Source of the DNA: Parapedobacter defluvii
Lineage (GTDB): Bacteria > Bacteroidota > Bacteroidia > Sphingobacteriales > Sphingobacteriaceae
Direction: 5' to 3'
Assembly (NCBI RefSeq): GCF_014642075.1
Contig: NZ_BMIK01000008.1
Location: 1-64,000 of the forward strand
DNA: 64,000 bases
The position numbers were made by a program, and so were the translations under genes. Positions 1 through 64,000 of the stretch are shown here, piece by piece; position 1 is the first letter of the stretch; every line of letters begins with the position of its first letter. The notes below the pieces were generated by a model that worked only from the letters and a program-made list of their open reading frames with translations, had not been told where the DNA came from and did not search any database.

Positions 1-14
1 ACTAAACTTTCTTC

Positions 15-908
15 TTGATTTCTTCATTCTCAACTGCTAATTTAAACATTTATGCAGTTGTCCAGTATTTGGGGAGTATCACAGAAGAACGGATTGCCAA
101 TGTGACCTACGGCAATCACGAACGGCATAAAATGGATGTGTACCTGCCTGAAAACCGCTCCACCGATGAAACGGGCGTAATCGTACTCATCCACGGTGGT
201 GGATTCGTAGCAGGCGATAAGACGGAGTTGGAGCCTGTTGCCCTGAAATTGATGGCGAAAGGCTTTGCCGTGGTGAATATCAACTATCGGTTGGTGGATC
301 TCGCCGGCGTATTGGACGATCCGCCTGTGCACCAAGCCAGTCCAATCAACATCCACCATCAATTGGACGACATAGCTGCCGCGGTGGAGTTAGCGTGGAG
401 TAAGCGGACGGAGTGGGCTGTCGGTGATACTTGGTACATCGTAGGGCACAGTGCCGGGGCTACGTTGGCGATGCTGCATGCCTATGGGGAAGACAACGCG
501 GACGGTCGCATCAAGGCTACTGCGAATTTGGCGGGAGTTACCACATTTGCCTTCAACGACGAATCCGAGGTCGATCTGCTTGATCCGCGGCTTAAGGAGT
601 TGTTCTATCGCATTGTGGGTGCAGAAGCCACCAACGAAAATAAGCTGGCCTACATGGCGGCCAGCCCCTATTGGGTAGCCAACAATAGCGGCGGCGTGCC
701 TACCATCAGTGTGAGGCCGGAAGATAATACCATTGGTCCAATACCTGATCTCAGTGAATCACAATACAATAGTCTGACTACGTTGCTGAACAGTAAAGGG
801 TCTGCGAGCGTACATGTGGAAATAGCGGGAGCCGGTCACGGTTTCGGTGAGCCGGGCAAATGGGATGAGGTGGTAGCGGAGACAACAGCTTTCTTCAGGG
901 CGCAATAA
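15..908 (+). CDS. Alpha/beta hydrolase (carboxylesterase/lipase type), N-terminus uncertain
   Basis: This is an esterase-type alpha/beta hydrolase. Counting from a TTG at 15, an HGGG oxyanion-hole motif lies at residues 60-63, the nucleophile elbow GHSAG at 144-148 (Ser146), and a late GHGFGEPG stretch carries the likely catalytic His. The fold is complete, but the start is poor: an in-frame stop sits at positions 3-5, the first in-frame ATG is at 132 (residue 40), and only TTG codons (15, 69) are available upstream. Exported relatives usually have a signal peptide or lipobox before the ITEERIANVTYG-like stretch, and none is visible here. The gene may have lost its N-terminus, or may start at TTG in the cytoplasm. 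The substrate is unknown. The next gene starts 21 nt downstream. Confidence 0.8.
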   Translation: MISSFSTANLNIYAVVQYLGSITEERIANVTYGNHERHKMDVYLPENRSTDETGVIVLIHGGGFVAGDKTELEPVALKLMAKGFAVVNINYRLVDLAGVLDDPPVHQASPINIHHQLDDIAAAVELAWSKRTEWAVGDTWYIVGHSAGATLAMLHAYGEDNADGRIKATANLAGVTTFAFNDESEVDLLDPRLKELFYRIVGAEATNENKLAYMAASPYWVANNSGGVPTISVRPEDNTIGPIPDLSESQYNSLTTLLNSKGSASVHVEIAGAGHGFGEPGKWDEVVAETTAFFRAQ

Positions 909-914
909 TATCCG

Positions 915-922
915 TATCTTTG
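915..922 (+). promoter_or_regulatory. Bacteroidetes -7 element before the CoA-binding gene
   Basis: TATCTTTG matches the Bacteroidetes -7 consensus TAnnTTTG exactly. The -33 region (about 891-895, TTCTT) is weak. The element ends only 7 nt before the ATG at 930, so the transcript would be almost leaderless. Confidence 0.5.
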
Positions 923-929
923 CAAAAAT

Positions 930-1295
930 ATGGCACATAAGAAAACCCTCATCATTGGGGCCACCACCAACCCCAGCCGGTATGCATATATGGCGGCAAA
1001 CCGCTTGGTAGCTTCCGGGCATCCCATTGTGAATATCGGCATTAAACGCGGTGAAGTGGCAGGAGTGCCTATACAACTCCCGGCAGAGATACAGGATGAT
1101 ATCCATACCATTACCCTTTATATCGGCCCGCAACGGCAGCTCGAATATTACGATTATATCATAAATACCAATCCCAAACGCATCATCTTCAATCCCGGCA
1201 CGGAAAATCCGGAACTGAAGGCGTTGGCCCAGCAGCATGGGATCGAAACATTGGAAGCGTGTACACTCGTGCTGTTAAGCACAGGGCAGTACTAA
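930..1295 (+). CDS. CoA-binding domain protein (YccU-like)
   Basis: This 121-residue protein is a stand-alone Rossmann-type CoA-binding domain (CoA_binding_2 family). The nucleotide-binding loop IIGATTNPSRYA is at residues 8-19, and a conserved NPGTENPEL segment follows in the second half. The length matches the family. Relatives are widespread cytoplasmic proteins of unknown physiological role that bind coenzyme A. It starts at an ATG 8 nt after a consensus -7 element. It has no obvious functional link to its neighbours. Confidence 0.85.
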   Translation: MAHKKTLIIGATTNPSRYAYMAANRLVASGHPIVNIGIKRGEVAGVPIQLPAEIQDDIHTITLYIGPQRQLEYYDYIINTNPKRIIFNPGTENPELKALAQQHGIETLEACTLVLLSTGQY

Positions 1296-1304
1296 TAACC
1301 GACG

Positions 1305-1336
1305 TTTGCATTTCCGGTAAAAATAACGTTGTTTTG
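1305..1336 (+). promoter_or_regulatory. Promoter of the first lacI-type gene
   Basis: TTTG at 1305-1308, a 20-nt spacer, then TTGTTTTG at 1329-1336 (one mismatch to TAnnTTTG). This overlaps the longest possible reading frame of the following gene and so supports the ATG at 1356 as its start, giving a 5' leader of about 14 nt. Confidence 0.55.
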
Positions 1337-1355
1337 GATCTGCGGCTTTTACATC

Positions 1356-2390
1356 ATGACACCCAGGAAACCGAAGTCTGAAAACAGCATCGTAGATATT
1401 GCCAAGGCATTGGGTATATCGCCGGCTACCGTTTCACGCGCGCTTAATAATAACCTGCGGATCAGCGAGGCTACGCGCAAGCGGGTAAAGGAAATGGCCA
1501 AAGAAATGGGATACCGGCATAACAGCATGGCCTCTTCGCTTCGTAACCGGCGTTCCAATACGATCGGGTTGATCGTTCCGCGGATATCGATGTATTTCCA
1601 TGCATTTTTTATCACTTCCTTGCAACGGCAATTGCAAGCCGCCGGATATAACCTGATGATCTGCCAATCCAATGATTCCGTAAAACTGGAAAAGGAGTTA
1701 GCCAATTCCCTATACTCGGCGCGTGTCGACGCGTTGGTGGTATCACTCACCCTTTATACGGAAGATTTTACACATTTCGAGGGGTTCCTGAAACAGGGAA
1801 TACCGTTGGTGTTCTACGATCGGGTACCTCCGGAAGGTACGCCGGCGTACATCATCAAAGGGGATGACTACCGGGGAGGGCTGCTTGCGGGTAACCATTT
1901 GATTGCGGCAGGCTGTCGGCGTATTGCCTACATCAGCGGACCTCCGTCGAGCAGTATCTATCGGGAGCGTACCCGTGGCTTTCAGGATGCATTGGCCAAA
2001 CAAGGTACAGCCCTACGCGAAGAATGGGTCCATCAGCATGAATTGACCACAGAAAATGCATGGAACAGCTTGCGTAGGCTGTTTGACGGTGAGGAGGTAC
2101 CCGATGGCCTATTTGCTGCCAATGACACCACTGCGATTGCAGCTGTAGAATTTGCGCGTGAACGAGGCATCCGGATTCCTGAGGACCTACGGATCATCGG
2201 CTACTCCAACGATCCACGGACATCCATCATCACACCATCAATTACCTCCATCGAGCAGTATCCCAATGAGATGGCTGATAAAGTAGCCGAAACATTACTG
2301 GGTGCTTTGCAGCATACCACAGGAGTGCCGATTGAAATCGGCACTCCTGTGGTATGCCCGGTAGACTTGGTGAGACGGATGACTACCTGA
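1356..2390 (+). CDS. LacI-family transcriptional regulator
   Basis: This is a LacI/GalR repressor of about 344 residues. The N-terminal helix-turn-helix reads SIVDIAKALGISPATVSRAL, followed by the hinge and a type 1 periplasmic-binding-protein-like sensor domain (RSNTIGLIVPRIS begins it, DGLFAANDTTAIAA in the second lobe). The ATG at 1356 is preferred because upstream codons overlap the promoter. It converges with a second LacI gene, with 1 bp between the stop codons. The PurR-like palindromes downstream (3479, 4507, 15797, 25644) are candidate targets for this protein or its neighbour. The ligand is unknown; inositol or an inositol derivative is an inference from context. A perfect 21-bp inverted repeat lies inside the 3' end of the coding region. 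Confidence 0.93.
   Translation: MTPRKPKSENSIVDIAKALGISPATVSRALNNNLRISEATRKRVKEMAKEMGYRHNSMASSLRNRRSNTIGLIVPRISMYFHAFFITSLQRQLQAAGYNLMICQSNDSVKLEKELANSLYSARVDALVVSLTLYTEDFTHFEGFLKQGIPLVFYDRVPPEGTPAYIIKGDDYRGGLLAGNHLIAAGCRRIAYISGPPSSSIYRERTRGFQDALAKQGTALREEWVHQHELTTENAWNSLRRLFDGEEVPDGLFAANDTTAIAAVEFARERGIRIPEDLRIIGYSNDPRTSIITPSITSIEQYPNEMADKVAETLLGALQHTTGVPIEIGTPVVCPVDLVRRMTT
2312..2357. repeat. Perfect 21-bp inverted repeat with 4-nt loop inside the lacI 3' end
   Basis: The arms 2312-2332 and 2337-2357 are exact reverse complements around the loop TGAA (2333-2336). It lies within codons for roughly HTTGVPIEIGTPVVC and ends 33 nt before the stop codon, at the meeting point of two convergent genes. 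No T-tract follows it, but the hairpin could block readthrough in both directions. Confidence 0.9.
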
Positions 2391-2391
2391 T

Positions 2392-3423
2392 TCAGTACAA
2401 AGGTGGGGATGAATCGCGGACAACCAATTCGGGCTTCAACACTTCATAGCGATAACTTTCACGTGGCTCTTTATTGGCAAAATGATCGAGCAGAATTTTA
2501 GCAGAAAGCATGCCCAATTCATATACCGGCTGCCAAACGGTAGACAAGGATGGAAAATAGTATTGCGCATAGGATTCGTCATCGAAGCCAACAATAGAGA
2601 TATCTTCCGGTATCCGGTATCCTTTTTCACGGATAACGCGCATGGCACCGATGGCCACCGCATCGTTAACAGCAAAAATACCATCCAGCTTTTTGTTGCA
2701 GATCATGAGCTTTTCGAGGGCATCTACCCCATAATCAGAAGAAAAGCCATCGCTGTAAACGATCAACTCAGACCGGATGGGGATATTATTGTCATAATGC
2801 GCATGGAGGTATCCGTCAAGCCGTTGTTTAAATGTGGGAAAAGCAATCGGCCCGGCAATATGAGCGATGTGCTGACGGCCGGTTTTGATCAGGTATTCGA
2901 CGGCTTGGTATGCGCCGTCGTAGCTATCTACCAGTACCTTATCAGCCTTATAATTCGGACAGTCCCGATCGAAGATAACGAGTGGGATTCCAGCGTTTTT
3001 GAGTCGGTCAAAATGATCAAATGTTTTGGTACGGAAAGTCGGGGAGATCAGTACGCCGTCCACACGGAGCAAAGCCATATCCTGCAATAACTTTTTTTCT
3101 TCTTCAAATGACTCGTTGGATTGACAGATCAATAATTTATACCCTGCAGACGAGACCATGTCCTGTACCCCGCTGATCACCGTTGCAAAAAAATACCCTG
3201 TAATTTCTGGAACGACAATTCCGATGATACCCGTTTTCTTATTAAGGAGGCTTAATGCCAGCAGATTGGGCTGGTAATCGAATTTTTCCGCCATTTCAAG
3301 TACGGCGCGTTTGGTTGCCGCACTGATTGAGGGATGATTGTGAAGTGCGCGTGATACGGTGGAAGGGGACACACGGAGTGCCCGTGCGATGTCTATAATG
3401 GTCGTCTGTCGTGGTTTCTGCAT
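2392..3423 (-). CDS. LacI-family transcriptional regulator
   Basis: This is a 343-residue LacI/GalR regulator. The N-terminal HTH has the core IDIARALRVSPSTVSRALHN, followed by the hinge and a periplasmic-binding-protein-like sensor domain (KTGIIGIVVPEITGYFF; LDGIFAVNDAVAIGAM). The start is the ATG at 3421-3423. It is transcribed away from the phosphodiesterase/susC block, and a 16-bp palindromic operator (3479-3494) lies 56 bp upstream of its start. Autoregulation and control of the divergent genes are therefore likely. Its recognition helix (SPSTVSRAL) is nearly the same as that of the convergent lacI (SPATVSRAL), so the two could share or compete for sites. The effector is unknown. Confidence 0.93.
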   Translation of the reverse strand: MQKPRQTTIIDIARALRVSPSTVSRALHNHPSISAATKRAVLEMAEKFDYQPNLLALSLLNKKTGIIGIVVPEITGYFFATVISGVQDMVSSAGYKLLICQSNESFEEEKKLLQDMALLRVDGVLISPTFRTKTFDHFDRLKNAGIPLVIFDRDCPNYKADKVLVDSYDGAYQAVEYLIKTGRQHIAHIAGPIAFPTFKQRLDGYLHAHYDNNIPIRSELIVYSDGFSSDYGVDALEKLMICNKKLDGIFAVNDAVAIGAMRVIREKGYRIPEDISIVGFDDESYAQYYFPSLSTVWQPVYELGMLSAKILLDHFANKEPRESYRYEVLKPELVVRDSSPPLY

Positions 3424-3478
3424 GGGTTTCCTAAGTTCGTCAACAAATCGCAGATAACCAAATATTTGCTGTTCCCCT

Positions 3479-3494
3479 ACGCAAACCTTTGCGT
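3479..3494. promoter_or_regulatory. LacI/PurR-type operator 1
   Basis: ACGCAAACCTTTGCGT has perfectly complementary 7-bp arms around a central CC. It differs by one centre base from the classical PurR consensus ACGCAAACGTTTGCGT. It lies between a divergent lacI gene and the phosphodiesterase gene, about 20 bp upstream of the -33 element. The same core recurs at 4507, 15797 and 25644. Confidence 0.8.
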
Positions 3495-3514
3495 TAAGCC
3501 GTTGCTTTCATTGC

Positions 3515-3545
3515 TTGATTTATCGGGTGAAAAGTGATTAGTTTG
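3515..3545 (+). promoter_or_regulatory. Promoter of the phosphodiesterase gene
   Basis: TTG at 3515-3517, a 20-nt spacer, then TTAGTTTG at 3538-3545 (one mismatch to TAnnTTTG). The surrounding bases (TTGATTTAT, AAAAG, GATTAGTTT, ACAATTATAAATT) recur before susC at 4541-4590. The leader to the ATG at 3730 is about 180 nt. Confidence 0.6.
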
Positions 3546-3628
3546 CTTCAGACAATTATAAATTTATATACACATCGGTTCGGGAATTACGAAACCATAG
3601 AAAATCTGTGTTTTAAAATAGATATAAT

Positions 3629-3727
3629 ATGCAAGTAACACTAAGGTTTAATGGCATCGATATATTGCGACGCATAGGTGTGAATGCAACAGTGTTTGAT
3701 ATTGCAGTAAAAGACATTAATCAATAA
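3629..3727 (+). CDS. Possible 32-residue small ORF in the leader
   Basis: An ATG at 3629 opens a 32-codon frame (begins MQVTLRFNGIDILRRIG, ends DINQ) whose stop is 2 nt before the ATG of the phosphodiesterase gene. The tight junction would allow translational coupling. Nothing in it is recognised and a frame this short can arise by chance. It fills most of the 306-bp gap 3424-3729, which otherwise holds only the operator and promoter. Confidence 0.2.
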   Translation: MQVTLRFNGIDILRRIGVNATVFDIAVKDINQ

Positions 3728-3729
3728 TT

Positions 3730-4524
3730 ATGCAGAGCTATCACCGCTTTTTCTTTTTATTGCTCTATTGTTGGGTGCCTCTATTGACGCTCGCTCAGCA
3801 AGAGCGTATCCTGATTCATGCGCACAACGATTACCACCAGCGCAAACCGTTCTACCAAGCCTATGCACAACATGTTTATTCGATTGAGGCGGATGTATTT
3901 GTTACAGACAAAGGTGCCGTGCTGGTAGGCCATGATTTGCATGAGCTGCAGGATAATCGGACCCTGGAGTCGATGTACATCACTCCTATCGTACATGCGT
4001 TTGCATCGAATGGGGGGAGGGCCTGGGCAGCTTCTGACGACAGATTTGTGCTGCTCATTGATCTAAAGACGCCTGCAGCGATCACGCTGCAACCTGTGGT
4101 TGACCTGATTGCTATGCATCCGGAGGTATTTGATGAAAATGTAAATCCATATGCTGTCTCGGTAGTTATTTCAGGAGACATGCCTAATCCGGTGGATTTT
4201 GACAATTTTCCCCGTTTCATTTCATTTGATGGTCGGCTAGGGGTCGACTATACCGCGGAGCAATTGGAGCGCGTTGCTTTCGTCAGCGCACCGTTTTCTA
4301 GCTATGCAAGTTGGGATGGAAAAGGCATGCTGACGGAAAGGGATCGGGATAAAGTTGCCGCAGCCGTCAAAAAAGTACATGGATTAAGTAAAAAAATACG
4401 GTTTTGGGGAACGCCAGACGGGGTTACTGCGTGGAATACGCTATATGAAATGGGGATTGATATCATCAATACCGATCAGGTTGAACATTGTGTCGAATTC
4501 TTTCGGCGCAAACCTTTGCGTTGA
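3730..4524 (+). CDS. Exported PI-PLC / glycerophosphodiester phosphodiesterase-like protein
   Basis: This 264-residue protein has a hydrophobic signal peptide (residues about 5-22, ending near TLAQQ) and a PI-PLC/GDPD TIM-barrel signature: HAHNDY (30-35), the acidic pair EAD (53-55) and GHD (67-69). These are the His/Glu/Asp residues that bind metal and catalyse phosphodiester cleavage in the superfamily. Later segments (DLKTP, FWGTPDGVTAW, GIDIINTD) complete the barrel. It should act in the periplasm or outside the cell. Lying between LacI-type operators and upstream of an inositol pathway, it is a candidate for releasing inositol or inositol phosphate from a lipid or glycerol phosphodiester; that substrate is inferred. 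Its last codons (RKPLR, stop) overlap the next operator. Confidence 0.85.
   Translation: MQSYHRFFFLLLYCWVPLLTLAQQERILIHAHNDYHQRKPFYQAYAQHVYSIEADVFVTDKGAVLVGHDLHELQDNRTLESMYITPIVHAFASNGGRAWAASDDRFVLLIDLKTPAAITLQPVVDLIAMHPEVFDENVNPYAVSVVISGDMPNPVDFDNFPRFISFDGRLGVDYTAEQLERVAFVSAPFSSYASWDGKGMLTERDRDKVAAAVKKVHGLSKKIRFWGTPDGVTAWNTLYEMGIDIINTDQVEHCVEFFRRKPLR
4507..4520. promoter_or_regulatory. LacI/PurR-type operator 2
   Basis: CGCAAACCTTTGCG, the same 14-bp core as operator 1. It overlaps the final codons and stop of the preceding gene and lies 20 bp upstream of the -33 element of the susC promoter. Confidence 0.8.
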
Positions 4525-4540
4525 AATAGTGGCTAACCAC

Positions 4541-4572
4541 TTGATTTATTGACCCAAAAGAGATTAGTTTTG
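4541..4572 (+). promoter_or_regulatory. Promoter of the first susC operon
   Basis: TTG at 4541-4543, a 21-nt spacer, then TAGTTTTG at 4565-4572, an exact TAnnTTTG match. The context is near-identical to the promoter at 3515-3545. It predicts a start near 4578 and a leader of about 410 nt. Confidence 0.65.
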
Positions 4573-4669
4573 TGATTACAATTATAAATTATAAAAGGGT
4601 AATTATCGAGTTGAATAAAGCATGATAGATGCTTAATTGCCTAACAGCGGCTATCTTTAAAACAAACGT

Positions 4670-4695
4670 AACTTGGGTTTAACCACAAGTTTTTT
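4670..4695 (+). terminator. Possible intrinsic terminator/attenuator in the susC leader
   Basis: AACTTGGG (4670-4677) pairs with CC-A-CAAGTT (4683-4691, one bulged A) around the loop TTTAA. A run of six T (4690-4695) follows. It lies about 90 nt inside the predicted transcript and about 290 nt before the susC start, so it could attenuate the operon. Confidence 0.45.
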
Positions 4696-4988
4696 AACAC
4701 ATGGTATCATTGCATGTGTTTCTGGACTGGATATAATTTCTCGCGGCGGAAAGAAGTATATGCCGATTAATTTCACGTCAAAAAAGGAGGATACAAGATC
4801 ATAGGCTCTTGATAAACAACGAACAGACGCGACATAGTGACGCGCCTGTTCAGGAGTTCGGGAAGCAGCATATAGACTGGAGATCTGGACTGCATCCCTG
4901 CGTGAGTAATACAATAGGGTATCACTGTACCTTCAAAGATAGGGAAAAGGATGAATTTGACCCTTTGGAGGTAAAAAATTAGTGTATA
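4696..4988 (+). other. Remaining susC leader, no gene recognised
   Basis: Only very short frames and weak hairpins (for example around the GCGACATAGTGACGC stretch near 4828-4843) are seen here. No tRNA, known riboswitch or second consensus promoter was recognised. The reverse-strand frames in this stretch have no recognisable features. Confidence 0.4.
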
Positions 4989-7900
4989 ATGAATCATTTA
5001 TTACTAAGTAAATGGTATGTAAGAATAACTTTACTTTATCTTATCATCGTTGCGGGCATGCCCTCGCTGTCGGCAGTAACCAGCCAAGCGGCACAGCAGA
5101 GGGGACGTATCGTAGGACGCGTAACTGATGTTCAGGGGATACCGCTGTCGGGTGCAAGTATACGCATAGCGGGCCAGCAACAAAGTGTGGCTACGGATGA
5201 CGATGGCCGATTTTCTCTTTCGGTGGCACCGGGTGAGTACGTTGTTGAAGCTTCTTATATTTCATATGCTGCACAGCAGGTGACGGTGACCGTCCGTGAA
5301 GGCGCGACTGCTGACGCCAATTTTGTTTTAACCGAAGAAAGCGGTGCATTGGCGGAGGTCGTCGTGGTAGGTTACGGTACCCAGCGGAAAGTTAACCTGA
5401 CCGGTGCTGTGGATCAGGTAACCTCCGAAGTCTTCGAGAACCGGCCCATCCCCAATATTTCCCAGGGATTGGTAGGTGCCGTACCCAACCTGAATATTCG
5501 GATGCTCGATGGCAAGCCTACCCAATCCCCCGCCTTCAATGTCCGGGGAACAACCTCAATCGGTCAAGGAGGCAATGCGTTGATCCTGATCGATGGCGTG
5601 GAGGGTGATCCGCGGATGCTGAATCCGAATGATATCGAGAGCATCTCCATACTAAAAGATGCCTCGTCGGCATCTATCTATGGGGCACGTGCTGCTTTCG
5701 GTGTGGTGCTGATTACCACCAAATCTGCCGCCGAAGGAAAAACTTCCATTACCTATTCCACCAATTTGTCGTCCAAATCACCGACAACTGTTCCAGACAA
5801 TATTACCGATTCATACCCTTGGGCCCAAGGATTCAGCGATGCATGGTCGCGATGGAACGATAACGGCAATACACCCACAGCAATAAACAAGACATTGCCT
5901 TTTTCACCTGCTTATTTAGCCGAGATAAAAAGACGCTGGGAAGACCCGTCGTTGCCACGGGTAGAGGTAAACCCATCCACGGGTGAATACCAATATTATT
6001 ACAGTACCGATTGGTATAAAGAATTGTATAAAGAGCGGTTCTTCGCGCAGGATCATAACCTGGCCCTGTCTGGCGGAAATGATAAAACGGCATTTTATGT
6101 AAGCGGTCGATATAACGGTCAGGATGGACTTTTCCGCTACAATACAGATACCTATAAGATGTATAACCTGCGGGCCAAGGGCAACATCCAACTGACACGC
6201 TGGTTGCAACTGGAAAACAATACCGAATATTCACGGATGGAATACCACCAGCCGTTGAACGTAGGCGAAGGCAGTGGCATCTGGCGTAACATGGCGGATG
6301 AGGGGCACCCATTGGCTCCGCTATTGAATCCCGATGGGACGTTGTCATTCCCGGCGGCTTACACCGTGGGCGATTACTATATCGGAAGAAACGGTACAGA
6401 CGAAGTGCGGCGCTTCCTGAAAAACCGGACGGCGGCAAAGGCAGAATTTTTCGATAAAAGCCTTACCCTTCGCAGTGATTTTACCTTCCAAAGCATGGAT
6501 ATCGGATCACAGCAAAACCGGGTGCAGGTTCCTTACAGCCGTTACGAGGGTGTGATCGGTTATACGGGTACAAATACCAATGATCTGCAGGAATTCAGGC
6601 GTACGACCGACTACCTGGCTACCAATGTGTATGCCGATTATGTGAAGTCATTCAATGATGCGCACAACATCAACCTGCTAGCCGGCTTCAACTACGAGCA
6701 ATCGCTGGAAAAAAGCCTGACCGCACGCCGCAACGGGATCGTGTACGAAGACGCCGATGACATCAATTTGGCATTGGGGCAGAGTATCGTGACCAGTGGA
6801 GGTTACAAAAAATGGGCGATTGCGGGCGGGTTTTTCCGCGTAAACTATAATTTCAAGGAGCGGTACCTCCTGGAGGTCAATGGCCGCTATGACGGCTCTT
6901 CGAAGTTTCCGGGAGATCAACAGTGGGCCTTTTTCCCTTCGGCATCCATCGGCTGGCGGATTTCAGAAGAACCCTTTTGGAACGTAAATCCCACGGCATT
7001 CTCCAATGTGAAATTCCGCGCATCTTACGGGTCTTTAGGTAACGGAAATATTGATCCCTATTCATTTACAGAAAACTTCGCCATTTCACAGTCGGGCCGT
7101 ATTATCAATGGTGTGCGGCCGCAGCGTACCGGACAACCGGGAGTCATACCCGCTGGGCTGACCTGGGAAACGTCCACTACCGGCAATCTGGGGCTGGAGT
7201 TTTCGAGTCTGAATAACCGCCTTCAGTTTGTGGGCGATCTATACCGTCGCTGGACAAGCGATATGTTTACGGTTGGCCCTACCTTGCCGGCAATTTATGG
7301 TACGACTGTACCCAAAGGTAACTACGCAGATCTGGAAACGACAGGCTGGGAAGTATCCCTCACCTGGCGGGATCAATTTGCGATGGCTGAAAAACCGTTT
7401 ACGTATGATGTACGGGTAACGATGTCTGACTACCGGGCGATCATCACCAAGTATAACAATCCCGATAAATTACTGACCGACCACTACGTAGGCAAGCGGG
7501 TCGGTGAAATATGGGGTTATCAGGTAGAAGGACTGTTCCGGTCGGAAGAGGAAATCGCCAACTCGCCGTCACAGGCAAATGTTCCGAGTACCAATACGCG
7601 GAAAACGTATGTTGGAGATTTGAAGTTTAGAAATTTAGATGGAGATGACATAATTTATCAGGGGGCTAACCAAGCGGATGATTCGGGCGACAAGACCATC
7701 ATCGGGAATTCTGAACCACGGTATACGTATGGATTTAATTTAAATGGCGATTGGAACGGTTTTTTCCTGTCGGCCTTTTTCCAGGGGGTGCTGAAACAGG
7801 ATTATTACCCATCGGCCGAAGCACGATTTTGGGGACAGTACAACCGGCCTTACAACCAGTATCCGCGCTGGCATGAGAACAACATGTTCCGCCCCGAGTT

Positions 7901-8261
7901 GGGCAACTTTGATGCCTACCTGCCGCGTTTGGTGGGGTATATCGCACAGGGTACGGGACGTGCGCTACAGGTGCCCAATGATCGCTACCTACAAAATGCG
8001 GCCTATATCCGCCTGCGAAATTTGCAAATCGGATATTCGCTCCCTAAACGGCTGATTTCGAAATTTCATGCCAATGACCTGCGATTGTATGTCTCTGCGG
8101 AAAACCTGTGGACTTGGTCGCCCATGTATAAATGGACAAAAGATACCGACGTGACGAACATTTACGGTTCAGATAGGGATTTGAGTGGTGGGACGAGCGG
8201 CGATGGATACAACTATCCGATGCTGAAAACCATATCGATGGGTTTAACCGTTAATTTTTAA
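4989..8261 (+). CDS. SusC/RagA-type TonB-dependent outer-membrane transporter
   Basis: This 1090-residue outer-membrane importer has a signal sequence (about 1-35), a carboxypeptidase-regulatory-like domain (about 38-125, GRIVGRVTDVQGIPLSGASI), a TonB plug starting at VVVGYGTQRKVNLTGAV (about 125-245, with LILIDGVEGDP and SIYGARAAFGVVLITTK), and a long beta-barrel ending in an aromatic residue (LTVNF). It imports a substrate presented by the SusD lipoprotein 18 bp downstream, powered by TonB. The block holds phosphodiesterase-like and phosphatase-fold enzymes plus inositol catabolism rather than polysaccharide hydrolases, so an inositol-containing phosphodiester or glycoconjugate is a plausible cargo. 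It is probably under LacI-type control through the operator at 4507. Confidence 0.96.
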   Translation: MNHLLLSKWYVRITLLYLIIVAGMPSLSAVTSQAAQQRGRIVGRVTDVQGIPLSGASIRIAGQQQSVATDDDGRFSLSVAPGEYVVEASYISYAAQQVTVTVREGATADANFVLTEESGALAEVVVVGYGTQRKVNLTGAVDQVTSEVFENRPIPNISQGLVGAVPNLNIRMLDGKPTQSPAFNVRGTTSIGQGGNALILIDGVEGDPRMLNPNDIESISILKDASSASIYGARAAFGVVLITTKSAAEGKTSITYSTNLSSKSPTTVPDNITDSYPWAQGFSDAWSRWNDNGNTPTAINKTLPFSPAYLAEIKRRWEDPSLPRVEVNPSTGEYQYYYSTDWYKELYKERFFAQDHNLALSGGNDKTAFYVSGRYNGQDGLFRYNTDTYKMYNLRAKGNIQLTRWLQLENNTEYSRMEYHQPLNVGEGSGIWRNMADEGHPLAPLLNPDGTLSFPAAYTVGDYYIGRNGTDEVRRFLKNRTAAKAEFFDKSLTLRSDFTFQSMDIGSQQNRVQVPYSRYEGVIGYTGTNTNDLQEFRRTTDYLATNVYADYVKSFNDAHNINLLAGFNYEQSLEKSLTARRNGIVYEDADDINLALGQSIVTSGGYKKWAIAGGFFRVNYNFKERYLLEVNGRYDGSSKFPGDQQWAFFPSASIGWRISEEPFWNVNPTAFSNVKFRASYGSLGNGNIDPYSFTENFAISQSGRIINGVRPQRTGQPGVIPAGLTWETSTTGNLGLEFSSLNNRLQFVGDLYRRWTSDMFTVGPTLPAIYGTTVPKGNYADLETTGWEVSLTWRDQFAMAEKPFTYDVRVTMSDYRAIITKYNNPDKLLTDHYVGKRVGEIWGYQVEGLFRSEEEIANSPSQANVPSTNTRKTYVGDLKFRNLDGDDIIYQGANQADDSGDKTIIGNSEPRYTYGFNLNGDWNGFFLSAFFQGVLKQDYYPSAEARFWGQYNRPYNQYPRWHENNMFRPELGNFDAYLPRLVGYIAQGTGRALQVPNDRYLQNAAYIRLRNLQIGYSLPKRLISKFHANDLRLYVSAENLWTWSPMYKWTKDTDVTNIYGSDRDLSGGTSGDGYNYPMLKTISMGLTVNF

Positions 8262-8279
8262 TTCAGAAAAGAGACAATC

Positions 8280-10052
8280 ATGAAAACATTTCATTTTCTA
8301 TTGGCGGTATTTAGCATCTTACCCTTCGCTGCCTGTGATTTGGACGAGATGCCCGTAGACACCGGAACAAACCAAGCCATATTTGGGTCGGCTAGCGGGA
8401 TGGAGCTTTATGCCAATTCGTTTTACGACATCCTGCCTAATACGGATGTAGGCGTTTTTCAAGGCGATGATAATTCGGATCTGGTCGCGCGAAACGGTGT
8501 AGACGACTTGCTGTCTCCCGGAGCATTAAGCCCGATTACAAGTTCGGGATGGGCAGTAAGCGACTGGGACGATCTCCGGAACATCAATTATTTTATTGAA
8601 AATGCCGAGAAAAGTACAGTGGCTGAAAAAAATCATTATATCGGCATGGCAAGGTTCTTCCGCGCGCTTTTTTATTTCAATATGGTAAAACGCTTTGGCG
8701 ATGTACCCTGGATTGATAAAACTATCGAAGTGGACGATGAAGAAGCCTTATACGGAACGAGGACAAGCCGTTTTGAGGTTATGGATAAGGTGTTGGCCGA
8801 TCTGGACTACGCCATCGCGAACATTGCCCTGACAAGCGATCCTAGCTGTACACGGATTACCCAGAACGTGGCACGGGCTTATAAAACGCGGATATGTTTA
8901 TATGAAGCATCGTTCCGGAAATATCATACCCGCTATGATATGCAATCAACGGCGAATGCCTGGTTCCAGCACGTGGTGGATGCAGCAAATGCAATTACCG
9001 GTTTCACCCTGCATCAGGCAACCATCCCTGAGCGCTCTTACCGTGATCTGTTTATCACAAAAGCCCCTTATGCCGATGAGACCATTCTGGCGGTGGCACT
9101 GGATGCCAGCTTGCAAGTGTTCAGTTCGGCCAACCGTCGTTTTATCAGCCCGACCTATGGAAATCGGCCCAGTCTGACCCGCAATTTCGTGAACACTTAC
9201 CTGAAATTAGACGGTACACCCTTTACCAGTGATCCAGGCTATCGGACGATGCCTTTTGTCGATGAAGTGAAAGACCGCGATCTGCGTTTGCAACAGACCA
9301 TCCGTTTGGGTGACTACCATCGGACGGAAAATGCGGTTCCGGTTATTGCACCTCCGAATTTCAATCAGACATTTACCGGTTACCAGCCGATCAAGTGGTG
9401 TTACGACGAACGATTTCCCTATGACGATGAGAGCCGGAACGACAACGCGCACATCATCATGCGGTGGGGCGAGGTGTTGTTGAACAAGGCGGAGGCACTA
9501 GCGGAATTGGGAACGATGACCAACGCGGAGTGGACGGCTACCGTCGGAGCCTTGCGTCAACGCGCAGGTATCACGGGATCTACATTGACAACGATACCTA
9601 CCGCCGCCGATCCGTATTTGGTGGATTATTACCTAGGTAAATTCACCAATCCCGTGTTGCTGGAAGTCATGCGCGAGCGGGCTGTCGAATTGGTATTCGA
9701 AGGGCTTCGCCCCGATGATTTGAAGCGGTGGCATATGGGTGAGCTATTTCAGGAAGCTCCGTTGAACGGTATTTATGTTGCAAATCTAGGTGAACAGGAC
9801 CTGAATGGCGATGGTGTGATGGATGTCTGCTTCTATCAGGGTACGCGACCGGCTCCATCCAATTCTACGGTGGCGTTTGTGGATGTGTCGCCCTCTACCG
9901 CTGTAGGAAGGATACAACTGTCTAATGGAACCTCCGGGGAAGTACGTTGGAATCCCGGCGTACGCGAATGGTTGGACAAAAAGTACCTTTATCCAATCCC
10001 CCAAGCGGCTCTGGATGTGAATAAAAACTTGGGTCAGAACCCGGACTGGTAA
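8280..10052 (+). CDS. SusD/RagB-type outer-membrane lipoprotein
   Basis: This 590-residue SusD-family surface lipoprotein has a signal peptide with a lipobox Cys at about residue 20 (LPFAAC). SusD helical motifs include the YFRALFYFNMVKRFGDVPWID segment (about 125-145) and a C-terminal LYPIPQAALDVNKNLGQNPDW tail typical of the family. It caps the SusC barrel encoded immediately upstream and captures substrate. A hairpin with a short T-run follows the gene and may give susCD more transcript than the genes downstream. Confidence 0.95.
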   Translation: MKTFHFLLAVFSILPFAACDLDEMPVDTGTNQAIFGSASGMELYANSFYDILPNTDVGVFQGDDNSDLVARNGVDDLLSPGALSPITSSGWAVSDWDDLRNINYFIENAEKSTVAEKNHYIGMARFFRALFYFNMVKRFGDVPWIDKTIEVDDEEALYGTRTSRFEVMDKVLADLDYAIANIALTSDPSCTRITQNVARAYKTRICLYEASFRKYHTRYDMQSTANAWFQHVVDAANAITGFTLHQATIPERSYRDLFITKAPYADETILAVALDASLQVFSSANRRFISPTYGNRPSLTRNFVNTYLKLDGTPFTSDPGYRTMPFVDEVKDRDLRLQQTIRLGDYHRTENAVPVIAPPNFNQTFTGYQPIKWCYDERFPYDDESRNDNAHIIMRWGEVLLNKAEALAELGTMTNAEWTATVGALRQRAGITGSTLTTIPTAADPYLVDYYLGKFTNPVLLEVMRERAVELVFEGLRPDDLKRWHMGELFQEAPLNGIYVANLGEQDLNGDGVMDVCFYQGTRPAPSNSTVAFVDVSPSTAVGRIQLSNGTSGEVRWNPGVREWLDKKYLYPIPQAALDVNKNLGQNPDW

Positions 10053-10061
10053 CAGAAATTG

Positions 10062-10102
10062 ATGATGATGGTGGTATGTTTGGCAACTGCCATCATCATT
10101 TT
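10062..10102 (+). terminator. Hairpin between susD and the phosphatase-fold gene
   Basis: ATGATGATGG (10062-10071) pairs perfectly with CCATCATCAT (10090-10099), followed by TTTT. The T-run is short, so this may be a partial terminator or an mRNA-stabilising structure that sets unequal expression within the operon. Confidence 0.5.
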
Positions 10103-10117
10103 AAGACAGAAGACATC

Positions 10118-10981
10118 ATGAAAACGTACTTCCTTTTAGTTTTTTTCTTTTTTTTCAGTACGGCTGCATTTTCCCAGCAAACAGCGAGCGCTGAGATCAG
10201 GGTAGCAAGTTATAACCTCCGGATGGATACCCCCCGTGATAGCTTGAATGCATGGCCATACCGCAAAGAGAATGTCAAAGCCTTGATTCAGTACCATGAT
10301 TTCGATATCATAGGAACGCAGGAGGGGTTTATCCATCAATTGAAAGATATATTGGAAATACCCGAATATACTTATTTCGGTGCCGGCCGAGACGATGGCA
10401 AGCAGGCCGGAGAACATTCGGCAATCATTTATAAGAAAGATCGGTTCGTCGTTGTTGATTCCGGCAACTTCTGGCTGAGCGAAACGCCCGAAACACCGGG
10501 ATTGGGATGGGATGCTACCTGTTGCAACCGGATATGTTCATGGGTTAAATTTTTGGATAACATCAACCGGCGTGAATTTTATGTTTTCAACGTTCACTTT
10601 GATCATCAGGGGGTGATTGCACGTAAGGAGTCCGGAAAGCTGATGGTCGCAAAAATCAAGGAAATAGCTGGAGAAGAGCCGGCGATATGTACAGGCGATT
10701 TTAATTCGACTCCGGAAACTGAACAGATTAAAGGAATGTCAGCCATTCTGAGCGATGCTTATACCGTATCGGAATTGCCACCCTATGGTCCGGTAGGCAC
10801 CACAAACTCGTTCCGGTTTACCGCTCCGATGAAACACCGTATCGACTACGTATTCGTAAGTAAGCATTTTAAGGTATGCAAGTACGCTGTACTGACCGAT
10901 GCAAAAGATCAGCGCTATCCATCCGATCATCTTCCGGTTGTGACCCATATACAATTTGTTAACCAATTGATTACTAGATAA
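10118..10981 (+). CDS. Exported endonuclease/exonuclease/phosphatase-family enzyme
   Basis: This 287-residue exported protein has a very hydrophobic signal peptide (about 1-20) and all the signature elements of the DNase I-like EEP fold: SYNLR (Asn33), TQEG (Glu69), NVHFDHQG, TGDFNSTPE and the terminal SDHLPV Asp-His pair. These coordinate Mg2+ and activate water for phosphoester cleavage. The superfamily includes inositol-polyphosphate 5-phosphatases, bacterial sphingomyelinases and nucleases, so sequence alone does not fix the substrate. Its place between two SusC/D pairs upstream of a full inositol pathway favours a phosphate-ester or phosphodiester of inositol. The ATG at 10118 is chosen because it opens the signal peptide. 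The next susC starts 8 bp downstream. Confidence 0.9.
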   Translation: MKTYFLLVFFFFFSTAAFSQQTASAEIRVASYNLRMDTPRDSLNAWPYRKENVKALIQYHDFDIIGTQEGFIHQLKDILEIPEYTYFGAGRDDGKQAGEHSAIIYKKDRFVVVDSGNFWLSETPETPGLGWDATCCNRICSWVKFLDNINRREFYVFNVHFDHQGVIARKESGKLMVAKIKEIAGEEPAICTGDFNSTPETEQIKGMSAILSDAYTVSELPPYGPVGTTNSFRFTAPMKHRIDYVFVSKHFKVCKYAVLTDAKDQRYPSDHLPVVTHIQFVNQLITR

Positions 10982-10989
10982 TACCTGTT

Positions 10990-13900
10990 ATGAAATTACA
11001 AATACGCTTAGCCATTGTGGTACTATGGCTTTTTCCGCATGGCATTTCGTTGGGTGATGTGCCTTTTCACCCACCTGCCGATCGGATGCATCTCGAACAG
11101 CAACCGATTAAGGGCGCTGTAGTCCGACCGGATGGAACGCCTGTAATAGGTGCCACCGTACGGTCGTTGTCAACCGGTCGTGCAACAACAACCGATGAGC
11201 GTGGGGAGTTTATGCTGGAGGCCAATCAAGGCGATAAATTAACAGTTTCGTATGTCGGTTATATCCAGCAGGAGGTTGAAGTTACCGACCCGTATCTCCG
11301 CATTACGTTGACAGAAAGTAGCAATGCATTGGATGAAATCGTCGTGGTGGGCTATGGCAGCCAAACCAAATCTGACGTAACCGGTGCGTTGACCCAGCTG
11401 AAAGGGGAAAGCCTGAGGCAGGGAGTGAGTGTATCGGTGGATAACCTACTGCAAGGTAAGGTGTCGGGTGTGCGCATTGCGCAATCGAGCGGCGAGCCCG
11501 GTGCAGGAATCGACGTATTCATTCGCGGTGTCGGGTCAATTCGCAGTGGCAGTACACCACTCTTTGTGGTAGACGGCGTACCCCTGAGCAATGAGAATGT
11601 GAGTGCCGATGGGGCAAACTTCGGATTGGGTAGCTCGGAAGCGAAAAATCCATTGAATTTCTTGAACACCAGTGATATTGAAACCGTAACGGTGTTAAAG
11701 GACGCTTCCGCGGCTGCTATTTATGGTGCCCGTGGGTCAAACGGTGTGATTTTGATTACAACCAAGGGAGGGCGGAGTGGCGAGCCGACGCTCACCTATG
11801 ATATGTATATCGGTTCGTCTTCGGTAATCCGGAAGTTAGACGTGCTGTCAGCCGCGGACTACCGTACAGCATTGCCCGACCCGGCTTACGATCATGGAGG
11901 AAACACGGATTGGCAGGATGTGATCTATCGGAATGCGTTGACCCAAAATCACAACATTTCTTTTGCGAAATCAACTGCTTCTGGCAATTATATGGCCTCC
12001 CTCTCCTATATGAATCAGGACGGAATCGTGGAATCCAGTAGTTTCAAGCGGACAACCGCCCGTTTGAATGCCGAGGAATCGTTTTTTGACAACCAGCGCT
12101 TGAAAGTGAAAATGAACCTGACCGCAAGTGACATCGGGGAAACAGGCGTACCGAATGGCAATACAGCCGGTTCGGACGGCCAGCTTATTATCCATGCGCT
12201 GATGGCTAACCCGACACGGAATGTTCGCGATGAAAACGGTGAATATACCAATTTCAATATGAATGCACACTATAACCCGGCCTATCTCCTGCAGGTGTTT
12301 GACGATAAAACCAATACCTTCCGCGTATTGGGCAACGTCGAAGCTACCTTGCGCATCTTGCCGGGCTTGGACTATCGGTTTAACTTCGGTATCGATAAAT
12401 CGACCTCCGAGCGGAATTCGACGATCTACCCGAATGTGACCGACCGGACCCCTCTGGGTGCTTATGTACAGAATAACCGATCGTCGCTGACCACGTTGCT
12501 GGATCATTACCTGACTTACAACCTGACTGCCGATCAGCATCAAGTGGAGCTCCTCGGCGGGTTTTCCTATCAGCAGTTCAAATTTTCGGGCACATCATTC
12601 GGTATGGAGAATATTGCCAATCAGGGTGAGGGAGTGGCCCCCGAATACAACCCGGGTTATTCGGGGATTCCCACCAATCCCGGTGGATTCGCCCAGGAAA
12701 ATGAGCTGCAATCGTTTTTCGGCCGTGCAAATTACAACTTTGACAACCGATACCTGGTTACGGCATCCCTCCGTGCCGATGGATCCACACGTTTTGGGGA
12801 GGACAACAAATACGGGTATTTCCCCTCCTTTGCCCTCGGGTGGGTGCTATCGCGTGAGCGGTTTTTGAGTGATGTCAGCGGTATCCGGGAATTGAAACTC
12901 CGGGCTAGCTGGGGTCAGACCGGTAACCAGGAAGTACCCAATAAGATTACGCAGGCGAGTTATTCGTTGTCTCCTTCGTCCGGTTATTACCTGTATGGAG
13001 ACCTCGCGTTGGTCAATGGTACCAATGTAAACCGGACAGCTAACCCCAGACTGAAATGGGAAGTAGTGGAGCAATTAAACGTGGGGCTGGATTTCGATTT
13101 TTGGAACAGCAAGCTGTATGGTGCACTGGAGTACTATCATAAAATCACCAAGGATCCGATATTGAACATTCCATCCGAACCGTTGAGCCCGACGACCACT
13201 GTATGGAAAAATGTGGATGCGCGCCTGGTGAACAAGGGCGTAGAACTGATGCTTGGATCACAACTTTTCAGTACACAGGCGTTTAACTGGTCGATCGATG
13301 TGAACGGTTCGACGCTAACCAATACAATCGAAGATTTACCGGTTTCCGAACTCTATTCCGGGAGCATTTCCGGTCCGGGGCTGTCCTCCGTTTATGCCAA
13401 TATCTATAAAAGTGGTTACGAGGCGGGTTCTTTCTTTATGCTGAAGCACCTTGGATACGATAGCGAGGGCAAAGATATTTTTGAAGATGTGAGTGGTGAT
13501 GGAGCTATCAATGCGGATGATCGGCAAATTTTCGAAGGGGCAATCCCTAATTTCAACTTTGGCCTGAACAGCCAGATGCGTTATAAGCAGCTGGATTTCT
13601 CGTTCTCCATCATCGGGCAGACAGGGGGATATTTAGTAAACAACACCGCATTAAACTTAAACATTAACAGTTTGGCATCTGATCGGAATGTATTAGCCCG
13701 GTACTACGATGCCGGTGCTAGTACAACCAATGCCGTACAGTTGTCTTCGCTGTATCTGGAAAAATCTGATTTTATACGGTTAAACAACGTCCGTTTGGGG
13801 TATACACTGGCACCGAGAAGCCTCGGTTGGTTGCAGTCTGTGAATCTCTATGTCAGTGCGCAAAATCTGCTCACGATTACGGGGTATTCCGGATACGACC

Positions 13901-14010
13901 CGATGGTAAACACAGCGAAGACCGTAGGTGGAAACCAGTCGCTGGGTGTAGATTATACAACCTATCCGCCTGCGAAGACTTTTATGTTGGGTGCAACGAT
14001 TAAATTCTAA
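10990..14010 (+). CDS. SusC/RagA-type TonB-dependent transporter (second copy)
   Basis: This 1006-residue transporter has a signal peptide, a carboxypeptidase-like domain (IKGAVVRPDGTPVIGATV, about 39-110), a plug starting at IVVVGYGSQTKSDVTGAL (with PLFVVDGVPL and AIYGARGSNGVILITTK) and a barrel ending in LGATIKF. It differs clearly from the first SusC in length and sequence, so it is not a recent duplicate; a second ligand or a differently sized one is likely. It follows the EEP enzyme with an 8-bp gap and precedes its own SusD by 11 bp, suggesting one long operon. Confidence 0.96.
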   Translation: MKLQIRLAIVVLWLFPHGISLGDVPFHPPADRMHLEQQPIKGAVVRPDGTPVIGATVRSLSTGRATTTDERGEFMLEANQGDKLTVSYVGYIQQEVEVTDPYLRITLTESSNALDEIVVVGYGSQTKSDVTGALTQLKGESLRQGVSVSVDNLLQGKVSGVRIAQSSGEPGAGIDVFIRGVGSIRSGSTPLFVVDGVPLSNENVSADGANFGLGSSEAKNPLNFLNTSDIETVTVLKDASAAAIYGARGSNGVILITTKGGRSGEPTLTYDMYIGSSSVIRKLDVLSAADYRTALPDPAYDHGGNTDWQDVIYRNALTQNHNISFAKSTASGNYMASLSYMNQDGIVESSSFKRTTARLNAEESFFDNQRLKVKMNLTASDIGETGVPNGNTAGSDGQLIIHALMANPTRNVRDENGEYTNFNMNAHYNPAYLLQVFDDKTNTFRVLGNVEATLRILPGLDYRFNFGIDKSTSERNSTIYPNVTDRTPLGAYVQNNRSSLTTLLDHYLTYNLTADQHQVELLGGFSYQQFKFSGTSFGMENIANQGEGVAPEYNPGYSGIPTNPGGFAQENELQSFFGRANYNFDNRYLVTASLRADGSTRFGEDNKYGYFPSFALGWVLSRERFLSDVSGIRELKLRASWGQTGNQEVPNKITQASYSLSPSSGYYLYGDLALVNGTNVNRTANPRLKWEVVEQLNVGLDFDFWNSKLYGALEYYHKITKDPILNIPSEPLSPTTTVWKNVDARLVNKGVELMLGSQLFSTQAFNWSIDVNGSTLTNTIEDLPVSELYSGSISGPGLSSVYANIYKSGYEAGSFFMLKHLGYDSEGKDIFEDVSGDGAINADDRQIFEGAIPNFNFGLNSQMRYKQLDFSFSIIGQTGGYLVNNTALNLNINSLASDRNVLARYYDAGASTTNAVQLSSLYLEKSDFIRLNNVRLGYTLAPRSLGWLQSVNLYVSAQNLLTITGYSGYDPMVNTAKTVGGNQSLGVDYTTYPPAKTFMLGATIKF

Positions 14011-14021
14011 TCCATAAAGAC

Positions 14022-15785
14022 ATGACAAGGACATTAGTTAAATCGAAGAAGTTGGTTTGCACATTGCTGACCGTTGCCATAGCTGGTTGCACAAACCTGG
14101 AAGAAAAAGTGATTGATGAGGTATTGGGCTCCGACAGCGCTAAGCCTGAGAATGCGTTGGCTGCAGCCTATAACAGACTCAGTAACGCAACATTTGTTGA
14201 TCACGGCAATGTTTTTGCCCTGCAAGAATATGCTACCGATGAGGCATTGTTGCCCACGCGGGGAAGTGATTGGGGGGACGGCGGCCGATGGCGTGTTTTT
14301 CACGAGTTTACATGGGGCCCGGATGAGGGGGTGATTGCAACCACATGGAATAACCTGACACATGGTATCACCCAATCGCTGACGGCGATCAGTACCATGA
14401 ATAGCCAGGACTTTCCTGAGAAGGCACTATTTTTGGCTGAGTCGAAGGGATTGTTGGCATTTTATACCTTTCATACCTTAGATCTTTTCGGCCAGGCCCC
14501 TTATCGCGATCCGTTGGTTGAGGACGCACCGTTTGAGGTGTTGCAGGCGGCTGAAGCGATCGACGCGTTGATCCAACAGGTAGAAGCGCTTATTCCTGAC
14601 CTAGCCAATGTGGGCGAACAGTCGACCCACCCCGGCCGTTTTACTAAGCAGGCAGCATATGGCTTATTGGCAGACATGTATCTTAACCGCGCCGTATTCA
14701 AAGACCGCTATGCCAATAGTTTCAATTTCAGCGAACAGGCAGTGGATGGTAATGGGACGGATATGGATAAAGTAATCCACTATACGTCGGAGTTGATCGG
14801 CTCCGGCCAATTCCAGCTTGAAAGTAATTATTTTAGGAATTTTGACATCGACAATGCTGGGCGCCCGGAAATGATTTTCGTGGCTTCACAGGACAACAAT
14901 ACATTGCGGGGAAGTGACAGTGATTTGGCCTATATGCCAATGGAACGAAACCAAAAACCTTCCCCTGCCAACCGCGGGACGAATGCATCCTGCATTACCC
15001 CGGAATTTTACTATTCGTGGGAAGGGAACTTCGACGATCCGCGTTTTCATCGGCATTATCAATACGACGATGGGACCTGGTTTATGAACGATGGAACGGA
15101 TGTCAGCGTACCGGCAACGAGCATCGTACCAAACAGCGGCGGTTTACCTTGGTTTCATTTCAACCGCGGGATTATGGCTGGACAGCAATACGGGCCAACT
15201 TTGTTACCAAGCGGTACGTTTGAAATGACCGCAGATGGGCGCATTAAGGTGAACAAACTTTACTGCGAAAAGAACACGACCCTGCTCATGGATTTTACGC
15301 CGGAATTGAATTTTGATAATCCAGCCCAATCGGTATTTACTCAGGCGCAAATTAATCGGGGGGCACGGGTGTTTAAGTGGGAGTTCGATCCGGAAAACGG
15401 AAATGGTACCTCCGGAGTGGATGTTCCGCTTTACCGACTGGGTGGAATCTATTGCATGCGTGCAGAAGCATATTTTCGAAAAGGGATGACCGTTGAAGCG
15501 CTGGCCGATATCAATGTGCTACGGACAAGTAGAACGCGGGAAGCACTCTTTGACAACACGCCTGGTAGGGCACTCGACGCGTTGGATGAGAAAACGCTTT
15601 ACAACGAAATCGGCTACGAATTATATTGGGAGCTCAATAGGCGTAAACAGATGATCCGATTCGGCAAATTCGAAGAAGCATATACCGCCAAGCCGGTATC
15701 CGAGCCGTTTCGGCGCATCTATCCCATCCCGCAGGCTACCATGGATGCTTCGGATGCATTTACGCAAAACGAGGGATATCAATGA
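14022..15785 (+). CDS. SusD/RagB-type lipoprotein (second copy)
   Basis: This 587-residue SusD-family lipoprotein has a lipobox Cys near residue 23 (AIAGC). The family C-terminus is present (RRIYPIPQATMDASDAFTQNEGYQ, family ending NPGY-like), as is the YNEIGYELYWELNRRKQMIRFG segment near 530. It is the substrate-binding partner of the SusC upstream. Twelve bases after its stop lies operator 3, which marks the boundary with the inositol operon. Confidence 0.95.
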   Translation: MTRTLVKSKKLVCTLLTVAIAGCTNLEEKVIDEVLGSDSAKPENALAAAYNRLSNATFVDHGNVFALQEYATDEALLPTRGSDWGDGGRWRVFHEFTWGPDEGVIATTWNNLTHGITQSLTAISTMNSQDFPEKALFLAESKGLLAFYTFHTLDLFGQAPYRDPLVEDAPFEVLQAAEAIDALIQQVEALIPDLANVGEQSTHPGRFTKQAAYGLLADMYLNRAVFKDRYANSFNFSEQAVDGNGTDMDKVIHYTSELIGSGQFQLESNYFRNFDIDNAGRPEMIFVASQDNNTLRGSDSDLAYMPMERNQKPSPANRGTNASCITPEFYYSWEGNFDDPRFHRHYQYDDGTWFMNDGTDVSVPATSIVPNSGGLPWFHFNRGIMAGQQYGPTLLPSGTFEMTADGRIKVNKLYCEKNTTLLMDFTPELNFDNPAQSVFTQAQINRGARVFKWEFDPENGNGTSGVDVPLYRLGGIYCMRAEAYFRKGMTVEALADINVLRTSRTREALFDNTPGRALDALDEKTLYNEIGYELYWELNRRKQMIRFGKFEEAYTAKPVSEPFRRIYPIPQATMDASDAFTQNEGYQ

Positions 15786-15796
15786 ACAGCGGATTG

Positions 15797-15812
15797 ACGC
15801 AAACCTTTGCGT
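15797..15812. promoter_or_regulatory. LacI/PurR-type operator 3
   Basis: ACGCAAACCTTTGCGT, identical over 16 bp to operator 1. It lies upstream of the putative -33 of the iol operon (TTTG, 15821). Confidence 0.8.
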
Positions 15813-15820
15813 ACTCCCGC

Positions 15821-15852
15821 TTTGGAGGTTTATATAAATTATCGTTTTATTG
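15821..15852 (+). promoter_or_regulatory. Weak candidate promoter of the iol operon
   Basis: TTTG at 15821-15824, a 20-nt spacer, then TTTTATTG at 15845-15852, a poor match to TAnnTTTG. A weak -7 would fit a promoter that needs activation, but the assignment is tentative. Confidence 0.3.
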
Positions 15853-15876
15853 CATTACCAATTAAAACAAAATCAC

Positions 15877-16830
15877 GTGATCGTAACACCCGATATTCTG
15901 TTCGACGACTGCTACGGCAAATATGCCATCCCGGCAATCAATGTCTTTACATTGGAACAGGTATCGGGTGTTTTCCGTGGTGCCAACCGTAGTGCATCGC
16001 CGGTAATTATACAGACGACACCTGTAGCCCGTGATTATGCCGGCCCCGAGGTTTTATTGGGGATGGTTGCTGCGGCAGCGGAAGCCTACCCCGATGTGGT
16101 CTATGCATTGCACCTTGACCATGGCAACGAAACCCATATAGCCGCTGCCCTGCAAGCCGGAGGGTATACGTCGGTCATGATCGACGCTTCGCACGATCCG
16201 ATTACGGAAAATATCCACCGCACACGGGCGGTTACGGAAGCGGCACATGAAAAGAACGTTTTTGTCGAGGCCGAGCTGGGCATATTGAGCGGAGTGGAAG
16301 ACGACCTGATGGTCGATGTGGCCTCATCCCGGTATACCCGGCCCGAGGATGCCGCTTATTTCGTGGAGCAAACGCAGTGCGACAGCCTTGCCGTAGCCGT
16401 GGGTACGAGCCACGGGGCATACAAGTTTTCCGGTGATCAGGGCATACGGTTTGATATTCTCGCGGCCATCCAGCAGCGGCTTCCGGGGTTTCCCCTGGTC
16501 CTGCACGGAGGGTCGTCTATCAATGCAGATGAACTGGCACGTATCAACCGGGCGGGCGGGAGGTTGGCGCAGGGTTCCCGGGGGGTATCAGACGACGAGA
16601 TCAAGCGTGCCATCGGGTTGGGAATCTGTAAGGTCAATGTAGCAACAGACCTGCGCGTTCTGTGGACCCGTGTGCACCGGGAATTCTTTGTGCAGCAGCC
16701 GGAGCAGTTTGATCCCATTGTACCGGGTAAGGTATATATAGAGGCGGTGGAAAGGCTTTGCGTTGACAAATTTGAGAAATTGGGATCGGCGGGGAGAGCA
16801 CGGACTTTCCTACAGGCTGCCGGTCGTTGA
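15877..16830 (+). CDS. iolJ: Class II aldolase, 6-phospho-5-dehydro-2-deoxy-D-gluconate aldolase (IolJ-type)
   Basis: This is a class II (Zn-dependent) ketose-bisphosphate aldolase of about 317 residues. In the inositol pathway IolJ cleaves 6-phospho-5-dehydro-2-deoxygluconate to dihydroxyacetone phosphate and malonate semialdehyde. Features are the catalytic/metal stretch HLDHGNETH (79-87, Asp81 and His82), EAELGILSGVED, VGTSHGAYKF and the phosphate-binding VLHGGSS and KVNVATDLR segments. A GTG at 15877 (VIVTPDILFDD, typical of the family) is preferred over the longer TTG at 15850. Sequence alone does not exclude fructose- or tagatose-bisphosphate aldolase; the neighbouring iolB, C and D make the IolJ role likely. 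It is the first gene of the iol operon. Confidence 0.88.
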   Translation: MIVTPDILFDDCYGKYAIPAINVFTLEQVSGVFRGANRSASPVIIQTTPVARDYAGPEVLLGMVAAAAEAYPDVVYALHLDHGNETHIAAALQAGGYTSVMIDASHDPITENIHRTRAVTEAAHEKNVFVEAELGILSGVEDDLMVDVASSRYTRPEDAAYFVEQTQCDSLAVAVGTSHGAYKFSGDQGIRFDILAAIQQRLPGFPLVLHGGSSINADELARINRAGGRLAQGSRGVSDDEIKRAIGLGICKVNVATDLRVLWTRVHREFFVQQPEQFDPIVPGKVYIEAVERLCVDKFEKLGSAGRARTFLQAAGR

Positions 16831-16854
16831 AATATAGAGATAATTAACAGTGGT

Positions 16855-17736
16855 ATGAATCGAGATGAAAAATGCGCGTTGCTGGTCAAGCCGGATGAGG
16901 CCGCCCAGTGCTATCAATACATCACGCGGGAAGGCGGGGAGTGGGAGTTCCTCAATTTCGCCGCACGCAAGATGCATCGGAGTGAAATATGGAAAGGGAA
17001 TACCAGAGAAAACGAATACGGAATCATTCTATTGGGAGGCAATTACCGGGTAGTGACTGATAAGGGAAGCTGGCAGACGGTCAACGGGCGTAAGGACGTC
17101 TTTTCGGGTATTGCTCACTCGCTGTACCTGCCGCGGCATACCCGTTTTGAATTGGTAGCCGAAAGCGGCACCCTGGATCTGGCCTACGGTTGGTGTGAAA
17201 CCGACCGCGATTTTGCCCCGGTATTTAAACGCCCCGAGGAGGTACAGATCGAAATCCGTGGCGGTGACAACGCCACCCGGCAGATCAACGATCTGCTTGG
17301 GCCGGGTTTCCCCTGCCACCGGTTGGTCGCCGTCGAAGTCTACACCCCTTCGGGTAATTGGAGTTCGTTTCCGGCACACAAGCACGATGAACGTCGGGTC
17401 GATGCGCAGGGCAACCTGCTGGAGGCCCGGTTGGAAGAAACGTACTTCTATAAGATTGCGAAGCCGCAGGGCTACGCCATGCAACGCGTGTACACCAGCG
17501 ACGGTACGCTGGATGAGGTAGCGATCGCACGTAACAACGACGTGGTGCTGGTGCCCAAGGGGTATCACCCGGTGGTGGCCGGACATGGCTATGACGTATA
17601 TTACCTGAATTTCCTGACCGGCTCCGACCAGTCGCTGGCCAATACGCCCGATCCGGACCATGAATGGATTTTCGGTACCTGGAAAGGAACGGATCCGCGC
17701 ATCCCGATGGTCAGTGCTAACATGAATGGACAATGA
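16855..17736 (+). CDS. iolB: 5-deoxy-glucuronate isomerase
   Basis: IolB isomerises 5-deoxy-glucuronate to 5-dehydro-2-deoxygluconate in the cytoplasm. The 293-residue bicupin matches the family length. It carries the characteristic NWSSFPAHKHDE metal-binding stretch near 170-181, the ETYFYKI strand and the VLVPKGYHPVVA cupin segment. It starts at an ATG 24 bp after iolJ, and its stop overlaps the start of iolC as ATGA, indicating translational coupling. Confidence 0.95.
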   Translation: MNRDEKCALLVKPDEAAQCYQYITREGGEWEFLNFAARKMHRSEIWKGNTRENEYGIILLGGNYRVVTDKGSWQTVNGRKDVFSGIAHSLYLPRHTRFELVAESGTLDLAYGWCETDRDFAPVFKRPEEVQIEIRGGDNATRQINDLLGPGFPCHRLVAVEVYTPSGNWSSFPAHKHDERRVDAQGNLLEARLEETYFYKIAKPQGYAMQRVYTSDGTLDEVAIARNNDVVLVPKGYHPVVAGHGYDVYYLNFLTGSDQSLANTPDPDHEWIFGTWKGTDPRIPMVSANMNGQ

Positions 17737-18749
17737 GTAACAACAGAACATACGACGTCCTAACGGTGGGTCGATCGTCAATCGACCTCTATTCACAGAA
17801 TATCGGGGCTGATTTTGTGGATATCAAGGCCTTCGACGCATTTGTGGGAGGTTCACCATTGAACATCGCTACCGGTTGCAGCCGATTGGGGTTGCGTGCC
17901 GCCTTGCTGACCGGCGTGGGCGATGATAAGGTGGGCGATTTCATTCTCAAGTTCCTGCAGGATGAACGGGTAGAGACGGCCTTCATCCCGCGTATCCCCG
18001 GTGCGCGGAGCAGTGCGGTGCTGTTGGGCATCCAGCCGCCTGACACCTTCCCTTTGGTGTTTTACCGCAACAATGCGGCAGATTCGCAGATTACCATGGA
18101 CCATGTTAATGCCATTGACCTTGGACAAATCCGGCTGCTGGAAGTGTCGGGTACCGCGCTGAACGTGGAGCCCAGCCGCAGCGCCGTTTTTCACGCCGTT
18201 GAGCGGGCTAAGCTGCAGGGTACGACGACGGTATTGGACATCGATTTCCGGGCCGACCAATGGTCGGACATCCGCTCGTTCGGCATTATGGTCCGTGCAT
18301 TGCTGCCGCGCATCGATATGGCCATCGGCACGGAAGAGGAACTGCTGGCAGCAATGCTGGAAGACGCTTCGCAGGTGACGATCGAGCACCAGCAGATCTC
18401 GGCACCGACGGTGCGCGGAGACATCGACCAGGCCATTGCGCGGGTGCTGGCATTGGGAGTAAAAGTGCTGGTCGTCAAACGCGGATCCAAAGGGGTCAGC
18501 GTATATGACGATGCCGGTAACCACGAAGAAGTGCCTGGCTTTCCCGTGGTGCCGCTGAATATCCTTGGCGCGGGGGATGCATTTGCGTCGGGATTCATCT
18601 ACGGCTACCTGAATGGATGGGACCTGTATAAGTCCTGTCGCATGGGCAATGCCAGCGGCGCCCAGGTGGTGTTGCAGCCCGGTTGTGCCAATTTTATGCC
18701 GACATTGGATGAGTCGCTGGCGTTCATTGAACAGCACGGCGGATTCTGA
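17733..18749 (+). CDS. iolC: 5-dehydro-2-deoxygluconokinase
   Basis: This 338-residue PfkB/ribokinase-family kinase phosphorylates 5-dehydro-2-deoxygluconate at O6. It has the N-terminal substrate motif GGSPLNIATGCSRLGL (about 35-50) and the C-terminal ATP/anion-hole signature NILGAGDAFASGF (about 276-288) with the catalytic Asp in GAGD. The start overlaps the iolB stop by 4 nt. Length and operon position agree with IolC of other inositol operons. Confidence 0.94.
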   Translation: MSNNRTYDVLTVGRSSIDLYSQNIGADFVDIKAFDAFVGGSPLNIATGCSRLGLRAALLTGVGDDKVGDFILKFLQDERVETAFIPRIPGARSSAVLLGIQPPDTFPLVFYRNNAADSQITMDHVNAIDLGQIRLLEVSGTALNVEPSRSAVFHAVERAKLQGTTTVLDIDFRADQWSDIRSFGIMVRALLPRIDMAIGTEEELLAAMLEDASQVTIEHQQISAPTVRGDIDQAIARVLALGVKVLVVKRGSKGVSVYDDAGNHEEVPGFPVVPLNILGAGDAFASGFIYGYLNGWDLYKSCRMGNASGAQVVLQPGCANFMPTLDESLAFIEQHGGF

Positions 18750-18773
18750 CGATTGTTAACCAAACGACTAACC

Positions 18774-20648
18774 ATGAAAACCACCAAATTAACCACCGCT
18801 CAGGCGATCATCCGTTTCCTCGACCAGCAATACGTCGAGCGCGACGGCGTAACCCATAAGTTCATCGCGGGATGTTTCGGGATTTTCGGTCACGGCAACG
18901 TAGGCGGAATCGGTCAGGCCTTGTTCGAATACCCGGCCCTGCGGTACTACCAGGCCCGCAATGAGCAGGCCATGGTGCATACTGCTGCGGCTTATAGCCG
19001 GATGAAAAACCGTCTTTCTACGCTGGCCTGCACCTCGTCCATCGGGCCGGGGGCAACGAACATGCTGACCGGGGCGGCTGCGGCCACCATCAACCGGGTG
19101 CCGGTACTGCTGTTGCCGGGGGATGTCTTTGCCGGTCGTCATGTCGATCCGGTACTCCAACAGCTGGAATACCAACTGGCGCCCGATGTAACGGTCAACG
19201 ACTGCTTCAGGCCGGTTTCCCGTTTTTGGGACCGGATCAATCGGCCGGAACAGCTGATGGCTTCCCTACCTCAGGCGCTGCGGGTGTTGACGTCCCCGGC
19301 GGAGACGGGTGCTGTTACGCTCTGCCTGCCACAGGACGTGCAGTCCGAGGCGTTTGACTATCCCGAGGAACTCTTTCACCGGCGGGTATGGTTCATCCCG
19401 AGGGCATTGCCTGATGCTGCGCTGTTGGACCGTGCTGCCACTCAGATCCGCGCTGCCAAACGGCCGCTTATCGTCGCCGGTGGCGGTGTGATCTATAGCG
19501 AGGCATCGGATGCATTGCGTGCCTTTGTCCATGCCACGGGCATACCGGTGGCCGAGACATTTGCCGGAAAAGGATCGCTGGCTTACGACGATCCGCACCA
19601 CCTGGGCGCGATGGGTGCCACCGGTACCGAAGGTGCCAATGCCCTAAGTGCGGAGGCCGATGTGGTGATCGGGATCGGTACGCGGTACAGCGACTTTACC
19701 ACCGCATCCAAGACAGCGTTCCAACACCCCGATGTTGCATTTATCAATATCAATGTCGCCGAATTTGATGCCCATAAGCAGTCAGCATTGGCGCTCACCG
19801 GCGATGCCCGGGCTACGTTGGAAGCCTTGGCCGACCGCCTGGCCGGATACCGTGTAGCGTCAGACTACCGGGATCGGGTAGCGGCCTACGGCCGGAGTTG
19901 GGACGACAGGGTGACGGCAGCCTACACGCCGGAAGACGAAGGGCGGCTTTCCCAGGCAGAGGTCATCGGGATGGTCAACACCTTTTCCACACCGCAGGAT
20001 GTGGTGGTTTGTGCTGCGGGCAGCATGCCCGGCGACCTGCACAAGCTATGGCGTACGCGCAATCCGAAAGGTTTCCACCTAGAGTACGGCTATTCGTGCA
20101 TGGGGTATGAGATTGCTGGCGGTCTGGGCGTCAAGATGGCCGATCCGGGTCGCGAGGTATATGTCATGGTAGGTGATGGAAGTTATTTGATGATGTCGTC
20201 TGAGATCGTGACGTCCATACAGGAGGATGTGAAGCTGACGATCATCCTGATCAATAACCATGGGTTCGCCAGCATCGGCGGGCTTTCCAAGTCGTTGGGA
20301 ACCGAGGGCTTCGGTACGCAGTACCGGGCACGGGATAAGGGTTCAGGACTGCTCGACGGGGATGTGCTGCCCGTGGATCTCGCACGGAATGCGGAAAGCC
20401 TGGGTGCCGACGTCATCCGCACACACAATGCGGCATCGTTGTCGGCTGCCCTGCAACAGGCCAGGACCCGCAGCAAGACGACGGTGATCTACGTCGAGTC
20501 GGTGCCCGAACGCAAAATGGCTGGATACGGTCACGCGTGGTGGGAGGTACCCATCGCTGCGATATCGGAAACGCCTGCGGTGCGGGAGGCATATGAGCAA
20601 ACCCAGCGGCAAAAAACCAAGCAACGTCATCACATATCATCCTTATAA
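18774..20648 (+). CDS. iolD: 3D-(3,5/4)-trihydroxycyclohexane-1,2-dione acylhydrolase
   Basis: IolD is a thiamine-diphosphate enzyme that hydrolyses the cyclic diketone to 5-deoxy-glucuronate, opening the inositol ring. The 624-residue protein has the TPP N-terminal domain (FGHGNVGGIGQAL, with the RNEQAMVH glutamate near 70), a central domain (PLIVAGGGVIYSEAS) and the TPP-binding GDG...NN motif (Gly467-Asp468-Gly469 to Asn494-Asn495). The ATG at 18774 is preferred over upstream codons because it gives the family N-terminus. It is 24 bp downstream of iolC. Confidence 0.95.
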   Translation: MKTTKLTTAQAIIRFLDQQYVERDGVTHKFIAGCFGIFGHGNVGGIGQALFEYPALRYYQARNEQAMVHTAAAYSRMKNRLSTLACTSSIGPGATNMLTGAAAATINRVPVLLLPGDVFAGRHVDPVLQQLEYQLAPDVTVNDCFRPVSRFWDRINRPEQLMASLPQALRVLTSPAETGAVTLCLPQDVQSEAFDYPEELFHRRVWFIPRALPDAALLDRAATQIRAAKRPLIVAGGGVIYSEASDALRAFVHATGIPVAETFAGKGSLAYDDPHHLGAMGATGTEGANALSAEADVVIGIGTRYSDFTTASKTAFQHPDVAFININVAEFDAHKQSALALTGDARATLEALADRLAGYRVASDYRDRVAAYGRSWDDRVTAAYTPEDEGRLSQAEVIGMVNTFSTPQDVVVCAAGSMPGDLHKLWRTRNPKGFHLEYGYSCMGYEIAGGLGVKMADPGREVYVMVGDGSYLMMSSEIVTSIQEDVKLTIILINNHGFASIGGLSKSLGTEGFGTQYRARDKGSGLLDGDVLPVDLARNAESLGADVIRTHNAASLSAALQQARTRSKTTVIYVESVPERKMAGYGHAWWEVPIAAISETPAVREAYEQTQRQKTKQRHHISSL

Positions 20649-20667
20649 ATATAAATTCCTTTTGCCT

Positions 20668-22248
20668 ATGTGGGCCATACTGAGTTTTGTTGTCTTTACA
20701 CTGTTTGTGGGTTGCTATGCATGGTGGCGCATGCGGAAAGTCAACCTTCATACGCAAGACGGTTATTTCCTGGGCGGGCGCAGCCTGACGGGACCGGTCA
20801 TTGCTGCCTCGTTGATCATGACGAATATTTCGACCGAACACCTGGTCGGCATGAACGGCTCGGCGTATAAAAACGGGTTTATCATCATCGCATGGGAGGT
20901 GACTTCGGCCCTGGCCCTGATCGTCGCAGCTGTCTACTTCGTGCCGAAATACCTGCGGATGGGATTGACAACGATACCGGAATACCTGGAGCGGCGGTTT
21001 GACAAAGGAACCCGCTCCCTGATTGCACTTTTTTTGATGGTCTCGTTTGCGGTGACCTTGCTGCCCATTGTCCTCTACACAGGGGCCATCAACCTCGAAA
21101 GCATTTTTGACCTTTCCACCATGCTGGGTGTCAGTACGGAAAGAGGACTTTGGATCACCGTCGTGGTGGTCGGGTGCCTGGGCGCTGCCTACGCCATTAT
21201 CGGTGGGTTAAAAGCAGTTGCGGTATCGGATGTTATTTACGGGTATGGGCTGCTGATCGGGGGCATGCTCATTCCGGTGTTGGCACTCATTTACATCGGC
21301 GACGGCAACCCCCTGACGGGCTTGGGGCGGGTGTTTGAAAACAGCCCGGAAAAGTTTAACGTTATCGGGGATGAAGACTCCGTGCTGCCGTTCAGCACGT
21401 TGTTTACCGGACTGGTGATCAATCAACTGTATTTCTGGTGTATGAACCAGACCATCGTCCAGCGTGTGCTGGGCGCCAAGAACCTCAAGGAAGCACAGAA
21501 GGGGTTGCTCTATACCGGGCTATTGAAAATATTGGTGCCCTTTATCATCGTGTTGCCCGGGGTTATCGGATTCTACTATTTCCAGGATAGTTACTACGAC
21601 CAGCAGGACCTGGTATATCCGGCGTTGGTGAAGCGCGTCCTGCCCGTGCCGCTGCTGGGTTTGTTTGCGGCGGTCATTGTCGGTGCGGTGCTAAGCACGT
21701 TTAACGCCGTGCTGAACAGCGCATCGACCATATTCAGTATCGATGTGTACAAGCGGTTGATTAATAAAAATGCCAGCGAGCGCACCCTGGTGCGCATGGG
21801 TCGGCTGGTGGCTACGGTGTTGGCGATCACGTCCATCATCGCCGCTCCTTTTGTCGCCAATGCACCCGACGGGCTTTATCAGTTGCTGCAGGAGTTAAAC
21901 GGGATTTTCTTTATTCCCATTGCCTCCATTATGTTGGGCGGATTTTTCTTTAGGCGCATCTCCGCCCAGGGAGCAAAAGTCGCCTTGATCACCGGACTGA
22001 TATTTTACGTGCTCTGCACGTTCGTGATTGAGGTTGATATCCATTTCGTGCATGTTTGGGGGATCGAGTTTCTGCTGAACATGGCGGTCATGTTTGCGGT
22101 TTCGTGGTGGTATCCAAGAGACATTATCGCCTTGGAAAATCCGGTAGCTGAAACGGTTTCGATGGAAGCGTGGAGCTATACACGGCCCTTCGCCATCCTA
22201 CTGGTGGTGATTACGGTGGCCATTTATATCTTATTGGGAAATGTTTAA
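20668..22248 (+). CDS. Sodium:solute symporter (SSS/SLC5 family), probable inositol transporter
   Basis: This inner-membrane symporter of about 526 residues belongs to the SSS family (YidK/SGLT-like). It has the family signature [19 protein letters not shown] after the first helix, [16 protein letters not shown] in the loop, and around 13 predicted hydrophobic segments. The ATG at 20668 begins just before the first membrane helix and 19 bp after iolD; a longer frame from 20593 would overlap iolD by 56 nt and adds only a polar stretch. Its place inside the iol operon argues for sodium-driven myo-inositol uptake from the periplasm, but substrate cannot be read from sequence. Confidence 0.9.
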
Positions 22249-22259
22249 AAGCTAAGTTC

Positions 22260-23735
22260 ATGGAATTACTACAGAATTATATCGACGGCGAGTGGCGTGC
22301 CAGTAACGAGTGGCAGGCCATTGACGTGATCAACCCAGCAACGCAGCAATGCATGGCACGTGTACCCTATGGCGGAGCCACGGCCCGCGATGTCGACGAG
22401 GCCGTCGCTGCGGCGTCGAAAGTGTCCGCGGCATGGGCGGAGGTGCCCGTGATGCAGCGCGTGCAGCCGTTATACCGTCTCAAGGCATTGTTGGAAGAAC
22501 ACCTGGAAGAGTTGGCGGAGATCGTTACCAACGAATGCGGCAAGACACGAGCCGAATCGATCGGCGAATTGCAACGTGCCATCGAAAACGTGGAGACGGC
22601 CTGTGCCACGCCGGTGCTGATGCAAAGCGAATTTTCGGAAAACATCACCCGTGGTATTGACGAGTTCGTCATCCGGCAACCCGTCGGTATTTGTGCCTGC
22701 ATTGCCCCGTTCAATTTTCCGGGGATGATTCCCTTTTGGTTTCTGCCTTATGCGATCGCCTGCGGCAACACATTCCTCATCAAACCTTCGGAAAAAGTGC
22801 CGTTGACCATGCAGAAAGTGATGGGCCTGATTGACCGCATCGGTTTGCCTGCCGGTGTCGTTAACCTCGTGCATGGGGGTAAGGAAACGGTGGATGCGCT
22901 CTTGGAGCACCCCCAGATCAAGGCGATCAGCTTTGTCGGCTCGACGCGGGTGGCCCGGTATATCTATGCCAAGGCAGCACAGCATGGTAAACGTGTACAG
23001 GCACAGGGCGGAGCCAAGAATCCGGTCGTTGTATTGCCCGATGCGGATTTGGAAACGACCTCACGCATCGTTGTGGACAGTGTGTATGGGTGTGCGGGGC
23101 AGCGTTGCCTGGCTGCGTCAAACATCTTGCTGGTGGGTGACCGGCAAGGACAGGTCAAGGATGCGCTGTATGAGGCGGCGAAGAGCCGGAAGACCGGCTA
23201 TGGCTGGGCCGATGGGGTAGAGATGGGGCCGGTGATATCCCCGGGGAGCAAGGCACGGATTGAGCAGCTGATCGAACAGGGAACGCATGAGGGAGCCAAG
23301 GTGCTGCTGGACGGGCGAGGCGCTGCCATAGAGGGGTTTGAAACGGGTAACTTTATCAAACCTACCGTTCTCACTGACGTGCCGCTGGATGGGGAGCTGA
23401 TCCGGACCGAAATATTCGGCCCGGTCATGAGCCTGATCAACCTGTCGACGATCGAGGATGCGGTAACGTTTATCAACCGCAATGCTTACGGCAATATGGC
23501 CTGCCTGTTTACCAGCAGCGGCGCCAGCGCGCGGAAATTCCGCAGTGAAGCCAATGCAGGCAATATCGGTATTAATATCGGTGTGGCAGCGCCGATGGCG
23601 CAGTTCCCCTTCAGCGGGTGGAACGACAGTTTCTTCGGCGACCTGCATGGGCAGGGGCGGCATGCCCTAGAATTTTTTACACAAACGAAAGTTGTCGTTG
23701 AACGGTGGCCGAAAGAATGGTCGCGAAAATTTTAG
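22260..23735 (+). CDS. iolA: Methylmalonate/malonate-semialdehyde dehydrogenase (acylating)
   Basis: IolA (MmsA) oxidises malonate semialdehyde, with CoA and NAD+, to acetyl-CoA and CO2, the last step of inositol breakdown. The 491-residue aldehyde dehydrogenase carries [18 protein letters not shown] in the cofactor domain, the [11 protein letters not shown] loop and the catalytic cysteine in GQRC (Cys283). The C-terminal [17 protein letters not shown] is typical of MMSDH. The ATG at 22260 is chosen because it begins the family N-terminus ([12 protein letters not shown]); upstream codons would lie inside the symporter gene. Confidence 0.95.
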
Positions 23736-23740
23736 GCAAA

Positions 23741-24646
23741 ATGGACACCATCAAGATTGCCAATGCACCGTGCTCCTGGGGGGCACTGGAATTTGACCTC
23801 GATGCCAAGGCTCCTGACCACCTTCAGGTGTTGCAGGAGATCCGGGAAACGGGTTACGTAGGCACCGAGCTGGGCGATTGGGGCTTCATGCCCACGGATC
23901 CCCTGGCTTTGCGGGCAGTTGTCAGCCGGTACGGCCTGGACATGATCGGCGCATTCGTGCCGGTAGCGCTGGCTGACGGTACTGCTCATGAGCAGGGGGT
24001 CGCTGATGCACTGCGTGTAGCCGGACTACTGGCCGCTGCCGGTTACCGGGATGCGTTTATCGTTTTGGCCGATGACAACGGCACCGTGGCCGAGCGGACG
24101 AACCACGCCGGGCGTGTCACGCCGGATATGGGACTCGATGACCGGCGCTGGGAAACCTTCGCAAACGGCGCCATGCGCATTGCCCGTGCGGTGCACGACA
24201 GGTATGGGATGCGTACGGTGTTTCACCATCATTGTGCGGGTTATGTGGAGACACCGGACGAATTAGAAAACTTACTGTCCCTCACCGACGCGGAACTGTT
24301 GGGGTTGTGCTTTGATACCGGGCATTATGCATTCGGTGGCGGAGACCCTTTGGAGGGTATCACGAAATACCGGGACCGGATCTGGCACGTCCATTTCAAG
24401 GACTACGATCCGCATGTGGGTGAACAGTCGCGCGTGAAAAACTGGGATTACTTCGAATCGGTGCGCCAGGGTGTGTTTTGCGAGCTGGGAAAAGGCAGCG
24501 TGGATTTCGCCAACATACTGGATGTGCTGGAAAATATCGGCTACCAAGGTTGGATCGTTGTGGAGCAGGATGTGCTTCCGGGTATGGGCGCACCGAAGGA
24601 ATGTGCCCGCAACAACAGGGTTTATCTGCAACAATTGGGAATATAA
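23741..24646 (+). CDS. iolE: Myo-inosose-2 dehydratase
   Basis: IolE dehydrates scyllo-inosose (2-keto-myo-inositol) to the trihydroxycyclohexanedione. The 301-residue TIM-barrel protein (xylose-isomerase-like) opens with IKIANAPCSWGALEFD, a classic IolE start. It contains the metal-site stretches FHHHCAGYVET, LCFDTGHYAFGGGDP and WHVHFKDYD. The ATG at 23741 is used because it lies 5 bp after iolA and yields the standard N-terminus; the longer frame from 23705 overlaps iolA. Confidence 0.95.
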   Translation: MDTIKIANAPCSWGALEFDLDAKAPDHLQVLQEIRETGYVGTELGDWGFMPTDPLALRAVVSRYGLDMIGAFVPVALADGTAHEQGVADALRVAGLLAAAGYRDAFIVLADDNGTVAERTNHAGRVTPDMGLDDRRWETFANGAMRIARAVHDRYGMRTVFHHHCAGYVETPDELENLLSLTDAELLGLCFDTGHYAFGGGDPLEGITKYRDRIWHVHFKDYDPHVGEQSRVKNWDYFESVRQGVFCELGKGSVDFANILDVLENIGYQGWIVVEQDVLPGMGAPKECARNNRVYLQQLGI

Positions 24647-24651
24647 AACGT

Positions 24652-25644
24652 ATGCAACTTAAAATCGGAATCATTGGCCTTGGAAGAATAGGTGCGATAC
24701 ACTATAACAACATCACCCAGCAAATACCGGAAGCCGAGGTGGTGATGGCCGCGGATGTACGCCACGAAGCATTGCCGCCACATGTGCAGGTTGGAACGGC
24801 TGAGCAATTGATCAGCCATCCCGAGGTGGAAGCGGTCATCATTTGCTCGCCAACGGATACCCACGCGGACTACGTCGAAACGTGTGCCCGTGCGGGCAAG
24901 CATGTGTTCTGCGAAAAACCGCTTGATCTCTCGCTGGTGCGTATCCGGCAGACACTTTCGGTTGTACAGCAGCACGGTATCAAGCTGATGCTCGGTTTCA
25001 ACAGGCGGTTTGATGCGAACTTTATGAAGTTGCGCTCGCTGGTTACCGAAGGTAAAATCGGAGACACCCATCTCGTAAAAATCACAAGCCGTGATCCGGA
25101 GCCGCCGTCGCTGACATACCTTCGGAGCTCGGGAGGATTGTTTATGGACATGGCCATCCATGATTTCGACATGGCACGGTATATCATGGGTAAAGAGGTG
25201 GTGCAGGTATACGCCGCGGCCGCAACGCTCACAGGTGGAGCCGTGGCGGAAGCGGGCGATATCGACACTGCGGTAGTGACGCTCACCTTTGAAGACGGTT
25301 CCATGGCCGTGATCGACAACAGCCGGCGGGCGGTATACGGATATGACCAGCGCCTGGAGGTCTTCGGCTCCAAGGGAATGGCGTTGGTTGATAACAACAA
25401 ACCCGACAACCACGTGTATTATCACGGCAGTGGCGCGCAGTCGTCGCTACCCCTGCATTTTTTCATGGATCGGTACACCACTTCGTACCTCACCGAGATG
25501 CAAGCTTTTATTAAAGCAGTACGCGGCGAGTGTGAATTGCCGGTAGGCGGCGAAGACGGGTTAAAAGCCGCGTTGATTGCCGTGGCTGCACAGCAGTCGG
25601 TGAAGGAAAACCGGCCGGTGGCTGTAGGTGAGACAGCCGTTTAG
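24652..25644 (+). CDS. iolG: Inositol 2-dehydrogenase
   Basis: IolG is an NAD-dependent Gfo/Idh/MocA oxidoreductase that oxidises myo-inositol to scyllo-inosose, the first pathway step. The 330-residue protein has the Rossmann motif GLGRIG (9-14), the catalytic EKP (88-90, Lys89), GFNRRFDANF after it and the substrate stretch SSGGLFMDMAIHDFDMARY, all typical of IolG. The ATG at 24652 is 5 bp after iolE. It is the last gene of the main iol run, and its stop codon TAG overlaps operator 4. Confidence 0.95.
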   Translation: MQLKIGIIGLGRIGAIHYNNITQQIPEAEVVMAADVRHEALPPHVQVGTAEQLISHPEVEAVIICSPTDTHADYVETCARAGKHVFCEKPLDLSLVRIRQTLSVVQQHGIKLMLGFNRRFDANFMKLRSLVTEGKIGDTHLVKITSRDPEPPSLTYLRSSGGLFMDMAIHDFDMARYIMGKEVVQVYAAAATLTGGAVAEAGDIDTAVVTLTFEDGSMAVIDNSRRAVYGYDQRLEVFGSKGMALVDNNKPDNHVYYHGSGAQSSLPLHFFMDRYTTSYLTEMQAFIKAVRGECELPVGGEDGLKAALIAVAAQQSVKENRPVAVGETAV

Positions 25645-25655
25645 CAAACGTTTGC
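25644..25655. promoter_or_regulatory. LacI/PurR-type operator 4
   Basis: GCAAACGTTTGC is a perfect 12-bp palindrome with the same half-site as operators 1-3 but a central CG. It begins in the iolG stop codon, and its TTTG doubles as the -33 element of the following promoter. Confidence 0.75.
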
Positions 25656-25682
25656 GCATTTCGTCCCAAAAGGTTACTTTTG
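25651..25682 (+). promoter_or_regulatory. Promoter of the GH88-family gene
   Basis: TTTG at 25651-25654, a 20-nt spacer, then TACTTTTG at 25675-25682 (exact TAnnTTTG). The -33 lies inside operator 4, so regulator binding should directly affect this promoter. Confidence 0.65.
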
Positions 25683-25737
25683 GCGTGCCGCTGACGTATA
25701 GGATGGCGGTATGGCGAAACCAAACGATAAACGGACC

Positions 25738-26973
25738 ATGAAGATACACCTTAACAATTTCCTGCTGATGGGCTGTGTGATCGCCCTTTTTGTGCTTGCC
25801 TGTCAGCAACAGTCGACAGATCGGCGTAGAGCCCTGCGATTGACCCCGGCTTTTATTACCCAACAGCTTGACGACGCCGTTGCTCAGATAAAGGTATTAG
25901 CAGACCATGTGCCTGCTGACCGCATGCCGCGTACGTTTCAGGCCGACACGAGCGTCAGCTCGGATACCGAATGGTGGACGTCCGGTTTCTACCCCGGTTC
26001 ACTGCTATATTTATATGAATATTCTGGAGATGAGGCATTGTTGCAGTTAGCCAAAGACAAGCTGACCATACTTGAAAAAGAAAAGTACAACAAAGGGACC
26101 CACGACCTCGGCTTCATGTTATATTGCAGTTTTGGCAATGCCCTGCGGCTAACGGGCGACACAGCAGCCTATAAAGAAATATTACTCACTGGAGCCGAAT
26201 CGCTCATCAGTCGGTACAACCCCACGGTCAGGGCAATCCGCTCGTGGGAAGGATGGACCTATCCAGTCATCATCGATAACATGATGAACCTGGAATTCCT
26301 TACCCAAGCTTCCAAGCTCAGCGGAGATCCCAAATACCGCGACATTGCGATAACCCACGCCAATACCACCATCAAAAATCATTACCGCCCCGATTACAGC
26401 TCGTACCATGTGATCGATTATAATCCAGCGGATGGCGGCATTGTCGCAAAAAAGACGGCCCAAGGAGCTTTTGATGAATCAGTTTGGGCGCGCGGACAGG
26501 CTTGGGGACTGTATGGCTATGTAATGATGTACCGGGAGACCGGAGATAAAACTTACCTCGATTTTGCGGAAAACGTGGCGGCATTCATCCTCAACCATCC
26601 GAATATGCCGGATGACGGGGTTCCTTACTGGGACTTTGATGCACCTGACCTGCCTGACGAAAGCCCCTATGCTGCAGACTACAAAGCGAATCGGGACGCG
26701 TCTGCCGCTTCGATATTGGCGTCTGCATTGATCGAATTGAGTACGCATACAGCAGGTGAGACCAGTGCTCACTACCTGACCAAAGCAGAAAAAATAGTAG
26801 AAAGCCTCTCCAAGGCACCGTATAAAGCTGAAAGCGGCACCAACGGCGGTTTTATCCTAAAGCACAGCGTGGGATCCATTCCGCATGGCGGCGAAATTGA
26901 CGTGCCGCTTACCTATGCAGATTATTATTACATCGAAGCATTGATGCGGTATAAAAGGCTGTTGGAAGGATAG
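25738..26973 (+). CDS. Unsaturated glucuronyl hydrolase family (GH88) lipoprotein
   Basis: This (alpha/alpha)6-barrel hydrolase of about 411 residues is of the GH88 type. Family members hydrate the 4,5-double bond of unsaturated uronic acids, releasing them from oligosaccharides left by lyases. Visible features are the lipobox Cys near residue 23 (LFVLAC), DTEWWTSGFYPG, the catalytic-type THDLGFM, WARGQAWGLYG, and a GEIDVPLTYADYYYIEALMR C-terminus. The ATG at 25738 is preferred because it opens the lipoprotein signal. No polysaccharide lyase is present in the window, and the gene shares the LacI-type operator of the inositol locus. A uronic acid attached to inositol is one possible natural context, offered as an inference. 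Confidence 0.88.
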   Translation: MKIHLNNFLLMGCVIALFVLACQQQSTDRRRALRLTPAFITQQLDDAVAQIKVLADHVPADRMPRTFQADTSVSSDTEWWTSGFYPGSLLYLYEYSGDEALLQLAKDKLTILEKEKYNKGTHDLGFMLYCSFGNALRLTGDTAAYKEILLTGAESLISRYNPTVRAIRSWEGWTYPVIIDNMMNLEFLTQASKLSGDPKYRDIAITHANTTIKNHYRPDYSSYHVIDYNPADGGIVAKKTAQGAFDESVWARGQAWGLYGYVMMYRETGDKTYLDFAENVAAFILNHPNMPDDGVPYWDFDAPDLPDESPYAADYKANRDASAASILASALIELSTHTAGETSAHYLTKAEKIVESLSKAPYKAESGTNGGFILKHSVGSIPHGGEIDVPLTYADYYYIEALMRYKRLLEG

Positions 26974-27110
26974 CGGATACTCCTAATTTCCGTATCTGTG
27001 GTTTCGGTCTATGCGCAAGAGCAGCGCTGTACTCCATCCTATTGAAGCAGAAAGGGGTGCGTGCATAAAAAGGTGCGGGTACGGAAAATAAAAAAATAAT
27101 TCACTAAGTG

Positions 27111-27141
27111 TTTGATACTTAAAGTAAGTTTTCTATCTTTG
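27111..27141 (+). promoter_or_regulatory. Strong promoter of the ribosomal protein operon
   Basis: TTTG (27111-27114), a 19-nt spacer, then TATCTTTG (27134-27141) match the Bacteroidetes consensus in both elements. The gap 26974-27217 holds nothing else but the leader. Confidence 0.8.
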
Positions 27142-27173
27142 CCGTCCCTTTTGAGGGGATGGTATGTCTTGAG

Positions 27174-27191
27174 CGAAGCCCTACTGCTTCG
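27174..27191 (+). promoter_or_regulatory. Leader hairpin before rplC
   Basis: CGAAGC (27174-27179) and GCTTCG (27186-27191) form a 6-bp stem with a 6-nt loop in the roughly 70-nt leader. It is a possible regulatory site for a ribosomal protein; no known leader family was recognised. Confidence 0.35.
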
Positions 27192-27217
27192 ATGGACGTT
27201 AATAGAATAATAAAAAC

Positions 27218-27835
27218 ATGTCAGGAATTATTGGTAAAAAAGTAGGAATGACCAGCATTTACGACGCTGACGGGAAGAATATTCCCTGTACGGTAATCGA
27301 AGCTGGCCCGTGCGTGGTAACGCAGATACGCACGGAGGAAAAAGATGGCTATTCCGCTGTTCAGCTTGCTTTCGATGAAGCGAGAGAAAAGAACACTTCG
27401 GCTTCTTTAAAAGGGCACTTCGCCAAAGCGAAGACAACGCCTAAGCGTAAAATGGTAGAATTTAAAACCTTCCCTGAGGAAAAGCAGCTCGGTGATGTGG
27501 TAACGGTTTCCATTTTTGAAGAGGGCGACTACATTGACGTTGTCGGTACTTCGAAAGGAAAAGGTTTCCAAGGTGTTATGAAACGTCACGGTTTCGGTGG
27601 CGTGGGTGGAGCCACCCACGGTCAGCACAACCGCTTGCGTGCACCAGGTTCCTTGGGTGCTTCATCGTGGCCTTCACGTGTATTTAAAGGGACACGGATG
27701 GCTGGCCGTACAGGAGGTGACCGCGTGAAAGTTCAGAACCTGCAGGTACTGAAAGTTTACGAGGAGCAAAACCTGATCGTAGTCAGTGGTTCAATCCCTG
27801 GTGCCAAGGGTTCTTACGTAATCGTAGATAAATAA
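27218..27835 (+). CDS. rplC: 50S ribosomal protein L3
   Basis: uL3, 205 residues, binds near the 3' end of 23S rRNA and nucleates large-subunit assembly. [16 protein letters not shown] at the start and [20 protein letters not shown] near 130 are diagnostic. It is the first gene of the operon here; rpsJ, which usually precedes it, is not present upstream. Confidence 0.98.
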
Positions 27836-27839
27836 GGAG

Positions 27840-28469
27840 ATGGAAGTTAACGTTTTAAATATATCAGGTAAAGAAACAGGTGCCAAGGTGCAACTTCCTG
27901 AAGCGATATTCGGGGTAGAACCCAATGATCATGCGATTTACTTGGACGTAAAGCAATACCTTGCCAATCAGCGTCAGGGTACACACAAATCCAAGCAACG
28001 TAACGAGATCGCAGGTTCAACCCGCAAACTGCACAAACAAAAAGGAACCGGCGGTGCCCGTGCAGGTAGTATTAAATCTCCGCTGTTCAACGGTGGTGGC
28101 CGTATCTTCGGACCACAGCCACGTGATTACAGCTTTAAGTTGAACAAAAAGCTAAAAGCGTTGGCCCGTAAATCGGCATTGAGCTACAAAGCCAAAGAGA
28201 ATAACATCGTCGTATTGGATGAGGTAAACTTTGATTCCGTCAAGACCAAAAATTACGTGAATCTGGTGAACAGCCTGAACGTAGCCAATGAAAAAACCTT
28301 GTTGGTTTTACCCGCTCAAGATAACAACGTTTATTTATCAAGCAGGAATCTGAAGAAAGCGAAAGTGATCGCTGCCAGTGAATTGAATACGTATGATGTA
28401 TTGAATGCAGGCAAGCTTTTGTTGACGACGGCTTCCGTTAAAACATTGGAGGAGGCATTTGCCAAGTAA
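27840..28469 (+). CDS. rplD: 50S ribosomal protein L4
   Basis: uL4, 209 residues, has the basic exit-tunnel loop ([20 protein letters not shown] at about 61-80). It lies 4 bp after rplC. In enterobacteria L4 represses its own operon; whether that holds here is unknown. A hairpin follows in the gap to rplW. Confidence 0.98.
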
Positions 28470-28470
28470 T

Positions 28471-28508
28471 ATGGAACCTGCAGGAGCAGCAGCTCATGCA
28501 AGCTCCAT
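28471..28508 (+). promoter_or_regulatory. Structured RNA in the rplD-rplW gap
   Basis: The outer stem ATGGA (28471-28475) pairs with TCCAT (28504-28508). After an internal loop, TGCA (28479-28482) pairs with TGCA (28497-28500), and GAGC (28484-28487) pairs with GCTC (28492-28495) around the tetraloop AGCA. It is a candidate ribosomal-protein binding site. Confidence 0.45.
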
Positions 28509-28533
28509 CGCCGTAGAAATAAAAAATATACAG

Positions 28534-28824
28534 ATGGAAATTATTAAAAAACCGGTCTTGACAGAGAAAGCGTCGCTGCTTACGGAAAAGCTGAACCGCT
28601 ATGCTTTCAAAGTAGATCACAGGGCCAATAAGATACAGATCAAGCAGGCTGTGGAGCAAATGTTCGGTGTGACCGTATTGGCTGTAAATACCATGGTGGT
28701 ATCCGGTAAAGCAAAAAGCCGCTATACCAAAGCAGGGTTTGTGTCTGGCAGAACGCCGAAATACAAGAAAGCTGTCATTACAATTAAAGACGGCGAAACG
28801 ATTGACTTTTACAGTACTATATAA
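28534..28824 (+). CDS. rplW: 50S ribosomal protein L23
   Basis: uL23, 96 residues, sits at the peptide exit and docks the signal recognition particle and trigger factor. MEIIKKPVLTEKAS is the family start, so the ATG at 28534 is preferred over the longer frame from 28459, whose extra 25 residues are low-complexity and coincide with the hairpin. Confidence 0.97.
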   Translation: MEIIKKPVLTEKASLLTEKLNRYAFKVDHRANKIQIKQAVEQMFGVTVLAVNTMVVSGKAKSRYTKAGFVSGRTPKYKKAVITIKDGETIDFYSTI

Positions 28825-28830
28825 TAAGAG

Positions 28831-29654
28831 ATGGCAGTTAAAAGATTTAAACCGGTTACCCCTGGTACTCGCTTCCGCGTAGGAGGTGATTATTCGGATA
28901 TCACCACCAACGTTCCGGAAAAGTCGTTGGTCGTGAAGATCAAGAAGTCAGGCGGTAGGAATAACTCCGGTAAAATGACTATGCGTTACCTCGGTGGGGG
29001 CCACAAGAAGGCATACCGATTGATTGATTTTAAACGCGATAAAAAAGATATCCCCGCAAAAGTTGCCACGATAGAGTACGATCCCAACCGGACAGCGCGG
29101 ATTGCGTTGTTGCATTATGTAGACGGTGAGAAACGTTACATCTTGGCACCGGAAGGATTGAAAGTAGGGCAAACCATCGTGTCAGGCGATGCGGTGGCAC
29201 CCGAGATTGGCAATACCTTGCCTTTACAGAACATCCCCTTGGGTTCGATCATTCACAACATCGAATTGAATCCGGGACAGGGCGGTTCCATTGCTCGGAG
29301 TGCAGGCACGTATGCCCAGCTTTCTGCTCGTGATGGTAAGTATGCCATTATTAAATTGCCTTCCGGTGAAAGCCGCATGATACTGGCTACGTGTTTGGCA
29401 ACCATTGGTTCAGTATCCAACGCTGAGAAAGCAAATGAAGTATTGGGTAAGGCAGGGCGGAAACGCTGGTTAGGCCGTCGCCCGCGCGTACGTGGTGTAG
29501 CGATGAACCCGGTAGATCACCCCATGGGTGGCGGTGAAGGCCGTGCATCGGGAGGTCACCCACGCTCACGTAAAGGGTTGTTGGCGAAAGGTTACAAAAC
29601 CCGCAGTAAAAAGAAAACATCGAATCGTTACATCATTGAGAGAAGGAAGAAATA

Positions 29655-29655
<1 letters not shown>
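28831..29655 (+). CDS. rplB: 50S ribosomal protein L2
   Basis: uL2, 274 residues, lies near the peptidyl-transferase centre. The motif [17 protein letters not shown] near 221-237 contains the conserved histidine. It overlaps rpsS by one base. Confidence 0.98.
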
Positions 29656-29921
<266 letters not shown>

Positions 29922-29928
29922 TTAGGCA

Positions 29929-30363
29929 ATGGAAGCAACACGAAAACTGAAAAAGTCTGTTATCATCAAACAGCGCAAAGAGCAGGAAAAGGCTCAGGTA
30001 GGAGGAGCTTCTACTGCCAAATTAGTAAACTGCCCTACTTCACCGCGCAAAATGCGTTTGGTAGTGGATCTGATACGTGGTGAAAAGGTTGAAAATGCCC
30101 TTTTTATCTTGAAACACACCAACAAAGAAGCCGCAATACGTGTCGAAAAACTTTTATTGTCGGCCATCAAGAATTGGGAAGCAAAGAATGAAGACAAATC
30201 TGTAGAAGATAGCGGATTGTTTGTGAAAGAAGTATTTGTGGATGGCGGCCGTCAATTGAAGCGATTGCGTCCGGCTCCCCAGGGGCGCGGATACCGTATC
30301 CGTAAACGCTCAAACCACGTGACGTTGGTGGTAGATAGCAAAAACAACGTAGCACAAAACTAA
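29929..30363 (+). CDS. rplV: 50S ribosomal protein L22
   Basis: uL22, 144 residues, lines the exit tunnel. [15 protein letters not shown] and the [17 protein letters not shown] hairpin are diagnostic. It is longer than the 110-residue enterobacterial protein because of an N-terminal basic extension (about 1-30). Confidence 0.97.
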
Positions 30364-30373
30364 TTTATCAGTA

Positions 30374-31198
30374 ATGGGACAAAAAGCAAATCCAATAGGT
30401 AACAGATTAGGAATCATCAAAGGTTGGGATTCCAATTGGTTCGGAGGCAAGAACTATTCCGATAAATTAGTGGAGGACGAAAAGATCAGGAAATACCTGT
30501 CGGTCCGTATTGCTAAGGGCGGTGTAGCCAAGGTGGTTATTGAGCGTACGTTGAAGCGCATCACAGTCACCATTCATACAGCTCGCCCGGGTATCGTCAT
30601 CGGCAAGGGTGGTCAGGAAGTGGACAAGATCAAAGAAGAGTTAAAGAAATTGACCAAAAAGGATGTTCAGATCAACATATTTGAGATCAAGCGTCCGGAA
30701 CTTGAAGCCCATTTAGTTGCAGAGGGAGTCGCCAAACAACTCGAGGCCCGGATTTCATTCCGCCGTGCCATGAAAACAGCGATTGCTTCTACGATGCGTA
30801 TGGGTGCAGAGGGTATCAAGATCATGTGTTCAGGTCGTTTGGGCGGTGCTGAAATGGCTCGCACCGAGCAATACAAAGAAGGTCGGATTCCATTGCACAC
30901 GTTCCGTGCGGACATCGACTATGCCTTGGTTGAAGCGTTGACCACGTACGGCAAGATCGGTGTGAAAGTATGGATCTGCAAAGGTGAAGTGTATGGCAAA
31001 CGGGATTTGTCACCCAACGTTGGGCAGACGTCCGGTTTGAAAACACGGAACGAGGGTGCTCCGGGAGATTTCCGTGGAGAAGGCCGCCGTGGAGGATCGA
31101 ACGACCGCAGAGGAGGTGACCGTCGTAGTGGTGGTGATCAACGCCGTGGTGGTGGTCATGGTCAAAACCGTGGTGGCAACCGTGGAGGAAGTAGGTAG
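30374..31198 (+). CDS. rpsC: 30S ribosomal protein S3
   Basis: uS3, 274 residues, lies at the mRNA entry site. The KH-domain loop [11 protein letters not shown] is at about 70-80, with [14 protein letters not shown] at the N-terminus. The C-terminal 50 residues or so are an Arg/Gly-rich tail ([18 protein letters not shown]) longer than in E. coli, probably an extra RNA-binding extension. Confidence 0.97.
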
Positions 31199-31241
31199 TT
31201 TAACAATCAGTTCCAGTTTGGGAATTTTATAAGATACGAAC

Positions 31242-31664
31242 ATGTTACAGCCAAAAAGAACAAAGTTCAGGAAGATGCAGAAGGGCCGGATGAAGGGCAA
31301 CGCTACCCGTGGGGCAGAGTTGGCATTCGGTTCATTCGGTATCAAATCTATGGAGCCGGCCTGGATTACCAGTCGTCAGATTGAGGCGGCCCGTATTGCA
31401 GTGACGCGCTATATGAAACGTGAGGGGCAAGTGTGGATCCGTGTGTTTCCGGATAAGCCGGTGACGAAGAAGCCTGCCGAAGTGCGGATGGGTAAAGGTA
31501 AAGGTGCGCCCGAATATTGGGTAGCCGTAGTGCGTCCGGGTCGTATGCTGTTTGAAGCAGAAGGAGTGCCTTTAGAGGTGGCTAAAGAAGCCCTGCGTCT
31601 CGCCGCCCAGAAGCTGCCGGTACAAACGAAGTTTGTAATTCGTAGAGATTACGAACAAGCATAA
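31242..31664 (+). CDS. rplP: 50S ribosomal protein L16
   Basis: uL16, 140 residues, contacts the A-site tRNA elbow. [19 protein letters not shown] and [14 protein letters not shown] are family signatures. It is followed by a 113-bp structured gap before rpmC. Confidence 0.98.
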
Positions 31665-31677
31665 AAGTAGCTGGCGC

Positions 31678-31756
31678 TGCTTATCATTGGTCTTGCCGCC
31701 GTTACCGGCAAGCCGCCATGAGGGATTGAACCATGGAAGTACGCTGATGATAGGTA
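31678..31756 (+). promoter_or_regulatory. Three-stem RNA candidate in the rplP-rpmC gap
   Basis: The closing stem 31678-31687 pairs with 31747-31756 (10 pairs, two G-U, core TATCAT/ATGATA). Inside are CTTGCCG (31692-31698) with CGGCAAG (31706-31712), loop 7 nt, and CCATG (31716-31720) with CATGG (31732-31736), loop 11 nt. The layout is a three-way junction ending about 20 nt before the rpmC start. Confidence 0.5.
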
Positions 31757-31777
31757 TCCAGTATAATTGTAATAAAA

Positions 31778-32011
31778 ATGAAAAATTCAGAAATCGTAGA
31801 ATTATCAATGGAGGATTTAGTGGCCCGGATCGCTGAAGAGAAGGCCGCCCTCACGAAATTGAAATTTGCACATGCTGTTTCAGCGATAGAGAATCCGAAT
31901 CGGATTAAATATACGCGCAAGACCATCGCGCGTCTATTGACTGAGTTGACCAAGCGCAAGAACGCTGAAAAGGCGGCCAGCGCAGCAAATGAAACAGCCG
32001 CTGAGGCATAA
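31778..32011 (+). CDS. rpmC: 50S ribosomal protein L29
   Basis: uL29, 77 residues, a two-helix protein next to L23 at the exit site. [20 protein letters not shown] starts the first helix; [17 protein letters not shown] is the conserved second. An Ala/Glu-rich tail extends it slightly. Confidence 0.95.
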
Positions 32012-32025
32012 AAATCAAAGTCGAA

Positions 32026-32280
32026 ATGGAAAGAAATTTAAGAAAAACAAGAATCGGCTTGGTAGTGAGCAACAAAATGGACAAGTCCATTGTGGTGGCT
32101 GTTGAACGGAAAGTGAAACACCCCATTTATGGTAAGTTCGTAAAGAAGACTACCAAATTTAAAGCTCACGACGAAGAGAACACCTGCGGTATCGGCGATA
32201 CGGTGTTGATCATGGAAACACGTCCGTTGAGTAAAACCAAAAATTGGCGTTTAGTAGAAATTTTAGAAAGGGCTAAGTAA
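32026..32280 (+). CDS. rpsQ: 30S ribosomal protein S17
   Basis: uS17, 84 residues, OB-fold protein binding 16S rRNA helix 11. [20 protein letters not shown] and the [18 protein letters not shown] ending are diagnostic. Confidence 0.97.
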
Positions 32281-32281
32281 C

Positions 32282-32650
32282 ATGGTACAGCAGGAATCAA
32301 GACTCAATGTAGCCGATAATAGCGGAGCTAAAGAAGTATTAGTGATTCGCGTATTAGGCGGTACCGGCAAGCGTTATGCATCGATCGGAGATAAGATCGT
32401 TGTTACCGTGAAAAGTGCTTTGCCCGCTGGAAACGTAAAGAAAGGTACGGTTTCCAAAGCAGTGGTTGTCAGAACGAAAAAGGAGATCCGCCGCAAAGAC
32501 GGTTCCTATATCCGTTTCGATGACAATGCCGCTGTATTATTAAATAATCAGGATGAACCCCGCGGTACACGTATCTTCGGCCCAGTAGCACGGGAATTGC
32601 GTGAAAAGCAGTTCATGAAAATTGTATCATTAGCACCGGAGGTATTATAA
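32282..32650 (+). CDS. rplN: 50S ribosomal protein L14
   Basis: uL14, 122 residues, forms an intersubunit bridge. [19 protein letters not shown] and the C-terminal [12 protein letters not shown] are family signatures. It starts 1 bp after rpsQ. Confidence 0.98.
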
Positions 32651-32652
32651 TC

Positions 32653-33003
32653 ATGGGACAGACAAAGACATCGACACATAAGATTAAAATCCGTACGGGA
32701 GATTTGGTAAAAGTGCTTTCGGGCAATTCCAAAGGAGCTCAGGGCAAAGTACTTGAAGTATTGAGAGCCGAAAACAGAGCGATTGTGGAGGGGGTGAACA
32801 TTGTGAAGAAGCACGCCAAGCCCAGTGCGGCGAATCCTAACGGTGGAATTCTGGAGAAAGAAGCTCCTATTCATATTTCTAACCTTGCTTTGATCGATCC
32901 GAAAGGTGGAAAGCCTACACGCGTAGGACGCAAAGTGGTTGAAGTAAATGGTAAGAAGAAAATTGTTCGCGTTGCGAAAAAATCAGGGGAGGTGATTGAC
33001 TAA
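32653..33003 (+). CDS. rplX: 50S ribosomal protein L24
   Basis: uL24, 116 residues, assembly initiator with a KOW motif ([20 protein letters not shown] at about 11-30). Its stop overlaps the rplE start (TAATG). Confidence 0.97.
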
Positions 33004-33572
33004 TGACATATATACCAAGACTAAAAGTTAAGTATAAGGACGAAATCCGTACGGCGCTGAAAGAGAAATTTCAGTATAAGAGCGTCATGCAGGTTCCGAA
33101 ACTGGAGAAAATTTCAGTAAGCCAGGGAATCGGTGCCGCCACTGCGGATAAGAAATTAATCGACAATGCCATCAACGAAATGACGTTGATCACCGGGCAG
33201 AAGGCTGTGGCAACACGGTCAAAGAAAGATGTATCCAATTTTAAACTCCGCAAGGGGATGCCGATTGGTGTACGTGTAACCCTTCGTGACAGCAAAATGT
33301 ATGAGTTTTTGGATCGGTTAGTGGCGGTAGCGCTGCCCCGTATCCGTGATTTCCGTGGCATCAACGACAAAGGCTTTGACGGTAGGGGTAATTATACGTT
33401 GGGTATTACTGAACAGATTATTTTCCCGGAAATCGATATTGATAAAATCAATAAAATTCAGGGAATGGATATTACCTTTGTAACCAGTGCAAAGACCGAT
33501 GTGGAAGCATTGGAGTTGTTGAAGCAGTTTGGGTTACCGTTCAAAAATCAAAATACGACAGCAAATGGCTAA
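33003..33572 (+). CDS. rplE: 50S ribosomal protein L5
   Basis: uL5, 189 residues, binds 5S r[23 protein letters not shown] and [10 protein letters not shown] are diagnostic. It overlaps rpsN by 8 nt. Confidence 0.98.
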
Positions 33573-33834
33573 AGAAGGAATTAAAGCACGGGAAATCAAA
33601 CGTGCTAAATTGGTGGCAAAATATGCTGAAAAGCGTGCGGCTTTAAAGGCAGCCGGAGATTATGCAGCACTTGATAAGTTGCCAAAGAATGCGTCGCCGG
33701 TTCGTCTGCACAACCGTTGCAAATTGACAGGACGCCCCAAGGGTTACATGCGCCAATTTGGTATTTCACGGGTGACTTTCCGCGAAATGGCGGTAGCCGG
33801 CAAGATACCGGGTGTAAAAAAGGCCTCTTGGTAG
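33565..33834 (+). CDS. rpsN: 30S ribosomal protein S14 (long, zinc-free form)
   Basis: uS14, 89 residues, the long type lacking the four-cysteine zinc motif (only [15 protein letters not shown]). The ATG at 33565 ([13 protein letters not shown]) is the family start; the longer frame from 33529 runs inside rplE. Confidence 0.97.
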
Positions 33835-33839
33835 TTTGG

Positions 33840-33895
33840 TGATCGGTGATTAGTGATCGGTGATTAGTGATCGGTGACCGGTAGTCAGTGATGAG
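33840..33895. repeat. 14-bp tandem repeat in the rpsN-rpsH gap
   Basis: TGATCGGTGATTAG occurs twice without change (33840-33853, 33854-33867), then as TGATCGGTGACCGG (33868-33881) and a more diverged fourth unit (33882-33895). It starts 6 bp after the rpsN stop. The rest of the 157-bp gap has no gene. Confidence 0.85.
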
Positions 33896-33991
33896 TAGCG
33901 CCGCGTGAAGCATAAATTAGAATTTTAACCGATAGCAGGTCCGGAAGCCAAGGTGGCAGTAGGAAACCGTTATCACAAATGAAAATCATAG

Positions 33992-34390
33992 ATGAATACA
34001 GATCCAATAGCGGATTATCTTACCCGAATAAGGAATGCCATTAAGGCCAACCATAGGGTTGTGGAAATTCCTGCATCAAACCTTAAGAAAGAGATCACGA
34101 AAGTGCTCTTCGACAAAGGTTACATTTCCAATTACAAGTTTGACGATGATACCGTACAGGGAACCATCAAGATCGCATTGAAATATAATCCGGTCAGCAA
34201 AGTTTCGGCTATCCGTACCTTAAAGCGGGTAAGCAAGCCGGGCCTCAGGAAATATGCGGGAGTGGACAATATGCCACGGGTATTGAATGGTTTGGGAATC
34301 GCCATCCTTTCTACTTCGAAAGGAATCATGACCGACAAGGAAGCACGTCTTCAAAATGTCGGTGGCGAAGTATTATGTTACGTATATTAA
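33992..34390 (+). CDS. rpsH: 30S ribosomal protein S8
   Basis: uS8, 132 residues, central-domain assembly protein and spc-operon repressor in E. coli. [19 protein letters not shown] and [19 protein letters not shown] are diagnostic. Confidence 0.98.
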
Positions 34391-34408
34391 TCAGGAGGAA
34401 GAGACGAC

Positions 34409-34966
34409 ATGTCAAGAATTGGAAAAGCACCGATCGCCATACCGGCAGGAGTGACGATCACGGTGTCTGATAAAAATCTAGTAACCATTAAGGGACCTAA
34501 AGGTGAGTTGACCCAGCAGGTAGATGGTGACATTACGGTGACGCAGGAAGACGGGCAGCTATTGGTAAAACGCCCTACAGACCAGAAGCGGCACAAAGCG
34601 TTGCACGGATTATATCGTTCGCTTCTGAACAACATGGTTGTTGGCGTGACCGAGGGGTACAAGACCACCCAAGAGTTGGTAGGTGTGGGATACCGTGCAA
34701 ATGCACAGGGAAGTACGTTGGATTTGACACTTGGTTTTTCGCACCAGGTGGTATTGATTCTGCCCAAAGAGGTGAAGGTTTCCACCACTGCGGAAAAAGG
34801 GAAGAACCCAACCATTACGTTGGAATCCATTGACAAGCAGCTGTTAGGTCAAGTTGCCGCGAAAATCCGGTCATTGCGTGCACCGGAACCGTATAAAGGA
34901 AAAGGTATTAAATTTGCTGGTGAGCAATTGCGCCGGAAAGCAGGTAAATCAGCAGCTAAAAAATAA
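34409..34966 (+). CDS. rplF: 50S ribosomal protein L6
   Basis: uL6, 185 residues, near the factor-binding site. MSRIGKAPIAIPAGVTI and the C-terminal EPYKGKGIKFAGEQLRRKAG are diagnostic. Confidence 0.98.
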   Translation: MSRIGKAPIAIPAGVTITVSDKNLVTIKGPKGELTQQVDGDITVTQEDGQLLVKRPTDQKRHKALHGLYRSLLNNMVVGVTEGYKTTQELVGVGYRANAQGSTLDLTLGFSHQVVLILPKEVKVSTTAEKGKNPTITLESIDKQLLGQVAAKIRSLRAPEPYKGKGIKFAGEQLRRKAGKSAAKK

Positions 34967-34972
34967 TTCATC

Positions 34973-35326
34973 ATGGCAGGAACAAAAGTATCGCGTAGGG
35001 ATCGCATAAAAAGAGGGATCAGGAAGCGCCTGTCCGGTTCTTCGGAGCGTCCGCGTTTGTCTGTATACAGGAGTAACAAGGGTATCTATGCACAGGTAAT
35101 TGATGATAAAGCCGGTGTAACGTTGGTCTCTGCATCGTCGTTAACCAAGGATTTTTCCGCATCAGGTACCAAAGTGGAACAGTCTAAGGCAGTAGGGAAG
35201 CTGATTGCTGAAAAGGCATTGGCAGCAGGGATTAGTAAAGTAGTGTTTGACCGTAATGGGTATTTGTACCATGGTCGCGTGAAATCGCTTGCCGAAGGTG
35301 CCCGGGAAGCAGGTTTGGATTTTTAA
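34973..35326 (+). CDS. rplR: 50S ribosomal protein L18
   Basis: uL18, 117 residues, 5S rRNA binder. [20 protein letters not shown] and [20 protein letters not shown] are diagnostic. Confidence 0.97.
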
Positions 35327-35336
35327 TATCGAAAAC

Positions 35337-35855
35337 ATGTCATTAAGCAACATAAAAAGAGTAAAATCAAGCGAAATAGAGCTGAAGGACCGCTTGGTAA
35401 GTATTCAACGCGTGGCCAAGGTAACCAAAGGAGGACGTACGTTCAGCTTCTCTGCTATTGTCGTAGTAGGCGATGAGAATGGGGTGGTTGGCTATGGTTT
35501 GGGCAAAGCCAAGGAGGTAACGGAAGCCATTACGAAGGGAATTGACGACGCGAAAAAGAATCTAATTAAGGTGCCCATTATCAAAGGAACGGTTCCCCAC
35601 GAGCAATATGGCAAATACTCCGGAGGTAATGTGTTGATTAAACCGGCGGTACATGGTACAGGTGTATTGGCAGGTGGTGCGATGCGTGCTGTTTTGGAAA
35701 GTGCGGGTGTTACTGACGTATTGGCTAAGTCCCTGGGATCGTCCAACCCACACAACGTGGTAAAGGCAACGATTGACGCGCTCCTGAAAATGCGTGACGC
35801 CTATACCGTTGCCCAGCAACGTGGGGTCGATTTGAATAAAGTATTTAACGGATAA
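35337..35855 (+). CDS. rpsE: 30S ribosomal protein S5
   Basis: uS5, 172 residues, decoding-fidelity protein. [20 protein letters not shown] and [10 protein letters not shown] are conserved. The ATG at 35337 ([20 protein letters not shown]) is preferred; the longer frame begins inside rplR. Confidence 0.97.
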
Positions 35856-35860
35856 CGATT

Positions 35861-36040
35861 ATGGCAAAGATTAGAATCACCCAGATTAAGAGTACCATCG
35901 ATCGGAGCGAGCGCCAGAAGCGGACGATTCAGGCATTGGGGTTGCGTAAAATTAATCATACGATTGAGGTAGAGGCAACACCGTCCATTATCGGTATGGT
36001 ACGCAAAGTGAGCCACTTGGTGGCAATAGAACAAGTATAA
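35861..36040 (+). CDS. rpmD: 50S ribosomal protein L30
   Basis: uL30, 59 residues (MAKIRITQIKSTIDRSERQK start; LGLRKINHTIEVEATPSIIG; ends VAIEQV). It lies 5 bp after rpsE, its canonical place. Confidence 0.96.
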   Translation: MAKIRITQIKSTIDRSERQKRTIQALGLRKINHTIEVEATPSIIGMVRKVSHLVAIEQV

Positions 36041-36053
36041 TATACGTTTAATC

Positions 36054-36086
36054 GTTATACCTGTTTAGTGAAAGCGAAGGTATAAC
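36054..36086 (+). promoter_or_regulatory. Hairpin in the rpmD-rplO gap
   Basis: GTTATACCT (36054-36062) and AGGTATAAC (36078-36086) form a perfect 9-bp stem with a 15-nt loop. It ends 18 nt before the rplO start, with no T-run. Confidence 0.5.
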
Positions 36087-36104
36087 ACAATAGTAATTTT
36101 GAAG

Positions 36105-36551
36105 ATGAATTTAAGTAATCTAAAACCAGCAGAAGGATCCGTAAAGAATAGGAAACGTATAGGCCGCGGAACAGGATCCGGTCGCGGAGGTACTTCTACA
36201 CGTGGTCATAAAGGAGCTCAATCACGCTCTGGAAACAGTACTAAGATCGGTTTTGAAGGTGGACAAATGCCGTTGCAGCGTCGTGTTCCAAAGTCGGGTT
36301 TCAAAAATCTGAATCGTGTCGAATATGTCGGGATCAACTTGGATGCGCTGCAAGGGCTGGTAGAGAAATACAATCTCTCCACGATAGATTTTGACGTGCT
36401 GAAATCTCATGGTCTGGTTTCAAAAAAGGACTTGGTGAAGATTTTGGGCAGGGGTGAATTGACATCCAAGATCGAAGTAAAAGCACACGCATTTTCAGCC
36501 ACGGCGCAGAAGGCGATTGAAGCAGCAGGCGGCTCGATTGTAAAACTTTAA
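36105..36551 (+). CDS. rplO: 50S ribosomal protein L15
   Basis: uL15, 148 residues. MNLSNLKPAEGSVKNRKRIG and the glycine-rich GRGTGSGRGGTSTRGHKGAQ region are diagnostic. The ATG at 36105 is preferred over a TTG two codons earlier. Confidence 0.97.
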   Translation: MNLSNLKPAEGSVKNRKRIGRGTGSGRGGTSTRGHKGAQSRSGNSTKIGFEGGQMPLQRRVPKSGFKNLNRVEYVGINLDALQGLVEKYNLSTIDFDVLKSHGLVSKKDLVKILGRGELTSKIEVKAHAFSATAQKAIEAAGGSIVKL

Positions 36552-36554
36552 TAC

Positions 36555-37889
36555 ATGAAGAAGCTAATCACAACCTTGACCAATATTTGGAAGATCGACG
36601 ATCTAAGAACGCGTATCTTGAATACGCTTCTGTTTCTTTTGATCTACCGTGTTGGATGCCATATTGTATTGCCGGGTGTTAATCCCGCAGCGCTTCAACA
36701 TGAAGCCAAAGAAGGATTGTTGGGCTTGCTTGATATGTTTGCCGGGGGATCTTTTTCCCGGTCAGCAATTTTCGCATTGGGCGTGATGCCTTACATTTCG
36801 GCATCCATCGTTGTCCAATTGCTGGGGATCGCGATACCCTATTTTCAGAAGATGCAGAAAGAGGGAGAGAGCGGTCGTAAAAAAATGAATCAGATCACCC
36901 GTTACCTTACGTTGGCTATTACATTGGTGCAATCTATTGCGTACGTACGGACGCAGATTGACGGTGGAGCTAAAATGATCGCAGATCCGATGTTTACCAT
37001 CTTATCGGCTTTTGTTTTGACAGCGGGGACGCTTTTTGTGATGTGGCTTGGAGAGAAGATTACCGATAAAGGAATTGGGAATGGTATTTCACTGATTATC
37101 ATGGTGGGAATCATTGCGCAATTGCCTAGTGGTATAACCGCCGAATGGTTTTCGCGGATGAGTACCGGTGGCGGCGGTCCAATTCCGTTATTGCTGGAAT
37201 TTATCGCATTATTCTTTGTCGTGATTTTCACGATCCTGATTGTGCAGGGGGTACGTAAAATCCCGGTACAATACGCTAAGAAAATAGTAGGCAATAAGCA
37301 ATATGGCGGTGTTAGGCAATACATCCCGTTGAAGGTAAATGCCGCCGGTGTAATGCCTATTATCTTTGCTCAGGCCATTATGTTCGTGCCGATGAGTCTT
37401 GGTCAGTTTTTTCCGAATTTGCAGTCGTCGTTTTTGACGTCGTTAAGTAATTACACCTCGGTAGCTTATAACATTACGTTTGGGATCCTGATCATCGCAT
37501 TTACATTTTTCTATACGGCGATTATGGTAAACCCGCAGCAGATGTCAGAGGATATGAAGAAAAACGGTGGGTTTATACCTGGTGTAAAACCTGGGCATGC
37601 CACCAATTTCTATATTGACAGCGTCATCTCCAAGATTACACTTCCGGGGGCAATTTTCCTGGCTATAATAGCCATTTTGCCGGCCATTGCAAGCCTGTTT
37701 GGGGTGAACAACCAATTTGCTCATTTCTATGGCGGTACTTCGTTGCTGATTCTCGTTGGGGTTGTATTGGATACCCTTCAGCAAATTGAGAGCCACCTGT
37801 TAATGCGTCATTACGATGGACTGATGAAGACCGGTCGCATCAAAGGGCGTGCTCCGGTTGCTTCTGGGCCTACCCAATCGGTTATATAA
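36555..37889 (+). CDS. secY: Preprotein translocase subunit SecY
   Basis: SecY, 444 residues, forms the protein-conducting channel in the inner membrane, with ten predicted membrane helices. LLFLLIYRVGCHIVLPGVNP in the first helix, GISLIIMVGI and the C-terminal LQQIESHLLMRHYDGLMKTG are conserved. It is 3 bp after rplO and exports the many signal-peptide proteins of this window. Confidence 0.98.
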   Translation: MKKLITTLTNIWKIDDLRTRILNTLLFLLIYRVGCHIVLPGVNPAALQHEAKEGLLGLLDMFAGGSFSRSAIFALGVMPYISASIVVQLLGIAIPYFQKMQKEGESGRKKMNQITRYLTLAITLVQSIAYVRTQIDGGAKMIADPMFTILSAFVLTAGTLFVMWLGEKITDKGIGNGISLIIMVGIIAQLPSGITAEWFSRMSTGGGGPIPLLLEFIALFFVVIFTILIVQGVRKIPVQYAKKIVGNKQYGGVRQYIPLKVNAAGVMPIIFAQAIMFVPMSLGQFFPNLQSSFLTSLSNYTSVAYNITFGILIIAFTFFYTAIMVNPQQMSEDMKKNGGFIPGVKPGHATNFYIDSVISKITLPGAIFLAIIAILPAIASLFGVNNQFAHFYGGTSLLILVGVVLDTLQQIESHLLMRHYDGLMKTGRIKGRAPVASGPTQSVI

Positions 37890-37897
37890 TCTTTAGC

Positions 37898-38683
37898 ATG
37901 TCTAAAGTATATTACAAATCAGCAGATGATATTGAACAACTGCGAAAGTCGGCAACGGTACTTTCGCAGTTGCTTGGTGAAATAGCCAGGGAAATTAGGC
38001 CGGGTGTGACCACGTTGGCTTTGGACAAGCTGGCTTATGATTATATTCATGATCACGGTGGCCGGCCTGCATTTTTGAATTACAACGGATTTCCTAATTC
38101 GTTGTGCATATCGGTAAACGATCAGGTGGTACATGGAATCCCGGGTAACTACGAGTTGCGTGAAGGTGATATCGTATCGGTAGACGGAGGGGTTGAGTTA
38201 AATACATATATCAGCGATTCTGCATATACGTTTGCGGTCGGTGAAATTGGTGACGACGTCAAGCAGCTTCTTCGGGTAACAAAGGAGTCCCTTGAATTGG
38301 GCATTGAGCAGGCGGTATCAGGTAAACGTGTAGGGGATATTGCTTATGCAGTACAGGAGCATGTAACCCAGTACGGGTACGGTATTGTCCGTGAGTTAGT
38401 TGGGCATGGAGTGGGATTCAAACTGCACGAAAAACCCGAAGTACCCAATTACGGCAAGCGAGGGTCAGGAACAAAATTAGAAACCGGACTGGTTATCTGT
38501 ATCGAGCCCATGATCAACATGGGAAAGGCGGGTGTGAAGTTTTGGGATGACGGATGGACCGTAAGTACAGCGGATGGGAAACCATCGGCCCATTATGAGC
38601 ATATGGTTGCTATCCGTAAAGGAGTACCGGATGTATTGACTACTTTTTCTTATATTGAAGAAGTTTTGGATAAAAAGAATTGA
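37898..38683 (+). CDS. map: Methionine aminopeptidase type I
   Basis: This 261-residue enzyme removes the initiator Met from nascent proteins. Metal ligands are visible in SVDGGVELNTYISDSAYTF (two Asp), ELVGHGVGFKLHEKPEVPNY (His), CIEPMINMG (Glu) and AHYEHMVAI (Glu). It lies 8 bp after secY. The next promoter overlaps its stop codon. Confidence 0.97.
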   Translation: MSKVYYKSADDIEQLRKSATVLSQLLGEIAREIRPGVTTLALDKLAYDYIHDHGGRPAFLNYNGFPNSLCISVNDQVVHGIPGNYELREGDIVSVDGGVELNTYISDSAYTFAVGEIGDDVKQLLRVTKESLELGIEQAVSGKRVGDIAYAVQEHVTQYGYGIVRELVGHGVGFKLHEKPEVPNYGKRGSGTKLETGLVICIEPMINMGKAGVKFWDDGWTVSTADGKPSAHYEHMVAIRKGVPDVLTTFSYIEEVLDKKN

Positions 38684-38709
38684 CATTCAATTTTTTTTGC
38701 TTATCTTTG
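38680..38709 (+). promoter_or_regulatory. Internal promoter before infA
   Basis: TTG (38680-38682, overlapping the map stop), a 19-nt spacer, then TATCTTTG (38702-38709), the same exact -7 as the rplC promoter. The alpha-operon part can thus be transcribed on its own. Confidence 0.7.
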
Positions 38710-38755
38710 CATCCCTGTTTGTGTGGGGGTATAATTAGATAATAATCAAGACTAT

Positions 38756-38974
38756 ATGGCTAAACAAGCCTCAATTGAGCAAGACGGAGTCATTAAGGAA
38801 GCACTTTCCAACGCTATGTTTCGTGTGGAATTGGAAAATGGGCACGAAATTATCGCTCATATTTCAGGAAAGATGCGGATGCACTACATTAAGATTTTGC
38901 CGGGAGATCGCGTAAAACTGGAGATGTCGCCGTACGATTTGACAAAGGGAAGAATAACATATCGTTATAAGTAA
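38756..38974 (+). CDS. infA: Translation initiation factor IF-1
   Basis: IF-1, 72 residues, an S1/OB-fold protein that blocks the A site during initiation. [20 protein letters not shown] and [13 protein letters not shown] are conserved. It heads the second transcription unit. Confidence 0.98.
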
Positions 38975-39068
38975 AGAATAAAAAGTAAAAAAATAGAAAG
39001 CGAATACCTAAGCGTGTTTCGCGTTGTGCCAAAAACAGGCATCCCGTAAAAGGAATAATAGTAAGATC

Positions 39069-39185
39069 ATGAAAGTCAGAGCATCCATCAAGAAACGTAG
39101 CGCGGATTGCAAGATTATCCGTCGCAAAGGGAAGGTATTTGTAATCAATAAAAAGAACCCTAAATTTAAGCAACGTCAGGGATAA
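39069..39185 (+). CDS. rpmJ: 50S ribosomal protein L36 (zinc-free form)
   Basis: bL36, 38 residues ([20 protein letters not shown] start, ends FKQRQG). Of the usual zinc ligands only one Cys (residue 14) remains; positions 11, 27 and 33 are Ser, Asn and Phe. This is therefore the C-minus form, which does not need zinc. Confidence 0.96.
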
Positions 39186-39203
39186 AAAATCACTTAATAA
39201 TAT

Positions 39204-39581
39204 ATGGCAAGGATCGCAGGTATAGATTTACCGAAAAACAAAAGAGGAGAGATAGGCCTCACATACATTTACGGAATCGGTCGGTCGACAGCGCAGCGGA
39301 TTTTAGATAAGGCTGGTATCGACTATGACGTGAAGGTTCAGGATTGGGACGACGATCAGTTGTCTGCTATCCGTACCGTCATCAATGATGAAATCAAGGT
39401 TGAGGGCGCTCTCCGTTCGGAAGTTCAGCTGAATATCAAGCGCTTAATGGATATCGGTTGTTACCGGGGTCTACGCCACCGTAAACATTTGCCTGTTCGT
39501 GGCCAACGGACAAAAAATAACTCACGTACGCGGAAAGGGAAACGTAAGACGGTTGCAAACAAGAAAAAAGCTACTAAATAA
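39204..39581 (+). CDS. rpsM: 30S ribosomal protein S13
   Basis: uS13, 125 residues, at the head-body interface contacting P-site t[23 protein letters not shown] and the [20 protein letters not shown] tail region are diagnostic. Confidence 0.98.
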
Positions 39582-39597
39582 TAATTGAGAAGAGACA

Positions 39598-39987
39598 ATG
39601 GCTAAGAGTAAAAAAGTAAGCAAAAAGCGTATTGTTGTCATTGAGCCGGTAGGTCAGGCGCATATCAATGCCACGTTTAACAATATAATCGTTACGCTTA
39701 CCAACAATCAAGGGCAAACAATTTCATGGTCAAGTGCCGGTAAAATGGGCTTTAGAGGATCGAAGAAAAACACGCCTTATGCGGCTTCTCAAGCAGCTGC
39801 TGATTGCGGCAAAGTAGCACATGACTTAGGTTTGCGGAAAGTAGAAGTTTATGTAAAGGGCCCCGGTGCCGGACGTGAGTCAGCGATCCGCACGTTGCAG
39901 AACTCGGGTATCGAGGTGACGGCTATTCGGGACATTACGCCGCTGCCCCACAACGGCTGCCGCCCTCCCAAACGCAGAAGAGTATAA
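39598..39987 (+). CDS. rpsK: 30S ribosomal protein S11
   Basis: uS11, 129 residues, on the platform near the mRNA exit. [15 protein letters not shown] and [18 protein letters not shown] are diagnostic. Confidence 0.98.
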
Positions 39988-39995
39988 CACAAATT

Positions 39996-40042
39996 TTTTA
40001 AAGCTAAGATTCTTCAGCTATAGGCTGAAAGATACTTTAAAA
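39996..40042 (+). promoter_or_regulatory. Structured RNA before rpsD
   Basis: TTTTAAAG (39996-40003) pairs with CTTTAAAA (40035-40042), enclosing TTCAGC (40013-40018) with GCTGAA (40024-40029) around a 5-nt loop. It ends 11 nt before the rpsD start. S4 represses its own synthesis in E. coli and Bacillus, so autogenous control here is plausible. Confidence 0.5.
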
Positions 40043-40053
40043 CCAACAATTAT

Positions 40054-40662
40054 ATGGCGAGATATACCGGACCAAAGTCCAAAATTGCCCGTAAGTTCAG
40101 AGAACCAATTTTCGGGCCTGACAAAGCATTAGAACGTAAAAACTATCCTCCCGGACAACACGGGGTTTCAAAACGTAGGGGTAAGCAGTCAGAATATGCA
40201 ATCCAGCTACTGGAGAAACAGAAGGCAAAGTATACCTACGGAGTATTGGAACGTCAATTTGCGAATCTTTTTGCCAGAGCATCTGCCAAGCAAGGAATTA
40301 CCGGTGAAGTTTTCCTTAAGCTCTTAGAGGCTCGTTTGGATAATACTGTTTATCGGTTGGGAATTGCCCCGACGCGTTCAGCTGCACGTCAGTTGGTCGG
40401 TCACAAGCATATTACGGTAAATGGTGAAGTGGTAAATATACCCTCCTATAACCTCCGCCCGGGTGACGTGGTTGCCGTGCGTGAACGCTCGAAATCACTT
40501 GAGGCAATCACCAATTCGGTAGCTGGGCACAAAATAAATAAATTCAGCTGGTTGGAATGGGATGCTGGCAGCTTGACGGGAAAATTCCTTAATTACCCCG
40601 AGCGGTCTGAAATCCCCGAAAACATCAAGGAGAACTTAATTGTCGAGTTGTACTCCAAATAA
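40054..40662 (+). CDS. rpsD: 30S ribosomal protein S4
   Basis: uS4, 202 residues, primary 16S rRNA binder. [19 protein letters not shown] and the S4 RNA-binding domain ([20 protein letters not shown], about 93-112) are diagnostic. Confidence 0.98.
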
Positions 40663-40746
40663 ATAACGCTGCAGGAAAGCATAACCGGTTGGCTTATGCG
40701 CTCCTGTTGTATAGCAATTTTTGTAAACAAACATAAGAATAAATAC

Positions 40747-41739
40747 ATGGCAATCTTAGCATTTCAAAGACCTGATAAAGTTATCATGCAGAAATCAACG
40801 GATTTCGATGGCACGTTTGAATTTCGTCCATTGGAACCGGGTTTCGGTGTGACCATTGGTAATGCTTTACGCCGTATTCTACTGTCCTCACTCGAAGGAT
40901 ATGCAATTACGTCGGTTCGTTTCTCGGGGGTATCGCACGAGTTTTCCACGATAAAAGGTGTTGTGGAGGACGTAACGGAGATTATCCTTAACTTGAAACA
41001 AGTACGTTTCAAGAAAACCGGAGAAATGGGCGAGTCCGAAAAGATCTTTATGGTTATCAATGGGCAGGATCAATTGCAGGCCGGGGATATCACTAATTTT
41101 TCTAACAATTTTACGGTATTGAATCCGGATCTGGTGATCTGCAATATGGAGAGTTCAGTAACACTTGAGTTGGAACTCAATGTTGCAAAGGGTCGCGGAT
41201 ATGTGAATGCGGAAGAAAATAAGGTGGCCGACGGTCCGGTAGGGCTAATTGCCGTTGACTCGATTTTCACGCCGATTAAGAACGTGAAATATACGATTGA
41301 GAACTATCGGGTAGAGCAAAAGACTGACTACGAGAAATTATTGTTGGATATTTCGACCGATGGTTCAATCCACCCTGAGGATGCGTTGAAGGAAGCTGCA
41401 AAAATTCTGATTCAGCATTTCATGCTTTTCTCTGACGAGAATATGTTGCTCGAATCTCAGGCGAAGGAAGAGACCAAGGTAGTTGACGAGGAAATTCTGC
41501 ATATGCGTAAAATCCTGAAGACCGAGTTGGTCGATTTGGATTTGTCGGTACGCGCTCTCAACTGTTTGAAAGCTGCTGATATCCGTACGCTTGCCGAGTT
41601 GGTGACGTATGATGTAGCAGATATGCTTAAATTCAGAAACTTTGGTAAAAAATCCCTAAGTGAAATTCAGGAATTGGTAAAATCAAAAGGTTTGTCATTT
41701 GGTATGAATTTAGCCAAATATAAACTTGATGAAGAATAA
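40747..41739 (+). CDS. rpoA: DNA-directed RNA polymerase subunit alpha
   Basis: This 330-residue subunit has an N-terminal dimerisation domain ([20 protein letters not shown]) and a C-terminal DNA/activator-contact domain ([20 protein letters not shown], then [20 protein letters not shown]). The ATG at 40747 ([15 protein letters not shown]) is preferred over an upstream frame from 40696 that has no conserved sequence. Confidence 0.98.
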
Positions 41740-41764
41740 TACAGCAAAATAGTTAGCGACCTGT

Positions 41765-41803
41765 TGCATAATTCCCTCCGATAGCGATCGGAGACGGTAT
41801 GCA
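41765..41803 (+). promoter_or_regulatory. Two-stem hairpin in the rpoA-rplQ gap
   Basis: The outer stem TGCATA (41765-41770) pairs with TATGCA (41798-41803). The inner perfect 7-bp stem CTCCGAT (41776-41782) pairs with ATCGGAG (41787-41793), loop AGCG. It ends 17 nt before rplQ, without a T-run. Confidence 0.5.
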
Positions 41804-41820
41804 CAAATTTTAAAAACAAA

Positions 41821-42426
41821 ATGAGACACGGAAAGAAAATCAACCACTTGGGCCGCACAGCAAGTCATCGTAAAGCGATGTTGGCTAACATGGCTACTTC
41901 GCTGGTCAAACACAAGCGTATTACCACTACATTGGCTAAAGCCAAGGCGCTGCGTCAATATGTAGAACCTTTAATTACGAAATCGAAGAACGACACGACG
42001 CATTCACGGCGGATTGTATTTAGCTACCTGCAGGACAAGGAAGCGGTGACAATCCTTTTCCGTGAGATTTCGGAGAAAGTTGCCAATCGGCCCGGTGGAT
42101 ATACACGCATCATTAAGTTGGAAAATCGGTTGGGTGACAATGCGGAAATGGCATTTATCGAGTTGGTTGATTACAACGAGGTATACAGAAAAGATGGAGT
42201 TGCCGCCGAGCGTAAATCTACACGACGACGCGGAGGCAAGAAGAAATCCGGAGCGGAAGCTGCCGCGACTACTGCTGTTGAGGAAGTAGCCGAGGAACCA
42301 AAAGCGGAAACCCAGGATGAGCCGGTGGCTGAGGTAGCCAGCGAGCAGGAGGCAGCCGATGTAGAAGAGGCTGCTACCGAAACGGAAGAAACTCCAAAGG
42401 AAGAAGAGAAAGAGAAAGAAGACTAA
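41821..42426 (+). CDS. rplQ: 50S ribosomal protein L17 with acidic tail
   Basis: bL17, 201 residues. The first 120 or so ([40 protein letters not shown]) are canonical. After a basic [10 protein letters not shown] stretch there is a Glu/Ala-rich tail of about 60 residues, ending EEEKEKED, that standard L17 lacks. Similar tails occur in Bacteroidota; their role is unknown. It is the last gene of the ribosomal block. Confidence 0.97.
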
Positions 42427-42451
42427 GCGAATTAGTTCATTGAATGAGTTG

Positions 42452-42485
42452 AACCCGTTTTTTGATTTCGAAAAACGGGTTTTTT
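42452..42485 (+). terminator. Intrinsic terminator of the ribosomal operon
   Basis: AACCCGTTTTT (42452-42462) pairs perfectly with AAAAACGGGTT (42471-42481) around an 8-nt loop, followed by a T-run to 42485. It lies 25 nt after rplQ and 18 nt before argD. Confidence 0.85.
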
Positions 42486-42503
42486 ATTACAATAGTATAG
42501 TGT

Positions 42504-43640
42504 ATGAACCTATTTGATGTATATCCTATTAATCCCGTGGCTATAACGAAAGCCAAGGGCAGCACGGTTTGGGATGCCCAGGGAAATGAATACCTTGATT
42601 TATATGGCGGGCACGCGGTGATTTCTATCGGGCACACCCATCCCCATTACCTGAAACGTGTTACCGAACAGTTGGCACAGATCGGATTTTATTCAAACTC
42701 TGTTGAAATGCCTTTGCAACAACAGCTCGCTGAATTATTGGGGAAGGTTTCTGGAAAAATTGATTATCAGTTATTCCTATGTAACTCGGGGGCGGAAGCT
42801 AACGAAAATGCATTGAAGTTAGCTTCCTTCCATAATGGCCGAAAAAAAGTTATTGCTTTTAGGGGTGCATTCCATGGACGCACTTCCTTGGCGGTAGCAG
42901 CTACTGATCATCCGAAGATTGTTGCTCCTGTGAACGAGACGGACAATGTTGTTTTCCTTCCCTTCAATGATGTGGAAGCGCTGGAACATGCTTTTTCCAC
43001 ATTTGGTGAAGAAGTGTCTTCCGTGATCATAGAAGGCATACAGGGAGTAGGAGGAATACGGGTGGCCTCTAATGAATTTTTACAGAAGATCCGGGCATTG
43101 ACTATCCAATACGGCGCTGTATTTATCGCCGATTCTGTGCAATGTGGATACGGACGTACCGGCCGCTTTTATTCACATGATCATGCAGGAGTAGATGCGG
43201 ACATATACAGCATGGCCAAAGGCATGGGCAACGGATTCCCCATCGGTGCCATTGCCATATCGCCTGCCATTAAACCCTGGTTCGGAATGTTAGGTACCAC
43301 CTTTGGCGGCAATCACCTTGCTTGTGCAGCCGCATTGGCGGTGTTGGAAGTCATCCAGCATGAAGAGCTGATGCAGCATGCAACCGAGGTGGGCGACTAC
43401 CTGATTGCGGAACTGGCGAAGTTTGCTGCCATCCGGGAAGTACGTGGCAGAGGGCTGATGATCGGTATCGATCTTCCGGAAGAGCTGAACACGATCAAGC
43501 GTGATTTGTTGGCTAAAAACCGTATCTTCACAGGCGAAGCTAAACCGAATGTGATCCGGTTGTTGCCAGCGCTGACGATAACCAAAAACCATGCAGATCG
43601 GTTTCTCGAAGCACTGGATGAAAGGCTGAGGGAATTTTAG
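42504..43640 (+). CDS. argD: Acetylornithine (or succinylornithine) aminotransferase
   Basis: This is a PLP-dependent class III aminotransferase of 378 residues, converting N-acylglutamate semialdehyde to N-acylornithine. It shows NSGAEANENALKLA for cofactor binding, FRGAFHGRTSLAVAAT, DSVQCGYGRTGRFYSHDHAG and the PLP-lysine segment MAKGMGNGFPIGAI. It is the first gene of an arginine cluster with argF', argB, proC and argE. No consensus promoter was found in the short gap after the terminator. Confidence 0.93.
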   Translation: MNLFDVYPINPVAITKAKGSTVWDAQGNEYLDLYGGHAVISIGHTHPHYLKRVTEQLAQIGFYSNSVEMPLQQQLAELLGKVSGKIDYQLFLCNSGAEANENALKLASFHNGRKKVIAFRGAFHGRTSLAVAATDHPKIVAPVNETDNVVFLPFNDVEALEHAFSTFGEEVSSVIIEGIQGVGGIRVASNEFLQKIRALTIQYGAVFIADSVQCGYGRTGRFYSHDHAGVDADIYSMAKGMGNGFPIGAIAISPAIKPWFGMLGTTFGGNHLACAAALAVLEVIQHEELMQHATEVGDYLIAELAKFAAIREVRGRGLMIGIDLPEELNTIKRDLLAKNRIFTGEAKPNVIRLLPALTITKNHADRFLEALDERLREF

Positions 43641-43673
43641 ATATTGGATAATATAGCAGATAAGTTTACGCGA

Positions 43674-44648
43674 ATGACACAATTTTTTTCTGTAGCGGAT
43701 GTAGATAATCTATCTCAATTGGTAGATGAGGCCCTGCAATTAAAAAGCAATCCGTTTGCCGCTGAAAACCTGGGCAAGCGGAAGACCCTGGGTTTGGTTT
43801 TTCTCAATCCAAGTTTACGAACCCGATTGAGCACCCAAAAGGCTGCCATTCATTTGGGTATGGATGTGATGGTCATGAATATGGATAAGGAGGGGTGGGC
43901 ATTGGAGACGAAAGATGGGGTAGTCATGGATGGAAATACCGTGGAGCATATCCGGGAGGCTGCGGCCGTAATGGGGCAATATTGCGATATCCTAGGCTTA
44001 CGGTCTTTTCCCAAATTGCAGGACCGTGAGGAAGATTACAGTGAGGGCCTGTTCAGAAAGTTTATCGACTACTGCAAGGTACCGGTGATTAGCCTCGAAA
44101 GTGCGACACGTCATCCCTTACAGAGCCTTACGGACCTGATTACCATACGGGAATATTGGCAGGAAACGATTAGACCTCCCAAAGTCGTTCTGGCTTGGGC
44201 TCCACATATTAAGGCGCTTCCGCAAGCTGTGCCCAACTCTTTTGCAGAATGGATGTGCCGGGCTCAAGCCGAAGGAATGGTTAATTTTACCATTGCACAT
44301 CCAAAGGGATATGCGCTTGCTGAAGAATTTACGGACGGTGCTGACCTCATTCATTCCCTGGATGAAGCAATTAAGGGAGCAGACTTTGTTTATGTGAAGA
44401 ACTGGTCCTCTTATGAAGATTACGGTAAGATCCATCCGGTTGAGGGGAAGTGGATGATCGATTCAAGCAGATTAGCGTTGACAAATGGCGCCAAGGTCAT
44501 GCACTGCCTACCTGTGCGCCGCGATTTGGAATTAGCCAGTGAGGTGCTGGATGGTCCCGATGCACTGGTGATCCAGGAGGCTGGAAACCGTGTATGGGCG
44601 GCACAAGCGGTATTAAAGCGTATGCTCGAACAATTACAGGAAAAATAA
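43674..44648 (+). CDS. argF': N-acylornithine carbamoyltransferase (acetyl- or succinyl-ornithine type)
   Basis: This 324-residue transcarbamylase makes N-acylcitrulline from carbamoyl phosphate and an N-acylated ornithine, the Bacteroidota route to arginine. SLRTRLSTQKAA (about 47-58) is the carbamoyl-phosphate loop; ATRHPLQSLTDLITI and MHCLPVRR are conserved. The MDG-x-x-x-EH loop near residues 85-92 belongs to the acylornithine branch rather than to standard ornithine transcarbamylase. The ATG at 43674 gives the usual N-terminus. Whether the natural substrate is acetyl- or succinyl-ornithine cannot be settled from sequence. Confidence 0.92.
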   Translation: MTQFFSVADVDNLSQLVDEALQLKSNPFAAENLGKRKTLGLVFLNPSLRTRLSTQKAAIHLGMDVMVMNMDKEGWALETKDGVVMDGNTVEHIREAAAVMGQYCDILGLRSFPKLQDREEDYSEGLFRKFIDYCKVPVISLESATRHPLQSLTDLITIREYWQETIRPPKVVLAWAPHIKALPQAVPNSFAEWMCRAQAEGMVNFTIAHPKGYALAEEFTDGADLIHSLDEAIKGADFVYVKNWSSYEDYGKIHPVEGKWMIDSSRLALTNGAKVMHCLPVRRDLELASEVLDGPDALVIQEAGNRVWAAQAVLKRMLEQLQEK

Positions 44649-44655
44649 GGCAAAG

Positions 44656-45447
44656 ATGCGAGCAAAATTGTGGGTTATTAAGATCGGAGGCAACATCATT
44701 GATGATGCGGAAGGGTTAGGACGATTTTTGGAGCGTTTTGCCAACCTGCGCGGATATAAAATATTAGTCCACGGTGGTGGAAAGATTGCAACCCGGATGG
44801 CCGCAGATTTAGGTATTGAGGCCAAGTTGGTGGAAGGCCGGCGCATCACCGATGAAGCGATGTTACGCATCGTAACCATGGTGTATGCGGGGTTGACCAA
44901 CAAACAGATTGTCGCCGAGTTACAAGAGAAAGGCTGTAATGCCATTGGATTGAGTGGTGCCGATGGAAACGCGATCCGGACCGTAAAGCGCCCGGTGAAG
45001 ACGGTCGATTATGGGTTTGTAGGCGATATCCTGCCAGGTTCTGTCGACACCGACACAGTCGCGACTTTTGTGAATGCTGGTTTTACACCGGTATTTTCTG
45101 CCATTACGCATGATGGACACGGGCAGTTGCTAAATACCAATGCCGACACCATTGCTGCTGCATTAGCTGTAGCCCTGTCGGCCCAGTATGCCACGTCTTT
45201 GGTTTATTGTTTTGAAAAGCGTGGTGTACTCCGCGATATTACTGATGAAAATGCTATAATCCCTGAAATACGTGCAGGAGAATTTGAGCAGTTGAAGACG
45301 TCGGGAATCATTGCTGATGGGATGGTGCCCAAACTGTACAATGCATTTGAAGCCATTGGTAAGGGAGTGGATGAAGTATGCATTGGCCATGCCGAAGATC
45401 TGCATTTGTTGCGCGAACAGCACTTCGGGACAAGACTGGTGCGGTGA
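44656..45447 (+). CDS. argB: Acetylglutamate kinase
   Basis: This 263-residue amino-acid kinase phosphorylates N-acetyl- (or N-succinyl-) glutamate. VIKIGGNIIDDAEGL, LVHGGGKIATRMAADLGIEA and NINADT-like TNADTIAAALAVALSA are the family nucleotide- and substrate-binding elements. It lies 7 bp after the carbamoyltransferase gene. Confidence 0.94.
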   Translation: MRAKLWVIKIGGNIIDDAEGLGRFLERFANLRGYKILVHGGGKIATRMAADLGIEAKLVEGRRITDEAMLRIVTMVYAGLTNKQIVAELQEKGCNAIGLSGADGNAIRTVKRPVKTVDYGFVGDILPGSVDTDTVATFVNAGFTPVFSAITHDGHGQLLNTNADTIAAALAVALSAQYATSLVYCFEKRGVLRDITDENAIIPEIRAGEFEQLKTSGIIADGMVPKLYNAFEAIGKGVDEVCIGHAEDLHLLREQHFGTRLVR

Positions 45448-45528
45448 GGGCAGTTGTCGGCGCCGGATATCAGATTGAGGAGTAGGGGATAAGGGGGAAC
45501 TTGTAATTTACGATAATATAACCTGAAA

Positions 45529-46332
45529 ATGAATAAGATAACGATTATTGGAGGTGGGAATATCGGCCTTTCCTTGGCCAGGGGGTTGGTTAACAAAGCA
45601 TATTGCCAAGCACAAGATATCACCTTGACGCGGAGAAATCTCAAGTCATTGAGCGAGGAGGCCGCGGACGGCTTCAAGGTGAGTGATAACAACAAAGTGG
45701 CCATCCACGACGCCAATGTTATCGTATTGGCTGTTTTGCCACAGCAATTGAAAAAAGTGTTGGAAGAAATTGCTCCTGTTGTATCGCCCGAAAAGCACAT
45801 TGTAGTGTCGGTAATTTCGGGGGTTACCTGCGCCGATGTACGCGACAAGTTAGGCAATAATGTGCAGGTTGTCCGTGCTATGCCCAATACAGCCATTGCC
45901 ATTGGTCAGTCGATGACCTGTATCGCGTCTGATAATGCTTCGGAGGAAGAGTTGGAACGGGTGACCCAGCTATTTGAAACGGTCGGTTCGGTAGTGACCA
46001 TTAACGAAGATCTGATGACGTCCGCTACGGCGCTATGTGCCTGTGGCATCGCCTTCTTCCTCCGTGCGATCCGGGCCGCATCCCAAGGGGGCGTAGAAAT
46101 CGGATTTCATGCGCATGATGCATTAAAAATGGCGGTTCAGACCGCTAAGGGTGCGGCAGACTTATTATTGCAAACGCAGAGCCATCCGGAAGGAGAAATC
46201 GACAAGGTTACTTCACCCAAGGGCTGTACGATAGCCGGATTGAATGAAATGGAACACAATGGGTTCAGTTCAGCTTTTATAAAGGGGATCAAATTGTCGG
46301 CGTTGAAAGCCGGAGGACTCTACAATGATTGA
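45529..46332 (+). CDS. proC: Pyrroline-5-carboxylate reductase
   Basis: This 267-residue NAD(P)H-dependent reductase makes proline from pyrroline-5-carboxylate. It has the N-terminal Rossmann motif IIGGGNIGLSLARGL, VRAMPNTAIAIGQSMT, and a C-terminal dimer domain with the SPKGCTIAGLNEME signature. It overlaps argE by 8 nt, so it is translationally coupled within the arginine cluster, an arrangement that may coordinate proline and arginine synthesis from glutamate. Confidence 0.95.
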   Translation: MNKITIIGGGNIGLSLARGLVNKAYCQAQDITLTRRNLKSLSEEAADGFKVSDNNKVAIHDANVIVLAVLPQQLKKVLEEIAPVVSPEKHIVVSVISGVTCADVRDKLGNNVQVVRAMPNTAIAIGQSMTCIASDNASEEELERVTQLFETVGSVVTINEDLMTSATALCACGIAFFLRAIRAASQGGVEIGFHAHDALKMAVQTAKGAADLLLQTQSHPEGEIDKVTSPKGCTIAGLNEMEHNGFSSAFIKGIKLSALKAGGLYND

Positions 46333-47389
46333 AAAACTGGTCCAGGATAGTACGTCGCTCCTGAGGGATCTTATTCGTATCCCTTCGTTCAGCAGGGAAG
46401 AGAACCAAACAGGCGATACGATTGAGCGGTTTCTGCAGCAACGGGGCGTGCGCACGTATCGGAAGATGAACAATGTTTGGGCTTATAACAAGTTTTTTGA
46501 TCCGGCTAAACCGACTATCTTGCTTAATTCGCACCATGACACGGTAAAACCCAACACCGGCTACACACGTAATCCGTTTTCACCCGACATAGAAGATGGT
46601 ATTTTGTATGGATTGGGCAGTAACGATGCCGGTGGATGTTTGGTGTCATTGATTGCCGCTTTTTTATATTTTTATTCACAGCAAGGACTCAAGTATAATC
46701 TTTGCATTGCGGCGACGGCAGAGGAGGAAATATCCGGTATCAATGGATTGGAACTGATCGTCCCCGATATAGGCTCCTTGGATTTTGCCATTGTAGGCGA
46801 ACCGACGCTGATGCAGTTGGCCGTTGCAGAACGTGGACTGATGGTGCTGGATTGTGTGGCCCATGGCCAAGCAGGTCATGCAGCCCGTGAAGAAGGCGAC
46901 AATGCCATTTATAAGGCGCTCAGAGATATTGAGTGGTTCATCACCTATCGTTTTCCTAGAGAATCGGAAGAGTTCGGACCGATCAAGATGAGTGTCACTG
47001 TTATCCATGCCGGGTCACAGCACAATGTTATACCCGCTACGTGTGAATTTGTAGTAGATATCCGGGTAACAGATGCCTATCGCAATGAAGAAGTACTTGA
47101 CATTATCCGGCGGCATGTAACCTGTGACGTTAAGCCCCGTTCGTTGAGGCTTAAACCCTCCTCGATACCCAAAGATCATCCCATTGTACAGGCTGGCCTT
47201 GCGCTGGGGCGGACTACCTATGGATCGCCAACCACCAGTGATCAGGCACTACTGGATATTCCTTCGCTCAAGTTGGGTCCGGGGGACTCTGCCCGTTCAC
47301 ACATGGCTGATGAATTTATTTACCTGAATGAAATAGACGAGGGAATCCATCTGTATATAGCGATACTTAACAAAGTAGTTAACGGTTAG
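46325..47389 (+). CDS. argE: Acetylornithine deacetylase-type M20 peptidase
   Basis: This is an M20/ArgE/DapE metallohydrolase of 354 residues. Metal-binding and catalytic elements are LLNSHHDTVKPN, YGLGSNDAGGCLVSL, ATAEEEISG (the Glu-Glu pair) and the C-terminal HMADEF. In this context it should remove the acyl group from acylcitrulline or acylornithine. DapE-like activity cannot be excluded by sequence, but the operon supports the arginine role. Confidence 0.9.
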   Translation: MIEKLVQDSTSLLRDLIRIPSFSREENQTGDTIERFLQQRGVRTYRKMNNVWAYNKFFDPAKPTILLNSHHDTVKPNTGYTRNPFSPDIEDGILYGLGSNDAGGCLVSLIAAFLYFYSQQGLKYNLCIAATAEEEISGINGLELIVPDIGSLDFAIVGEPTLMQLAVAERGLMVLDCVAHGQAGHAAREEGDNAIYKALRDIEWFITYRFPRESEEFGPIKMSVTVIHAGSQHNVIPATCEFVVDIRVTDAYRNEEVLDIIRRHVTCDVKPRSLRLKPSSIPKDHPIVQAGLALGRTTYGSPTTSDQALLDIPSLKLGPGDSARSHMADEFIYLNEIDEGIHLYIAILNKVVNG

Positions 47390-47471
47390 GTGATTTTTTT
47401 TATGAATGAGTAAGGGTATATTGCTCTTACGTTGTCTTGTGTAAAATTCAAGAATAACAAAATACATAATC

Positions 47472-47906
47472 ATGAAAAAAACAAACTATCTGATGGTTCT
47501 ATTAAGTGCAGTATTGGTATTGGTTGCAGCTTGTGATAAGGAAAAGGTGGTTTCCGCAGACGGACTTCCTTCCAAAGCCCAGACCTATATTACACAACAT
47601 TTTCCGGAACATGAGATTCTGCAAGTGGTAAAGGAGCGTGACGATCTGAAGACATCCTACGATGTGTACCTGAGCGAAGGTTATAATCTGGATTTTGACA
47701 AAAACGGAAATATCGTGGGGGTAGAAGGCTCAAAAAAGCTGCCGGATAGCGTTATTCCCTCCAGCATACTTACTTACGTAAACGCCAATTATTCCGACTA
47801 TTTCATATTAGACTGGGAATTGGATGACCGTGGGCAGGAAGTTAAGTTATCCAATGGGATGGAATTGCAGTTTGATAAGAATGGCAATTTCCAACGGATC
47901 GATTAA
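47472..47906 (+). CDS. PepSY-like (DUF2874) lipoprotein
   Basis: This 144-residue exported lipoprotein has a lipobox Cys at about residue 21 (LVLVAAC) and two PepSY-like repeats, each ending in a phrase of the type LDFDKNGNIVGVEG and LQFDKNGNFQRID. Such proteins are common in Bacteroidota periplasms; their function is not established, and peptidase inhibition or ligand binding has been proposed for PepSY domains in general. It is a single-gene unit followed by a 13-bp hairpin. Confidence 0.85.
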   Translation: MKKTNYLMVLLSAVLVLVAACDKEKVVSADGLPSKAQTYITQHFPEHEILQVVKERDDLKTSYDVYLSEGYNLDFDKNGNIVGVEGSKKLPDSVIPSSILTYVNANYSDYFILDWELDDRGQEVKLSNGMELQFDKNGNFQRID

Positions 47907-47920
47907 CACTAGCAGGGATT

Positions 47921-47961
47921 CCACGCAAAGCCGTAAGCGTGTCTTTTTCGGTTTTGCGTGG
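47921..47961 (+). terminator. Hairpin after the PepSY-like gene
   Basis: CCACGCAAAGCCG (47921-47933) pairs with CGGTTTTGCGTGG (47949-47961), 13 pairs with one G-U. It lies 14 nt after the stop. No T-run follows, so it is a likely but not classical terminator. Confidence 0.55.
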
Positions 47962-48031
47962 AGACCTTGATAATATACGATTCGCCTAGCCGTAGCCTGT
48001 AGTTACTTTTTATGTAACATTTCCGGTTGAA

Positions 48032-48047
48032 TACCATCCAAATGGTA
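48032..48047. promoter_or_regulatory. Palindrome before the YbjQ-family gene
   Basis: TACCATCCAAATGGTA has 6-bp arms and a 4-nt centre, ending 13 nt before the ATG. It is a possible operator or a start-proximal hairpin; no binding protein is assigned. Confidence 0.3.
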
Positions 48048-48060
48048 AAAGTCAATTGCC

Positions 48061-48381
48061 ATGCTTATCACAACAACACCTCAGGTAGAAGGGAAAAGAA
48101 TCACTAAATATATAGGTTTAGTGAGTGGGGAAACCATCATCGGAGCGAATTTCTTCCGGGATATCTTTGCTGGAATACGAGATATCGTCGGTGGTCGTTC
48201 TGGATCCTATGAAAAAGTCTTGCGGGAAGCCAAGGAGACGGCTGTTTATGAAATGCAGCAATATGCAGCTTCTATGGGGGCTAATGCGGTAGTGGGAGTG
48301 GATCTTGACTACGAAACCGTGGGGAGCGGGGGCAGCATGCTTATGGTCACCGCCAGCGGCACCGCCGTGGTTATTGAGTAG
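48061..48381 (+). CDS. YbjQ/UPF0145-family protein
   Basis: This 106-residue YbjQ-type protein is a pentamer-forming domain of unknown function, sometimes called a heavy-metal-binding domain. [39 protein letters not shown] and [17 protein letters not shown] are typical. It is cytoplasmic. Its 3' end overlaps the convergent esterase gene by 11 bp. Confidence 0.9.
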
Positions 48382-49225
48382 GGGGCTGATTGAAAAAACT
48401 TTGGAGTCCCTTGATAAAGCTTAATTGGCCCGTGTCCATGTGATCCAAAAAGTTATAAATGAAAGCATTCAAATATACATGTTGGATGTCTTGATTTTTA
48501 AAAGCAACGGTCAATTTATAAATGGGATTGAGGGTCCATTCGCTATTTTCCAAACTGCCTGCTGTTAAAACCATGTTTAGGCGACTATCGGGCTTGTGAA
48601 GAGCCAGTTCGTCGGGTAGCCGATCCAGGTAAAAATCATGATACCACAGCGAGGGGCTCGCCGCAACGATGTTGGAAAAGATGTTTTGATCCTCTTTTAC
48701 CTGTTGCAGCAAGGCCGCTAGTGCAAAGTATCCACCAAACGAATGCCCCAAGAGCGTACGCTGCGTGGTATCTACCCGTATTTCCATTTCCACCTGCGGC
48801 AATAACTCTGTGGTTATGAACCTGTAAAAATTGAGTCCACCGCCGGGAGCCGTTATTTCGTCTGATTCCAATGGTTTCGGGTAAAGGAAGTCCCGTACGC
48901 GAAGCGAATCCATTTTTTGAAAATCACCATATCCAATGCCTACCAAAATCAAAGGAGGCAGTAATCCTGTCATTTCATACTGCCTTATCAAGGGAGCCAT
49001 CGAAGGGAAATAGAAGTCACCATCAACCAGCAAAACTATTGGGTAGCGTTGAGTGGTGTCTGAATAATAATCTTTCGGCAGTTGCATCGCTACGGTAAAT
49101 GTATCGCCCACAGTAGCTGAATGATATTCACGGGTCGTGGTAAGATAATTAATCGGCTGGTTAAGTTGGGCTGTACCCAATGAAGGGAGTAGTAACAGCC
49201 ACACAAGTAACGTATTATTTTTCAT
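48371..49225 (-). CDS. Exported esterase-D-like alpha/beta hydrolase
   Basis: This 284-residue protein has a signal peptide (about 1-20, LLPSLGTAQ) and belongs to the esterase D/enterochelin-esterase superfamily. VLLVDGD near 64-70 and the nucleophile elbow [10 protein letters not shown] (160-169, Ser162) are visible, with a catalytic His likely in the LDHMDTG segment near the C-terminus. It should act in the periplasm on an ester, possibly a siderophore or an acetylated sugar. It is a single gene with no informative partners. Confidence 0.85.
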
Positions 49226-49246
49226 GGTTTACTGATTAAGCTGAAA

Positions 49247-49254
49247 CAAAAATA
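49247..49254 (-). promoter_or_regulatory. -7 element of the esterase gene
   Basis: On the minus strand TATTTTTG matches TAnnTTTG, 22 nt before the ATG. No good -33 was found. A 7-bp inverted repeat CTGATTA/TAATCAG (49232-49238, 49261-49267) brackets it. Confidence 0.4.
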
Positions 49255-49331
49255 AGGGCCTAATCAGCAGATATGTAGGTATTTAACGTTTTTAACAACT
49301 TTTACATTTTTTAACAATGTATGTCGGAAAG

Positions 49332-51068
49332 TTAGCGTCCAAACCGGAAGGATTTAAAGTTGAACCCTCCTACCTCAGCTAATATGCGTATTACACAATC
49401 TCCTTTGGCGAGTTCAGGAATCTCTATGGGAATGAGTGTCCAATGTTGTCCGCCCTCCGTTGCGGGAACTGAAATGGGTTGTTCCAATAATGTTCCATTG
49501 ATATTCAATTGGATTCGGCCATGATCCGTTTCGTTAGACACCTCCAACTGTAGACGCTGAAGTCCGTCTTCATCGATTTCCAGGGTGTATTGAAGCCATT
49601 CACCGTCCTTGATATCAAAAATATGATAGCCCGACGAATCGGGCCGGATATCTACCCCGTCATTGCGGTAACTGTGACCACGGTTCCCCTGCGTATTCAT
49701 ACCGGGTGTATAATGATAGCTCGCTGTATCGGTGTCGTAATAGGCAACCCGTTGCCGACCTAAATCGAAGTCTACGGCATTCACTACGGACCCCGCGCGG
49801 ATTGAATGTTTTACAAAAGGAAGGGCGTTGCGGGCGTGCACCTGCCGGAACATGGCATCAACCACGTCAGGATGGAAGATGTTGTTTTTCAGTTTGAGGT
49901 TTTCCAACCATTCGTTCAGGATGCGAAGTGCATCTTCTGGAGCAGGTTTTTCGCTTTTGCCCGACCAATAGTTAAGCAGATGTGCATATCCTTCCGGCTC
50001 CTTGATTTCTAAGGGTTGGTTGATACCCATTTTCTTATTTTGCCACCATGCCCACCCGATGCCATTGGTTTCACACAATTCAATGGCTTCGGTAAACCAT
50101 GTGTTGGAGTTTTCACCCGATTCACCCAGCCACAATGGTATGTTATGTTCTTCGCGAAGGTCAAGAAACTGTTGGATGGCTTCCTGTACATTTGGATTGC
50201 CGTATTTGTGAAAACTAAGTACAAGGTTATCGTCCCACTTCGGAAAAATGCCATGGTAGTTGTTTGCGAATCCGTTTCCTTCCAGGAAGATGATGTGGTT
50301 GGTGTCTACTTCGCGGATGGTACGGGTCACCTCCACAAGAAACTGCCTTAGGGGAGCATTGGTTCGCTCGGCTATCCCTCTGAAATCGGTCGAATCCTCG
50401 AAGCCCCAATTGGTTTCATTGAGTACATCATAGCCACCGATCCATTCTTCTTCCGCATACCGCTCGGCTAATTTGCGCCATAGAGCGATGGTTTTAACTC
50501 GGTTTGCCTCACTTTCCCAAAAGGATGGGTTGTTGGGATTACGGTCGGAGATATTGAGATCATTACCTTGTCCTCCGGGGGCGGCATGGAGGTCGAGGAT
50601 GAGGTACATACGGTTCGCTTTGCACCATTCAAGCAAGCTGTCTGTCATTGCAAATCCCTTTTCCAGCCATGTATGTTCGCCGGCCACGGGTTCCTCCTCC
50701 ACGGGAAGCGTATATAAGTTATAATGCATGGGAAGCCGTATGGAGTTGAAACCCCAGGCTGCCATGGAGTCGATATCTGCTTTTTGGGTATGATTGGCCA
50801 GCCATTGTTCATAAAACTGTGACGTCCTTTCTTCGCCGACCAAATCTTCGATACATGCGCGGATGCGGTATTGTCTACCCAAGAAGCCCAGTCTAAACAT
50901 ATAACCTTCCTGCAACATCCACCCGCCGAGGCCCATTCCACGCAGGATGACGGTGTCTCCCCGGCCGTTGACAATGTGATGGCCTTGGGCTTTGAGAAAA
51001 TTTCTTTGGGGAGGATGGCAGGCAGAGGCTAGTAACGCGAAAAATAGTATGGCTAAGAATGTTCTCAT
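49332..51068 (-). CDS. GH5-family glycoside hydrolase with C-terminal carbohydrate-binding module
   Basis: This 578-residue surface or periplasmic lipoprotein (Cys about 17) has a GH5 (beta/alpha)8 catalytic domain at about 25-400. The acid/base is in VLNETN (Glu218) and the nucleophile in WLGESGEN (Glu316); RLPMHYNL is also present. The last 145 residues or so (DGEWLQYTLEIDEDG; VGGFNFKSFRFG) resemble a CBM6-type module. GLGGWMLQEG near 46-55 recalls GH5 exo-beta-glucanases of the 1,3 type. It is the last gene of a beta-glucan locus with a second GH5 and a GH16. Exact linkage specificity is not readable. Confidence 0.9.
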   Translation of the reverse strand: MRTFLAILFFALLASACHPPQRNFLKAQGHHIVNGRGDTVILRGMGLGGWMLQEGYMFRLGFLGRQYRIRACIEDLVGEERTSQFYEQWLANHTQKADIDSMAAWGFNSIRLPMHYNLYTLPVEEEPVAGEHTWLEKGFAMTDSLLEWCKANRMYLILDLHAAPGGQGNDLNISDRNPNNPSFWESEANRVKTIALWRKLAERYAEEEWIGGYDVLNETNWGFEDSTDFRGIAERTNAPLRQFLVEVTRTIREVDTNHIIFLEGNGFANNYHGIFPKWDDNLVLSFHKYGNPNVQEAIQQFLDLREEHNIPLWLGESGENSNTWFTEAIELCETNGIGWAWWQNKKMGINQPLEIKEPEGYAHLLNYWSGKSEKPAPEDALRILNEWLENLKLKNNIFHPDVVDAMFRQVHARNALPFVKHSIRAGSVVNAVDFDLGRQRVAYYDTDTASYHYTPGMNTQGNRGHSYRNDGVDIRPDSSGYHIFDIKDGEWLQYTLEIDEDGLQRLQLEVSNETDHGRIQLNINGTLLEQPISVPATEGGQHWTLIPIEIPELAKGDCVIRILAEVGGFNFKSFRFGR

Positions 51069-51097
51069 CGTATATCTTTCAAAAGTCGTCGTTTTAC

Positions 51098-52474
51098 TTA
51101 GTAATGAATGGGGGCAACTGCTGCGACCGCACCCGGATTAATAATGCAGTTTTCAAATCGGATGCTCTCAAGCACTACATCCATCGCATCGGCTCCATCC
51201 GTTGGGAAATTACCCGGAATACGCATTAGTGCTGCATTTGGATTGGTATCGTGTCTCTTGAGGGGCCAATGACACCAGCCTATGTTATTATCTTCCAGTT
51301 TCCGGATGTTCTGGCGCAGCCATTCATTGGTGTTCTCTCCGGTTTCGCCTACCCAGACCGGAACATTCAGCCGATCTCTGAAATTCACCAGATTGCGGAT
51401 GCGGTTGATTTGATTGGGGTCGGGATCTTGCTGCAGGTCATCTGCCTCGGGTATCCAATAGCGATGGGCACTGTAGATGAGGTTGCTGGCGTCGGTGAAA
51501 TCGCCCGGTAATAAGCCGTTGTAATTGTTCCCCCACCCATTTCCTTCTACCATGATCAGGTGGGTATCCCCGCTGGCGCGTATTACATTGATGATGCGTT
51601 CGTGGATGCTCTGTATCCATGCGTTTTGAGGTACATTATTGGGCTCATTGATAAGGTCGTACCACGCAATGCGGTCGTCATCGCGATAACGGGCGGATAT
51701 GGCTTTCCATAGTGCCACCGTAACGTCCTGGTAAACGGGACGCCCTTGGGTATCCCGGCCTAACCATAAATAATTCGGTTCAAAAATGTCTGCGATATTG
51801 ATATCGGTGCCTTGACCACCGGGCGCAGCATGTAGATCGAGCACAACATAAAGGTTATTAGCTGCGCACCAGTCCAACAAGCGATCAATGAGGATAAAAC
51901 CATCCAGATCGTCTTTTGTAAACAGGTCGCCCGTATCATTCCATGCTGCCAATGCATGGGTATACGTATCCAAGGTCGCTGGGTTGCGGATGACCGAATG
52001 CCTTAGGGCACGCTGTTCCGGGGTGAGAAATAAGTCGTAGTGCATTGGCAATCGTACGGAGTTGAAACCTAGTGAAGCAATGTAGTCAATGTCTTTCTTT
52101 GTAATGAAGTTATCCCGCCACTGCCGATAAAAAGTCTCTACCTGCTCCTCCGTTAGTCCTTGGTTGTAATAATTCCGCTTCATTTGCCATTGGGTCGCAG
52201 CCTTGCTTTGATCGTGTGGATTGAGCATGTAGCCTTCTTGGAGCAGCCAATACCCCAAGCCGACGGCACGCAGTACCACCTCTTCGTTTTGTGTATTGAC
52301 CACCTTGTTTCCTTCGGCCCGGAGGCGGCTGAGTTGAGTAAACGAAAGAGAAATACGTTCTTTCGGGGGTGGTGGCTCCGGCGGAGGAATATTGGGGGGC
52401 TGTGGATCAGCGCGCAAGCAGCCGAGTATTGCCCACAGCGCCCCTATCCAAGTGATATGTTTGATTGCAATCAT
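51098..52474 (-). CDS. GH5-family glycoside hydrolase
   Basis: This is a lipoprotein of about 458 residues (Cys about 19) with a Pro-rich linker (PPNIPPPEPPPP) and a GH5 catalytic domain. GLGYWLLQEGYML resembles the neighbouring GH5, and the acid/base is in LINEPNN (Glu277) and the nucleophile in VWVGETGENT (Glu377). It is a paralogue of the downstream gene but lacks its C-terminal CBM. The ATG at 52474 opens the signal peptide; a longer frame would overlap the GH16 gene. Confidence 0.9.
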   Translation of the reverse strand: MIAIKHITWIGALWAILGCLRADPQPPNIPPPEPPPPKERISLSFTQLSRLRAEGNKVVNTQNEEVVLRAVGLGYWLLQEGYMLNPHDQSKAATQWQMKRNYYNQGLTEEQVETFYRQWRDNFITKKDIDYIASLGFNSVRLPMHYDLFLTPEQRALRHSVIRNPATLDTYTHALAAWNDTGDLFTKDDLDGFILIDRLLDWCAANNLYVVLDLHAAPGGQGTDINIADIFEPNYLWLGRDTQGRPVYQDVTVALWKAISARYRDDDRIAWYDLINEPNNVPQNAWIQSIHERIINVIRASGDTHLIMVEGNGWGNNYNGLLPGDFTDASNLIYSAHRYWIPEADDLQQDPDPNQINRIRNLVNFRDRLNVPVWVGETGENTNEWLRQNIRKLEDNNIGWCHWPLKRHDTNPNAALMRIPGNFPTDGADAMDVVLESIRFENCIINPGAVAAVAPIHY

Positions 52475-52487
52475 TCGTGAGAGCCGG

Positions 52488-53339
52488 TCAATTTTCAACG
52501 AGGTCATAAACCCGTACATAGTCTACTTCCATACTGGCTGGAAAAGCGGCCTCATCAACTCCCTGCTGTCCGCCCCAATTGCCACCTACAGCAATATTGA
52601 TGAGCCAATGGAAGCCTTTGTCGAATGGCCAAACGCGGAATCCGCCACCTTCATTGGTAAAACTGAAAATCTGCACATCATCGACATATCCGCGGATATA
52701 CGCAGGAGTCCAATCCACGCGGTACAGGTGAAAGTCAGTCGTCGCATTTTCGATTCGCTTGGTTGCGGTTTTTTGGGTGCCTATGACGTGATTATATGCC
52801 TCGGTATGCACACTGATGTGCACAACGTCCTGATCATATCCTACGTGTTCGAGAATATCGATCTCGCCCGATGCCGGCCATCCTCCGTATTCCCAATCGG
52901 TAGGGAGCATCCATACTGCTGGCCACGTCCCCACGCCGGGGGGTACTTTGGCCCTGACTTCGAACCGGCCGTAGCGGAAGTCCGCTTTTCCACGGCTCAC
53001 CAGCCGCGCCGAGGTATAGTCAGATTCCTCGTAGTCCTCGCGGATTGCGGTAAGGGTGAGTACACCATCGCCCACCTTCGCATTTTCCAATCGTTTTTCT
53101 GTATAATACTGCAACTCGTTGTTGCCCCAGCCACCTGCCCCTATATCGTATCCCCATTTTGTTTCATCGGGTAGTCCGTCATAGTCGAATTCATCCGCCC
53201 AGGACGGGGCAGCTGTAAAGGTATATTCCTTTGGCTTGGGCGGCTCGGGGTCAGGAATATTCGGTACCCGCGGTTCTTTGCTGCATGCGATGAGCAAAAA
53301 AGGGAATAAAACAAAGCTTGTCATGTGATAAAAATTCAT
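52488..53339 (-). CDS. GH16-family beta-glucanase
   Basis: This 283-residue lipoprotein (Cys about 19, LIAC) is a GH16 endo-beta-glucanase (laminarinase/lichenase type). The catalytic ExDxxE motif is GEIDILEHVG (Glu159, Asp161, Glu164), preceded by RFEVRAKVPPGVGTWPAVWM, with DEFDYDGLPDETKW at the start of the beta-sandwich. It would make internal cuts in a beta-1,3 (or mixed-linkage) glucan. It is 13 bp upstream of the GH5 gene. Confidence 0.93.
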   Translation of the reverse strand: MNFYHMTSFVLFPFLLIACSKEPRVPNIPDPEPPKPKEYTFTAAPSWADEFDYDGLPDETKWGYDIGAGGWGNNELQYYTEKRLENAKVGDGVLTLTAIREDYEESDYTSARLVSRGKADFRYGRFEVRAKVPPGVGTWPAVWMLPTDWEYGGWPASGEIDILEHVGYDQDVVHISVHTEAYNHVIGTQKTATKRIENATTDFHLYRVDWTPAYIRGYVDDVQIFSFTNEGGGFRVWPFDKGFHWLINIAVGGNWGGQQGVDEAAFPASMEVDYVRVYDLVEN

Positions 53340-53352
53340 TGGTATGTATTTA

Positions 53353-54282
53353 TCAGTTGTCGGATCGCAAGGTAAAGGTCCACCAACCGGCCCCGCCGAT
53401 GTTTACGCCGATTTTCAGGATGTCATATCCTTCTCCATTGACATTTTGTTCCATTGCGATGATATCATAGGTGACGGATTCCCCGGCGGGACCTTCCGGC
53501 GTTTCACCACCGTTGTGGGCTTTTTTTACACCGATATGGGCACCGCGGCCATCCAGCCGTAGTTGACCCAACCCGTTAATGCCGGTACCTTCGGTGACCG
53601 AAAATTTAAACGTACCCGAATTCCATGCGGCTTGGTTACCGGTCAGGTTACTAGCCGGTTCACAAGATGTTGATGCACTTCCAAGGTATCCATCGGCAAA
53701 GAAATCGCCTTTGTTGTCGTAGATAAAAGTGCCTTCGGGATCAAACTTAAAGGTGAATTCATCGTTGAATTCACAGGCTCGTCCCGTGACTTCGCCGGTA
53801 CCGCTTGCCCACCAATTGCCTGAATCAGGACCTTGATCGCCTACTTTAAATGCACCGGCTTCCGGGTTATATCGCCATACTTTTTCGGTACATCCGGCGA
53901 TAAAACCAAGAGCGCGGTCGGGATTGCAGGCAGTAGGATCGCTTTGCGAGATCGTTACTTGCTTCGTTACGGTGGCAATGCCGCCTGGAGTGACCGCTGT
54001 CAATGTCACATCGTATTCTCCTTCGAACGTAAATCTGGCCGAAACATTGTCTCCCTTAAATTTCTGACCCGTACTGGTTTCCCAATATGCAATTGAAGTG
54101 CCAGGGGTACTATTGACGAACACCATGGTATTGGAGTCATCCCCGGATTGTATTTCAAAATCGGCAGCGGGGATGCTGCCCAAGCTGTATTTTTCCTCCT
54201 TGCAACCGTGCAAAGGGAGTATTGTTATCAGAAGCCCGCCCACGATCATTTTCAATGGGGAGGTAAATGCATATCTGTTCAT
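53353..54282 (-). CDS. PKD-domain surface glycan-binding lipoprotein
   Basis: This 309-residue lipoprotein (Cys about 27, LHGC) has a PKD-type Ig-like domain (about 40-110; STGQKFKGDNVSARFTFEGE, then VTLTAVTPGG) and a C-terminal domain of about 190 residues rich in aromatic and Gly residues (GWWTFTLRSDN end). It lies in the usual position of a surface glycan-binding protein after SusC/D. It probably tethers beta-glucan at the cell surface; no catalytic motif is visible. Confidence 0.75.
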   Translation of the reverse strand: MNRYAFTSPLKMIVGGLLITILPLHGCKEEKYSLGSIPAADFEIQSGDDSNTMVFVNSTPGTSIAYWETSTGQKFKGDNVSARFTFEGEYDVTLTAVTPGGIATVTKQVTISQSDPTACNPDRALGFIAGCTEKVWRYNPEAGAFKVGDQGPDSGNWWASGTGEVTGRACEFNDEFTFKFDPEGTFIYDNKGDFFADGYLGSASTSCEPASNLTGNQAAWNSGTFKFSVTEGTGINGLGQLRLDGRGAHIGVKKAHNGGETPEGPAGESVTYDIIAMEQNVNGEGYDILKIGVNIGGAGWWTFTLRSDN

Positions 54283-54335
54283 TTTTATATCAAACTAATT
54301 GATGATAACTAATTGTCTGTTATTCATAGTGTCCC

Positions 54336-55853
54336 TTATTTATACGCATCGTGTTGCACCAATTGCGTATTCAGCAATTCGGCATACGGGATAGGCAGTA
54401 CCTCGTGTTTGCCTGCGACAAACCCGCGGGAAGCCAGGGCGGTTGCTGCTCTCCCTGACCTAACGAGGTCGTACCAACGATGGCCTTCGGTGGCTAACTC
54501 TTTCCGGCGTTCGAGGAAAATATTGTCCAATGTGGCTTCTATCGGGTTGAGTCCCACGCGGCCCCTTACGGCATTAAGTAATTGATAAGCGCGGGTACCG
54601 GGTCCGCCGCCTTGCCCATCTTCAATGAGGGCCTCAGCTTCCATCAGGTAAGTATCGGCTAGACGGATTTCGATGTAATCCTGGGGGTAATTCAGTTCAC
54701 GCACACCAGATGTGGCGGCAAATTCAACCAAGGGTGCGTATTTTTGGATAAACCATCCGGTGTTCATGTATCCTTTTTCGTATTGCGCAATCCCATTTTT
54801 TTCCAAGCTATCTAAATCTGCTACGGTTGCCTTGAAGCGCGGATCGTAATGCAGTAGATCATACAACTCCTGGGTAATGGGGCAGAAGCTCCAGCCGGAA
54901 TAATAATAGGGACCGCTATATCCCCTTGGGCCAAACATGGTAGTGGCTACGTTGCCGTAGAACTGCCCCCAATGATCCCACGTGCGGGCACCACCCTGCG
55001 AACATACAATTTCCAAAATGGATTCAGCGTGAAATTTGTTGTCGGGGCGGAAGACATCTTCAAAATTCTCCAACAAGCGGTACCCATATTCACTAGTACC
55101 ACCCGGCGTTCCGTTTACAACTGCGAGTTCACGGGCGGCATCTGTCCATTTCTTTTGATACAGGTATACTTTGCCTAAGAGTGCCTGTGCCATGCCCTTT
55201 GTAGCCCGTCCTCCTTCAGTTGCAGCAGGCACTGTTGGGGGTAATACAGCTAAGGCATCTTTCAAATCTTGCTCGATCTGAGCATATACGACAGTCGGAT
55301 CCACCTGGACTTGCTCACGCATGTTGTCCGTGGTTAAGGGTTCCAAATAAAAAGGAATGTTCCGGAATAGCCGCACCAGGTCGAAGTAAAAATAGCCCCG
55401 TAAAAATTTGGCCTCAGCAAGGTAACGCGCTGTGACTGCCTCGCTAAGCCCCGGAATGCCGGCTTCTAATTTCTGGATGAAAATATTGGCCCGGGATACA
55501 CCCGTGAAGTTGCGGTTCCAATAATCCTGTTGCGGACCCTGACTCTCATTGAGTGTATAGTTGCTCCAGCGTTGCCAGGTCTCCATGTCATTGGGGCCAC
55601 CGCCACCGGCTACGTGATCGTCTGATGCACTGTTAACCGCGCCAAAGTTGAGGTACGATACGGCTGTTTGCCAACCGATGGGATCATACACCGAAACCAG
55701 GCCTGCCAAAGCTTCGTCTGGATTACTGTAATAGGTTTCTTCCATCAATGTGCCTTTTGGATCCGGATCGAGAAATGCATCGGAACACGAACCCAACCCA
55801 ATCAGCACAGCGGCTATCATGGAGAGGGTAAGATAAGTGGTATTTCGTTTCAT
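54336..55853 (-). CDS. SusD/RagB-type lipoprotein of the beta-glucan locus
   Basis: This 505-residue SusD homologue has a lipobox Cys at about residue 23 (IGLGSC), the helix YLAEAKFLRGYFYFDLVRLF, and the C-terminal RRKELATEGHRWYDLVRSGR and VLPIPYAELLNT segments. It partners with the SusC 18 bp upstream. Confidence 0.95.
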   Translation of the reverse strand: MKRNTTYLTLSMIAAVLIGLGSCSDAFLDPDPKGTLMEETYYSNPDEALAGLVSVYDPIGWQTAVSYLNFGAVNSASDDHVAGGGGPNDMETWQRWSNYTLNESQGPQQDYWNRNFTGVSRANIFIQKLEAGIPGLSEAVTARYLAEAKFLRGYFYFDLVRLFRNIPFYLEPLTTDNMREQVQVDPTVVYAQIEQDLKDALAVLPPTVPAATEGGRATKGMAQALLGKVYLYQKKWTDAARELAVVNGTPGGTSEYGYRLLENFEDVFRPDNKFHAESILEIVCSQGGARTWDHWGQFYGNVATTMFGPRGYSGPYYYSGWSFCPITQELYDLLHYDPRFKATVADLDSLEKNGIAQYEKGYMNTGWFIQKYAPLVEFAATSGVRELNYPQDYIEIRLADTYLMEAEALIEDGQGGGPGTRAYQLLNAVRGRVGLNPIEATLDNIFLERRKELATEGHRWYDLVRSGRAATALASRGFVAGKHEVLPIPYAELLNTQLVQHDAYK

Positions 55854-55871
55854 GATTATGCTGTTTTATGA

Positions 55872-58800
55872 TTATAATGTCAAATTGAGGCCAAATAAAA
55901 ACGAGCGGGCTTGGGGATACACACCGGCATCGATTCCCCACGTATCTGAGCCGCCACCCACTTCAGGATCATACCCGGTATATTTTGTAAACGTGAGCAG
56001 GTTGTTGCTGCTTACGTATACCCTGATTTTGTTGATTCCGATTTTGCTGACCCATGTGACGGGCAGTGTATATCCGAGTTGCAGGGTTTTGATGCGCAGG
56101 TAGGCGCCATCTTCCAGGAAATATTCGGAAGCTTTTGAATAATTTTGGTTGGGATCTGAAAGGGTTGCCCGGGGGCGTTCGTTGGTACTTCCCTCACCTA
56201 CCCAGCGATTGAGAATTTTACTGTGCCAATTGGCATTCGTAATGTCGAGTCGCCTCAACCCTTGAAAAATCTTGTTTCCGGCAGACCCTTGACCGAAGAT
56301 CATCAGGTCGAAGTCTTTATAGGATGCATTGATGGTCATCCCATATGTCAAGGTAGGAATGGCAGTGCCCAAAAATGTACGGTCATCTGTGGAGATGCTG
56401 CCGTTGCCATCCAGATCGGCCCATTTAAAATCTCCCGGCACCGCATTGGGTTGGATGGGATTGCCTTCTGGACCGGTATAGTTGTCAATTTCCGCTTGGT
56501 TCTGGAACACGCCTAAGATTTTGTATCCATAGAACGAATTATAGGGTTGGCCGATGGTAGTGCGCTGTGCATTGTTGGCGAGGTTTTGGATACTTCCGGC
56601 TCCATCTTCGGTGAATGCCACATCTGACCCTAAATAATTAACCGTATTCGTAGTACGGGAAATGTTGCCATTGACCGCGAGATTGAAATCTCCGATAGCT
56701 TTCCGGTATCCCAGCTCCACTTCGAAACCTTTCGCTTCAAGGTCAGCTAGGTTATACCAGGGATCGGCTAATCCGGTGTATCCCGGTATGGTCACCGTGC
56801 GCAAAATGCCGGACGTTTCTTTTTGGTACCAGTCGAATGAAAGGGTCCAATCCCGGAACAAAGAAGCATCAAAACCGATGTCTAACTGGCTGGTTTCTTC
56901 CCATGCCAGGCTAGGGTTGGCCGGCGCGTTGGGACTGGCACCGATATACATGTTGTCAATACCGAAAAAATAGTTCCGATCATTGCCCATACCGATGGTT
57001 GGAACAAAGCGGAAGTCTGCGGTATTGTCATTTCCTACGACCCCATAGGAAGCCCGGATTTTGAGGTTGTTCAAGATATTATTCGGGGTCCAGAAATCTT
57101 CGTTGGTGAGTACCCATCCCACCGATGCGGATGGAAAAATCCCGTATTTCTTGTTCGCTCCGAATTTAGAAGACCCATCGCGCCTGATGATACCGGTAAA
57201 CAGGTACCTCTCCTTATAATCATAAGTTATGCGTCCGAAAAGCGAAGACAGATTGTGAGTAATACCATCCCTCGCATCGGCTATAATGTCTTCCCTAGGG
57301 ACCTTGAGATTAAATGTGGCCTCTTCAAAATTAGTTGCCGCAATATTATTAAAGGTAATAAAAGTACCGCTAGACAGGTTGTTCAGGTAGGCGCCTTGAC
57401 CCAAAAGCACGGTAAAATTGTGGCCTTCAATATTACGGCTGTAAGAGATCGTATTTTCAATGTTCCAGTTGAAACCTTGTTCACGGGCGCGATAAAATTC
57501 GGTGGTGGACCGGTTTTGTACGGCACTGAGGTAATAAATACCGCTGAAACTTTCAGATCCCCACCAAGCCAGTTTGGCACCCAGTGTAGACCGGATGCGT
57601 AAGCCTTCGATGGGCTCTATTTCGCCAAATACATTACCGACAATGTTGTGAGAGAATCCGTAGTTTCCCAGACGGGTATCAACATATGCGAGCGGGTTGG
57701 TCATCTCCTGTGCCACATTGGTGGATATTCCGTATGGATTTCCATTAGCGTCCCGCACCACAGGCTGGGTACTATAGGGTGGTTGATTGGCTACATCGGG
57801 GTCGGTGATTACTGCCGGGGTCAGTGGGTCAAGATTGATAGCCGAGCTAAGCGGACCGCCAAATTCGCTGTTGGTAGCAAGTGCCCCCTGGCTTTTGATG
57901 TAAGAGTACCCTAGGTTTTGTCCGAATCTAAGCCATTTTTTGACTTTATGGTCGGAATTGAAACGTATGTTGTATCGGTTATAGTTAGAAATTTCTGGTG
58001 TCACAACCCCGTCTTGGCCGAAGTATCCGAACGATGTATAGAAGGTGGAACGGTCGCTTCCGCCGCTGATGCTCAGCTCATGGTTTTGGATCGGCGCATT
58101 ATTTTCAAAAACGGTGCTTTGCCAATCCGTCCCCTCACCCAATGATTCGGGGTTAGGATAAATGATTCCACCACCGTCGTTTAGGGAAGCTTCATTCCGG
58201 ATCGTGGCATATTCGGTAGCGTTGAGCAAATCCAATTTTTTTGCGGGGGCCTGTGTGCCATAGTAGCCGTTATAATTGATCCGCATATCACCCACATGTC
58301 CTTTTTTAGTTGTCACCAAGATGACACCTGTGGCCGCACGGGTTCCATAAATGGCTGCAGATGCCGCATCTTTTAATACTTCGATGGACTCGATGTCGGA
58401 TGCGTTTAAGTAATCGATCCCGCCTGCATCCACGACCACCCCATCCACGACATAGAGGGGGGTATTGTTGTTAATAGTGGTTACGCCCCGTACCAGTATC
58501 GAAGCGGGAGAACCCGGTGCGCCCGAGTTGGATGTGATTGTTACTCCCGAAGTGCGGCCTTGGAGTGCGGTCTCTAACCGACCTACCACCTGATTTTCGA
58601 TGTCACTGGATTTTACGCTGGTGATCGCTCCGGTTACTACACTTTTCTTTTGTGTTCCGTAGCCTATTACAACCACTTCTTCGAGTGTGCTGAGATCTTC
58701 TTCCAGCGACACGTTGATCGCGCCGCTTGTTCGGACCTCGATGTGTTGTGCCATCATCCCCAATTGCTGGAATACCAGTGTTGCTTCGGCTTGGGGTATC

Positions 58801-58997
58801 TCAATGGTGTAATAGCCCGAGTCATCGGTGCTAACAGCAGTACCGGTACCCTGTATGGTAACGGTGACACCTGGCAATGGTCTTCCATCGGTCGCTGCCG
58901 TCACCTTACCTGTCACATGCAGCGTTTGTGCGGCAAGTGCAAATGGGGATACGCACATACACAACATAATGAATGCATGTAGAACTCCTTTTTTCAT
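55872..58997 (-). CDS. SusC/RagA-type TonB-dependent transporter of the beta-glucan locus
   Basis: This 1041-residue SusC has a signal peptide (about 1-22), a carboxypeptidase-like domain (HVTGKVTAATDGRPLPGVTV), a plug (VVVIGYGTQKKSVVTGAI; TPLYVVDGVVVDAGG; AIYGTRAATGVILVTTK) and a barrel ending GLNLTL. It imports oligosaccharides cut by the GH16/GH5 enzymes. Its promoter region carries paired CTACA repeats that are likely bound by the regulator encoded next to it. Confidence 0.96.
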   Translation of the reverse strand: MKKGVLHAFIMLCMCVSPFALAAQTLHVTGKVTAATDGRPLPGVTVTIQGTGTAVSTDDSGYYTIEIPQAEATLVFQQLGMMAQHIEVRTSGAINVSLEEDLSTLEEVVVIGYGTQKKSVVTGAITSVKSSDIENQVVGRLETALQGRTSGVTITSNSGAPGSPASILVRGVTTINNNTPLYVVDGVVVDAGGIDYLNASDIESIEVLKDAASAAIYGTRAATGVILVTTKKGHVGDMRINYNGYYGTQAPAKKLDLLNATEYATIRNEASLNDGGGIIYPNPESLGEGTDWQSTVFENNAPIQNHELSISGGSDRSTFYTSFGYFGQDGVVTPEISNYNRYNIRFNSDHKVKKWLRFGQNLGYSYIKSQGALATNSEFGGPLSSAINLDPLTPAVITDPDVANQPPYSTQPVVRDANGNPYGISTNVAQEMTNPLAYVDTRLGNYGFSHNIVGNVFGEIEPIEGLRIRSTLGAKLAWWGSESFSGIYYLSAVQNRSTTEFYRAREQGFNWNIENTISYSRNIEGHNFTVLLGQGAYLNNLSSGTFITFNNIAATNFEEATFNLKVPREDIIADARDGITHNLSSLFGRITYDYKERYLFTGIIRRDGSSKFGANKKYGIFPSASVGWVLTNEDFWTPNNILNNLKIRASYGVVGNDNTADFRFVPTIGMGNDRNYFFGIDNMYIGASPNAPANPSLAWEETSQLDIGFDASLFRDWTLSFDWYQKETSGILRTVTIPGYTGLADPWYNLADLEAKGFEVELGYRKAIGDFNLAVNGNISRTTNTVNYLGSDVAFTEDGAGSIQNLANNAQRTTIGQPYNSFYGYKILGVFQNQAEIDNYTGPEGNPIQPNAVPGDFKWADLDGNGSISTDDRTFLGTAIPTLTYGMTINASYKDFDLMIFGQGSAGNKIFQGLRRLDITNANWHSKILNRWVGEGSTNERPRATLSDPNQNYSKASEYFLEDGAYLRIKTLQLGYTLPVTWVSKIGINKIRVYVSSNNLLTFTKYTGYDPEVGGGSDTWGIDAGVYPQARSFLFGLNLTL

Positions 58998-59067
58998 AAT
59001 GACGAATTATTAAATATGGTTAACAAATTGGTTTTAATCCTTTGCACTTCGATGCAAAAGGTTAACG

Positions 59068-59075
59068 CAAATCTA
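59068..59075 (-). promoter_or_regulatory. -7 element of the beta-glucan susC
   Basis: On the minus strand TAGATTTG matches TAnnTTTG exactly. No TTTG is found at the -33 position, as expected for an activator-dependent promoter. A perfect palindrome GGTTTAAACC (59083-59092) lies in the spacer region, and a hairpin-forming CCTTTGCA/TGCAAAAGG pair lies in the leader. Confidence 0.5.
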
Positions 59076-59109
59076 AGGTTAAGGTTTAAACCGGAGTATT
59101 TAAGGCATT

Positions 59110-59180
59110 CTACAATACCCCTACAACAGTTATGAAATTGACGATTTTGAGGGATAAATATACCTACAATCCCCCTACAG
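59110..59180 (-). promoter_or_regulatory. Paired direct-repeat operator upstream of susC
   Basis: Two copies of a 17-bp box (59110-59126 and 59164-59180) are seen, each holding two CTACA half-sites exactly 11 bp apart (59110/59121 and 59164/59175). The boxes start 54 bp apart, about five helical turns. The proximal box would centre near -55 of the predicted start. Confidence 0.6.
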
Positions 59181-59218
59181 GCTTATTGCAACTGGCTTTG
59201 GGACAGTGCAATACCTAT

Positions 59219-62110
59219 TTAGGGTTGTTTGCTTACAGAAACATGTAACAGAAACTCATACAAATTCTGTTCCGGATCCAGTTTGAGTTTCTTTCTCAAC
59301 CGGTATCGTCCTACTTCCACGGCTTTGATCGTGATGTTCATCAGCTGAGCAATTTCTTTGGATGATAAGTTCATTCTAAAAAAAGCACATAATTTCAGTT
59401 CATTAGGCGTCAAATCGGGATATTGTTCTTTGAGATTGGTGAAAAAGCCTTCATTTACATGGTTGAAATGGACACTGAATTGTTCCCAATCTTCATCGGT
59501 CCGCTCGGCATTACGGATCAGCCGGATCAGCTGCCTGAAATTGATGCTGCTATCGCCGAATTCATGCTTTTTAATTACATTAAGTATGGTATCCTTTATT
59601 TTGGCCAAGACCTCCCCACGCTGGACAAGATGCATGGTCATGTTGGCTAATTCTTTGTTTTTAAACATGATTTCCGTTTCCAGTTTTTCATTTTTTAGTC
59701 GCACCACTTCCTTTTCGCTGCGCTCCAATTCCAACTGATTTAAATACAATTCACGTTCGTGCTTTTGCTGAAGCTTTCTTTTTTGCCATTTAAATAGCAG
59801 AAAAATGAGAACCCCAATCAATATCCCATAGAGGGTATTACTGAAGGCGTTATTGTACCAGGGTGGTGCAATGGTAAATCGATAGGCCTTCACGGCAGAT
59901 TCATTGCCATTGCTATTCCTTGATTTGACTTTAAAGGTATAGGTGCCCGCCGGAAGGTTTGTGTATTCCTTTTCACTCCGGTCGTTCCAACTGGACCAGG
60001 TCCGGTCAAACCCTTCCAATAAATAGCTGAATTCGACATTATCCTGTTGGTCATACAGGGTAGTTGAAAATGAGAAATGAAATGAATTAGATTGGTAATC
60101 CAGATGGGGTGATGCGATTTTGGCGGAGGGATGCCCCCCAAACAATATCCGTTCGTTCTTTTCGCCGTCGATTACATTGATAACATTCAATAGTATATCG
60201 GGCTTGCTGATTGTCTCTTTATACCTTTTGTAATTGAGATGGATTGCGCCTTTGTTTGCACCGATGAAAATATTTTCATCATTCAAGGCGTAAACGGATT
60301 CAAATCCACCTAACACTTTACCGTTTAATTCGGGAAAATAGGTAACTGAAAAAGGGATATCCTCATTAGGAATGGAAAAATCGGCCACACCAAGTTTTTT
60401 ATGGGTAATAAACCATACATTTCCATTTCGATCTTCATTGAGGTATTGGAGTTCCATCCCTTTGAACCGTGGATAAAACAGCGGGGAAGGTACAAAACGG
60501 TCTTTGTGTTCGTCGTATTCGTAAATACCATCGTTGGTGGCTACGGTAATTTTGTTTTTTATGAAAAAGAGGTAGTTATACAGCGAAGAAGGGAGTCCAT
60601 TATCGACCGTATAGGTCTTTTGTTCAGTTACCCGATTGTAATCATCTGAAAGATGGAATTTAAAAATCCCACGGTAAGGATGTGAAGCCCAAACGGCTTG
60701 TGCATGATCATCATAGTAGATGAAACGTAGAGATTCATAGGGGCTTTCGATGCGGGTGACATCGTTAAAACGGACGCCGTCAAAATCCAAACGTTGTAAG
60801 CCCAGGTATGTGCCGGCGATGATATGTTTAGATGGAAACACGCGCGACATGGGCTGGTAAAGCCAGGTGCCGGGAACGGTGTAGATTTTGTTTGCAGACT
60901 GGCCCGCAATTTCAAATCCCCCATCTTCGTGTCCCATTAACAGGCGACCATTAATTTCGTTGAGGCTCCATACCTGACCTTCTGTATGCGGTATTTCAGT
61001 AAAATCAGCTTTGGAAAGGCTAACGTCTTTTTGCTTCAAGTCGATGGGGGTAGCATATAACCCATTGGATGTGCCAATATAAAGATGCTGATCAAAGAGA
61101 CGTATGGCATAGCTGCTGATCGGGCTGCTTTTGCTGGGATGGATGTACTTCACTGCACTGTTCACAGCAATGAAATCAATGCCGTCATCCAAGGCCAGCC
61201 ACAGATTCCGGTTTCGGTCAATAAATACACTCCGGACGTTATTTTTTTGCAAGCCCTCTCCGTATACGTATTGCTGAATGAGCTTATCGTTGCGATCCAC
61301 GATAAGTACTCCCGCTGAGGTTGTGCCAAAAACAAACCAGTTCTCATTGACCGGTAATCCGCAATAGATTCTGTCTACGGAAAACAAATCATCTAAGGGG
61401 GTTTTTTTGCGGATTAACTCGTTACCCACGAGATAGAATAAGCCCTGTTTGAGGGTGGAGACCAAGAGGGTGTCTTCACTGTAGGGCATAATCGCCGTGA
61501 TGTTGTCGCTGACTTCTGTGTCGGTGGTCAGCGGTTTCCAAAAACCATCTTCAAACCGGAAGATTCCCTGATGCAGGGCCTGCGCATACAGCTTGCCTGC
61601 CGCCTGACCCAAGAACTGCCACTCGCTAGCTGCTTTGTCTACGGTAATGCGGTCCTCTTTGTAATGCAATAGCTTGGAATTGGCTCTGAAAAAAACGTCA
61701 GAACCCATGATCACGATGTCCCAAATGTCGGCAAATTGGCGCTCCGGCTTGGGGATCAGGTTGACCAATGAATGGTAACGAAGTATGCCTGCACTGTCTG
61801 CGTTGAAGTATCCTACCTCATCTTGTCCACCCACATAAATTCGATTATCCGGAGCAATGGCGACAGACCGTACTACCGTGGCATTAGGCAGTGGATAAAT
61901 ATTCCAGTAACGTCCGTTGAATGTCAGCAAGCCTTCGTTATTGCCAAAGTACATGATACCTTGGGTATCTTGCGCAATATCCCAGTTCTGTAATCCACCT
62001 TTATACTGATCGCTGTTATAATTAATGATCTGCGGAATGGCTACCCGATGTTGAGCTGAGGCGACCAACACAAACGCAAGACAGCAACCGATAAAGATTG
62101 TTTGTTTCAA
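59219..62110 (-). CDS. Membrane-anchored propeller/YYY-domain regulator with C-terminal HTH
   Basis: This is a 963-residue one-polypeptide regulator: signal peptide (1-19), two-component-regulator-type beta-propeller repeats (about 25-660), a Y_Y_Y domain (about 675-752), one membrane helix (about 756-775), a coiled coil (about 776-840) and a C-terminal LuxR/GerE-like HTH (about 896-963; DLTPNELKLCAFFRMNLSSK then EIAQLMNITIKAVEVGRYRL). No histidine kinase or receiver is present, unlike hybrid two-component systems. It probably senses periplasmic beta-glucan oligosaccharides and activates the adjacent susC. A TTG start at 62110 opens the signal peptide; no in-frame ATG precedes it. Confidence 0.9.
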   Translation of the reverse strand: MKQTIFIGCCLAFVLVASAQHRVAIPQIINYNSDQYKGGLQNWDIAQDTQGIMYFGNNEGLLTFNGRYWNIYPLPNATVVRSVAIAPDNRIYVGGQDEVGYFNADSAGILRYHSLVNLIPKPERQFADIWDIVIMGSDVFFRANSKLLHYKEDRITVDKAASEWQFLGQAAGKLYAQALHQGIFRFEDGFWKPLTTDTEVSDNITAIMPYSEDTLLVSTLKQGLFYLVGNELIRKKTPLDDLFSVDRIYCGLPVNENWFVFGTTSAGVLIVDRNDKLIQQYVYGEGLQKNNVRSVFIDRNRNLWLALDDGIDFIAVNSAVKYIHPSKSSPISSYAIRLFDQHLYIGTSNGLYATPIDLKQKDVSLSKADFTEIPHTEGQVWSLNEINGRLLMGHEDGGFEIAGQSANKIYTVPGTWLYQPMSRVFPSKHIIAGTYLGLQRLDFDGVRFNDVTRIESPYESLRFIYYDDHAQAVWASHPYRGIFKFHLSDDYNRVTEQKTYTVDNGLPSSLYNYLFFIKNKITVATNDGIYEYDEHKDRFVPSPLFYPRFKGMELQYLNEDRNGNVWFITHKKLGVADFSIPNEDIPFSVTYFPELNGKVLGGFESVYALNDENIFIGANKGAIHLNYKRYKETISKPDILLNVINVIDGEKNERILFGGHPSAKIASPHLDYQSNSFHFSFSTTLYDQQDNVEFSYLLEGFDRTWSSWNDRSEKEYTNLPAGTYTFKVKSRNSNGNESAVKAYRFTIAPPWYNNAFSNTLYGILIGVLIFLLFKWQKRKLQQKHERELYLNQLELERSEKEVVRLKNEKLETEIMFKNKELANMTMHLVQRGEVLAKIKDTILNVIKKHEFGDSSINFRQLIRLIRNAERTDEDWEQFSVHFNHVNEGFFTNLKEQYPDLTPNELKLCAFFRMNLSSKEIAQLMNITIKAVEVGRYRLRKKLKLDPEQNLYEFLLHVSVSKQP

Positions 62111-62133
62111 TGGTTAGTGTGTTTTTCTGCCAA

Positions 62134-62141
62134 CAAAGGTA
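62134..62141 (-). promoter_or_regulatory. -7 element of the propeller/HTH regulator gene
   Basis: On the minus strand TACCTTTG matches TAnnTTTG, 23 nt before the TTG start. The -33 is weak. A 7-bp inverted repeat ATCTGAG/CTCAGAT (62156-62162, 62181-62187) lies in the shared divergent region. Confidence 0.5.
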
Positions 62142-62208
62142 CGGATAATTGCATAATCTGAGCATTTTGAGTAAGTTTGTCTCAGATACACTAAAACAAA
62201 CAGATCGC

Positions 62209-64000
62209 ATGACTCAATATGCACGCAGATTGGTATTGGGTTTGTTGGTGTTGTCGTCTATGGCGGTGATACCTGCCCTCGCTCAAAATCAGCTATCCCT
62301 TATCCCGGAGCCTAATACCTTAGAAATTCACGAAGGAGAATTTGTATTTCCTTCGGTTACGCCGGTATACGCATTTGATGAATTTTCAGACGTCGCCTTG
62401 TTATTGTCTGAGCATCCTTATGCACACTTCACGCCGGTTGAACGTATCAAATCTCATAAACGGATACCTGAAAATGGTGTAAGGCTCATTCGGGCGCGGG
62501 AGGAAGATAAGCTTCCGGCCGACGCATACCGATTGGTGGTAGATACAGGAGGTGTCACGATTACAGCACATCAGCCTGCCGCAATTATCAATGGAATATT
62601 GACACTATTGCAATTGGCATATACCCAGCCTGATGGCCGGATCTTGCCCGCCATGATGATTGAGGATAGGCCCCGTTTTGCATATCGCGGGCTCCATCTT
62701 GATGTCTCTAGGCACTTCTATCCGCTATCGTTTCTTAAGAAGTTCATTGATCTGATGGCGCTCTACAAGTTCAATATGTTCCATTGGCATCTTACCGACG
62801 GTGCTGGCTGGCGCTTGGAAATCAAGCAGTATCCCGAGCTTACCCGGAAAGCGGCTTGGCGCACACATGTAACATGGAAAGATTGGTGGCAAAACGGGAG
62901 AAGATATTTAAATGAAGGCGATCCCAACGCAAGCGGCGGATATTACACGCAGAACGAAGCACGGGAATTGGTGGCCTATGCTGCGAGAAAAGGCATCACT
63001 GTTATTCCGGAGATTGAAATGCCGGGGCATTCCGATGAAGTGCTGGCTGTTTATCCTGAGTTATCGTGTTCCGGACAAGCATACCAACACGCTGAATTCT
63101 GTATAGGAAATGAGGAGTCATTTACGTTTCTAACCAACGTATTGAATGAAGTTGCCGATGTTTTTCCTTCGGAGTATATCCACATTGGTGGAGATGAAGC
63201 AGGTAAAGAATCGTGGAAGACGTGTCCCAAATGCCAGGCGTTAATGGAGAAAGAAGGGCTCAAGACGGTGGATGAATTGCAAAGTTACGCGGTAAAACGT
63301 ATTGACGCCTTTTTGAAAACGAAAGGGAAGAAATTGATTGGCTGGGATGAAATACTGGAGGGGGGAATTCCCGAGGGTGCAACGGTGATGAGTTGGCGTG
63401 GAGAGGAGGGAGGAATCCAGGCAGCTAACGCAGGTCACAATGTAATTATGACACCCAATTCACACCTTTATTTCGATTATTACCAAAGTGATCCGCGGAC
63501 CCAGCCCGAGGCTATTGGTGGTTATATTCCTTTGCGTAACGTCTACGAATATGAACCCATTCCCGCAGGCGTAGCCGCAGATAAAGTAATCCATATTTTG
63601 GGTGCACAAGGTAATATTTGGACCGAATATATGCCTACAACTGAGCAGGTTGAATACATGGCTTTTCCCCGTGCGTTAGCTTTAGCAGAGGTCGTGTGGT
63701 CCGATCCGAAGCAGCGGGACTGGAAAGATTTCAATGAGCGACTGCAGCAGCACTACAAGTTGCTGCAAAAGTTTCATGTCAATTATTACCGCCCGTCATA
63801 CCGGGTAGATATCGCGGTGCATTTTAATCCAGATACGTTGACCAATACGGTGTCCATGTCCACCGAACAATACGGGCCGGGTATCCGGTATACGACCGAT
63901 GGCAAGGAGCCAGATGCGAAATCGGCACTGTATACCGAACCGATCGAGCTATCGGTGCCTGCTACCGTGAAGGCGGCATACTTTGTGGATTCGGGTCGTG
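62209..64000 (+). CDS. GH20 beta-N-acetylhexosaminidase (3' end outside window)
   Basis: This exported GH20 enzyme has at least 597 residues and no stop before the window end. It has a signal peptide (about 1-25), a GH20b N-terminal domain, and a catalytic barrel starting at DRPRFAYRGLHLDVSRHFYP. The catalytic Asp-Glu is in HIGGDEAGKESW (Asp329, Glu330), with FHWHLTDGAGWRLEI and VMSWRGEEGG also present. A chitobiase C-terminal-like segment (STEQYGPGIRYTTDGKEPDA) begins near 555. It removes terminal GlcNAc or GalNAc. It is divergent from the beta-glucan regulator; a shared fungal-cell-wall target is possible but unproven. Confidence 0.93.
   Translation, partial: MTQYARRLVLGLLVLSSMAVIPALAQNQLSLIPEPNTLEIHEGEFVFPSVTPVYAFDEFSDVALLLSEHPYAHFTPVERIKSHKRIPENGVRLIRAREEDKLPADAYRLVVDTGGVTITAHQPAAIINGILTLLQLAYTQPDGRILPAMMIEDRPRFAYRGLHLDVSRHFYPLSFLKKFIDLMALYKFNMFHWHLTDGAGWRLEIKQYPELTRKAAWRTHVTWKDWWQNGRRYLNEGDPNASGGYYTQNEARELVAYAARKGITVIPEIEMPGHSDEVLAVYPELSCSGQAYQHAEFCIGNEESFTFLTNVLNEVADVFPSEYIHIGGDEAGKESWKTCPKCQALMEKEGLKTVDELQSYAVKRIDAFLKTKGKKLIGWDEILEGGIPEGATVMSWRGEEGGIQAANAGHNVIMTPNSHLYFDYYQSDPRTQPEAIGGYIPLRNVYEYEPIPAGVAADKVIHILGAQGNIWTEYMPTTEQVEYMAFPRALALAEVVWSDPKQRDWKDFNERLQQHYKLLQKFHVNYYRPSYRVDIAVHFNPDTLTNTVSMSTEQYGPGIRYTTDGKEPDAKSALYTEPIELSVPATVKAAYFVDSGR

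What the first reader, a model, noticed from the sequence alone, without database searches (positions are those of the whole stretch)
3730..26973. Candidate SusCD-based system for importing and degrading inositol phosphodiesters or inositol lipids
All seven enzymes needed to take myo-inositol to acetyl-CoA and DHAP (IolG, E, D, B, C, J, A) plus an SSS symporter sit directly behind two SusC/SusD pairs. The exported enzymes placed with these pairs are not glycosidases but a PI-PLC/GDPD-fold phosphodiesterase and an EEP-fold (DNase I/inositol-5-phosphatase/sphingomyelinase superfamily) enzyme, both with intact catalytic motifs. This looks like a utilisation locus built around phosphodiester-linked inositol rather than a plain glycan. 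The enzyme and pathway assignments are family knowledge; the common substrate is inferred.
Basis: partly seen in the sequence, partly recalled or inferred. Interest (0 to 1): 0.85.

Follow-up and report, generated by a model that had tools for sequence, protein, structure and literature searches.

The report
Inositol-linked phosphodiester uptake and degradation locus
A bacterium close to Parapedobacter appears to run, as one co-regulated unit, outer-membrane importers, exported phosphodiester- and phosphate-splitting enzymes and a pathway for eating inositol, which points to growth on inositol-containing phospholipid head groups, although the exact substrate is unproven.

Summary
The nearest named loci are Parapedobacter. 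A LacI-type palindrome (RYGCAAASSTTTGCRY) lies before the PI-PLC-like gene, about 470 bp before susC1 and just before iolJ. All 14 exact copies in the five iol+ genus genomes lie in this locus; the four iol-less ones have none. The same palindrome precedes iolJ in other Bacteroidota, SusCD and PI-PLC-like fusions in Maribacter and Wocania, and an unlinked PI-PLC-like fusion in a Cyclobacteriaceae MAG. SusCD2 belongs to a clade usually beside PI-PLC/GDPD-type genes (24 of 31 copies; controls 0 of 20); its nearest relatives show the gene order of the Flavobacterium phosphate-utilisation system PUSI. So an inositol-phosphodiester system is supported. Corrections: the EEP's closest solved relatives include a sugar phosphatase, so it is probably a monoesterase; SusCD1-EEP is a separable module; a glycoside hydrolase is present. 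Substrate not shown; PI/glycerophosphoinositol and plant GIPC head groups are the main candidates.

The parts
1329..2390 (+). LacI-family regulator 1 (role unknown)
   Evidence: Pfam LacI/Peripla_BP_3; present with LacI2 in all 5 iol+ genus loci (for four, for the window)
2392..3423 (-). LacI-family regulator 2, candidate inositol repressor
   Evidence: 49-59% identical to the LacI in 19 other iol loci, all of which carry the exact palindrome; the 22 loci whose best LacI is 43% or less carry none
3479..3494 (.). palindrome ACGCAAACCTTTGCGT between lacI2 and the PI-PLC-like gene
3730..4524 (+). exported GDPD/PI-PLC-fold protein, probable phosphodiesterase
   Evidence: Pfam GDPD_2, sub-threshold; model and fold search; invariant H30, H32, E53, D55, H68, K113
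4506..4521 (.). palindrome GCGCAAACCTTTGCGT, about 470 bp before susC1, overlapping the end of the PI-PLC-like gene
   Evidence: at or just past the end of the same gene in P. pyrenivorans and P. indicus
4989..8261 (+). SusC1
   Evidence: SusC1-SusD1-EEP module found away from iol in two other genomes
8280..10052 (+). SusD1
10076..10981 (+). exported EEP-fold enzyme, probable phosphomonoesterase (real start probably the in-frame ATG at 10118)
   Evidence: nearest solved 3mpr and 4c1r, the latter deposited as mannosyl-6-phosphatase
10990..14010 (+). SusC2
14022..15785 (+). SusD2, of the clade that usually lies beside PI-PLC/GDPD-type genes
15797..15812 (.). palindrome ACGCAAACCTTTGCGT directly before iolJ
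15850..16830 (+). iolJ, class II aldolase
   Evidence: named by place
16855..17736 (+). iolB
   Evidence: TIGR04378 over cut-off
17733..18749 (+). iolC
   Evidence: TIGR04382 over cut-off
18753..20648 (+). iolD
   Evidence: TIGR04377 over cut-off
20656..22248 (+). SSS-family sodium:solute symporter
   Evidence: NF007790 over cut-off (scanned as ORF 20593-22248)
22254..23735 (+). iolA (CoA-acylating semialdehyde dehydrogenase)
   Evidence: TIGR01722 over cut-off
23705..24646 (+). iolE-like
   Evidence: TIGR04379 only hit, below cut-off
24646..25644 (+). iolG
   Evidence: TIGR04380 over cut-off
25642..25657 (.). second, different palindrome (GCAAACGTTTGC core) before GH88, like the one before kduI
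   Evidence: before 5 of 5 GH88 and 3 of 3 kduI genes and nowhere else in the 24 stretches of the genus that were scanned
25711..26973 (+). GH88 with lipoprotein-type start, unsaturated glucuronyl hydrolase family
   Evidence: 3wiw E=2.3e-105, 1vd5 E=3.7e-45; follows iolG in 5 of 5 genus loci (and window)

Best explanation
It is a regulon for using inositol bound in phosphodiesters as a carbon (and phosphate) source. SusCD2, probably with SusCD1, takes a water-soluble inositol phosphodiester or glycosyl-inositol phosphate across the outer membrane. The exported GDPD-fold enzyme splits the diester; a periplasmic monoesterase (here the EEP; an alkaline phosphatase domain and a calcineurin-type enzyme in P. 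soli) removes the phosphate; the symporter takes up myo-inositol; IolG-E-D-B-C-J-A convert it to acetyl-CoA and DHAP (pathway from established knowledge). LacI2 binds the palindromes before the PI-PLC-like gene, susC1 and iolJ and lets go when an inositol metabolite appears. Shown here: gene content, fold and conserved residues, the shared palindrome, and repeated joining of such genes to iol in several families. Inferred: direction of transport, order of steps, LacI2 as the binder, the effector, and the substrate itself.
For: Palindrome RYGCAAASSTTTGCRY: 14 exact sites in the five iol+ genus genomes, all in this locus, 0 in the four iol-less ones; the reversed control pattern gave 0 in all nine. 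The sites precede SusC, GDPD and iolJ also where the outer genes differ: in P. soli another SusCD heading a PI-PLC-like/alkaline phosphatase fusion, in P. tibetensis a lone classical GDPD. Elsewhere they precede alkaline phosphatase/PI-PLC-like fusions, SusCD2 and iolJ in Maribacter and Wocania, a SusC and iolJ in four Belliella and one Cognataquiflexum locus, and, 85 bp upstream, an unlinked calcineurin/PI-PLC-like fusion in a Cyclobacteriaceae MAG whose only other exact site is before iolJ. SusD2 clade: 24 of 31 non-own copies of a phylum sample have a PI-PLC-C1, GDPD_2-type or GDPD gene in the roughly 19-kb stretch around them, against 0 of 20 other SusD loci (Fisher p 1e-8); 10 of 14 clade copies in 36 genomes are within 20 kb of iolB; the iol label needs at least 7 changes on the SusD tree.
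Against: No biochemistry or expression data. Free myo-inositol alone could be inducer and main substrate. SusCD1-EEP also lives without iol. In the phylum sample 29 of the 31 genomes with the SusD2 clade had no IolB at E<=1e-30, so inositol is not shown to be the clade's common ligand (two of the 29, G398 and G366, do have iolE/iolA or an iolG-like gene beside SusCD2). 73 of the 80 loci show no PI-PLC-like gene in the stretch held, and only 33 of 80 show a SusC. P. tibetensis has no PI-PLC-like gene. Only 29 of 80 loci have the exact palindrome. IolE is below its curated cut-off.
Confidence: 0.7

Rival explanations
1. A glycosylated inositol phospholipid, most likely the plant sphingolipid GIPC (Man/GlcNAc-GlcA-Ins-P-ceramide), is the substrate: lipase action frees glycosyl-inositol phosphate, phosphatases remove P, glycosidases or a lyase plus GH88 strip the GlcA from inositol.
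For: A GH88 follows iolG in 5 of 5 genus loci, also in P. tibetensis where no rpl3 was found in the 40 kb fetched. Other iol loci carry GH92 (Maribacter, Wocania, G213), GH89 NAGLU (L132), GH28 (L132, G213) and SusCD-'PL-like'-DUF4861-GH88 (L131, L134). [quoted passage not shown] a fungal GIPC phospholipase C is described (PMC11496612, passages and section 10).
Against: GH88 in this genus shares its palindrome with kduI, not with iolJ, so it may serve general uronate use. No lyase was recognised in the window locus; the PL-like family is unassigned and its model failed. Characterised UGLs act on unsaturated uronides made by a lyase (recalled).
Confidence: 0.25
2. A general organic-phosphorus scavenging system (PUS-like) that happens to sit by iol; the phosphodiesterases serve phosphate supply.
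For: SusD2 is 61-68% identical to ten SusD genes that all adjoin a PI-PLC-C1-type gene; 8 of the 10 also have a FecR-type gene (two tested by Pfam, the rest by length and place) and 7 a calcineurin-type gene, the order that fits PUSI of Flavobacterium johnsoniae (PMC8115612). In the phylum sample most clade members lack IolB.
Against: The iol palindrome lies by the PI-PLC-like gene, before SusC1 and before iolJ and nowhere else in the genome; the adjacent regulators are LacI-type; the iol label changes repeatedly on both trees.
Confidence: 0.2
3. Chance neighbourhood of unrelated operons.
For: SusCD1-EEP is separable; G+C of 16001-24000 is 55-58% against about 48% to the left.
Against: Shared palindrome confined to the locus, and conservation across families.
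Confidence: 0.03

Closest known systems
Phosphate utilisation systems PUSI and PUSII of Flavobacterium johnsoniae (PMC8115612; passages and section 16 seen)
   Same: SusCD pair joined to periplasmic phosphodiesterase/phosphatase; SusD2 61-68% identical to SusD genes in PUSI-like gene order; PUSII PhoA1 is described as PF00245 + PF13653, the architecture found here in the P. soli, Maribacter and Wocania fusions
   Different: PUS loci were found by phosphate depletion and the passages seen do not mention iol genes; here LacI-type palindromes and an iol operon; PI-PLC-C1 absent from the genus. Direct identity to the F. johnsoniae proteins was not measured
iol operon of Parapedobacter indicus RK1 (PMC7500135; passages seen)
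   Same: Same operon, annotated there as complete
   Different: The passages seen do not connect it to SusCD, a phosphodiesterase or an operator, and report the complete operon only in RK1; here IolB and IolD pass cut-offs in 5 of 9 genus genomes
iol catabolic clusters of bacteria (survey PMC9430895; passages seen)
   Same: iolBCDE core with further iol genes
   Different: Outer-membrane importer and exported esterases added; the survey found such clusters in 3% of 2,227 Bacteroidetes species
Mannosyl-6-phosphatase, PDB 4c1r, and 3mpr
   Same: Closest solved relatives of the EEP
   Different: Substrate of this EEP unknown
Unsaturated glucuronyl hydrolases of GH88 (3wiw, 1vd5)
   Same: Sequence match over nearly the whole protein
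   Different: Placed behind iolG; substrate unknown

Membership tests
PUS (SusCD-type phosphate utilisation system) | SusCD pair of the PUSI-like lineage | tested here: met
   SusD2 61-68% id to ten SusD next to PI-PLC-C1-type genes; 13-row clade with 100/100 support; F. johnsoniae PusD1 itself not compared
PUS (SusCD-type phosphate utilisation system) | Co-located exported phosphodiesterase or phosphomonoesterase | tested here: met
   3730-4524 and 10076-10981 by family and fold, not by activity
PUS (SusCD-type phosphate utilisation system) | PUSI-type PI-PLC-C1 enzyme | tested here: not met
   PF16670 in 0 of 9 genus genomes
PUS (SusCD-type phosphate utilisation system) | Induction by phosphate starvation | not testable with these tools
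   needs expression data
iol myo-inositol catabolic cluster | iolB, C, D, G, A over curated cut-offs | tested here: met
iol myo-inositol catabolic cluster | iolE over curated cut-off | tested here: inconclusive
   only hit TIGR04379, 199 bits vs 290
Carbohydrate PUL | SusCD with CAZymes for a glycan | tested here: inconclusive
   one GH88, no other CAZyme family among the 15 proteins of 3730-26973 scanned
GH88 unsaturated glucuronyl hydrolase | Near full-length similarity with the conserved Asp regions (HDLGFM, IIDNMMN) | tested here: met
   alignment to 3wiw; that these regions hold the catalytic Asp is recalled
GDPD/PI-PLC superfamily | TIM barrel with conserved His, E-x-D and His residues | tested here: met
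   the role of the residues is recalled
Enzyme acting on inositol phosphodiesters | Enzyme assay | not testable with these tools
   none

The most novel reading that the evidence does not exclude
Bacteroidota have a dedicated, LacI2-controlled system that eats the head groups of glycosylated inositol phospholipids, plant GIPC sphingolipids above all, and the same SusCD lineage (PUSI-like) imports inositol-phosphate head groups across the phylum, used for phosphate in Flavobacterium-type genomes and for carbon where iol has been attached.
Probability: 0.25. Interest if true: 0.88.

Novelty: new variant of a known kind. Interest (0 to 1): 0.68.

Why it matters
SusCD systems are usually read as glycan importers; PUS loci showed a phosphorus version whose ligands are not known. 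A palindrome that in the genus occurs only in this locus joins a PUS-type importer and exported phosphodiesterase-family genes to the inositol pathway, names a testable ligand class for them, gives a simple footprint with which to find further members of the regulon, and suggests how soil Bacteroidota could use inositol phospholipids or plant GIPCs.

Tried and rejected
(2) SusCD1-EEP as part of the core: dropped because the same module lies away from iol in P. tibetensis (SusC 82, SusD 80, EEP 77% id) and in iol-less G028 (SusC 76, SusD 78%; EEP 73%). Only 5 of the 61 EEP places lie at an iol locus (own, P. pyrenivorans, P. indicus, L137 genome, Maribacter). (3) GH88 as a member of the LacI2 regulon: not kept, because its palindrome is of the type found before kduI. 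(4) The PL-like protein of P. tibetensis as a lyase: no Pfam hit, no solved relative (only weak chance-level rows), AlphaFold2 model pLDDT 48; 'PL-like' is only a working label and no fold search was made. (5) No Rfam family at gathering threshold in 1-30000; promoter and terminator scan no better than shuffles. (6) The IolB hit in G111 has no IolC, IolD or IolG label around it and was set aside. (7) Paper searches without use: no hits; no relevant paper in the listing.

Biases and limits: the 49 genomes were 50 of the 80 loci (L126 not held), chosen after and including all non-genus loci then known to have a PI-PLC-like neighbour. Searches (43 genomes; 36 genomes) were chosen partly for SusCD near iol, so presence rates there are not random; I use only linkage among copies. 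The phylum sample (395 genomes) was drawn by the tool; one search scored at most 3 candidates a genome and at most 37, so copies may have been missed. Two of the 20 control SusD loci (L328, L331) turned out to be iol-linked and were kept; L328's contig has a PI-PLC-like gene just outside the stretch. Seven of the 31 SusD2-clade copies had no PI-PLC/GDPD-type neighbour (L303, L304, L305, L308, L309, L311, L342); several stretches are cut by contig ends. Six of the 29 loci with the exact palindrome (L091, L093, L095, L100, L102, L103) show no LacI over 250 aa in the stretch held. Of the 80 loci, 74 have an IolC or IolD label. In the tree the copy at 18 kb (L168) was labelled iol. In one search the reversed control pattern matched once each in P. 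indicus and P. soli; once in G590. Two of the 20 control SusD loci have an exact palindrome (L324, L327). Gene labels come from HMMs grown from single seeds on the fetched ORFs, not from a curated library: SusC1/SusC2 mean 'SusC-like', and IolG, IolE and LacI labels also catch paralogues.

Full report
WHAT IS THERE. The window lies in a 5.8-Mb genome. The order is lacI1 and lacI2 (convergent), a PI-PLC-like gene, susC1-susD1-EEP-susC2-susD2, iolJ-B-C-D-symporter-iolA-E-G, GH88, then ribosomal protein genes starting with L3 and L4. From susC1 on the genes are closely packed; the larger gaps are 464 bp before susC1, 64 bp before iolJ and 66 bp before GH88 (coordinates). IolB, IolC, IolD, IolG, IolA and the symporter pass curated NCBIfam cut-offs, IolE does not.

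THE ENZYMES. The 264-aa protein is a weak Pfam GDPD_2 match. Its AlphaFold2 model (pLDDT 86) matches mainly glycerophosphodiester phosphodiesterases (TM about 0.5-0.6) in Foldseek, after a first row that is a multidomain chain titled beta-1,3(4)-glucanase. H30, H32, E53, D55, H68 and K113 are invariant in six relatives. No solved relative was found by sequence at a convincing E-value. The EEP protein's closest solved relatives are 3mpr and 4c1r, the latter deposited as 'mannosyl-6-phosphatase', so I read it as a phosphomonoesterase. The last gene is a GH88 close to 3wiw (E 2.3e-105) and to the unsaturated glucuronyl hydrolase 1vd5.

WITHIN THE GENUS. IolB and IolD pass cut-offs in 5 of 9 genus genomes. 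All five loci keep the lacI pair, at least one SusCD, a GDPD-superfamily gene, the same iol order and GH88, but the outer parts are exchanged. P. soli has a different SusCD, the PI-PLC-like domain fused to an alkaline phosphatase domain (PF00245, 191.6 bits) and a calcineurin-type protein. P. indicus has the domain fused to a classical GDPD and an extra SusCD; P. tibetensis has a lone classical GDPD, another SusCD and the PL-like gene. Exchange that keeps phosphodiesterase-family genes beside iol suggests selection for that function. SusC1-SusD1-EEP is a module of its own: it sits elsewhere in P. tibetensis and in iol-less G028.

THE PALINDROME. ACGCAAACCTTTGCGT occurs at 3479 and 15797, and with one change at 4506. 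Across the nine genus genomes CGCAAANNTTTGCG occurs 4, 3, 3, 2 and 2 times in the five iol+ genomes, 12 of the 14 in the locus, and 0 times in the four iol-less ones. RYGCAAASSTTTGCRY occurs 14 times in the five, all in the locus, and 0 times in the four. In P. tibetensis the three sites precede the GDPD, SusC and iolJ; in P. soli the two precede SusC and iolJ. Of the 80 loci, 29 have an exact site (40 sites; 0.0 on average in 20 shuffles), and 27 of 51 iolJ-led loci have it within 400 bp upstream of iolJ. In Maribacter it precedes the alkaline phosphatase/PI-PLC-like fusion, SusCD2 and iolJ; in Wocania likewise; in four Belliella loci and Cognataquiflexum a SusC (about 360-390 bp upstream) and iolJ (fusions by Pfam). 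In a Cyclobacteriaceae MAG (genome of L101) there are two exact sites: one before iolJ, one 85 bp before an unlinked gene whose product joins a calcineurin domain to the PI-PLC-like domain. Controls: 33 SusD2-clade loci away from an iol operon, 0 exact sites; 20 other SusD loci, 2. The 19 non-genus loci whose LacI is 49-59% identical to LacI2 all have exact sites; the 22 loci whose LacI is 43% or less have none (counted by hand); six further loci have the site but no LacI in the stretch held. So LacI2 is the likely binder.

THE SusCD2 LINEAGE. SusD2 relatives fall in two score groups in 36 genomes: 14 copies at E<=1e-72, the next at 4e-38. Terrimonas (L126) adds one. In 395 phylum genomes 31, own included, have the clade at E<=1e-55; two of the 31 are among the 9 genomes with IolB, and in two more (G398, G366) iolE/iolA or an iolG-like gene just under its cut-off lies beside SusCD2. 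Of the 31 non-own copies 24 have a PI-PLC-C1, GDPD_2-type or GDPD gene nearby, controls 0 of 20 (p 1e-8). The ten nearest (61-68%) all adjoin a PI-PLC-C1-type gene, 8 with a FecR-type gene and 7 with a calcineurin-type gene, which fits PUSI of F. johnsoniae as described (PusD1/PusC1 Fjoh_4168/9, diesterases Fjoh_4172/3; PMC8115612, passages and section 16). On the SusD tree the clade has 100/99 support and the iol label needs 7 changes. On the tree of PI-PLC-like domains the iol label needs 6. Sunxiuqinia has iol, the PI-PLC-like gene, a sigma/FecR-type pair, SusCD2, an EEP and a calcineurin-type gene in a row, the closest independent parallel to the window. Two Planctomycetota MAG contigs have the PI-PLC-like gene directly before iolB without a SusCD label.

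CO-OCCURRENCE OF THE PI-PLC-LIKE GENE. 32 of 49 searched iol+ genomes have it, 37 copies. Six (genomes of L103, L137, L146, L156, L159, L163) lie within about 10 kb of iolB, a seventh (L147) at about 18 kb, an eighth (L097) at about 22 kb; 0.28 expected within 20 kb. Terrimonas (L126, genome not held) is a further case: SusCD, PI-PLC-like gene, iolJ.

THE SUBSTRATE. Inositol plus a phosphodiester is what the regulon has in common. Candidates are glycerophosphoinositol or PI head groups, and glycosylated forms. GH88 behind iolG in all five genus loci, and GH92, GH89, GH28 or another GH88 in some other iol loci, would suit GIPC heads, which hold GlcA-alpha-1,2-inositol with a further sugar on O-4 (PMC12498067, abstract) and which a fungal phospholipase C can release (PMC11496612). 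Against: the palindrome before GH88 is the type found before kduI, so GH88 may belong to general uronate use; and a lone GH88 needs a lyase that was not recognised here.

WHAT IS KNOWN. The P. indicus iol operon is in print (PMC7500135, passages), PUS systems are in print (PMC8115612), and iol clusters are reported in 3% of Bacteroidetes species (PMC9430895, passages). In the listings I saw no paper joining SusCD, phosphodiesterase and iol, or this palindrome; only open-licence full texts were searched, and the listings were cut.

VERDICT.

Noticed in passing
window 25642-25657; L043 7279; L045 7566; L048 12097; L049 7025; L082 6874; L084 6394; L262 14538: A second palindrome (G[CT]AAACGTTT[AG]C) stands before 5 of 5 GH88 and 3 of 3 kduI genes and nowhere else in the 24 genus stretches scanned: likely a uronate operator.
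   Followed up: partly
window 48371-62110 (minus strand): A separate PUL of ordinary look: two GH5, a GH16, an esterase, SusCD and a propeller/Y_Y_Y protein.
   Followed up: no
L050 8115-9662; L088 5509-7446; L228 4623-7985; L229 7034-10387; L379 5925-7799: The PI-PLC-like domain is a fusion partner of classical GDPD, alkaline phosphatase, calcineurin-type and PF04185 phosphoesterase domains.
   Followed up: partly
L089 7105-8892; L131 4396-6321; L134 4480-6261; L338-L340: A family of about 590 aa without a Pfam hit (one member scanned), beside iol in three loci and beside PI-PLC-C1-type genes and SusCD2 in three others; function unknown.
   Followed up: partly
L146 1792-4049; L156 4581-6592: Planctomycetota MAG contigs with the PI-PLC-like gene directly before iolB and no SusCD label; the iolB is 64% identical to ours, which suggests gene transfer or misbinning.
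   Followed up: no
L133 (JADCRZ010000002.1): A record named Williamsia sp. MAG carries a Bacteroidota-type SusCD2 and iol locus: probably misnamed or mixed.
   Followed up: no
L342 7850-10252; L338 684-1748: Two phylum-sample genomes without an IolB hit have iolE/iolA (G398) or an iolG-like gene (G366) beside SusCD2: possible divergent or partial inositol pathways.
   Followed up: no
L043 16164-17104: iolJ of P. soli matches in two overlapping pieces, so it may be broken or misassembled there.
   Followed up: no
window 16001-24000: The iol genes are 55-58% G+C against about 48% on the left side, and in P. tibetensis the iol-GH88 unit has no rpl3 nearby: possible mobility as a unit.
   Followed up: no
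L383 4457 and 6611; L381 6480; L382 6702: CG-centred versions of the palindrome lie before other LacI-SSF or LacI-SusCD pairs, so related LacI regulators seem to share the half-site.
   Followed up: no
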